Below, one piece after another: positions 1 to 33,237 of a stretch of DNA of 33,237 nt. The notes beneath the pieces were generated by a model. The model did not search any database, was not told the origin of the DNA, and was given only the letters and a program-made list of their open reading frames with translations. The first letter of the stretch is position 1, and each line of letters opens with the position of its first letter. Source of the stretch: Calothrix sp. MO_167.B42 (lineage in GTDB: Bacteria; Cyanobacteriota; Cyanobacteriia; Cyanobacteriales; Nostocaceae); NCBI GenBank assembly GCA_030065255.1, contig JASJCX010000037.1, positions 1 to 33,237 on the forward strand, given 5' to 3'. A program made the position numbers and the translations under genes.

Positions 1-98
1 AAGAGTTAAGAGTTAAGAGTTAAGAGTTAAGAGTTAAGAGTTAAGAGTTAAGAGTTAAGAGTTAAGAGTTAAGAGTTAAGAGTTAAGAGTTAAGAGTG
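1..98. repeat. Heptanucleotide tandem repeat (AAGAGTT)n
   Basis: About 14 head-to-tail copies of AAGAGTT, the last ones drifting to AAGAGTG. This is the short tandemly repeated repetitive (STRR) type known from heterocystous cyanobacteria. The rest of positions 99-300 holds no gene: it contains a fragment of the dispersed 'ACGCTCCAGACGC' element near 145-165 and a second heptamer array at 245-292. Confidence 0.95.
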
Positions 99-244
99 AA
101 GAGTGATATCATGTCCGCTTGAACACTTATTATTAAAGCTCACGCTCCAGACGCTCCAGACGCAACAGAGAATAAGAAGTTTTTATCGTAATTAATTACC
201 CGGACATGATATGAAAGAGGGAATAATAATCTTCACTGTTCGCT

Positions 245-292
245 CCTAACTCCTAACCATCAACTACCAACTACCAACTACCAACTACCAAC
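245..292. repeat. Heptanucleotide repeat (CAACTAC)n
   Basis: Several consecutive CAACTAC-type units lie immediately after the 3' end of the minus-strand Uma2 gene. The same unit, in either orientation, recurs throughout the window. Confidence 0.9.
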
Positions 293-300
293 ATAATCCT

Positions 301-906
301 CTATGGCATAATATCGTCGAGTTTGAGTTGCAAATTTGGAAATAAGTGAGAATAAATAGTATCTCCTAAGCGGTATTGCTGGTGCTGATAGATACCATCA
401 ACTAGCTGGCAAACTGTAAAAGTAGGTTGCTTGGGACTGCCGATAAATTGTAAACCACCTAAACCGCGAAAATCAATAATCCAATATTCAGGTATTTCTA
501 AAAAAGCATATTCTTCCACCTTTCTGGCATAATCATCTTGCCAATTTGTACTCACAACCTCAGCAACTAGCCTAATAGTACGACCATTACAAATAATTGG
601 TTCCTTTTGCCAAAGTGGTTCCTGGTTTAGTTTTGCTTTATCTAGGATAATTACATCTGGACGTAATGCTGTTGCTTCTGCTGCGGGTGGCTTAATCAAG
701 CAAGTTTTGGGAATCAACCAGTTGCAACTAGTGCGAAGAATTTCAGCATAAAGCCTACCAGCAATGTTTCCTGAAACCTCTTCATGGGGACCAGTTGGTT
801 CCATATCACGTAATTCTCCGTCAATCAGTTCATAACAAGGGTTATTTCCATATTCAGCGATAAATTGCTCAAAAGTCAGAAGTTTCGGTGGGGTGTATGT
901 CATCAC
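301..906 (-). CDS. Uma2 family (DUF820) putative restriction-endonuclease-fold protein
   Basis: 201 aa. Typical features of the Uma2/DUF820 family, which is greatly expanded in filamentous cyanobacteria and has a PD-(D/E)XK nuclease fold: an N-terminal YELIDGEL segment (about residues 25-32), a central RPDVIILDK stretch with the candidate metal-binding Asp, then VAEVVSTNWQDD and KVEEY, and EYWIIDFR, giving the usual D...E-x-K pattern. Full length for the family. The cellular role is unknown; many members lie near mobile DNA, but no transposase is seen here. The ATG at 906 is followed by a second Met codon, so the start could be one codon later. Family assignment is firm; nuclease activity is inferred. 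Confidence 0.85.
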   Translation of the reverse strand: MMTYTPPKLLTFEQFIAEYGNNPCYELIDGELRDMEPTGPHEEVSGNIAGRLYAEILRTSCNWLIPKTCLIKPPAAEATALRPDVIILDKAKLNQEPLWQKEPIICNGRTIRLVAEVVSTNWQDDYARKVEEYAFLEIPEYWIIDFRGLGGLQFIGSPKQPTFTVCQLVDGIYQHQQYRLGDTIYSHLFPNLQLKLDDIMP

Positions 907-1117
907 TCATACTTGTGGCGGGAGATGGTTTTATTTTAACGAAGCTATACTGATTGGGACATATGAAAAGCTTATGAGAGTTTATATAGTATGGGATATG
1001 GGAGTATCAATTTTACTGCTCTTATCGCAATTATTCTTTATCCCAATTTTTTGAGAAGTCCTGATTTCCATTGATATAATTAGGAATTAAGCTTTACCAA
1101 TTAGCATTAATACCATC

Positions 1118-1375
1118 ATGACGACAGTCATAGCTAAACCTTCATCACTACTTAGTAACATTAGAGTAGAGAAGGTTGATAAATTCCAACTATTCAAATT
1201 TAATGATGAGTTGCAAATACGGATGGAAGAACTTTTGCAACGGAAAAAGGCTAATTCACTCACACCAGAAGAAGCAATTGAATTAGAATCAATTGGTGAA
1301 TTAGACCGGATTTTCACTCATATAAATGCCATTAAGTTAAGTCCAAAGTTAAAATTTTTCGGCATCTTGGCGTGA
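1118..1375 (+). CDS. Small antitoxin-like protein, orphan, C-terminus altered
   Basis: 85 aa. The core, about residues 20-70 (DKFQLFKFNDELQIRMEELL ... LTPEEAIELESIGELDRIF), resembles a family of short, helical, acidic cyanobacterial proteins, usually about 75-80 aa, often encoded just upstream of an HNH-type nuclease gene and therefore suspected to be antitoxin-like; I recall this from the family and cannot check it here. The end (KLSPKLKFFGILA) does not look like the family and probably follows a small indel or truncation. The next gene starts 73 nt later and is a transporter, so any nuclease partner is missing. Likely a relic or solitary gene. Confidence 0.55.
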   Translation: MTTVIAKPSSLLSNIRVEKVDKFQLFKFNDELQIRMEELLQRKKANSLTPEEAIELESIGELDRIFTHINAIKLSPKLKFFGILA

Positions 1376-1448
1376 AATGACACCAGAATTATGTCAAGAT
1401 GGCTGCAATTTACCATAGATATATAGAGTAAGGAGAACCCAAAACACA

Positions 1449-2720
1449 GTGAATGTAATCCAATCCCTACTGCAAGTATTTCGCAGTCGGAAAATGGCAG
1501 CCTTACTACTTATCGGTTTTTCCTCTGGTTTGCCATTGTTCTTGACTAGCAAGACATTACAAGCTTGGATGACCGTAGAAAAAGTTGATTTATCAGCCAT
1601 TGGATTGTTTAGCTTAGTGGGTGTACCCTACTCCTTAAAATTTCTGTGGTCACCTTTGTTAGATCGATTTACTCTACCATTTTTAGGTAGGCGGCGGGGT
1701 TGGCTTATTGCAATTCAGGTGGGTTTATTGCTAGCGATCGCTTGTATGAGTTGGCAACAACCAAAACAAGCATTACAATTATTAGCCATTAATGCTGTGG
1801 CGATCGCTTTTTTGAGCGCCACTCAAGATATTGTGGCTGACGCTTACCGTACCGACGTGCTAGAACAACTGGAAATGGGTGCAGGTGCAGCTATTTTTGT
1901 CTTGGGTTATCGTGTCGCACTCCTGGTGACGGGCGCATTAGCATTGATATTAGCTGATAGCATATCTTGGTCATCAGTTTACCTGATCATGGCTGGGTGC
2001 ATGGTAATTGGTATTTTAGCTACTCTATTTGCACCAGAACCAAAGTCAGTAACTCCGCCAGGTTCCTTAGCTGAAGCAGTGGTATTACCCTTTGGAGAAT
2101 TTTTTCAACGCCGGGGTGTAGTCCAAGGCTGTTTAATTTTGTTATTTATCGTCCTTTATAAACTGGGCGATGCATTAGTAAACAATATGTCCACACCCTT
2201 TTTGCTGCAAACTGGGTTTACTCAAACCGATATTGGCGCAATTCAGGGTGGGATGGGTCTAATTGCTACAATTGTTGGCGCTCTGGCAGGGGGAGCATTT
2301 TTAAGTAAAATTGGACTGAATCGTTCTTTATGGGTGTTTGGAGCTTTACAGGCATTAAGTAATTTAGCATACCTGGTACTAGCGAATTTGGGTAAAAATT
2401 ACCAGTTTTTGGTGCTGACAATCAATATCGAAAACTTCTGCGCTGGCTTAGGAACCGCCGCATTTGTTGCTTTTTTAATGAACTTATGCAACCCACGGTT
2501 TTCTGCCACCCAGTATGCTTTACTTTCTAGCGTCATGGCTGTGAGCCGAGATATTTTAGTTGCCCCAGCTGGTGTTTTAGCCAAAAATGCTGGTTGGTCA
2601 ATGTTTTTTATTATCAGTATTATTGCGGCATTGCCAGGTATATTATTGTTACCATTTTTTGCTCCCTGGAACCAACAACCAGTAGCAGTTACCAGACCAG
2701 GAATTATAGATGAATCATAG
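1449..2720 (+). CDS. AmpG-like MFS permease
   Basis: 423 aa, with about 12 hydrophobic segments and the signature of the AmpG (muropeptide permease) branch of the major facilitator superfamily: GFSSGLPLFLTSKTLQAWM near residue 25, GLFSLVGVPYSLKFLWSPLLDRF near 52-74, followed by the cytoplasmic RRRGW loop, and ATQDIVADAYR near 125. Located in the inner membrane. AmpG proteins import GlcNAc-anhydroMurNAc peptides in proteobacteria; the substrate in cyanobacteria is not established, so the substrate is left open. The start chosen is GTG at 1449, with AGGAG at 1431-1435, 13 nt upstream; this spacing is long. The next gene begins 5 nt after the stop, suggesting co-transcription. Confidence 0.85.
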   Translation: MNVIQSLLQVFRSRKMAALLLIGFSSGLPLFLTSKTLQAWMTVEKVDLSAIGLFSLVGVPYSLKFLWSPLLDRFTLPFLGRRRGWLIAIQVGLLLAIACMSWQQPKQALQLLAINAVAIAFLSATQDIVADAYRTDVLEQLEMGAGAAIFVLGYRVALLVTGALALILADSISWSSVYLIMAGCMVIGILATLFAPEPKSVTPPGSLAEAVVLPFGEFFQRRGVVQGCLILLFIVLYKLGDALVNNMSTPFLLQTGFTQTDIGAIQGGMGLIATIVGALAGGAFLSKIGLNRSLWVFGALQALSNLAYLVLANLGKNYQFLVLTINIENFCAGLGTAAFVAFLMNLCNPRFSATQYALLSSVMAVSRDILVAPAGVLAKNAGWSMFFIISIIAALPGILLLPFFAPWNQQPVAVTRPGIIDES

Positions 2721-2725
2721 GACTT

Positions 2726-3193
2726 ATGGGACACAAAGTAGTTATTTCTACAGCCACATTTATTCTTTTTATCACTGGGCTGCTGCTAGGTTACGTTATC
2801 TCTCAGCTAGTGTTAGGCTTTTTACCCCTAAATTTACTGACATTTTTAGGTACATTTAGCCTAATTGTGATTTTTGCCATCGTTTACTATGCCTTATTTT
2901 GGGATTTGAGAAAACAACAATCCCAATCATCTGCCAATGGTAATCCACCTAACCAATCTAACCAATCCCAACCACCCCAATCTGAAGTCAGAGGGGTAAT
3001 TTCCAATATACCCAATAGCCCCCCACCCAAAGCAATCAACCCCAGCCTAGAAAACAAATTAGTCAATTTATTAGCAGGGGATATAGATGCTGCGGAGAGA
3101 TTAGTAGCAAAAGTCAAACAGGAATATCCCGGAATGCCAGAAAATTGGTATTGGGAAAGGGCGATTGCTGATTTGGAACGCGATCGACGGTAG
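2726..3193 (+). CDS. Small two-TM membrane protein with conserved C-terminal domain
   Basis: 155 aa, function unknown. Two hydrophobic helices at about residues 7-30 and 36-60, then a Pro/Asn/Gln/Ser-rich linker (about 66-103), then a compact soluble C-terminal domain ending in a YPGMPENWYWERAIADLERD stretch that has the look of a conserved cyanobacterial domain. It follows the AmpG-like gene by 5 nt; an AGGA overlaps the permease stop codon but is only 3 nt from the ATG, so translational coupling is plausible. The stop codon is followed at once by a G-rich repeat array. Confidence 0.75.
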   Translation: MGHKVVISTATFILFITGLLLGYVISQLVLGFLPLNLLTFLGTFSLIVIFAIVYYALFWDLRKQQSQSSANGNPPNQSNQSQPPQSEVRGVISNIPNSPPPKAINPSLENKLVNLLAGDIDAAERLVAKVKQEYPGMPENWYWERAIADLERDRR

Positions 3194-3194
3194 A

Positions 3195-3265
3195 GGGGAA
3201 GAGGCAGGGGGGAAGAGGCAGGGGGGAAGAGGCAGGGGGGCAGGGAGCAGGGGGCAGGGGGAAGG
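3195..3265. repeat. G-rich tandem repeat (GAGGCAGGGGGGAA-type)
   Basis: Several near-identical G-rich units begin directly after the preceding stop codon. The same unit recurs near 20088-20115 and 32918-32945 and, inside hglD, near 15040-15110 and 15563-15595. Proline-rich reading frames on the minus strand here are repeat artefacts. Confidence 0.85.
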
Positions 3266-3411
3266 ATTTTGAATTTTCTTGCAATCTGTGGGATTCAATT
3301 GTTTTTAATTTATTTGTAGAGTTATCTTTGGGAGTGAAATTTTTGTATCGAGACTGCGATAACATAGATTGAGAAAGCGCGATCGATAACCCATTGCTCA
3401 TAATCTAAAAT

Positions 3412-3567
3412 ATGGCTATATTTCGTCAATACATCATCCCCCTACTGGTAGTAATAACATTTTTATTTGCCCTAGTAGCAGTTAGTGCCCGTATTTTTTT
3501 ACCTTCAGATATGGCAGCACCAGCACCAATTTCAGTTAACAGTTATCAGTTGACGGTTGACGGTTAA
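3412..3567 (+). CDS. Putative 51-aa single-TM small protein
   Basis: ATG at 3412; reads MAIFRQYIIPLLVVITFLFA and continues with one long hydrophobic helix (about residues 7-31), then a short Ala/Pro-rich tail. The last codons and the TAA stop are encoded by the heptamer repeat that begins near 3540, so the natural end may have been lost. No clear ribosome binding site. Codon use looks coding, but it is too short for confident assignment; it could be a small inner-membrane protein or a chance reading frame. Confidence 0.4.
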   Translation: MAIFRQYIIPLLVVITFLFALVAVSARIFLPSDMAAPAPISVNSYQLTVDG

Positions 3568-3712
3568 GAGTTGATAGTTGATGGTTGATAGTTGACAGGT
3601 CGGAGTCAAGAGTTTTAATTTTTTCACTCCCCATCTCCTCATCCCCTCATCCCCTCATCTCATCACCTCCTCCACTCTTCCACTCCCTCACTCCTCCACT
3701 CCCTCACTCCTT
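3540..3712. repeat. Composite repeat: GTTGACG/GTTGATA heptamers plus CTCATCCC/CTCCACTC tracts
   Basis: A heptamer array (about 3540-3598), a unique-looking joint containing ACAGGTCGGAGT, a T-rich stretch, then pyrimidine-rich CTCATCCC and CACTCCCT tracts up to 3712. Most of the array (about 3552-3650) recurs in inverted orientation near 32955-33050. Confidence 0.85.
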
Positions 3713-3715
3713 CCC

Positions 3716-4234
3716 TTGAATTTACATCCTGAATATCATATCCGCCGTGGCTCTACCCTAGATAAGCCCCTATTATTTAAGTTTATGCAACTAACCTATG
3801 GGGAAATGTTTCCAGGGCAGGATTTTGCTCATCTGCAAAAAACCGTTGAGCAATATCTTTCTCCAGAAACACCCTTATGGTGGGCAGATTTTTTCGGGGA
3901 TAACGCCAAGCATAAATCTGAACCGGGAGTAGTTCAACCTTCCCCCACCCCAGTAGGTTGTTTGTGGGCTGGTAACGCCATCGATCAAGTACATGGCGAT
4001 CGCCACTTGCATATTTTTTTACTTTACGTTGCCCCAGAACACCGACAACAGGGAATTGCCACAGCCTTAATGAAAAATTTAGAATCCTGGGCAAAGGCAA
4101 GAGGCGATCGCCAAATTGGATTACAAGTATTTCAAACTAGTACAGCAGCACTAAACCTTTATCAAAAGTTTGGTTATCACACCCAATCTCTGTGGATGGT
4201 TAAACCCTTACAAAAGGAGACAGGGGACAGTTGA
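3716..4234 (+). CDS. GNAT family N-acetyltransferase
   Basis: 172 aa. The GNAT acetyl-CoA site is seen as LYVAPEHRQQGIATALMKNL (about residues 102-121; motif A, Q/R-x-x-G-x-A), followed by the C-terminal STAALNLYQKFGYH helix/strand typical of the fold. Substrate unknown. The start used is TTG at 3716; no better ATG lies upstream because the preceding 170 nt are repeats, and no ribosome binding site is visible. The last codons (GDS) and TGA stop merge into a GTTGATAG heptamer array, so the C-terminus may be repeat-derived. Confidence 0.8.
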   Translation: MNLHPEYHIRRGSTLDKPLLFKFMQLTYGEMFPGQDFAHLQKTVEQYLSPETPLWWADFFGDNAKHKSEPGVVQPSPTPVGCLWAGNAIDQVHGDRHLHIFLLYVAPEHRQQGIATALMKNLESWAKARGDRQIGLQVFQTSTAALNLYQKFGYHTQSLWMVKPLQKETGDS

Positions 4235-4285
4235 TAGTTGGTAGTTGACAGTTGACAGTTGACAGTTGACAGTTGGTAGTTGATG
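4205..4285. repeat. Heptamer array (AGTTGAC/AGTTGGT)
   Basis: Tandem AGTTGAC units starting within the last codons of the GNAT gene. Positions 4235-4598 hold no gene: they contain this array, a fragment of a dispersed element (TTCGGATGATTA near 4308), the inverted repeat at 4342-4415, and short pyrimidine-rich repeats to about 4495. Confidence 0.9.
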
Positions 4286-4341
4286 GTATTAAGGAAACTT
4301 ATATCAAGTTCGGATGATTACTTAGAATAAAATCGCTAAGA

Positions 4342-4415
4342 GTAGGTTGGGTTGAGGAACGAAACCCAACACCATCAGCCTTTTGTTGGGTTTCACTTCG
4401 TTCTACCCAACCTAC
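4342..4415. repeat. Large imperfect inverted repeat (dispersed hairpin element)
   Basis: The left arm begins GTAGGTTGGGTTGAGGAACG and ends ACCCAACA; the right arm (from 4384) begins TGTTGGGTTT and ends CCCAACCTAC. The arms are about 30 nt, complementary apart from a few mismatches, with a loop of about 12 nt. This resembles a small non-autonomous palindromic element common between genes in cyanobacteria. It lies downstream of the GNAT gene and could also end transcription. Confidence 0.8.
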
Positions 4416-4598
4416 ATTTAATTACAAGTATTTAAACTGACATGGTATTACTCATTACTCATTACTTCCCCACACTCCCCCTTACTTTCTATTTCCCAGC
4501 TACAAATAATAGGGTGGGAAAGTGTATCATGATAATGATTGCAAATTAGGCTTTCACTTGTTGGGGGTTTATATATTATTAATTAATCCCAATCAGGG

Positions 4599-5393
4599 AT
4601 GGAAACAAATTTAAGTATGTATGACGAAGAAGAACTAAGCTTATTAGATGCTGAAATTGGCCTAGAAGAGCCTTTGGACCCCCTAGATCAAATAGAGCCA
4701 CTTACTGCTGATTCAGAAGTGGTTAAACCCGATCCAGAGGAAATGTTAGCCTTATTAGCAAATCCCCAACCCCAGCAAAGGATGTTGGCGGCCCGTGCCT
4801 TTTGTGACATTGAAGATGCCAGGGCTATCCCCCATTTGATTGGTTTGTTAACAGATACTTGTGCCCTAGTGCGGGTTAGTGCTGCTTACGCCATTGGACG
4901 AAATCCCAGCCCAGATGCAGTAGAACCACTGATTGCTCAACTTAACCAAGATTGGAATGGTTACGTGCGTAAAGGAGTGGTTTGGGCCTTGGGAAATTGC
5001 CGCGATTACCGATGCCTACCACCCCTCACAGATGCTTTAAGAACGGATATATCCGCAGTCCGTTTATGGGCGGCTAGTTCCCTGGCTCAAATGGCTGATG
5101 TTGGCTATGAAAGTGTGGTAGGGGCAATTCCACCCTTAATAGAAGCCTTACTCACAGATCCCATTGCCGCAGTACGTAGTAATTGCGCCTGGACTATTGG
5201 ACAATTATGTCGCGAACTGCCATCCAATATAGTTTATGGTGCCGCCATTGATGCCATAATTCAAGCCTTTGCCGAGGACCAAGACTTGGGAGTGAGGGAA
5301 GATGCCAAAGCATCCATATTGAGCGTTGGCGATCCTAGGGGATTGCAATTAATAGAAACCTTGGAAGAGGAAGGATGGTTTCTGGAAAAATAA
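4599..5393 (+). CDS. HEAT-repeat protein (PBS-lyase-like HEAT repeats)
   Basis: 264 aa. A strongly acidic N-terminal tail (about residues 1-45) precedes about six HEAT-like helical repeats from residue 48 to 250, with recurring patterns such as ARAIPHLIGLLTD, AVEPLIAQLNQ, VRKGVVWALGNC and VRSNCAWTIGQL. Such repeats bind proteins; related modules occur in phycobilin lyases (CpcE/CpcF, PecE/PecF) and in many cyanobacterial scaffold proteins. No partner lyase subunit or phycobiliprotein gene is adjacent, so a lyase role is not supported. The ATG at 4599 is preceded by CAGGG and an AT-rich stretch suitable for a promoter. A monocistronic gene is likely. Confidence 0.8.
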   Translation: METNLSMYDEEELSLLDAEIGLEEPLDPLDQIEPLTADSEVVKPDPEEMLALLANPQPQQRMLAARAFCDIEDARAIPHLIGLLTDTCALVRVSAAYAIGRNPSPDAVEPLIAQLNQDWNGYVRKGVVWALGNCRDYRCLPPLTDALRTDISAVRLWAASSLAQMADVGYESVVGAIPPLIEALLTDPIAAVRSNCAWTIGQLCRELPSNIVYGAAIDAIIQAFAEDQDLGVREDAKASILSVGDPRGLQLIETLEEEGWFLEK

Positions 5394-5553
5394 AAATGAT
5401 CGAATTGACTAAGAAGCAAAGGATACAAGTCCCTAACTTGCTGGTATGGGGTCAAACGGATTATCTGTTTGTCAAAATCGTTCGACTGAGCTCACGACGA
5501 AGTCTAAAATCCAAAATCGATTGACAATTTCTAGTAGATATTTTTCACGCACC

Positions 5554-7653
5554 CTATTGATTTTGCATTTTGACGGGTAAAGTAATCACACATTCTGTTT
5601 CTCCATATATATTTGTATCTAAATTAATTGTTCCACCATGCTTTTCTGTAATGATTTGATAGGATATAGTTAACCCTAAACCCGTGCCTTTGCTAATATT
5701 TTTAGTAGTAAAAAACTGCTCAAAGATTTGGGATTTATGTTTTTCATCTATGCCTATCCCATTATCACGAATACAGATTTCAATATTATCTTCTTCAATC
5801 AACCGCGTACTAATCCAAATTTTAGGTTCTTGATAGGTTCTTTGGTTAGCAGCTTTTAGTTTTTCATGCTCCATGGCTTCTTCAATGGCATCTATTGCAT
5901 TGGTCAAAATATTCATGAAAACTTGATTAAGTTGAGCTGGATAACACTCTATATTGGCAAATTCTCCATAATTTTTGATAACTTGAATTTCATAATTATC
6001 TCCATAGGATACTATTCGATGGTTTAAAATCAGTAAAGTGTTGTCGATTCCTTCATGAATGTCAATTTCCTTCAATTGGGTATCATCTGAGCGAGAAAAA
6101 CTACGAAGAGACTGCACAATATTTTGAATGCGATCTGCTCCTGATTTCATTGATGTCACAATTTTGGGCAAATCTTCAACAATAAAATCGATATCAATGT
6201 CTTCAAGGTCTTTTTTGGAGTTATTAGTTGTTGGAGAAAATTCCAGATGACGATAATAGTTTATTACTGTTAATAAATCGGTTAAATATTGATCGAAATG
6301 ATATAAATTACCGTAAATATAGTTAACCGGATTATTTATTTCATGGGCAATCCCAGCAACAAGTTGTCCTAAACTTGCCATCTTTTCATTTTGAATTAAA
6401 TGTATTTGGGATGTTTCTAAATCTTGCAGTGCCTGCTTCAGTTCCTCAGACTGGGCCTGAATCTCTTGTACAAATTGTGATTGTTTGAGGGCAATACCAA
6501 GTTGTTCACCAACCTGAGCTAGCAGCTCAATTTCATCAACTTGCCATTGTCGGGGAGCAGAATTTTGGCAACCAGTCAACAGTCCCCATAGTTTATTATC
6601 TTGAAAAATTGGGGCGATGGCATAAGCTCTAGCTGGAAATTCTTCTAATAATTTTACATGGTAATCTAAATCCTCTGCTTCATAAATATCTGGAATGGCA
6701 AAAGTTTCGTTATTGGCGTAACATCCACCTTTGGTTTCCATTAAGTAAATATCTTTAATGGTGGGTGAAACACCAACGAGTTCTTGACAACCATTAGCTA
6801 TGGATTCAAACATAAAGTCCCCACTCCAATCTGAATTGAAGCGGTAAATGGTGACTCGATCTAATTCTAATAATTGACGTACTTCTTCAGTAGCTGTTTT
6901 ACAAATGATTTCCCACTCAAAGGATTGACGAATCCTAGTAGTTATTTTTACTAGGGCCTTTTGACGAATTAAGGCTTTTTCTTGTGCTTGGGCTTGGGCT
7001 CGCAAAGTTGCTTGCTCTTGAAGTTGCTGTAAATAATCGGACTGTTGCAATGCAATGGCAAAATGACCGGAAATTTTTTGGATAAACTCAATTTCTGAGA
7101 GTTGCCATCGCCTAGGATTACTACACTGGTGAATGCATAGCAAACCCCATAGTTCTTCTCCTTTTAATACAGGAACAATCAAATTGGCACGAACTTGAAA
7201 CTGTTCGAGAATTTGAATGTGGCAATTACTGAGTTCCCCGTCGTAAATATCAGCAACTGCTTGTACCCGCCCTTGGGTATAGTAAGTAGCAAACTGGGAG
7301 CCAAAACAATGATCGTAAACTTTGGCAGCCATAGCTGAAGGAAATTCGGGAGCAACATCCTCTGCCACAAATTCTCCTTCATCCCACCCACTTCCAGGGG
7401 TAAAGCAAAATACACCAACTCTATCTGCATTGAGCAATTGACGAATTTCCTTGGCAGTTGTCGTCAAGACAATATCCAAATCTAGAGACGATCTGATACG
7501 ATCTATGATGTTATTTAATGTGTGTTGTTGATCTATTTGCTCAAATAATTGATCCGTGCACGAGGCTAACTGGTATGCTGCATGTTGAAGGGTATTAAAT
7601 TGGCGATTAGAGTTAGGTCTGTTAGACATAAAATATTGACAACGTGGAATCAT
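5554..7653 (-). CDS. Sensor histidine kinase with DXCF-type cyanobacteriochrome GAF, second GAF, HisKA-HATPase
   Basis: 699 aa, no membrane segment. Order: GAF1 about residues 50-205, GAF2 about 237-392, coiled coil, then the kinase core. GAF1 has the canonical bilin Cys-His pair (C144-H145 in SNCHIQILEQF) and, 28 residues earlier, a DHCF motif (D114-C116), which is the second-cysteine signature of DXCF cyanobacteriochromes (blue/green dual-cysteine photocycles). GAF2 has Tyr331-His332 at the equivalent position and so should not bind a bilin. Kinase: H-box with H437 (AGIAHEINNP), N-box NILTNAIDAI, G1 DNGIGI, F box FEQFFTT, G2 GTGLGL, all intact. No receiver or output domain; no response regulator is adjacent. 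Start is either ATG 7653 or ATG 7629; neither has a clear ribosome binding site. Confidence 0.85.
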   Translation of the reverse strand: MIPRCQYFMSNRPNSNRQFNTLQHAAYQLASCTDQLFEQIDQQHTLNNIIDRIRSSLDLDIVLTTTAKEIRQLLNADRVGVFCFTPGSGWDEGEFVAEDVAPEFPSAMAAKVYDHCFGSQFATYYTQGRVQAVADIYDGELSNCHIQILEQFQVRANLIVPVLKGEELWGLLCIHQCSNPRRWQLSEIEFIQKISGHFAIALQQSDYLQQLQEQATLRAQAQAQEKALIRQKALVKITTRIRQSFEWEIICKTATEEVRQLLELDRVTIYRFNSDWSGDFMFESIANGCQELVGVSPTIKDIYLMETKGGCYANNETFAIPDIYEAEDLDYHVKLLEEFPARAYAIAPIFQDNKLWGLLTGCQNSAPRQWQVDEIELLAQVGEQLGIALKQSQFVQEIQAQSEELKQALQDLETSQIHLIQNEKMASLGQLVAGIAHEINNPVNYIYGNLYHFDQYLTDLLTVINYYRHLEFSPTTNNSKKDLEDIDIDFIVEDLPKIVTSMKSGADRIQNIVQSLRSFSRSDDTQLKEIDIHEGIDNTLLILNHRIVSYGDNYEIQVIKNYGEFANIECYPAQLNQVFMNILTNAIDAIEEAMEHEKLKAANQRTYQEPKIWISTRLIEEDNIEICIRDNGIGIDEKHKSQIFEQFFTTKNISKGTGLGLTISYQIITEKHGGTINLDTNIYGETECVITLPVKMQNQ

Positions 7654-8409
7654 ACGTTTTCAGTATTCCCACAACATACAAATAAATTAGGACTATTGCA
7701 TAAATCTTTTTTCTCCCATGAAAAAGATAAGTAGTTTAAAATCTAAACACCTGTAATTTCATCCCATGATTCAGCGATATTGCAAAGTTTAGTTACATTA
7801 ATCAACCATGATACATATCTAAATTAACTATAGGAATCCGGTTTGATTTGTGAATTGACTTGTAGGGGGAGGGTATAGGGTATAGGATACAGGATACAGG
7901 GTATAGGGTGCAGGGTATAGGGTACAGGATACAGAAAGTGTAATGAGTTCTGTAAGCGCACAGCGCAGGCTACGCCAACAAAAATCAAATAGTAATCCTA
8001 TACGATATGAGTTTTTCTCCTTTTGCATCATTGTACAGGTATTTAGTCTCAATATAATTTAAAATTAATGACAAATAGACTACTAGTAATAATCCATAAA
8101 GTTATATAATAACTGTAAGAGCAAAAAGCAGCTTTGACTGGGAAAATAAATTTATATTTTCCCAAAATGACGATCGCTTTGGTATATTCCCGACCAAGAA
8201 AGTAACAAAATTACTATTGACAACTAATTGAAAAAATTTGATTGTCAATAATATGATGTTTGTTCATGCTGCTACAAGTCAAAACAGCAAAATAATCCAC
8301 CATTCCCATAAATTTCCTCACAAGTGCACCACATTACCATAAAGTATTTTGGGGAAGATAATTAAGAGTGGACAAACACAATGGAAGTTAGGGAAACTGA
8401 CTTTGCCAA
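7654..8409. other. Intergenic region between kinase and hetI (divergent promoters)
   Basis: No convincing gene. It contains a GGGTATAGG/GATACAGG repeat (7863-7935), a piece of a dispersed repeat (GCGCACAGCGCAGGCTACGC near 7955-7975), and then about 400 nt of AT-rich DNA that must carry the hetI promoter. Two small palindromes sit there: GTAA-N5-TTAC at 8202-8214 and ATTGACAA...TTGTCAAT at 8216-8223/8242-8249. They could be regulator sites, but no known consensus is matched exactly. Confidence 0.5.
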
Positions 8410-8472
8410 ATGTCCCCTCCAATCCGGACATCGAAAATCAAGATTTTAGCTAACTTAAAACTTGCCACCTCC

Positions 8473-9192
8473 ATGACTGTTATTAATCCTAAGTGGATCC
8501 CTGTACCGACAGATTTGACATTGTTACCGGATGATGTTCATGTTTGGCGCATAGACCTTGACTTGCCAGAAGCAAAACTGCGAGAATTACGTAAGACCCT
8601 TTCTGATGATGAGATTACCCGTGCAGATAGATTTTATCAGAAGTTACACAGGCATCGTTTTATTGCCGGTAGGGGTATTTTGCGAACCATATTAGCAAAT
8701 TATTTGGGTATTGAACCTAGCCAGGTGCAATTTGAATACGAACCCCTAGGAAAACCAATATTAGGTTCGATTTACGGTGAAAATCCCCCTTGCTTTAACT
8801 TATCCCATTCCCAAGGTTTGGGGTTGTGTGTGGTGAGTTGCGATCGCCCTTTAGGTATAGACTTAGAATATATTCGCCCCATGTCTGATTTACTTTCCCT
8901 GGCAAAACAGTTTTTTGCTCCTTCTGAATATGGTTTAATTCAATCTTTACCGCCACAACAAAAGCAAGAAATATTCTTTCGTTATTGGACTTGTAAGGAG
9001 GCTTATTTAAAAGCAACGGGTGTGGGATTGTCTAAGTTACGGGAAATTGAAATTATCCTTAGTCCTAGGGATTCTGCCAAGTTGAAGAATGTTGATGATT
9101 GGCATCTATTAGAAATCAAACCGGGAGATAATTTTGCTGCTGCTGTGGCTATTAGTGGTTTTGGTTGGCAAATGAAATATTGGCAGTATTAA
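8473..9192 (+). CDS. hetI: HetI, Sfp-type 4'-phosphopantetheinyl transferase
   Basis: About 239 aa from ATG 8473; the reading frame is open to an ATG at 8410, but the extra 21 residues are not expected for HetI (about 237 aa, starting just before a W-x-P-x-P segment, here WIPVPTD). Transfers phosphopantetheine from CoA to carrier proteins in the cytoplasm. Sfp-family motifs: RGILR near 67-71, FNLSHS (108-113), the Mg-binding GIDLE (D130, E132) and WTCKEAYLKATG (W172, K175, E176, K180). It is convergent with hglB, and its likely targets are the three ACP serines of HglE and HglB. A heptamer repeat begins right at the stop codon. Confidence 0.93.
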   Translation: MTVINPKWIPVPTDLTLLPDDVHVWRIDLDLPEAKLRELRKTLSDDEITRADRFYQKLHRHRFIAGRGILRTILANYLGIEPSQVQFEYEPLGKPILGSIYGENPPCFNLSHSQGLGLCVVSCDRPLGIDLEYIRPMSDLLSLAKQFFAPSEYGLIQSLPPQQKQEIFFRYWTCKEAYLKATGVGLSKLREIEIILSPRDSAKLKNVDDWHLLEIKPGDNFAAAVAISGFGWQMKYWQY

Positions 9193-9224
9193 GAGTTGAC
9201 GGTTGACGGTTGACGGTTGACAGT
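9188..9224. repeat. Heptamer array (GTTGACG)
   Basis: Several GTTGACG units starting at the hetI stop codon. The same unit is found at 3551-3565 and, in inverse orientation, near 33035-33055. Confidence 0.85.
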
Positions 9225-9342
9225 TAATGACAAATCAAACTAACCAAATTCCTCAATAGGTAGGAGTAATTAAATATAAGAGGCGAAGCTCAACCCCAGC
9301 CCCTCTCCTTCTTGAACCTCATTCCTTAAACCTCACCCCCAG

Positions 9343-9368
9343 CCCCTCTCCTTAATAAAGGAGAGGGG
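9343..9368. terminator. Perfect 11-bp hairpin in hetI-hglB convergent gap, possible bidirectional terminator
   Basis: CCCCTCTCCTT - AATA - AAGGAGAGGGG: eleven perfect pairs with a 4-nt loop. It lies inside a longer dispersed element (about 9290-9368, with CCCCAGCCCCTCTCC twice). No T-run follows immediately, so classical rho-independent termination is uncertain. The remainder of 9193-9615 holds no gene; hetN would be expected here from the Anabaena arrangement. Confidence 0.6.
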
Positions 9369-9615
9369 TACCGTCATTTTATATTTAATGTAAATTCGCT
9401 ATGTCCAGAATTTTGACTTTTCTACAAAGTCGGGGTTCTAAATTTGTAAATCAACAAAAAAGTTGCATTTATATTTAAAATGCAACTTAAGATGTTTTTT
9501 TTCACAGAAATGGAAATTATATTTGTACTAACCCTAGTTAATTGATAACTGTTTCAGTTCTGTTTTAAAATTTGCAAACCCTTTTACTTTTACCCTATAG
9601 AAGCACTAGAAAATA

Positions 9616-11151
9616 TTAAGCTATATCCAGAAAACCATTCTGAATTAAAAAGGCAGAATGAGTCATTAACAACTGAGAGTCGAAGGGAGGACAAACAATT
9701 CCACTACCTGCAAGGGCATTTAATGTCTCTTCGCAACTGATTTTTGGCCGTCTGGATTGCAGATATAAATCAGGGATAGTAATCTGTTCGTCAGACCACT
9801 TTTCTAGTAAGAAAGGACGTAATGTATATAAAGGATTGTCAGCAGAAGACAAATCATTAATTAATTTAGCCTGCCATTGTTTATAGGGAATCATCTCCAC
9901 CGGAAAACCCATAGAACTTATCCAATCAATCAAATAGCTCAGGGGTTTTGGTTGGGGATGTTGCAGGTGGAAGGCTTTACCAATAGATTCTTTCTGTCTA
10001 GACAGATAGACAATAGCCTTACTGACATAATCTACAGGAGATGCATCCAACATATAATCAACATCCGGGAAGCAACCCATTTGGATACAACCTTTAATTA
10101 CCAAATTGATGAAATCATCGGTATTACACGCACCAGTTCTACTATCACCAGAAATTAAAGGTGGCCTATGTATGGTAACCGGAATTCCCCTCTCCCCTGC
10201 CAGTTTGACTAGTTTTTCCGCCACCCATTTGGTTTGGGAATAACCGAGGAATATCCCTTCCCAATGTTGGAAATCGTCGTCTTCCTTGACAATCTGGCCA
10301 GCATAGGCAGATGATTCAAATACTGCCACACTGGAAACATAGTGTACGGGCTTCACTTTAAATAAGCTTGCCATGCGTAACACCTCTTGGGTTCCCAGTA
10401 CATTAGCTGCTTTCAGGGCAGGGTAAGGATAAACATAGTTGAGCATAGCAGCACTGTGGTAGATACTATCAACATTAGCAGCCAACATCTCAAAGCCTTC
10501 CGTGCTAATCCCTAGATAAGGTAAAGATAAATCTCCCAACACCGGGATAACCCTAGGACTAAATTCCTCATCCCACAATCCGTAAGACTCCAAATTCTTT
10601 TGCAACTTCTGCTTACCAGCGGTAATATCATCCCCACGTACCAAACAGTAGATATCTGCATTAGTTTGTTGGAGTAATTCCTGGATGAGAAACGCCCCTA
10701 AAAAGCCCGTTCCCCCAGTCAAAAAGATATTATCAACTTGTCCCACAAAACGGAAAGATTGGGAAGGAGGACGAATCGCAGCATCCAGAACAACTTCCGC
10801 CCCTAAATCCAAAGTTGCAGGCTTAACAATATTAGGTTTATGCACAACAGCTTTATCCGTTGCCACATCCGTTGCCACATCCGCTCCCCCCAACTCCGCC
10901 GACTCCTCTGCCAATCGTTGGGAAAGCATCTCCACATTAGGATAATGCCATAGTAAAGTAGGCGATACCTCAAAACCAAGCATTTTCTCCGTTTGAGTCA
11001 CAATAGACATTGCTTGGGTAGAATCTAAACCATAATCTTCCAAAGACTGTTGAATATCAACCTCTGCCGCTTCTACTTGCAATGCTGATGCCAAGTGAGA
11101 ACACAACCAGGCTTGAATTTCCTCTTGGCTATAAACTTGTTTTGTAGTCAT
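9616..11151 (-). CDS. hglB: HglB (HetM): ACP-thioester reductase of heterocyst glycolipid synthesis
   Basis: 511 aa, as expected for HglB/HetM (about 506 aa). An N-terminal acyl carrier protein has its phosphopantetheine serine at S44 (YGLDSTQAM); a short Ala/Asp/Val linker holds a small duplication ([10 protein letters not shown], residues 90-99); then comes a C-terminal NAD(P)H-dependent thioester reductase domain with TGGTGFLG (145-152) and the catalytic Y304-x3-K308 (YSQTK). It would release the finished polyketide from the carrier as aldehyde or alcohol. It is last in the hgl series and ends 424 nt from the convergent hetI. The ATG lies about 10 nt downstream of a tandem heptamer array, and no separate ribosome binding site exists beyond GGATAA from the last unit. 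Confidence 0.93.
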
Positions 11152-11160
11152 AACAATTAT

Positions 11161-11300
11161 CCGTTATCCGTTATCCGTTATCCGCTATCCGTTATCCGCT
11201 ATCCGTTATCCGTTATCCGTTATCCGCTATCCGCTATCCGCTATCCGCTATCCGTTGCCACTATCCGTTGCCACTATCCGTTGCCACTATCCGTTGCCTC
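11161..11300. repeat. Tandem array: 13 heptamers CCG(T/C)TAT then 13-mers ATCCGTTGCCACT
   Basis: Thirteen CCGTTAT/CCGCTAT units (11161-11251) are followed by about three 13-nt units and a partial copy. The array is almost the entire hglC-hglB spacer. Its reading frames (repeated SVIRYPL) are artefacts. Confidence 0.95.
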
Positions 11301-11319
11301 ATCTCCAGTTAAATAGTTA

Positions 11320-12978
11320 TTAACCCTCCAACGTAGAACCAACAGGATAATAGTGACTGTAGTCATCCGCAACTTGTAATCCCTGCATTTTCAAACTTTG
11401 AATCCGGTATAAAAATGCAGCTCCCACCATCATATGATTAGCAACATCAACTACATAGCGATTCTCCGGCTCAGACAAGTAAGAACCCCGCACCCAATCA
11501 TTAAAACCACCCATAGCTGGGCCACACCAAATTTGATAATCTACCTCCCTACCCTGCTCTCCAGAATTTGACCACCGGGAAGATAAACCCAAATACCAGC
11601 GAAAAATCAACGCCATTTTCAGCTTAGAATTATTCAGTGCTTTCCCCAATTTAGCAGGATTTTTCTGTGATAAATAATTCGCCGTAGCCTCCCAAACTTC
11701 ACCGAGGGATTTACGAAAGATTTGTTTTTCCAACTTCAATCTTTCCCCTTCAGGAATCTCATCAATAGAATTATAGTTGCGGTAGATTTCATATAACTTT
11801 TGCGCCCGCAGAGCAAACATCGTCCCCCGCTTCAGAACCTGCAACTTCACCCCCATTTCAAACATATCCGCCGCCGGAGCCATTATCACATCCGCCATTT
11901 CCGCCTGTGCTAATAACTTCTTAGTATGGGCGCTAGCTCCAGACTCCACACAGGATTGGTTAATCGAACCAGTCACCACATAAGCCGCACCCATCATAAA
12001 AGCAGCCAGGGTAGATTCCGGGGTAGCAATACCTCCAGCCACTCCCACCCGAATCGGTTGGGCGTAATTGTATTTACCTTGAATCTCATCCCTCAAAGCA
12101 ATCATAGAAGGAAGCAGACATACCAAAGGACGATTATCAGTATGTCCCCCAGAATCAGCTTCCACGGTAATATCGTCAGCCAGGGGTATTTTACTAGCTA
12201 GATTTGCCTGTAACTCCGTAATTAATCCCTGACTAACCAAATCCTTGAGAATTCTCTCTGGAGCTGGTTGCATAAATTTGGTTGCAACCTCTCGCCGGGA
12301 AATTTTGGCAATGATTTTATTATTGATTTGGATTTGGTTAGCTGGGTTTAAGCTTAATCCTGCCGCTCGATAGTAAACTATATTAGGAGTAATATCGAGG
12401 AAAGCAGAGGCTTCAATGGTTTTTACCCCATATTTGAGGTATAAGTCCACCGCACCCCTTTCTAGGGCTGGTTCGTTGGGGCTGTGGATTAAATTGAAGG
12501 CGTAGGGCCCCTGGGGTAATGCCTCTTGGATGCGGTTAATTGCTGCTTCTAGGCGTTGGGGTGGTAGCCCTCCCGCACCAAAGGAGGCGAGGATTTTGGC
12601 TTTACCCAGGGCAATTACCATTTCCTCAGAGGCGATGGCACTAGCCATAGCGCCGGTGGTATAGGCGTATTTTACCCCATGGCAGGCAAGAAAATTGCGA
12701 TCGCCCATTTGTTGGGGGGAGATGGGGGGGGTAGCGATTAACAGTTCGATGTGGGGGGTGTTTGTGTTTTCTCGGGGGGAGATATACCCTTGGTTGGTGA
12801 CTCCGATTTTGTTGTCTACTCTGACTATGTAGCAGGGTTTGTCGAGGGTGAGTAGGGTTTGTTTGATGGCTTGGGGGGTGAAGGATATGCTGTCTAGGGA
12901 GCCTTTCCAGGTTTGATAGGTGGGAGGGGATGGGGGTAGGTTTAGTCCGTTGTTTGGTAACGCATTGATTGTGTTCAC
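11320..12978 (-). CDS. hglC: HglC: PfaD-like flavin-dependent enoyl reductase
   Basis: 552 aa from GTG 12978. PfaD family (FMN-binding TIM barrel related to nitronate monooxygenase), the trans-acting enoyl reductase of PUFA-type synthases. Visible signs: LASFGAGGLP, ADDITVEADSGGHTDNRPLV, RVGVAGGIATPES and GAAYVVTGSINQ, the phosphate-binding end of the barrel. It would reduce the enoyl intermediates made by HglE/G/D to give a saturated chain. The frame is open to ATG 13029, but that extension is encoded by the 'ACGCAAAG' dispersed repeat; GTG 12978 is preceded by AAGGA at 7 nt and gives the usual MNTINALPNN-type beginning. The symbol is assigned by gene order relative to Anabaena hglE-hglG-hglD-hglC-hglB and should be checked. 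Confidence 0.88.
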   Translation of the reverse strand: MNTINALPNNGLNLPPSPPTYQTWKGSLDSISFTPQAIKQTLLTLDKPCYIVRVDNKIGVTNQGYISPRENTNTPHIELLIATPPISPQQMGDRNFLACHGVKYAYTTGAMASAIASEEMVIALGKAKILASFGAGGLPPQRLEAAINRIQEALPQGPYAFNLIHSPNEPALERGAVDLYLKYGVKTIEASAFLDITPNIVYYRAAGLSLNPANQIQINNKIIAKISRREVATKFMQPAPERILKDLVSQGLITELQANLASKIPLADDITVEADSGGHTDNRPLVCLLPSMIALRDEIQGKYNYAQPIRVGVAGGIATPESTLAAFMMGAAYVVTGSINQSCVESGASAHTKKLLAQAEMADVIMAPAADMFEMGVKLQVLKRGTMFALRAQKLYEIYRNYNSIDEIPEGERLKLEKQIFRKSLGEVWEATANYLSQKNPAKLGKALNNSKLKMALIFRWYLGLSSRWSNSGEQGREVDYQIWCGPAMGGFNDWVRGSYLSEPENRYVVDVANHMMVGAAFLYRIQSLKMQGLQVADDYSHYYPVGSTLEG

Positions 12979-12985
12979 GGTGGGT

Positions 12986-12990
12986 TCCTT
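12986..12990 (-). promoter_or_regulatory. Ribosome binding site deciding the hglC start
   Basis: Minus-strand AAGGA, 7 nt before the GTG at 12978. The longer frame starting at 13029 has no such site and begins inside a dispersed repeat. Confidence 0.75.
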
Positions 12991-13050
12991 GTGGATTATG
13001 GGGTTTTTATGTCTCACGCAAAGACGCAAAGACGCAAAGTTACAAAGAAA
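12990..13050. repeat. Dispersed 'CTCACGCAAAGACGCAAAG' element
   Basis: GACGCAAA units in tandem. Related copies (CTCACGCAGAGACGC, CGCGCAAAGGCGCAAAGG) lie at about 17954-17985, 19985-20010, 20838-20865, 26578-26602 and 33160-33180, and inside hglE at about 23336-23397. Confidence 0.85.
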
Positions 13051-13133
13051 AATAAAGGTGATTTTGACGTTTCATATTCTGATTCAGCAATGCCAGGGAG
13101 GGAGTATAATCCTGTGTTCTTTCTTTTGACTTT

Positions 13134-16100
13134 TTACTTTTGACTTTTTACTTCTTCTAGGAGGTTGGCGGCGCAGGCTATTTGTAGTTGGATGATTTGG
13201 CTCATTTGTTGGCTAAATTCTTGGCGGGATTGGAGGAAGGTGTTATGGGTTTGATGGAGGTGTTGGTTGTTTTTATGTATTTGTTGATAGTGGGGGTGGA
13301 TGTTGGGGGTGCTGGTGTTTGTCATGGGAGATGTTGAGGGTTGATGGTTGATGGTTGATGGTTGATGGTTGATGGTTGATGGTTGAGGCTTGGGGGTTGA
13401 GGCTTGGGGGTTGAGGGTTGATGGTTGATGGTTGATGGTTGATGGTTGAGGGTTGTTGGTTGATGGTTGAGGGTTGATGGTTTGTTGATTTTTGGCAGGG
13501 GTAATTGCTTTCTTAGCTATATTGTGGAAAAGTTTTTTGTTCTCTTCTGTGAGAATTTTGTCAATGAAACTTTCACCACCTAAAATCACTTTTTTCTGGG
13601 TGAGTTTTGCTTTTTTAGTTGTTTGTGGTTCAGTGGAGATTAATGGGGATAAATCTACTTCAACTTGATGGCTAATGAGTTTGGCAAGGGCTTTGATTAT
13701 CCCTGCATGGTCATCTAATCCCCTACGATTGAGGGATACGGTAAGGTGGGGATGTTGACTCAAGTTTTTGCCTATCCACCGAGAACATACGTTACCAGCT
13801 CCGGTTTCGATGAAGATTCTGGCTCCATCAGCATACAGTTGGTTGACTAGACGAGGGAAGTCGAGTTGTTGACATAATCCCGTTGCTATGCTATGGGCGA
13901 TCGCACCACTTTCTAATTGCACGGGGCCATATTTAGCGGCGGAATAGAGGGTGGTGGCTGGTAGATTTTGTTGCATTTGTAACGTATTGACCCTGGCAAT
14001 TTCCCCGAATTCCGACTGCATGGCTTGGCAGTGGATCACGTGGTCGAAGGGGGCGCGAAAGGCGTTACAGCCAATGGTTTGGATGACGCGATCGCATGCT
14101 TTGGGATCTCCGGCGATGACTACTTCTTCGGGGGTGTTAATTTGGGTGAGGAAGACTTTTGGCTCGTTTTTAATGGCTTCTTGGACGTAGGAGGGGGTGG
14201 CGACGAGGACGTAGTTAGCCCAAATATTATTGTCTGGTGTGTGGTTGGGGGGTATGTGCCAAAATTGACGCACTGCTTGTTTCTCCCCGGCCAATTTGTT
14301 GGCGAATAGGGGGGATTGATGGAGGGAGACAATGCCTTGGGTGAAGTTATCCCATATTCCCATGGCAGACATCATGCTGGTTTCCCCTAGGCTGTAACCA
14401 AAGGCAAATTTGGGTTTGATTTGAAAGTCGTCTCGGATAATTTGGGTGATGAATCTGGTGAATAACATATCCAAGTCGAAGATTGCCAGGGGATTTTCTA
14501 GGAATTGTTTTTCCAGGTTTTCTAGCTGTCTGGTGGAGAGTTTGTTGAGGCTGCGGGGAAAGACTTGGTGGGAGCTGGCTGCTACTAAGTCTTGTAGGTT
14601 GGTGATGGCAACGTCATCATGAATTTTGGGAAACAGGCGGAAGAGGTTGCGGGCAATACCTAGGTAGGAGTTGACGGCGGCGGGATAGATGTAGGCGACT
14701 TCTCCGGTGGTGCCTAGGGGGTTGGCACTGAAGTAGCTACCTAGGGGGGTTTGCCAGTCTTTGCCGGTTTGCAGGGCTGTTTCGATACCTTTATGGGCTG
14801 AGGTGATTTCCCTGGTTAATTCTTTGGGGTTATGGGCGAGGATAACCAGGGTATATTTCCCGAGGGGGGATTGTTGGTATTTGATAAGGGCTTGGTTGGC
14901 AGCATGAGCCAGGGAAGTACCATTATTAATGGTAGTAACTAAAGTATCTGCCTGGGCAAGTAAATCTGCTGTAGTTTTACCAACAATAGGGAAGAGATAA
15001 AAAGGAGTCTGTTGCAAAAACTTATTGCTCCCTTTTCTCCCCTGCTCCCTGCCCCCTGCCCCCCTGTATCTTCCCCCTGCCTCCTGCCTTCTGCCTCCTG
15101 CCTCCGATAAAATCACATGGGCATAACTGCCATCAATACCCATACCATTAATAGCTGCCATTCTTTTACTGGCTTGCTTCTCCCGGAACCAAGGTCTGGA
15201 TTCTGTGGCAACATAAAAGGGACTACCTTGCCATTGTTCTTGGTTTTTGACTCCCGTCCATTTAGGAGTACCAGGGATGTATCGGTGATGGAGGCAGAGG
15301 GCGGTTTTAATTAAGCTAGCCATGCCAGAGGCGACGTAGGTATGGCCGATATTAGCTTTGACACTACCAATGGCGCAGGTTAAATCATGGCTACCGTTGG
15401 CATAGGCTTGGGTTAAACCAGTGATTTCCGCTTCATCTGTTTGGGGAATGCCACTACCCACAACTTCTAGGTAATTGATATCTGTAGTTTTTACCCCCGC
15501 ATTTAATAGGGCTTGTTGACTAACTTGGTTAACAAAACCCGGATTTGGTTGAGCCAAAGTAGAGGCAGGGGAGCAGGGAGCAGGGAGCAGGGGGGAGGAT
15601 TGGATGGAAGAGTCCCCTCCGCCTATTCCCTGTTGGCTAAAACTCAGGGCATCAATGGCCGCATAAATTTTATCTTGGTGCTGTTGAGCAGTGTCATGGC
15701 GTTTTAACACCACCGCCCCCGCACCTTCTCCCACCATCCAGCCATCAGCTTTTTGGTCATAACTTAGGGTATTTACCCCTTGATTTAGGGTAGCAAATTG
15801 GTTGCGTAATAAAACATTTTCCACACCACCAGCTAAATCCACCGCCCCCACCAGTACGGCATCCGCTTCCCCGGTGGTGAGCAGGTGTTGTGCCACTTCT
15901 AACACCTTGAAAGTGGAATTTTCCCCCGCCGTCATGGTAAATACTGGGGCGGTAAAATCCCAGAGGGAGGAAATCCGACTCGCCATAATATTGGCAATGT
16001 AACTGACATACTCACTCGTAGCCACGGGGTGATGGATACCATCCTTCACAATAGTTGCTAATTGATTTACCTTCTCTTCCGGTAAAGCAATTTCCCCAGC

Positions 16101-17921
16101 AATTAAACCCTCCTTCACCTGCCAATCACTATTCCATCTTTGCTGTAATTGATGTACAGATAACTCAGTCTCCGCCGCAATCACCACCGCCACATTACCA
16201 CCGGGTTGAATCTCAGCATCTTGTAAAGCTCTTTCGGCAACTTTCAACATTAATAATTGCTGCTGATTGAGCTTATCTAATTCATTGGGGGGAATCTTAC
16301 TAGAAACCGTATCAATATCAAACTCAGAAATATAAGCTCCCTGGGGTGCTTTCCCATCCTTTAACCCATACCTTTGTAATAACTCAGTTTGGGTTTCCAT
16401 CCCATGCCATCTGTGGGGGGGTAGGGGAATAAAATGTTGTTTGCCTTCATATATACTGCGCTCAAAGGCATCTAAACCATCACATTGCCCAAAAAAGGCA
16501 TCCATGCCCACAATTGTCATCTTAGTAGGTTGCATTGGTGGTGCAGGAACAATGTCTTCGTTATTATTACCTTGTTCTAAAATCATATGGGCATTAGTAC
16601 CACCCAAACCAAAAGCACTAATAGCCGCACGTTTGACGGGTTTATCTCCCCAATTGGTATGACTGGTGACAATATTCTCGGGGGAAATCACCTGATTGTC
16701 ATCCCCCTGGGGTTGAGTCACATTAATAGTGGCGGGAATCACACCCTCATTCATACTCAACAACACCTTAATTAAACTCACCGCCCCCGCAGAGGTTAAT
16801 AAGTGTCCCACATTGGATTTTACTGAACCCACCAAGGGAGTAGCTTGATGTTGTCCAAAAAAGGTATTAACAGAATTAAACTCCGTCGTATCTCCCAACA
16901 GGGTACCAGTGGCATGGCACTCCATATAATCAATATCTTGGGGACTAATACCAGCCTCCTCATAAGCCCGTTCAAAAGCCAGGGTTTGTCCCCGAGAATT
17001 GGGACTGAGTAAGTGTTTACCCTTACCATCATTAGATAAACCATTACCACAGATAGTACCATAAATGCGATCGCCATCTCGCAGTGCATCACTATACCGT
17101 TTGAGTACTACCATCCCCGTACCTTCGGCGGTGAGCATTCCCCTGGATGTCTTATCTAGGGGGCGGCTAATATCATTATCTTCCGGGTAGCCTTGGATAC
17201 CGGAAAACAGCATCCGCAGGAATAAAGGATCGGCACAACTTATACCACCAGCCAGCATTAAGTCTGCTTTGTGCGTCCACAGGTAGTGGGATGCTAACCG
17301 GGCTGCATATTGGGGTGAGGAGCAGGCCGCATCTATGGAAAAATGGATATTCGATAGGGATAAAGCCTGGGCAATGATAGCCGTGGGTGAGCCGGATATC
17401 ATGGCGTTGAAGGTTGAGGGTTGGGGGTTGGGGGTTGATGGTTGTTGGTTGAGGGTTAAGGGTTGTTGGATTAATTCTTGAATTGCGGGGGTAAGTACTT
17501 GTTGGTAAAGGGGTGCGAATAGTTGATTGGAGGATTTTGTGGGTAGGGAGAGGGTACCTAAAATGACTCCAGTTTTTGCTAGGATGGCTGGTTGTTCTAA
17601 ATAACCGCTATGTTGTAGGGCTTGTTTGGCGGTATCAAGGGACCATTTACAGGTATTATCTAATTGTTCGAGGAATGATGGGGGTATGTTGTACCCATTG
17701 GCATCAAATTGAAAGTCGCGGATAAATCCACCTTTGAGGGAATAGATTTTATCGGGTGTTCCTTTGGTTGGGTTGTAAAATATGTTGGGATCTACACCAG
17801 TTTCTGTGATGGTGATGGAGGATGTGGAGTCTTTTTGGTTGATGAGGTTTTGCCAAAATTCTTGGGAGTTTTTGGCATCGGGAAATAGGCAGGAGAATCC
17901 GATAATTGCTATTTTTTCCAT
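13134..17921 (-). CDS. hglD: HglD: KS - chain-length factor - acyltransferase subunit of the glycolipid PKS
   Basis: About 1595 aa, organised like the first part of PfaC plus a PfaB-like AT. The KS domain (1-450) has a full triad: C200 in IDAACSS, H336 in ECHATGT, H373 in SNVGH. The second, KS-like domain (465-940) has Glu667 where Cys is expected (TAGENST) and lacks the first His, as in chain-length factors. The AT (about 1070-1420) has GYSLGE with S1176 and a downstream His. PfaC-type dehydratases are absent; HglG provides one. The C-terminus is a Gln-rich helix (about 1545-1590). At least four in-frame segments are encoded by short DNA repeats: residues about 150-172, 774-793, 939-966 and 1477-1530; the last four codons and stop (KSQK) are also repeat DNA. 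Starts at ATG 17921; no clear ribosome binding site. Confidence 0.9.
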   Translation of the reverse strand: MEKIAIIGFSCLFPDAKNSQEFWQNLINQKDSTSSITITETGVDPNIFYNPTKGTPDKIYSLKGGFIRDFQFDANGYNIPPSFLEQLDNTCKWSLDTAKQALQHSGYLEQPAILAKTGVILGTLSLPTKSSNQLFAPLYQQVLTPAIQELIQQPLTLNQQPSTPNPQPSTFNAMISGSPTAIIAQALSLSNIHFSIDAACSSPQYAARLASHYLWTHKADLMLAGGISCADPLFLRMLFSGIQGYPEDNDISRPLDKTSRGMLTAEGTGMVVLKRYSDALRDGDRIYGTICGNGLSNDGKGKHLLSPNSRGQTLAFERAYEEAGISPQDIDYMECHATGTLLGDTTEFNSVNTFFGQHQATPLVGSVKSNVGHLLTSAGAVSLIKVLLSMNEGVIPATINVTQPQGDDNQVISPENIVTSHTNWGDKPVKRAAISAFGLGGTNAHMILEQGNNNEDIVPAPPMQPTKMTIVGMDAFFGQCDGLDAFERSIYEGKQHFIPLPPHRWHGMETQTELLQRYGLKDGKAPQGAYISEFDIDTVSSKIPPNELDKLNQQQLLMLKVAERALQDAEIQPGGNVAVVIAAETELSVHQLQQRWNSDWQVKEGLIAGEIALPEEKVNQLATIVKDGIHHPVATSEYVSYIANIMASRISSLWDFTAPVFTMTAGENSTFKVLEVAQHLLTTGEADAVLVGAVDLAGGVENVLLRNQFATLNQGVNTLSYDQKADGWMVGEGAGAVVLKRHDTAQQHQDKIYAAIDALSFSQQGIGGGDSSIQSSPLLPAPCSPASTLAQPNPGFVNQVSQQALLNAGVKTTDINYLEVVGSGIPQTDEAEITGLTQAYANGSHDLTCAIGSVKANIGHTYVASGMASLIKTALCLHHRYIPGTPKWTGVKNQEQWQGSPFYVATESRPWFREKQASKRMAAINGMGIDGSYAHVILSEAGGRRQEAGGRYRGAGGREQGRKGSNKFLQQTPFYLFPIVGKTTADLLAQADTLVTTINNGTSLAHAANQALIKYQQSPLGKYTLVILAHNPKELTREITSAHKGIETALQTGKDWQTPLGSYFSANPLGTTGEVAYIYPAAVNSYLGIARNLFRLFPKIHDDVAITNLQDLVAASSHQVFPRSLNKLSTRQLENLEKQFLENPLAIFDLDMLFTRFITQIIRDDFQIKPKFAFGYSLGETSMMSAMGIWDNFTQGIVSLHQSPLFANKLAGEKQAVRQFWHIPPNHTPDNNIWANYVLVATPSYVQEAIKNEPKVFLTQINTPEEVVIAGDPKACDRVIQTIGCNAFRAPFDHVIHCQAMQSEFGEIARVNTLQMQQNLPATTLYSAAKYGPVQLESGAIAHSIATGLCQQLDFPRLVNQLYADGARIFIETGAGNVCSRWIGKNLSQHPHLTVSLNRRGLDDHAGIIKALAKLISHQVEVDLSPLISTEPQTTKKAKLTQKKVILGGESFIDKILTEENKKLFHNIAKKAITPAKNQQTINPQPSTNNPQPSTINHQPSTLNPQASTPKPQPSTINHQPSTINHQPSTSPMTNTSTPNIHPHYQQIHKNNQHLHQTHNTFLQSRQEFSQQMSQIIQLQIACAANLLEEVKSQK
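13321..13495. repeat. Heptamer array GGTTGAT/GGTTGAG inside hglD
   Basis: About 24 heptamers, translated in frame as repeats of the seven-residue unit PSTINHQ (21 nt make seven codons). The same unit is present outside genes, for example at 3575-3590 and 27785-27825. Confidence 0.95.
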
Positions 17922-17999
17922 TATGTTTGTTTGGGTAAAATTGTTTTGAATTTATCTCACGCAGAGACGCTCCAGACGCAGAGGAAGAAATGGGGAGTG

Positions 18000-18172
18000 A
18001 GGGAGTGAGAGAGTGGGGGAGGGGAGTGTAGACGATATGTATCTATAATTTTAGGAATATATAATCTAAAAATTATTTCCTTAATATTCCTTCCCTCTTT
18101 CCCTCCTTCCCTCTTTCCCTCCTTCACTCTTAACTCTTAACTCTTAACTCTTAACTCTTAACTCTTCCCTCC
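18000..18172. repeat. GGGAGTGA tract, CCTTCCCTC tract and (TTAACTC)n heptamers
   Basis: A purine-rich GGGAGTGAGAG tract (18000-18030), a short unique stretch, TCCCTCCT repeats (18090-18125), then five TTAACTC heptamers up to the hglG stop codon. This fills the hglD-hglG spacer together with an ACGCTCCAGACGC fragment near 17960. Confidence 0.85.
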
Positions 18173-19900
18173 TTCCATAAGTTTGGCTGGGAAGATAATG
18201 CCTTTTGCCCCTAGGAGTTGGGAGTATAATTTTCCTTGTTCGTCATGGATGTAGAAGTCTGCAACTACGCCAGTTGTGGTTTTATTGATGACTTCACAGG
18301 ATACATAATAGGTGGCGTTACAGGGGGTTTTAGCGAACTGTTCGTATTGTAAAAATTGTCCGGGGAGACAAATTTCTTGATGGAGGTGAGATAACCATAG
18401 CCATAGCCCGTGGGTGCTTAAGTCGGTGGTAAATCCGTTTACCCAATATGCAGCGAATTGTCCCTGTTGTTTGCGACTAATTTCTTGCCAAAAACATTCA
18501 GTGGTAATCTTGGATTGGTTAATATTAATAACTCGTTTTACTTGCTGGAAAGATGGACCATGGAATAAGGAAGATAGTCCATTTTGATAGAAGTCTGAGC
18601 CAGTTGTGGTAATGATATTATCTGCTGTCAAATTCAATCTTTCATAGTTAGGAGCAGATGGAATATCTCGCCGCAGTTTAACATTAGAACTAAAGTGATA
18701 AATGACTTTACCTTGGGGATTGCGACTCCAAATCTTGCCGTGGAAATCTACCTCATGGTTATCTACATCCTTAGCAACTTCTTGTAAATCCAAGAAATAT
18801 TCACTGGCTAAAGTTTCATTGAAAGTAATACCCTTTAAAACTCGGAAATCCGAACAACCAAAAGCCTTATGTCCGGGATAAATTTTCTCACAGGTATCAG
18901 AAATCCAAGATACCGCACAAGTGGCAGGGAGGACAGGATTGCCAGCAATTACATGGTCATGTAAAAATGGATTTGCCGATAGCCTTAATTGACGACGAAT
19001 CCGATATTTTTTTAACTCTGGCTCTAATTTTACCGCTGGGGGAATACTCGGACTGCCAATTACCAATTGAGTTGTATCATGATGCCGTGACTGTAATTCA
19101 TCCACCAACATTTGTGTGCCAACTTCAATGGGAATAATATCAATCCCCCGTTTCGCAAACTCCTTCTTCAACTGGGGGGTTACCATCCCACTATCCCAAG
19201 CACCCCAGTTAATGGCTACCACATGACAACCAGGATATTGTTGCTTGACTAAATGGGCAGACTTATTGAGAATTTCATTCGCAATCGCATAATCAGATTG
19301 TCCTATATTACCGTAAAAACCACTCACGGAAGAAAACAAAACTAAATGTTCTAAATCACTAGAGTTGATGCAGGATAAAAGATTTTCCAATCCTTTAACT
19401 TTAGCGGTATAAACCTTCTCAAAATCTGCTTCCGTTTTCTTCTCAATTAACTTATCAGCTAAATTCCCAGCACCATGAATGATACCTGTAACCTTACCCA
19501 TACTTTCCACGGTATCGGTAATTTTTTGATTTAAATCCAGGGTATCTGTAACATCCACACTCAGATATTGTACCTGACTACCAGTAGCCCTAATATCTGA
19601 TAAAGTTTGTTTAATTTCCCGACTTCCAGCAATTTGCTTAAAAATATCTTGTACCTTCATAGGAGTAGGCTTTTCCCCCTGACTCATTAGGTACTGCATA
19701 ATTCGTTTTTTTAAAGTTGCTTCATCCCCACAATCGCGAGCAAACTCCGGCTCATTTTCTAACAACTCCGAACGCCCTAACAGGATAAACTTACAAGGAT
19801 GTTGCTGTGCCAAATTAATTGTACACTTAGCCGTAATCCCCTTAGCACCACCACTAACAATAAAAACTGATTCTGGCCTAATTTCAGCTTTTACAGACAT
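18158..19900 (-). CDS. hglG: HglG: ketoreductase catalytic half fused to dehydratase
   Basis: 580 aa. Residues 1-290 are the catalytic subdomain of a PKS ketoreductase: nucleotide site VSGGAKGIT (15-23), LLGRSE (40-45), HGAGNLADK (142-150), and catalytic S190/S191 with Y204 (QSDYAIANE). There is no structural KR half; that lies at the C-terminus of HglE. Residues 305-580 are a PKS-type double hot-dog dehydratase, with H316 in HVIAGNPVLP (HxxxGxxxxP), FHGPSFQ in the middle, and a candidate catalytic Asp in GFTTDLSTHG. Reduces and dehydrates beta-keto chains. Starts at ATG 19900 with AGGAG 5 nt upstream. The last codons and stop (GGKS, TAA) are repeat DNA. The symbol rests on gene order in Anabaena. 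Confidence 0.85.
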   Translation of the reverse strand: MSVKAEIRPESVFIVSGGAKGITAKCTINLAQQHPCKFILLGRSELLENEPEFARDCGDEATLKKRIMQYLMSQGEKPTPMKVQDIFKQIAGSREIKQTLSDIRATGSQVQYLSVDVTDTLDLNQKITDTVESMGKVTGIIHGAGNLADKLIEKKTEADFEKVYTAKVKGLENLLSCINSSDLEHLVLFSSVSGFYGNIGQSDYAIANEILNKSAHLVKQQYPGCHVVAINWGAWDSGMVTPQLKKEFAKRGIDIIPIEVGTQMLVDELQSRHHDTTQLVIGSPSIPPAVKLEPELKKYRIRRQLRLSANPFLHDHVIAGNPVLPATCAVSWISDTCEKIYPGHKAFGCSDFRVLKGITFNETLASEYFLDLQEVAKDVDNHEVDFHGKIWSRNPQGKVIYHFSSNVKLRRDIPSAPNYERLNLTADNIITTTGSDFYQNGLSSLFHGPSFQQVKRVININQSKITTECFWQEISRKQQGQFAAYWVNGFTTDLSTHGLWLWLSHLHQEICLPGQFLQYEQFAKTPCNATYYVSCEVINKTTTGVVADFYIHDEQGKLYSQLLGAKGIIFPAKLMEGGKS

Positions 19901-20246
19901 AACTTCTCCTATAAAATTTAATCAAATTCCGCGACTGCAATCTTATTGCTCTCTTCTTCTCTTCTTCTCCTCTTCTCTTCTTCTCTGCGCTCTCAGCGCC
20001 TCTGCGGTTCATAAATTCTTAAATTTGACCCATCCTTACAGAGATTTGAACTTATAGCAATGGACATATTTCAACTGCCAACCGTCACCGAAGAGGCAGA
20101 GGGGCAGGGGGCAGGGGGAGTGTGGGGAGTGTGGGGAGTGTGGGAGGTTTAACCATCAACTGTCAACTGTCAACTCCTAACTCTTAACTCCGAACTGTCA
20201 ACCATCAACTACCAACTAACAACTAACAACTAACAACTAACAACTG
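19901..20246. other. Intergenic region upstream of hglG, mostly repeats
   Basis: No gene. It holds TCTTCTTC pyrimidine repeats and a GCGCCTCTGCGG dispersed fragment (19945-20010), a unique stretch of about 80 nt that could contain a promoter, a G-rich tract (20088-20145), and a long mixed array of CAACTGT, CTAACTC and CAACTAA heptamers (20155-20275). Confidence 0.7.
19906..19910 (-). promoter_or_regulatory. Strong ribosome binding site of hglG
   Basis: Minus-strand AGGAG followed by AAGTT and the ATG at 19900. This is the clearest Shine-Dalgarno sequence of the hgl series; hglE, hglD and hglB have none as good. Confidence 0.7.
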
Positions 20247-20729
20247 TCAACTATCAACTATCAACTCAAAACTTTGAAAATACCTAGGAGAATCATCGCG
20301 ACGATATTCAGGATTCCTTCGAGGTGCAGCATTAAGAATGAGAATAACAATCGTAAATAAAGCGATTGTAGCTACTATGACAATTGGCAATAAATTACTA
20401 CTTTCTACATCCCATTCCAACCAAGAATTGCTGTTACTATCTTCCTCATCCACTCCCAACAAACGAATATCTCTTAGTTCTGTTTGTTCGGGGGATAATT
20501 GGATAGGATATTGGTAATTTCTGTAACCCTCAGCTTCTACAATCAATTCACCTTGTAGGGCATTTGTATCTGTAGAATTGATGAATAATCGATAAATTCC
20601 TTCTATATCAGTGTAAGTAAAAATTGAAATTTCTTCTGAATTAAAAGATACTTTTGCTCCACTAATAGGAGCTTGTCTTCGTTGATCGATAATACGACCA
20701 GTGTAACTAATGCTGGGGGATTGTGACAT
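20247..20729 (-). CDS. Small protein with carboxypeptidase-regulatory-like domain and C-terminal TM helix
   Basis: 160 aa. Residues 7-92 form a beta-sandwich of the carboxypeptidase-regulatory-like type: YTGRIIDQRRQAPISGAKV, then YTDIEGIYRL and VEAEGYRNY, the usual 'G.V.D...P.pgA.V ... T.dG.y.l' pattern. An acidic linker is followed by one strongly hydrophobic helix (about 112-132) and a basic tail. There is no signal peptide, so the domain probably faces the cytoplasm with a tail anchor. Its place between hglE and hglG suggests a role in holding the synthase at a membrane, which is inference; in Anabaena this position may correspond to the gene called hglF, but I cannot confirm homology. The final residues (LIVDS) and the stop codon are encoded by heptamer repeats. 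Confidence 0.7.
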   Translation of the reverse strand: MSQSPSISYTGRIIDQRRQAPISGAKVSFNSEEISIFTYTDIEGIYRLFINSTDTNALQGELIVEAEGYRNYQYPIQLSPEQTELRDIRLLGVDEEDSNSNSWLEWDVESSNLLPIVIVATIALFTIVILILNAAPRRNPEYRRDDSPRYFQSFELIVDS

Positions 20730-20754
20730 ATATTTACACAGGCTTATCCGTTGT

Positions 20755-20978
20755 CTATTTTAGATTTTAGATTTTAGATTGAGAATCCGTTATCCGTTAT
20801 GTGTTATATCAAATCCGGTTACATCGGAATGATAAAAAACCACAGAGGCACAGAGAGCGCAGAGGAAGAGGGGAGTGTGGGAGGTGTGGGAAGAAATATT
20901 ATTGATTTGTCTTACTCACTCCTTCACTCTTAACTCTTCACTCTTCCCTCTTCACTCTTCACTCCTCCCCTCTTTCCC
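20755..20978. repeat. Repeat-filled spacer between hglE and the small TM protein gene
   Basis: TTTTAGA and ATCCGTT repeats (20757-20800), a dispersed ATATCAAATCCGG fragment (20806-20835), a CACAGAGGCACAGAGAGCGCAGAGG element (20840-20866, listed by position), a GGGAGTGTGG tract, and TTCACTCTTAACTC heptamers to 20975. The hglE stop codon is followed directly by this material. Confidence 0.85.
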
Positions 20979-23900
20979 TCAGGCTATTAAAGTAACTCTC
21001 CCTTGGGAACCGTAAGCGACTTCAGTTAAGTAGCGATTGGGGTCATGCAATTCTGCAATAATATGATTAGCTGCATCTCCAGCATTAATATCGGGACTAA
21101 TATCGATGGCTCGACAAAATACCTTTTCCCATTCCCAAATCATGCTCTTGGTTAACCCGAATAAACCAGCACCAATGGCTCCAAAGTTAACTTTCTGCTC
21201 TAACCCAAAAGCACCATCTAATCTAGCTACTGTACAAAAACAACTGCGCCCATTACCATTTGCGGCTTGATTGAGGGACTTTTGCAGATGTTTCGCCATC
21301 AAGAAGATATGTTTGACAATTGCTTTCTCTTCTGGAAAATAGGGAACTGTAGCCTGGGGATGCTTGCCAAATAATGGATGTAGATGGATGAATGCTCCTA
21401 CGTTACCATATTTTGTTGCGATCGCATTTAGTTGTTGTTGTAAATGGGTTTCGCTCATGTCTTGTAGGGTAATGCGGTTGACTCCTGGGGGTAAAGTAGA
21501 TTGTTGGGAAATTAAGGAGGGGGGGAAACTTAAAACTATGACTTTCCATCCACCCTCGATTAACATTTGTGCCACTTTGGAGGTGGTGAGGGAACCATCA
21601 TCGGTAATTAAGCCAATGTGTCCCTCTGGTAATGTGACTTGCCAAAAATCTGGTTGGGGCAGGTTTTTCAATCTAGCTGTCAGCCGTTTAACGTTATGGT
21701 TTAGTTCCCTTGGCTGACTAGGAGATTGGGGTTGGGACTTTTTTTTTTCTCCAGCTAATTTCTGGAGGTAAGCAACGATTTGAGCAATGGTACGCAATTC
21801 TCCCAAGTCTTCTACGTTGTCTGGTTTGGGTAAGTCTGGGTACATCTCTTGTAATGCTCCCATGATTTCCACCCGTTTGATGGAATCAATCCCTAAATCT
21901 GCTTCCAAATCCATATCCAGTTCCAACATCTCCACTGGATAACCAGTTTTCTCACTGGTAATGGCTAACATATTCTCGGATAAGTTGCTTAAATCAGCTG
22001 TCACGGTTTCAGCTACAGGTTCCTCTACGGGTGCAGCTATTGGTGCATTCACCACCACTGTTGATTCCACTGGGGTAGTAACTGGAGCTGCAACAGGAGT
22101 CGCAATATTGTTAACAGCAACCTCTTCTACTACGGGGGTGAGTTCCATGGTAGGTTCAATTACGGGTTCGGTGACGGTGGGAGCTGCTACCCCTGGAGCC
22201 ACGGCAGTTCCAGATTTACCCCCTAAGGATTTGAGATAGTCAACGATTTGAGCAATGGTACGCAACTCTCCCAAATCTTCTACGTTGTCTGGCTTGGGTA
22301 AGTCTGGGTACATCTCTTGCAATGCGCCCATAATTTCCACCCGTTTGATGGAATCAATGCCCAAATCTGCTTCCAAATCCATATCCAGTTCCAACATTTC
22401 CACTGGATAACCAGTTTTCTCACTGGTAATGGCTAGCATATTCTCGGATAAATTACTCAAATCCACAGCAACGGGTGCAACGGATGTAACGGGTGCAACG
22501 GATGTAACGGGTGCAACGGATGTAACGGATGTAACAGGTTCAGCAACAGATGCAACGGATGTAACGGATTCAGCAACAGATGCAACGGATGTAACGGATG
22601 TAACAGGTGCAGTTATCTGTGCATTTTCCACCACAGTTGTTGCTGGTTCTTCCACCACTGGTGCTGGTGCAACTTCCATCACAGCAGCAACACCATTCCT
22701 CACTTCAGGCTCTGGTTGACTTGCCGACTTAATTGCTGGTAACTCAACAACAGGATTTAACTTAGGTTCTGGGGGAGTATGGATAACTTCTTGCACTGGT
22801 AAACTCCCTTCCCCATTTACCATTGCTTCTCCACCATTTTCCATCCCCATCAACTGAGAATACTCTTGTTGAATTAATTGGAAAAAATGTTTAGTATATT
22901 CAACCTGTTCCCGTAAATACTGCTCATGAACCCGCAGAGTATCACCTTGCTGACTATGGAACTGCTGCATACTGCGATTTAAACTATCAACAATCCCAGA
23001 CTGCAACCCCACCCCAGATTTACCCTTACCAAACAAAGCATTTTGCTGTTGAATCAACTGGAAAAAACTCTGAGCATACTCCACCTGATGCTGCAAATAG
23101 TTGCTGTGAACCTGTAAACTCTCCCTTTGACTTTGCTGAAACTGAGTCAACACATATTCCAGACTAGATAAAATCCTCTGGGAATCAACAACCTTCTTTG
23201 TATTATCCATATCTAAATTCTGCATATCCAACCGAGTCATAGAACCATGGGAAACCTCAGATAATGGAGCAGGCTGCAAATCAGCAACAATAACCTTCTC
23301 CTGCAAACCATCTACCTTCCCATTCTTCTCTTCCTTTGCGCCTACCCTGCGGGAAGCCACTTCGTGTCTAATGCGTCTTTGCGCGAACCCCTCATTCTTC
23401 CCATTCACCAAAGCCTGCTCAAATCCCAACTTAGTCTTATCAGACACATAATTCGCCCCATTCAACTGGAACCTCAAACCCTTCTTCTGCTGAGGCTCCG
23501 GCAGCGACTTAGGCACATAATAAGGATCCAAATTTTGCAGACATACACCAGCCACCCGTAACTGTACCACAGCTTGACGCAAACAGCGATCGCTATTTTT
23601 CTGGGAACTGGGATTCAAAGCAATCGCCATGTGGGGACGCTCGCCCAAAATATCCTTCACCAAATTAGTGAGAATCTTCCGGGGGCCAAATTCAATAAAG
23701 CAGTAACCCCCCGCACCGTAAATATTCTCAATTTCCTGCTTAAACAACACAGAATTAGCAATGTGAGTTTCCAGAATTTTCTGAATCTCTGGGGCTGTGT
23801 GGGGATATTCCTGGGCCGTTACATTACTATACACAGGCACCAGGGGATTATGGAACTCCATATCCTTAATGGCAATGGCAAAGGATTTCTGGGCAAAAGC

Positions 23901-26411
23901 AATTAAAGGGGTGTGGAATGCCGCCGCCACTGGTAACAATACCGTCGTGCAGCCTTGGTTATCCAATGCATCCTTTACTCTGTGAATTTCCGCTGTGGGT
24001 CCGGCCAATACCACTTGTGTGGGAGAATTGAGATTAGCGATCGCTATTTGCGGAAACTGTTTTAAAATGCCCTCAACCTTGCTCAATTCTGATTTCACCG
24101 CCAACATGGTTCCGGTATCGTAGTGGGGATCTTGGGGTGCTGCCATTGCCTGTCCCCGGGCTTTTACCAGGAGGCAATAATTCTCATCAGTCAGCACTCC
24201 TGCCGCCCACAATGCTGTTAATTCACCAAAACTATGTCCGGCAACAAAATCTGGTTTTAACCCGGCTTGCTGGAGAATTTTGTACAGTCCTGCACTCAAC
24301 ATGCCAATGGCGGGTTGGGCATAGTCTGTCCGTTGTAATGCGGCAATTTGGCTATTCTTTTCTTCTTCGGTAAATACGGGGTTGGGGAAGACAACTTCCG
24401 ACAAGGGCTTTAAGTTCTCTTGCAGCAGTAAACTATCCATGTAACCGTACATCTGCCGCATTTGGGGGAAGTTCATCACTACTTCTTTACCCATGTCTAG
24501 GTATTGGGAACCTTGCCCGGAGAATAAAGCTACTACTTTACCCCCCAATTCCATGCCAGTGGCGTGGTAGAAAATTCCTTGGGGATGCTCCCAGGATGCT
24601 GCTGAAGTTTTATTTTTCAACAAATCCACGGCCATTTTCAGTAACTTACAACTTTGAGTTAAGGAATCGGCGACAAAACCCAACCTGGCAGTACCGTGGG
24701 GAATCTCTAGGGATTTACATTCTTCTACTAAGTTGAGATATTGCTGTTCTCCCTGCTCCGATTGCCACTGGTTCAGGGTTGCTTCACACTTAGCCAACAA
24801 TTGGGCTGGATTTTCTGCATACAGCAACACTTGGGAACCAGAATTATGTAAGCGATAAGCTTGCTCATGCTCCCCTTGGTATTCTTCCAACACCACATGA
24901 TAATTAGTCCCCCCAAAACCAAAGGAACTCACACCCGCCCTTCTGGGGGGTTGTCCCTCAGCCCGAATCCAAGGCCTGGTTTCGGTGTTTAAATAGAAGG
25001 AAGAATCATTCAGATTTAGTTTGGGGTTTGGTGTTTTCACATTCAGGGTGGGTGGTAAAACCTTGTGGTGTAACGCCAAGGCAGTTTTAATTAAACTCGC
25101 CGCCCCCGCAGCCGCCTTGGTATGTCCAATTTGGGATTTTACCGTACCCAAAGCAATGTGTTGGCGTTTTGAGTCAGTTTCCCCGAAAAAGTCCCGCAAA
25201 GAACCAAATTCCGTGGGATCTCCCGCCATTGTCCCCGTACCGTGGGCTTCCATTAGGGTTACGGTTGATGGTGGAATCCCTGCATCTTCGTAGGCACGAC
25301 GCAGTGCGGCTACTTGCCCTTCTTTCCGGGGAGCATAAATACTCTTATATCTGCCATCGCTGGAAGTACCAATTCCCTTAATTACGGCATAGATTTTATC
25401 ACCATCCCGCTGGGCATCTGCCAACCGCTTGAGTACCATCATGCCGATGCCTTCACCCAACATCATACCATCGGATTCGGCATCAAAGGGCTTGACTGTA
25501 TGGCTGGGGGAAACTGCGGGGGTTTTGCTGAAACTAATATAGGCAGTAATAGAGTTATCAGTATCCACACCACCAGTGAGCATCATATCGCAACGATGGT
25601 CCACTAATTCCCCAATGGCCATTTTCAAGGCTGCTAAGGAACTAGCACAAGCTGCATCCACCGTACAATTAATCCCCCCCAAATTGAGGCGATTAGCAAT
25701 TCTCCCAGAAATGACATTTGCCAACATGCCGGGGAATGAATTTTCATCCCACTTCACATAGGCGCTCTTGATTTTCTCAATAATTGTTTGGGTATCTTCA
25801 TCGGATAAACCACTACTTTTGAGGGCTTTTTGCCAAATGGGATATTGCAAACGCGCTGATAGGGGAATGCCTAATTTCAAAGCCGCCGAACCTAAAATTA
25901 CTCCGACATTTTCCCGATTAAACTCACGCTCCAAACCATAACCAGCATCAATCATTGCTTCTTTAGCAACAATCAAACTGAGTAATTGGGAAACATCAGT
26001 GACTTCCAAAATGTTGGGGGGAATGCCAAATTCTACGGGATTAAAATCAATCTGGGGGAGGAACCCACCTCGTTTACAATAGGTTTTATCCTCTGGGGTT
26101 CTGGGATTAGGATCGTAATAATCATCTACATTCCAGTGGGACTCTGGAATATCAGTAATACAATCAATTTTATTAACAATATTTTCCCAATATTCTTGGA
26201 TATTTCTGGCTTCGGGAAATAGAGATGCCATGCCCACAATGGCAATAGGACTATGTTGCAATTGCCGATTAATTTTATCATTGGATACAGATTTATCAGA
26301 TTTATCGGACTTCATGTTTTTCCCCTTTATAAACTCAACTATTGCCTGTTCGCAATTATCAATCTGCTCTTCTAATTGTGATAAGGCAGTATCAATCCAA
26401 TCAGCAGACAT
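20979..26411 (-). CDS. hglE: HglE: PfaA-like polyketide synthase, KS-AT-ACP-ACP-KR structural half
   Basis: 1810 aa. A short helical N-terminus (1-45); KS about 53-510 with C255 (VDAACASS), His in EAHGTGT and His in SQIGHTK; malonyl-type AT about 640-990 with S727 (GHSFGE); a region of two Gln/Tyr/Phe-rich helical repeats (about 1080-1190); Ala/Pro/Val/Thr linker; ACP1 with S1354 and ACP2 with S1510, both GIDSIKRVEI as in PUFA synthases; and a C-terminal Rossmann-like region (about 1585-1810) equal to the structural, non-catalytic half of a PKS ketoreductase. It starts the polyketide chain of the heterocyst glycolipid. A dispersed repeat is inserted in frame at about residues 1005-1026, and the first linker is expanded as TSVAPV-type units. 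ATG 26411 has no clear ribosome binding site. First gene of the cluster. Confidence 0.94.
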   Translation of the reverse strand: MSADWIDTALSQLEEQIDNCEQAIVEFIKGKNMKSDKSDKSVSNDKINRQLQHSPIAIVGMASLFPEARNIQEYWENIVNKIDCITDIPESHWNVDDYYDPNPRTPEDKTYCKRGGFLPQIDFNPVEFGIPPNILEVTDVSQLLSLIVAKEAMIDAGYGLEREFNRENVGVILGSAALKLGIPLSARLQYPIWQKALKSSGLSDEDTQTIIEKIKSAYVKWDENSFPGMLANVISGRIANRLNLGGINCTVDAACASSLAALKMAIGELVDHRCDMMLTGGVDTDNSITAYISFSKTPAVSPSHTVKPFDAESDGMMLGEGIGMMVLKRLADAQRDGDKIYAVIKGIGTSSDGRYKSIYAPRKEGQVAALRRAYEDAGIPPSTVTLMEAHGTGTMAGDPTEFGSLRDFFGETDSKRQHIALGTVKSQIGHTKAAAGAASLIKTALALHHKVLPPTLNVKTPNPKLNLNDSSFYLNTETRPWIRAEGQPPRRAGVSSFGFGGTNYHVVLEEYQGEHEQAYRLHNSGSQVLLYAENPAQLLAKCEATLNQWQSEQGEQQYLNLVEECKSLEIPHGTARLGFVADSLTQSCKLLKMAVDLLKNKTSAASWEHPQGIFYHATGMELGGKVVALFSGQGSQYLDMGKEVVMNFPQMRQMYGYMDSLLLQENLKPLSEVVFPNPVFTEEEKNSQIAALQRTDYAQPAIGMLSAGLYKILQQAGLKPDFVAGHSFGELTALWAAGVLTDENYCLLVKARGQAMAAPQDPHYDTGTMLAVKSELSKVEGILKQFPQIAIANLNSPTQVVLAGPTAEIHRVKDALDNQGCTTVLLPVAAAFHTPLIAFAQKSFAIAIKDMEFHNPLVPVYSNVTAQEYPHTAPEIQKILETHIANSVLFKQEIENIYGAGGYCFIEFGPRKILTNLVKDILGERPHMAIALNPSSQKNSDRCLRQAVVQLRVAGVCLQNLDPYYVPKSLPEPQQKKGLRFQLNGANYVSDKTKLGFEQALVNGKNEGFAQRRIRHEVASRRVGAKEEKNGKVDGLQEKVIVADLQPAPLSEVSHGSMTRLDMQNLDMDNTKKVVDSQRILSSLEYVLTQFQQSQRESLQVHSNYLQHQVEYAQSFFQLIQQQNALFGKGKSGVGLQSGIVDSLNRSMQQFHSQQGDTLRVHEQYLREQVEYTKHFFQLIQQEYSQLMGMENGGEAMVNGEGSLPVQEVIHTPPEPKLNPVVELPAIKSASQPEPEVRNGVAAVMEVAPAPVVEEPATTVVENAQITAPVTSVTSVASVAESVTSVASVAEPVTSVTSVAPVTSVAPVTSVAPVAVDLSNLSENMLAITSEKTGYPVEMLELDMDLEADLGIDSIKRVEIMGALQEMYPDLPKPDNVEDLGELRTIAQIVDYLKSLGGKSGTAVAPGVAAPTVTEPVIEPTMELTPVVEEVAVNNIATPVAAPVTTPVESTVVVNAPIAAPVEEPVAETVTADLSNLSENMLAITSEKTGYPVEMLELDMDLEADLGIDSIKRVEIMGALQEMYPDLPKPDNVEDLGELRTIAQIVAYLQKLAGEKKKSQPQSPSQPRELNHNVKRLTARLKNLPQPDFWQVTLPEGHIGLITDDGSLTTSKVAQMLIEGGWKVIVLSFPPSLISQQSTLPPGVNRITLQDMSETHLQQQLNAIATKYGNVGAFIHLHPLFGKHPQATVPYFPEEKAIVKHIFLMAKHLQKSLNQAANGNGRSCFCTVARLDGAFGLEQKVNFGAIGAGLFGLTKSMIWEWEKVFCRAIDISPDINAGDAANHIIAELHDPNRYLTEVAYGSQGRVTLIA
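21773..21995 (-). repeat. Direct repeat unit encoding ACP2 of HglE
   Basis: A 223-nt segment nearly identical to 22241-22463 (offset 468 nt, 156 codons). Only about a dozen differences are seen, mostly synonymous, pointing to recent duplication or gene conversion of the carrier domain. Confidence 0.9.
22241..22463 (-). repeat. Direct repeat unit encoding ACP1 of HglE
   Basis: Partner of the unit at 21773-21995. It ends directly at the expanded TSVA-type linker. Confidence 0.9.
22465..22615 (-). repeat. In-frame minisatellite coding for the HglE pre-ACP linker
   Basis: On the plus strand, units built from GCAACGGATGTAACG and GATGTAACGGAT. All units are multiples of three, so the protein shows TSVAPV and TSVASVAE repeats. 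It sits before ACP1, where PUFA synthases normally have Ala/Pro-rich linkers. Confidence 0.9.
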
Positions 26412-26867
26412 AGGAATAATATTTGGTATTATGGATAGGATTGTTAACGGTTATCAGTTATCCGGCTAATTTGAGTTTAGCCAGAACAATCTCATAACTC
26501 GGTGAATATTTGCCCTTAGCTTTCTTTCATTGAGAAATTTTGCTGACTCGGCGTTGGATTAAGGGGATGATTTTTATCTCGCGCAAAGGCGCAAAGGCGC
26601 AATGTTTATTCTGCACAAATAATCTAAATTAATCCCGCATTTATACAACGTCGATTACTCAATTAAAGCTGTGTCAATCAGTAATTATTTTTCTCACAAA
26701 TTGCCATCATTGACCAAGGAAATATAGCAATAGATATATTGTTTAGATTAGTTAAGACAGTATTATTCAACTGCTCGCACTGAGCTTGTCGAAGTGTCAA
26801 CTATCAACTGCCAATATTTAACACAAATAATCAATGATTAATGAAAAATAAATACTTGATTTTGTAC
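26412..26867. promoter_or_regulatory. Upstream region of hglE (promoter region, no clear consensus)
   Basis: No gene. It must contain the hglE promoter on the minus strand. A TTGACA lies at 26677-26672 (minus) with TATAAA 26 nt further, too far for a normal spacing. No GTA-N8-TAC NtcA box is seen. A dispersed CGCAAAGGCGCAAAGG element (26578-26602) and one arm of the 42-nt inverted repeat (26768-26809) are also here. Confidence 0.45.
26768..26809. repeat. 42-nt perfect inverted repeat, left arm
   Basis: Begins CAACTGCTCGCACTGAGC and ends GTGTCAACTATCAACT; identical, in reverse complement, to 27720-27761. The core (GAGCTTGTCGAAGTG) resembles a dispersed element found in many bacterial genomes; a related fragment is at about 5480-5500. 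Confidence 0.9.
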
Positions 26868-27146
26868 CTATAAAATATTAGGTTCACAATATTGTGGCAT
26901 CAAATCAATGACATTGTTACAACTTGTAAAATAGTCCCTCAAAGCATTAGCTGCTTGACCTGTAAACTCAATCCATTGGGAATGGGCAATATTTTCCGAC
27001 ATAAATTCCCAGGAAAATAATGAAAAGTTGGGAGTAGTGATGAGAATAGAAATACTTTTTTCTCCAGAACTAGTTTGACTATCTAGTTTCACCGCAGCAA
27101 CGTAGCTAGTGTTAATAATAACGTCCTGTATCTTGATAAATGCCAT
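26868..27146 (-). CDS. Small soluble protein of unknown function
   Basis: 92 aa from ATG 27146 (the frame also allows a TTG start at 27158). It begins MAFIKIQDVIINTSYVAAVK, a two-strand hairpin start seen in short cyanobacterial proteins with an SH3-like or PH-like 'hi-level site' beta fold, followed by more strands (EKSISILITT, NFSLFSWEFM) and a helix (FTGQAANALRDYFTS). No membrane segment, no catalytic motif recognised. It is divergently placed from nothing and lies 456 nt upstream of hglE, within the segment bounded by the 42-nt inverted repeat. The function cannot be stated. Confidence 0.6.
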   Translation of the reverse strand: MAFIKIQDVIINTSYVAAVKLDSQTSSGEKSISILITTPNFSLFSWEFMSENIAHSQWIEFTGQAANALRDYFTSCNNVIDLMPQYCEPNIL

Positions 27147-27492
27147 AGCCAATTGCAACGTCCAAGATAATATAGTTTATGGAATTTAGCGATGAAAAGT
27201 TGACAAATTTGTTACAGAAGATATGCATAATTTATCCGAATTAATCAAATTTGTCGAGCATAAATATAACTGTCAATTGGTGATAGCATTAATGACAAAT
27301 TTTAGGTTTACTTACCCATCGACAATAAATTAAATAATCTATCTTGCTGTGAACCAAACTGTAGACTTCAATTAATCAAAATCTAGCATAGCTATAAATG
27401 GCCGAAGAGTTCATTATTATTCATTTTATCAACAACATAAGTGTTGTTTATCAGTAATTATAAATAGCTAGTATAACTAAAAACAATTTACG
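27147..27492. other. AT-rich intergenic region with a small hairpin
   Basis: No gene is supported. It contains AACAACA-TAAG-TGTTGTT at 27431-27448, a 7-bp stem with a 4-nt loop and no T-run, possibly an operator or the foot of a small transcript. Otherwise nothing recognisable. Confidence 0.4.
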
Positions 27493-27600
27493 ATGAATAA
27501 ATATTGTGATTGGAGGAACTTTTTGCTCTTAAATGTACCTCCAATAACATATGATTTATTTTCTGTTGTTAGCCAAGGCACAGATGTAATTAATACATGA
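27493..27600 (+). CDS. Possible 35-aa peptide
   Basis: ATG 27493, reads MNKYCDWRNFLLLNVPPITY and ends at TGA 27598-27600, which overlaps the ATG of the next small frame as ATGA. No ribosome binding site. It might be a leader peptide or chance. Confidence 0.15.
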   Translation: MNKYCDWRNFLLLNVPPITYDLFSVVSQGTDVINT

Positions 27601-27725
27601 AAGGCGTTTATCCAATTCAGTATGCTTTTTCAGAGGAACATGATATTTCTCGCAAAATCCCATTAACCATTGTTAAAATAATCTTAATTGCCATTTTCAT
27701 CACAGCTCGCTTCTTTATTAGTTGA
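27597..27725 (+). CDS. Possible 42-aa single-TM peptide
   Basis: ATG 27597, overlapping the previous frame by ATGA. It begins MKGVYPIQYAFSEEHDISRK, followed by a hydrophobic helix (TIVKIILIAIFITARFFI) and ends in a TGA supplied by the heptamer repeat. GAGG-like sequence is not present upstream. The topology (charged head, one TM helix) is coherent, but conservation is needed to believe it. Confidence 0.25.
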   Translation: MKGVYPIQYAFSEEHDISRKIPLTIVKIILIAIFITARFFIS

Positions 27726-27761
27726 TAGTTGACACTTCGACAAGCTCAGTGCGAGCAGTTG
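27720..27761. repeat. 42-nt perfect inverted repeat, right arm
   Basis: Reverse complement of 26768-26809. The two arms bound a 910-nt interior. The outer side continues into further GTTGGTA/GTTGATG heptamers. Confidence 0.9.
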
Positions 27762-27965
27762 GTAGTTGGTAGTTGATAGTTGGTGGTTGATGGTTGATGG
27801 TTGATGGTTGATAGTTGATAGTTGATGGTTCAAGCTCCTTCCCACACTCCCTACCAAAAAACTTTTTGTTGCAAGCCCTACTCATTACTCATTACTCATT
27901 ACTTATTACTCATTACTTATTACTCATTACTTATTACTCATTACTTATTACTTATTACTTATTAC
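27762..27965. repeat. Heptamer arrays GTTGATG and (TTACTCA/TTACTTA)n
   Basis: GTTGATG/GTTGATA units (27765-27825), a short unique joint, then about a dozen TTACTCA/TTACTTA units running into the last codons of the ParB-like gene. Confidence 0.9.
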
Positions 27966-29316
27966 TTACCCTGAGCGCCATACTAGAAGTATTCTGAACT
28001 TGCTTTCCAGTCAAATTTTGCCAGCGCATCATCCCCCGATTCAGCAATTCTCGATTATCATCGCCAACTATGCATATGCGCCCCATTCTTTCACAGGTGG
28101 TAAGCACTTCACCTTGCCCCATAAAAGGAGCAATGACAACATCATTGGGACTGGTGTACAAATGCAGTAAATAATTGACAACTCCCTCAACCCCTTCCAC
28201 CTTAATCGGCGTGGGTGGTTGGGATATGGATTCATGGGAAAAGATACCTACATAAATATTCCCCACCAAAAATTCATATTGAAAATTCATCCGGTGCTGG
28301 CGACAAAATTGATAAATATGCCCCTGGGAACGCAAAACAGCCACAATCCTTGCTTTTTCCATGGCATAATCATGGTTCCATGTAGATGATAGGGTAGCGA
28401 TTGCTAATGCAGCATCCCCTGGTAATAAATTGATAAACTCCGCACCTCCAGTATCACCCCCATACACTCGATGTCGTCCCAATATCCATTCCTGGCTAGA
28501 TTGGGTTTGTGTCCCTATCTCTGGAGTCCCTATCTGCACTGGAATGGATACTGCTGGTATCTCCGGTGCAATTGTTAACTTTACTTCCCTGGGAGCCATG
28601 ACGTTTTTCAAGGCTATGAGCTGTAATTCTTTTTGTTTAGCCCGAGCCTTTGCCAATATTTGCATTTGTCTGTCAATTTCTGCCTGTTCTCCCCCCTGCT
28701 TTGCCTGCTCTAAAGCCTTCTGCGCCTGTTCTATTACAGCCCGTTCTTGATTACCAGCTCTAGCAACTTTCAATAGTTTTGTTGGACTATTGGCAATGGC
28801 AGTTCCCTTAATAATGTCTTTCACTTCGGGGAGAATATCTTTCGCAATTTGCTTCCCATGTTGCAAGGTACGTTTGGAATATCCAATTTCTTGGGCAAAG
28901 TCTAAGTTGGTTTTGCCAGGTAGTGAAACGGTTTCACCACCTGCTTGGGTATATTGATTGTCCCCTGGTTGCGCCTTCAACCCCATACTTGCCAACAGCC
29001 TATCCCTTTCTAACCACAATTCCGCCCGTTCTAAAGCCTCTAATTCATTGCGGATTAAATTTTCATCAATCTCCGCCAATCGAGCCTGCTCGTCATTTTG
29101 GTAATCAAATATATTGCACTCAACTTCTTCTAGCCCCAATTGTTTACAAGCTGTCAAACGATGTAGCCCAGCAATTAAATTGAGTTGACTATCTATGACA
29201 ATGGGATTTAATAAACCATTCGTTTTGATTGATTCTTTTAATTGCTTAACCTTTTCTTCTTTTATGGGGCGACGATTAGTGCCAATATAAATTTTATCTA
29301 TGTTGATTTTAGGCAT
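27955..29316 (-). CDS. ParB-like N-terminal domain fused to degenerate beta-class DNA methylase domain
   Basis: 453 aa. The N-terminal ParB/Srx-type domain (1-95) has NRRPIKEEKVKQLKESI, PIVID and the ParB box as AGLHRLTA (49-56). A helix-turn-helix-like middle follows (LDFAQEIGYSKRTLQHGKQI, 138-157), then a coiled coil rich in Gln/Ala/Lys (190-238). The C-terminus starts WILGRHRVYGGDT (277-289), as in ParB-methylase fusions of phages and plasmids, but the catalytic DPPY is gone (position taken by ATLSSTWNHDY, 307-317), while the SAM-site FMGQG (398-402) and the final RWQNLTGK are kept. Probably a DNA-binding, perhaps SAM-binding, protein without methylase activity. The last residues (VSNK) and stop are repeat-encoded. 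It is not next to parA or a replication gene. Confidence 0.75.
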   Translation of the reverse strand: MPKINIDKIYIGTNRRPIKEEKVKQLKESIKTNGLLNPIVIDSQLNLIAGLHRLTACKQLGLEEVECNIFDYQNDEQARLAEIDENLIRNELEALERAELWLERDRLLASMGLKAQPGDNQYTQAGGETVSLPGKTNLDFAQEIGYSKRTLQHGKQIAKDILPEVKDIIKGTAIANSPTKLLKVARAGNQERAVIEQAQKALEQAKQGGEQAEIDRQMQILAKARAKQKELQLIALKNVMAPREVKLTIAPEIPAVSIPVQIGTPEIGTQTQSSQEWILGRHRVYGGDTGGAEFINLLPGDAALAIATLSSTWNHDYAMEKARIVAVLRSQGHIYQFCRQHRMNFQYEFLVGNIYVGIFSHESISQPPTPIKVEGVEGVVNYLLHLYTSPNDVVIAPFMGQGEVLTTCERMGRICIVGDDNRELLNRGMMRWQNLTGKQVQNTSSMALRVSNK

Positions 29317-29757
29317 AATTAACTCTTGGTAAAAACGTAAAATTAGTTATTGTCAGCTGTGTAAGAGGATGTTTGTAAAGAACCTCTCTCCTAGTAGAAT
29401 AGAGGCTTTGAAACCCCATTCCCTTGTAGGAAAAGGGGTTGGGGGGTTAGGTTTCAACGGATTTTTATGTTAAACATAATACTTTTGCTCGATTTGTTGC
29501 ATTAAGCTATCACTCACATACCCAACATATTTTTTAGTGGCAAATCAACCTAGATGACTATATTTGCAACAGTATACACCTAATATATTGGATATATCCT
29601 GATTCAATTTTGAATTTTTCGATAAGTTTTGCGGTTATCCATCATCATAAAAATGTCGTTTTTAATACTTATTAACCATCCATATACATTGCTAAATTTA
29701 TTTTTAAAATCAGATTTACCTTATCGATGAAAACTAATAAAAAAAGTTCCAACATAT

Positions 29758-29771
29758 GTATTAATAACTAC
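29758..29771. promoter_or_regulatory. NtcA-type box GTA-N8-TAC
   Basis: GTATTAATAACTAC: an exact match to the palindromic NtcA consensus. It lies 613 nt upstream of hgdB and 442 nt upstream of the ParB-like start. In the hgdB direction it centres about 74 nt before the start predicted from the TTGACA/CATAAT pair downstream. DevBCA-type exporters are NtcA-controlled in Anabaena, which makes the site credible; function is not proven. Confidence 0.5.
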
Positions 29772-29802
29772 GAAAAAATATCAACTTGTAACCAAATAAC
29801 TC

Positions 29803-29832
29803 TTGACAAAGGTGTTGCTATATTGCCATAAT
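29803..29832 (+). promoter_or_regulatory. Sigma70-like promoter TTGACA-N18-CATAAT
   Basis: A perfect -35 (29803-29808) and a five-of-six -10 (29827-29832), spacing 18. It would give a leader of about 540 nt before hgdB. It may be the promoter of hgdB-hgdC, or a second one may lie closer. Confidence 0.45.
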
Positions 29833-30383
29833 TGATGACAAGAATTATCTCAAATTTGCCTAAATATTCATAGTAGCACTCCATGTTTCTTGAAATATAA
29901 TTTTAATTGTTGTATCTACCATTTATACAGCCTTTTGTATTTAGAGCTACCCAAGAAAATAAAATCATAATTGTGGATAATTTCAAGATGCATGTGTCAT
30001 ATGAAATCCGGATGATTAGTTACCGCAAAAACCTCACCCCCTTACCCTGTCCTTACTAACCAGAGGGGTGTCCCACAAGCGAATTTGATATCATTGGCTG
30101 TATTTTTTTATCTGGATGCTCCCTTTTATGACATCAACTATGGATATGGTTTGGAGTATTACTAACCATCATCTTTATCAAAGAAGGGAATAGGGAATGG
30201 GGAACAGTTTCCTATTAAGAGTTCCCCCCATCTTTTATAAGTTGGAAGTTTAGGTTGGGGTTTAAATCCCCATCTCAAACCACCCTGTTCCCTTTTAATA
30301 ACAGCTTAGACATCTTCAATAGTTACAAAGATGCCTAATGCCATCAAATAATGTAGCAACCATAGCAGAATTGGAATAAAAAC

Positions 30384-31604
30384 ATGGCAGTAGATAGAGA
30401 GCGCCAATTATTCTCACCATCTATTCGGTGGCGGATTATTGTAGGAACATCAATTGCTGTAATTCTGGGATTAATTTCTTTTTACAGCTATGCAAAATTT
30501 CGGTCAAGTCTGACTACCCAAACAATCAAATCTACAAAACAGAGTCAGTTACTCAAAAATCAAGCAGCAAAAGGAGGTAGAGTAGCTGTCACAGCTTTAG
30601 GACATTTAGTCCCAGAAGGGGAAGTCACTCAGTTATCTGCGCCCAATTCCCTCAGTGGTGTAAGGGTAGAGAAATTACTGGTAAAACAAGGAGACAAGGT
30701 AAAAGCAGGACAAGTAATTGCTTGGATGCAAGGATATACTGAAGCTACAGCAGCATGGCAACAAGCCAAAGATAAATTGAAAGTAGCTGAAGCAAAGTTA
30801 ATCCAAATTAAAGCAGGTGCCAAGCAGGGGGATATAAATGCTCAAAAAGCAACTGTTTCTCGTTTAAATAAGCAATTAGTCGGGGAAATAGCAACCCAAG
30901 AAGCTGCGATCGCTCGTTTGCAGGCCCAATTAGAAAATGCCCAGACGGAAAATAGCAGGTATCAAAAGTTATACCGAGAAGGGGCAATATCAGCCTCCAA
31001 CTCAGATTCTAAACGATTGCAGCTCAAAACTGTACAACAACAATTGAGAGAAGCTCAAGCCAATTTGGAAAGTACTCGTAATACTATCAAAGACCAGTTA
31101 AAAGAGGCAAAAGCGAGATTAAACAGCGTTAAAGAAGTCCGTAGTGTGGATGTAAACTTGGCAAAAGCTGAACTCAAAAGCGCCATGACTGCGGTGACTC
31201 AAGCCAAAGCCGAGCGGGATTTAACCTATGTTAGTACTCCTATAGATGGCACAATCTTAAAAATTCACGCTAAAACTGGGGAAGTGATTGCCGGCTCTGG
31301 GATTGTAGAAATTGGTAAAACATCTCAGATGTACGTAATTGCAGAAGTCTATCAAACCGATATTGAAAATGTGCGTATTGGACAAAAAGCTACCATTAGC
31401 AGTACAGCTTTTAGTGGACAATTGCAGGGAACTGTGAATGATATTGGCTTATTAGTTGATAAACAAAACGTCCTGAGTATTAATCCTGGAGCAGATACTG
31501 ACAGGAGAATAATTCGGGTGAAAATTCGTATTGACGATCCAAAAGATAGTAAAAAAGTTGCTAGTTTAACTAATTTACAAGTAGATGTAGCCATCAAAAT
31601 TTAG
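30384..31604 (+). CDS. hgdB: HgdB-like (DevB family) membrane fusion protein
   Basis: 406 aa. One N-terminal TM helix (about 17-37), a biotinyl-lipoyl-like half (VEKLLVKQGDKVKAGQVIAW, about 92-111), a long alpha-hairpin coiled coil (about 118-270, rich in Gln/Ala/Lys), the second lipoyl half (VSTPIDGTILKIHAKTGEVI) and a beta-barrel (TSQMYVIAEVYQTDIENV). This is the periplasmic adaptor of a DevBCA/TolC-type exporter. DevB itself and HgdB are paralogues; HgdB is preferred because in Anabaena sp. PCC 7120 hgdB-hgdC lie divergent from hglE, as here. It would pass heterocyst glycolipids from the permease to TolC. The ATG follows TTGGAATAAAAAC, a weak ribosome binding site. Confidence 0.8.
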   Translation: MAVDRERQLFSPSIRWRIIVGTSIAVILGLISFYSYAKFRSSLTTQTIKSTKQSQLLKNQAAKGGRVAVTALGHLVPEGEVTQLSAPNSLSGVRVEKLLVKQGDKVKAGQVIAWMQGYTEATAAWQQAKDKLKVAEAKLIQIKAGAKQGDINAQKATVSRLNKQLVGEIATQEAAIARLQAQLENAQTENSRYQKLYREGAISASNSDSKRLQLKTVQQQLREAQANLESTRNTIKDQLKEAKARLNSVKEVRSVDVNLAKAELKSAMTAVTQAKAERDLTYVSTPIDGTILKIHAKTGEVIAGSGIVEIGKTSQMYVIAEVYQTDIENVRIGQKATISSTAFSGQLQGTVNDIGLLVDKQNVLSINPGADTDRRIIRVKIRIDDPKDSKKVASLTNLQVDVAIKI

Positions 31605-31717
31605 TGTAGAAAATATAAATAGGTGTTTCCTTTTGAACACCATTGACTACTAATCGACAGTTAATAGTAATTAGCAAATGCCATTAACTGATAACTGAAT
31701 TCCCAGAGTCTGGAATC

Positions 31718-32896
31718 ATGATGTTTAAAACTCCCTTGGGATTGCTACAACTAACTAGAAACAAAATTCGTTCTCTAGTAGCGATAGCAGGTATTAGTTT
31801 TATTGTAATTTTGATGTTTTTGCAACTTGGGTTTCAAGATGCACTCTATTCTAGTGCCACCCAAGTGCATCGCAGCTTGCGGGGGGATTTATTTGTAGTT
31901 AGTTCTCAATATAAATCCTTGACTGCAATTCAAAGTTTTTCTCGCAGCCGCTTATATCAAACTTTGGGGTTTGATGGTGTAGAATCAGTTTCCCCCATGT
32001 ACTTAGGATTTGCTAAATTTAAAAATCCAGAAAATGGGGAAAAATATTCTATATATGTAATTGGTTTTGAACCAGGTAAACCTGTAATGAAACTACCAGG
32101 TGTGGTAGCTAATACAGATAAATTAAAGATACCAGATGTAGTGCTGTTTGACCGTAATTCTCGACCAGAATTTGGCCCCGTTGCTCAAAAATTTGAACAA
32201 GAACAACGGGAACAAGTTATAGAAGTATTTCCTTTTAATTCCTTAAAGGGATATCGAGTTCGGGTTGGTGGTTTATTTAAATTAGGACCATCCTTTGGTG
32301 TGGATGGTAACTTAATTGTCAGTGATACCACCTTTTTACGGATTTTTCCTAACACCCGTCCTGCAGAAGTAATTGATGTTGGGGTTATATCTCTCAAGCC
32401 AGATGTCGATTCACAAAAAATACTGGCTAAGTTGCGATCGCAACTACCAAAAGATATAAAAATTTTCACCTACGATGAATTCATCAATTTTGAGAAGGAA
32501 TATTGGGCAACAAGAACGCCCATTGGCTTTATTCTCAATCTTATGTTAACTATGGCTTCTGTAGTCGGAATTGTCATTGTCTACCAAATTCTCTACAGCA
32601 ATATTTCTACCCAATTAACTGCCTATGCCACATTAAAAGCCATTGGTTATAAAAACAATTACCTGTTAATTATGGTGTTCCAACAGGCTTTTGTTTTATC
32701 CGTAATGGCTTACATACCGGGGTTTGCCATTTCCATGTTAATGTATGAATTTGCTATGGAAGCAACAAAATTACCGATCATGATGAGCTTTCAAAATGCC
32801 ATTATGGTACTAATTTCCTCCATTTTAATGTGTATGACTTCCGGTGCATTTGCTATTAACAAACTTCGTTCCACGGACCCCGCAGATATCTTTTAG
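31718..32896 (+). CDS. hgdC: HgdC-like (DevC family) ABC exporter permease
   Basis: 392 aa, MacB/FtsX-type permease: a TM helix at about 16-37 (LVAIAGISFIVILMFLQLGF), a large periplasmic domain (about 38-265) beginning with LYSSATQVHRSL, and three C-terminal TM helices at about 272-297, 313-345 and 362-384, ending in the LRSTDPADIF tail usual for DevC proteins. Co-directional with hgdB, 113 nt apart; that gap contains a few repeat-like units. No ABC ATPase gene follows in the 341 nt that remain, so the ATPase is encoded elsewhere or beyond the window. A second ATG is the next codon after the start. Confidence 0.82.
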   Translation: MMFKTPLGLLQLTRNKIRSLVAIAGISFIVILMFLQLGFQDALYSSATQVHRSLRGDLFVVSSQYKSLTAIQSFSRSRLYQTLGFDGVESVSPMYLGFAKFKNPENGEKYSIYVIGFEPGKPVMKLPGVVANTDKLKIPDVVLFDRNSRPEFGPVAQKFEQEQREQVIEVFPFNSLKGYRVRVGGLFKLGPSFGVDGNLIVSDTTFLRIFPNTRPAEVIDVGVISLKPDVDSQKILAKLRSQLPKDIKIFTYDEFINFEKEYWATRTPIGFILNLMLTMASVVGIVIVYQILYSNISTQLTAYATLKAIGYKNNYLLIMVFQQAFVLSVMAYIPGFAISMLMYEFAMEATKLPIMMSFQNAIMVLISSILMCMTSGAFAINKLRSTDPADIF

Positions 32897-33237
32897 TCAG
32901 ACTTGTAAAGAGGACAAGGGGCAGGTGGCAGGGGGCAGGGGGAAGAGTGATGGAGAGAGGGGATGAGGAGATGAGGAGTGAAAAAATAAAAACTCTTAAC
33001 TCCGACCTGTCAACTATTAACTATCAACTCTTAACCGTCAACTGTCAACTGTCAACGTCAAAACGTCCTAACCGTGATGGTGACTGCTATATATAGACAA
33101 CCTCAATGTCATATCATTTCCGTTTGTATCGGAATTATTTAAATTTCCTTCTTCTCCCTCTGACTCTGCGCTCTCTGTCTTGAAAAGTTGTTCATGGGGG
33201 AAACCAACGCCAGTCGTCTGCGACGGGAAACCCGTCT
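32897..33237. repeat. Repeat-filled region downstream of hgdC
   Basis: No gene. A G-rich GGCAGGGGG tract (32918-32945), a composite cassette (32955-33050) that is the inverse of about 3552-3650, a dispersed TATCATTTCCG...TCGGAATTATT fragment (33112-33140), an ACTCTGCGCTCTCTG element, and a GGGAAACCCGTCT-type element cut by the window end. Confidence 0.85.

Follow-up and report, generated by a model that had tools for sequence, protein, structure and literature searches.

Heptamer arrays of fixed polarity crowd gene edges in Calothrix and are probably the rims of small dispersed elements

How heptamer repeats spread through cyanobacterial genomes has, to our knowledge, been an open question for decades. 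Mazel and co-workers are said to have described heptanucleotide repeats (STRR) in heterocystous cyanobacteria in 1990, and in 2008 Elhai et al. reportedly tied very small dispersed elements of Nostoc punctiforme (SDR), which they judged mobile, to heptamer arrays, inside which these elements are said to lie. The arrays analyzed here resemble STRR as degenerate tandem heptamers, intergenic and present in hundreds per genome of a Nostocales host, but excerpts of the literature treat STRR as fingerprint markers or hairpin formers, whereas here the arrays appear to be the fixed-polarity sides of dispersed elements. Compared with SDR as so described, the arrays would be the rims of the elements rather than their surroundings, and they have a polarity.

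Rehm et al. (2015; PMC4692102) reported GGGGA(C/T)T and GGGAATC repeats from Nostoc 7120 and Xanthomonas; according to the sections available, GGGNATC-type repeats adjoin the 5' neighbouring ORF in either ORF direction and belong to one quadruplex-forming class, with no function identified and generally no association with mobile elements. MacGregor (2015; PMC4679880) described TAACTGA repeats directly before start codons in Beggiatoaceae and cyanobacteria. In the parts of that paper at hand, 13 sets overlap an upstream stop, the repeat carries stops in all frames of one strand, these stop codons are noted as partly a by-product of the unit, and a role as translational regulator is considered possible, Cyanothece strains being the only relatives compared. 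Our arrays likewise occur before starts, and TAACTGA ends 1 nt before an ATG in the present genome too; the same excerpts describe no core, whereas cores were found beside the arrays here. MITEs, Correia elements and REPINs (PMC2229807, PMC3116915) are, in the text available, similarly short, non-autonomous and intergenic, with terminal inverted repeats and target duplication; unlike theirs, the putative rims here are variable heptamer arrays, and the terminal repeats and duplications seen so far belong to the ACCTGAGTTCGG family.

The window, a 33,237-nt stretch of Calothrix sp. MO_167.B42, was checked with Tandem Repeats Finder, an ORF list and a purpose-written finder of period-7/8 arrays. 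We call an array outward when its G-strand runs 5' to 3' away from the gene edge, and write array polarity as '>' or '<'. A preliminary description had proposed that arrays supply the last codons and stops of several genes, which is borne out at six places. An AGTTGAT-type array (3533..3598, +) spans the last codons and TAA (3565-3567) of a 51-aa frame (3412-3567, +), and one of GACAGTT type (4215..4282, +) gives GDS and TGA (4232-4234) to a GNAT gene (3716-4234, +; Pfam PF00583). AAAAGTC/AAAAAGT units (13123..13156, -) provide VKSQK and TAA of a 1595-aa PKS gene (13134-17921, -), AAGAGTT units (18122..18166, -) the last codons and TAA of a 580-aa KR/DH gene (18158-19900, -), and AGTTGTT/AGTTGAT units (20156..20266, -) LIVDS and TGA of the gene for a 160-aa protein (20247-20729, -). 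The ParB-like gene (27955-29316, -; ParB_N by Pfam) takes VSNK and TAA from an AAGTAAT array (27879..27968, -), whose inward side continues into the recurrent core GGGCTTGCAACAAAAAG... and which is faced, over a short core, by an AGTTGAT array (27757..27830, +) to form a '> <' pair. Two other convergent arrays meet at about 20145-20156 with almost no core between them.

Elsewhere the repeat had been said to begin right at the stop. This is close for hetI (8473-9192, +; HetI above the NCBIfam cut-off), where GTTGACG units (9195..9225, +) follow the TAA by 2 nt, and approximate for a 1810-aa PKS gene with KS, AT and PP-binding domains (20979-26411, -), whose AAGAGTG-type array (20922..20967, -) lies 11 nt past the stop; it is weaker for the 155-aa gene, where a purine repeat of 14-nt period (3195-3254) starts at the second base past the stop and the called heptamer array at +42. 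A 42-aa frame (stop at 27725), described as ending in a repeat, touches about two units only, the called array beginning 31 nt further on. Neither short frame is called as a gene, the 42-aa frame being under the caller's minimum of 150 nt. A GTTGGTA-type array (243..292, -), 8 nt past the stop of a Uma2 gene (301-903, -; Uma2 by Pfam) and with its G-strand outward, had been absent from the earlier gene list. One CGGATAA array (11157..11254, -), between a PfaD-like gene (stop 11320, -) and a hetM-like gene (start 11151, -), points inward with respect to the start of the hetM-like gene, 5 nt off, an exception to the polarity rule below; the corresponding gap is merely 5-7 nt in all three congeners.

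Placement was quantified in a genome sample of 100 stretches (1,211,811 of 5,538,219 bp; 820 called genes). These 1.21 Mb hold 265 period-7 arrays and 36 of period 8, against 0-4 at periods 4, 5, 10, 11 and 13. As in STRR, the units are tandem, degenerate, 7 nt long and in high copy in a heterocyst-forming cyanobacterium, and their location is mainly non-coding: 218 of the 265 are intergenic, 46 lie across a gene end and one within a called gene. Units drift stepwise along some arrays, for example from AAGAGTT through AGTTGAT to ACAGTTG. In 8 of the 16 called genes of the window the stop is overlapped by an array or has one no more than 15 nt away, compared with 96/820 in the sample (p = 2e-4), where 39/820 stop codons fall wholly within an array. 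When each of the 208 arrays flanked by two called genes was re-placed at random within its own intergenic region, 32.6 array-stop contacts were expected and 76 observed, made up of overlaps (36 vs 18.6, z 4.5) and contacts within 15 nt (40 vs 14.0, z 7.7). Array placement at stops is therefore non-random in the sample, as the preliminary description had supposed from its frequency. Its further proposal, that arrays prefer 3' ends, holds for the enrichment at stops and is not supported as a preference: over the same distances starts are equally crowded (35 arrays at 0-15 nt vs 10.5 expected), an array lying across or within 15 nt of 39/790 of them. Because starts show an equal pile-up and a mirror-image polarity, 3' ends are not special. 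No array was found within 60 nt of a tRNA across 64 distinct tRNA contexts (orthologues included).

The G-rich strand runs 5' to 3' away from the gene edge regardless of the direction of transcription. Within 15 nt of stops 73 arrays of the sample are outward and 3 inward, and at starts 30 and 2; the corresponding ratios are 27:0 and 2:0 at Nostocales hetI loci and 12:0 and 5:0 in G007. In the sample, regions with at least two arrays read '><' in 27 cases, '<<' in 6, '>>' in 3, '><<' in 2 and '><>' in 1, with no lone '<>' region among them. In 15 loci from mostly non-heterocystous genomes the polarity is weaker (stops within 15 nt 5:2, starts 1:1, one '<>' region). These orientations match those given for GGGNATC-type repeats, antisense before starts and sense after stops, in the available sections of Rehm et al. 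(2015; PMC4692102), and polarity is to that extent already published for one G-rich class. Unlike in that class as excerpted, the polarity here is tied to an element core and spans octamers and many units lacking GGG: a run of at least three G occurs in the consensus unit of 19 of 152 stop-adjacent arrays, and the commonest units (ACAGTTG, AAGAGTT, AAGTAAT, AATGAGT and AGTTGAT) contain none.

The polarity could in principle reflect a translational filter, under which arrays would arise in both orientations and survive only with the stop-rich strand after stops, where TGA or TAA restores a lost stop, and with the G-poor strand before starts, where a G-poor leader avoids spurious ATG/GTG/TTG and false ribosome-binding sites. 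In the excerpts, MacGregor (2015; PMC4679880) argues this for TAACTGA, whose stop-overlapping sets have the stop-bearing orientation. The absence of arrays near tRNAs and the ATG that follows 61/64 start-adjacent arrays fit, as does the loss of gene-relative polarity once the distance exceeds about 30 nt for stops or 100 nt for starts. In 101 of the 152 arrays within 15 nt of stops, stop triplets are also more numerous on the sense strand than on the antisense, and in 24 they are fewer. We nevertheless consider such a filter unlikely. Arrays without a stop triplet on either strand are still 10:0 outward at stops (13:0 with at most one), and those without ATG/GTG/TTG on either strand are 8:1 at starts with 4 of zero skew (13:2 with at most one); the polarity persists 4-15 nt past an intact stop (42:2), and where the sense strand is the poorer in stops, 15 arrays are outward, 4 inward and 5 of zero skew. 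G-strand polarity is thus a better predictor of array orientation than stop-codon content. The stop codons in arrays follow in part simply from what the unit spells. A filter also leaves the pile-up unaccounted for, as well as a core-side asymmetry that extends away from genes.

This asymmetry appears when the front flank of an array (3' of its G-strand) is compared with the rear flank (5' of it). Recurrent families occupy 154/276 front and 20/277 rear flanks, and cores thus lie mainly on one side; among arrays separated by 60 nt or more from every called gene, the figures are 56/96 and 15/95, with paired copy numbers away from genes higher in front in 33, higher behind in 11 and tied in 23. 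For all arrays of G007 they are 14/35 and 0/35. The contrast is missing from congener loci at least 60 nt from genes (18/49 vs 17/47), where orthologous copies inflate both sides, and in the window genome it loses significance for arrays 200 nt or further from genes (5/35 vs 2/36). When nine cores were searched back, the G-strand pointed toward the core in 83 cases and the C-strand in 4, with no array in 55, although the cores had been chosen from array-adjacent flanks, so that the 83:4 lacks independence from that choice. Within the 28 front-flank families the array units vary, which means that a given core does not come with one invariant rim.

We give a probability of about 0.6 to the reading that small non-autonomous elements, MITE- or SDR-like and modular in build, are dispersed through the genome in large numbers and that the arrays form their outer rims, which is likely why their polarity at gene edges is fixed. 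Such an element would comprise, from single-copy neighbour DNA inward, a G-rich heptamer or octamer array pointing inward, a recurrent core and often a second, opposite array. The ACCTGAGTTCGG family provides an example: at the stop codon of the gene for the 160-aa protein, congeners MO_167 and MO_192 differ by an insertion, TATTTA^ACCTGAGTTCGG...CCGAACTCAGGT^TATTTA, with terminal inverted repeats, a 6-nt target duplication and an empty site in the relative; one of its ends consists of four AGTTCGG units. Another copy is flanked by a 7-nt duplication if its outer end is taken as the boundary, whereas read to its inner end (138 nt) it has no terminal repeats or duplication; terminal repeats and target duplication concern two copies of this one family. 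The four genomes contain 74, 60, 20 and 9 copies of ACCTGAGTTCGG, and 2-3 of the reversed control. Elements may land widely and persist where little is lost, such as the gap between a stop and its downstream signals, dispensable last codons, or the position just before starts whose leader is not essential. At stops the opening units of the G-strand rim would often include TGA, TAA or TAG, and an insertion removing the native stop could then be survived, and later slippage would alter the length and unit of the rim. The element model by itself does not account for the pile-up at coding edges. Both at L175:8962 and at the 160-aa gene of the window, native DNA was moreover lost at the junction, which counts against it, since clean transposition does not predict such losses.

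We compared the window genome with three congeners: MO_167, MO_192 and Calothrix rhizosoleniae SC01, the nearest named genome. Where the gene of the window genome has an array at its stop, the orthologue has one too in 22/40 pairs, against 9/89 where it does not (p = 1e-7). The arrays at such shared stops differ, and native downstream sequence remains recognizable beyond them. At the stop of L192:15298-16473 no two of the four genomes share a unit, that of the 580-aa KR/DH gene has different arrays in the three congeners, and those at hetI differ from the window's GTTGACG. The native sequence is clearest at L132:8863-10107, where three genomes have one and the same stop and native sequence, held apart by elements of about 46, 131 and 217 nt. 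At the stop at L192:6828, SC01 has two tandem GGAGTTA-like units where the window genome has a long array and an element, which indicates that local growth also contributes.

The preliminary description had further suggested that arrays trim and replace C-termini. They sometimes do. The 160-aa protein ends ELIVDS* in the window and YEKVI* in SC01 (VI*/QAI* among congeners), the 1595-aa PKS ends in the array-derived VKSQK* where its SC01 orthologue has LLED*, and hetI of MO_167 and MO_192 has gained seven residues, SQLTVDS or SQLIVDS, from an array. At L175:8962-9741 an insertion lies inside the last codons and the array supplies the new stop: SENTSSSP* of SC01 has become SEG*, the native stop and the six codons before it having been lost. 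Across 55 genes with congeneric orthologues, counted as gene-genome pairs, there is no significant excess: C-termini differ by at least two residues in 15/40 pairs where the gene of the window genome has an array at its stop and 22/80 with none in either genome (p = 0.30), and in 4/9 where the orthologue alone has one.

Plain slippage, in which two chance heptamer copies expand in place where selection permits and nothing moves, could draw on the paired units of SC01 at L192:6828 and on the gradual unit change along some arrays. As the sole cause it is contradicted and quite improbable, since a few units and cores recur at many loci (the 28 front families), neither the units nor the cores correspond between orthologous stops, and slippage would give random polarity. 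About equally improbable, judged from sequence, is a function at mRNA ends, with G-rich, C-poor sense arrays kept for 3' ends and G-poor, unstructured arrays for leader-driven initiation, so that units could change while place and polarity stay. Arrays on orthologues at hot stops are indeed outward in 30/31 cases (one of zero skew), and orthologues at hot starts have an array in 7/15 pairs vs 1/101; against this, array-bearing genes have array-free orthologues at the stop in 18/40 pairs, MO_192 arrays score inward at two hot starts, and such a function does not predict the front/rear asymmetry away from genes. Least probable, and only remotely so, is telomere-like repair, in which broken intergenic ends would gain G-rich 3' repeats and rejoin as gene-'> <'-gene, as the outward G-strand 3' ends, the '><' pairs without a lone '<>' in the sample, the lost codons at L175:8962 and the abutting arrays near 20145-20156 might suggest, since native DNA beyond the stop survives past the insert in several cases and since cores recur and target duplication accompanies terminal repeats.

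With the front/rear test and the same-stop comparison, the spread of these repeats becomes a tangible problem: what enzyme mobilizes an array-rimmed element, and why to coding edges. The element reading also offers a simple account of the polarity that had been published with its function left open, and one route by which closely related species come to differ in C-termini and 5' leaders. For annotation, it is a warning that C-terminal and start calls may run into repeats (the 96/820 stops and 39/790 starts above). More tentatively, and with somewhat less than even confidence, Nostocales may harbour fast-turnover modular elements whose self-diversifying, fixed-polarity rims dock repeatedly at the same coding edges and feed C-terminal tails, stop replacement and SD-less leaders, the published quadruplex-class polarity being their general signature. 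If so, a given stop or start codon would be occupied by unrelated elements in different congeneric species, and these would keep generating C-terminal tails, the seven-residue hetI tail of MO_167 and MO_192 being one case.

The window is an entire contig (C54, 33,237 bp) of an 80%-complete, 5.54-Mb assembly in 384 contigs. It carries hetI, a thioester reductase gene (hetM-like), synthase genes of PfaD-, PfaA/PfaB- and KR/DH-like type, an 1810-codon KS-AT-PP-binding gene, and GNAT, Uma2 and ParB-like genes. The window's HetI shares 96% identity with the Calothrix rhizosoleniae SC01 protein and 88% with the proteins of the MAGs Calothrix sp. MO_192.B10 and MO_167.B12.

The preliminary description placed tandem heptamer arrays at the stops or last codons of several window genes, and all of its main items are present in the sequence. 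Two are weak: at the 42-aa frame about two units reach the stop and the called array lies 31 nt off, and at the 155-aa gene a purine repeat of longer period begins at the second base past the stop. With our own small Markov gene caller (minimum 150 nt, starts approximate), 8 of 16 window genes had an array across or ≤ 15 nt from the stop, versus 96 of 820 genes in a sample of 100 stretches (1,211,811 bp) of the source genome. At a score threshold of 14, the array finder returned 265 period-7 and 36 period-8 arrays in this sample and 0–4 each for periods 4, 5, 10, 11, and 13; among the period-7 arrays, 44 overlap a stop end, two a start end, and one lies inside a gene.

In 1,000 randomizations, each of the 208 arrays between two called genes was then repositioned with uniform probability inside the intergenic region that it occupies. 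Stop overlaps (36 observed vs 18.6 expected) and stop contacts within 15 nt (40 vs 14.0) both exceeded this expectation, so the suspicion that placement at stops is beyond chance holds across the 1.21-Mb sample. Start contacts within 15 nt were enriched likewise (35 vs 10.5). The enrichment is therefore genuine yet shared by both coding edges; the proposed preference for 3′ ends fails, and a process specific to them is rejected because the pile-up is equal in kind at starts. At starts (L044, L138, L039, and other stretches), TAACTGA arrays stop 1 nt short of ATG and ATCCAAA arrays often lie ∼3 nt ahead of ATGAC, in both cases occupying the place of the ribosome-binding site; MacGregor 2015 (PMC4679880) reports TAACTGA arrays right before ATG in a Beggiatoaceae genome.

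Array orientation, assigned by GC skew, follows a rule that the preliminary description had missed. Within 15 nt of the nearest gene edge, the G-rich strand runs 5′ to 3′ away from that edge (outward) in 73:3 cases at stops and 30:2 at starts in the sample, independently of transcription direction. Across tandem intergenic regions, left-to-right versus reverse arrays number 30:1 in the first fifth and 3:30 in the last, and regions with several arrays are ordered ‘><’ in 27 cases, ‘<<’ in six, ‘>>’ in three, ‘><<’ in two, and ‘><>’ in one. The same polarity appears around hetI in Nostocales, where 37 loci give 27:0 at stops and 2:0 at starts, and again in genome G007 (12:0 and 5:0 over ten stretches) and in the octamers of our genome (10:0 and 2:0). 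It is weaker in 15 loci from mostly non-heterocystous genomes (stops 5:2, starts 1:1, one ‘<>’ region) and fades past 30 nt from stops and past 100 nt from starts. One clear exception, in the window, is the array before the hetM-like start, which points inward.

One explanation of this polarity is that arrays are oriented by the stops they supply. Many units carry TGA or TAA in all frames of one strand, so a stop inside an array is partly automatic, as MacGregor 2015 (PMC4679880) states for TAACTGA. Stop supply is rejected as the only cause, since arrays lacking stop triplets on both strands are outward 10:0 at stops (13:0 if one triplet is allowed). Arrays beginning 4–15 nt past an intact stop are outward 42:2, and at starts those without ATG, GTG, or TTG on either strand are outward 8:1, with four of zero skew (13:2 if one is allowed). 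Transfer RNA edges, considered as a means of separating geometry from translation, proved uninformative on polarity because no array lay within 60 nt of a tRNA in 64 distinct contexts (loci being the best 30 of 203 matches in four genomes); at protein-gene rates, and taking contexts as independent, the chance of this is ∼1e-4.

We compared 55 genes having at least one congeneric orthologue each, from four stretches (the window, L132, L175, and L192). Within these stretches, which were selected for many stop-adjacent arrays and thus give a contrast between genes rather than genome averages, usable pairs in which our gene had an array at its stop numbered 40, and the orthologue had one too in 22 of them, versus 9 of 89 pairs in which ours had none; for starts, the corresponding figures are 7 of 15 and 1 of 101. 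Thirty of those 31 orthologue stop arrays are outward and one has zero skew. Units may differ at the same edge: past the conserved stop ...SEAT* at L192:15298-16473, our genome has AAGAGTT units, MO_167.B12 has AAGTAAT, MO_192.B10 has GTTGATA/GTTGTTA, and SC01 has an octamer. At L132:8863-10107, elements of ∼46 nt (ours), ∼131 nt (MO_192.B10), and ∼217 nt (MO_167.B12) each give way to the same native sequence. In some pairs the orthologue has the same unit as ours, as at the 1595-aa gene in MO_167.B12 and MO_192.B10.

Several sites have the anatomy of insertions. For the 160-aa gene, the site at the stop is empty in MO_192.B10; in MO_167.B12 it holds an insert between two TATTTA copies, terminating in ACCTGAGTTCGG and CCGAACTCAGGT, one of its ends bearing four AGTTCGG units. 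A further copy of this family spans 182 nt with a 7-nt duplication; measured to its inner end (138 nt), the same copy shows no duplication. Counts of the family's end sequence are 74 in MO_167.B12, 60 in MO_192.B10, 20 in SC01, and 9 in our genome, against 3, 3, 3, and 2, respectively, in a reversed-sequence control. Among the matches listed, several copies of this MITE-like family, whose loci include L195:5915-6183 and L227:10337-10518, form facing pairs ∼140–285 nt apart. In our genome, L175:8962-9741 holds a ∼340-nt insert six codons ahead of SC01's native stop; those codons and the stop are lost (21 nt, or 36 nt counting the weakly similar next 15 nt), and the array now supplies TGA. The gap between the hetM-like and PfaD-like genes is 168 nt, mostly array, versus 5–7 nt in congeners. 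The insert at L192:6828 sits within a two-unit heptamer still visible in SC01, so local repeat growth may contribute too.

Array junctions are sharp, and on the inward side many arrays enter recurrent cores, such as CTTGAGTCGAACAATACTGTCC, GGCTTCGGCCGTGAGCTCAGC, GGGCTTGCAACAAAAAG, and TTACTGTTCATAGG. With arrays of zero skew dropped, as in all front/rear tests, 45-nt flanks clustered into families far more often at the front (the 3′ side of the G-rich strand; 154 of 276, in 28 families) than at the rear (20 of 277, in eight). The contrast persists at ≥ 60 nt from any called gene (56/96 vs 15/95), so genes are not the reason for all of it; the corresponding counts are 26/69 versus 7/68 at ≥ 100 nt and 5/35 versus 2/36 at ≥ 200 nt. 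By a second method, for which 281 arrays were kept, copy number at ≥ 60 nt was higher at the front in 33 cases, at the rear in 11, and tied in 23, and G007 alone gave 14/35 versus 0/35 over all arrays. Arrays ≥ 60 nt from genes in congener loci showed no front/rear difference (18/49 vs 17/47), a set that fails to discriminate because orthologues enter both sides. Searching back with nine cores, themselves picked from array-adjacent flanks, found the G-strand of an array directed toward the core in 83 cases, the C-strand in four, and no array in 55.

Insertion of cores into ready-made arrays is disfavoured, as that would give both sides a common unit and orientation. Inverted ‘><’ arrays are not matched terminal repeats, their unit likeness being 4.13 of 7 versus 4.20 at random (30 pairs). 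In the window, one short element (CTTCGACAAGCTCAGTGCGAGCAG and its reverse complement) lies at 27735-27758 and 26771-26794, ∼1 kb apart, each copy adjoining heptamer units. By eye, 3595-3650 and 32952-33012, towards both window ends, are inverted copies of one composite repeat of G-rich octamers, a GAGTGAAAAAAT...AAAACTCTTAACTCCGACCTGTCAAC core, and C-rich heptamers.

The proposal that arrays trim and replace C-termini stands for individual genes. The C-terminus is replaced or extended in the 160-aa protein and in the hetI products of MO_167.B12 and MO_192.B10, the 580-aa protein ends in EGGKS against EGK, and the 1595-aa protein has a VKSQK tail that SC01 lacks; the window hetI product and the 1810-aa protein are unchanged despite an array after the stop. 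As a general effect, frequent trimming is unsupported: leaving out 2 of 131 gene-genome pairs with tails > 30 residues, C-termini differed in 15 of 40 pairs with arrays versus 22 of 80 without (p = 0.30, not significant). In SC01, the orthologue of the ParB-like gene (L223) already meets an in-frame stop five codons short of where the aligned VSNK tail ends, which leaves its array codons past that stop.

Four stop-free oriented arrays lie within the 1595-aa PKS gene (13333-13482, 17406-17464, 15040-15105, and 15569-15598). Of these, the first two code for linkers of repeating QPST-containing sequence (e.g. HQPSTIN), so proteins can carry arrays internally too. In the 1810-aa PKS gene, an in-frame 9/18/30-nt repeat (22468-22611) expands an Ala/Thr/Ser/Val linker directly preceding the first of two nearly identical stretches.

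The placement rule itself had been described, in Nostoc 7120 and two xanthomonads, for a single class of repeats that form quadruplexes, with no function settled on (Rehm et al. 2015, PMC4692102). Having drawn on a limited open-access literature set, we do not claim that a reading of arrays as element rims is absent from print. We put at roughly 60% the probability that elements rimmed by arrays with built-in polarity, repeatedly settling at coding edges, would explain the polarity, the turnover, the supply of stops, and the occasional new tails.
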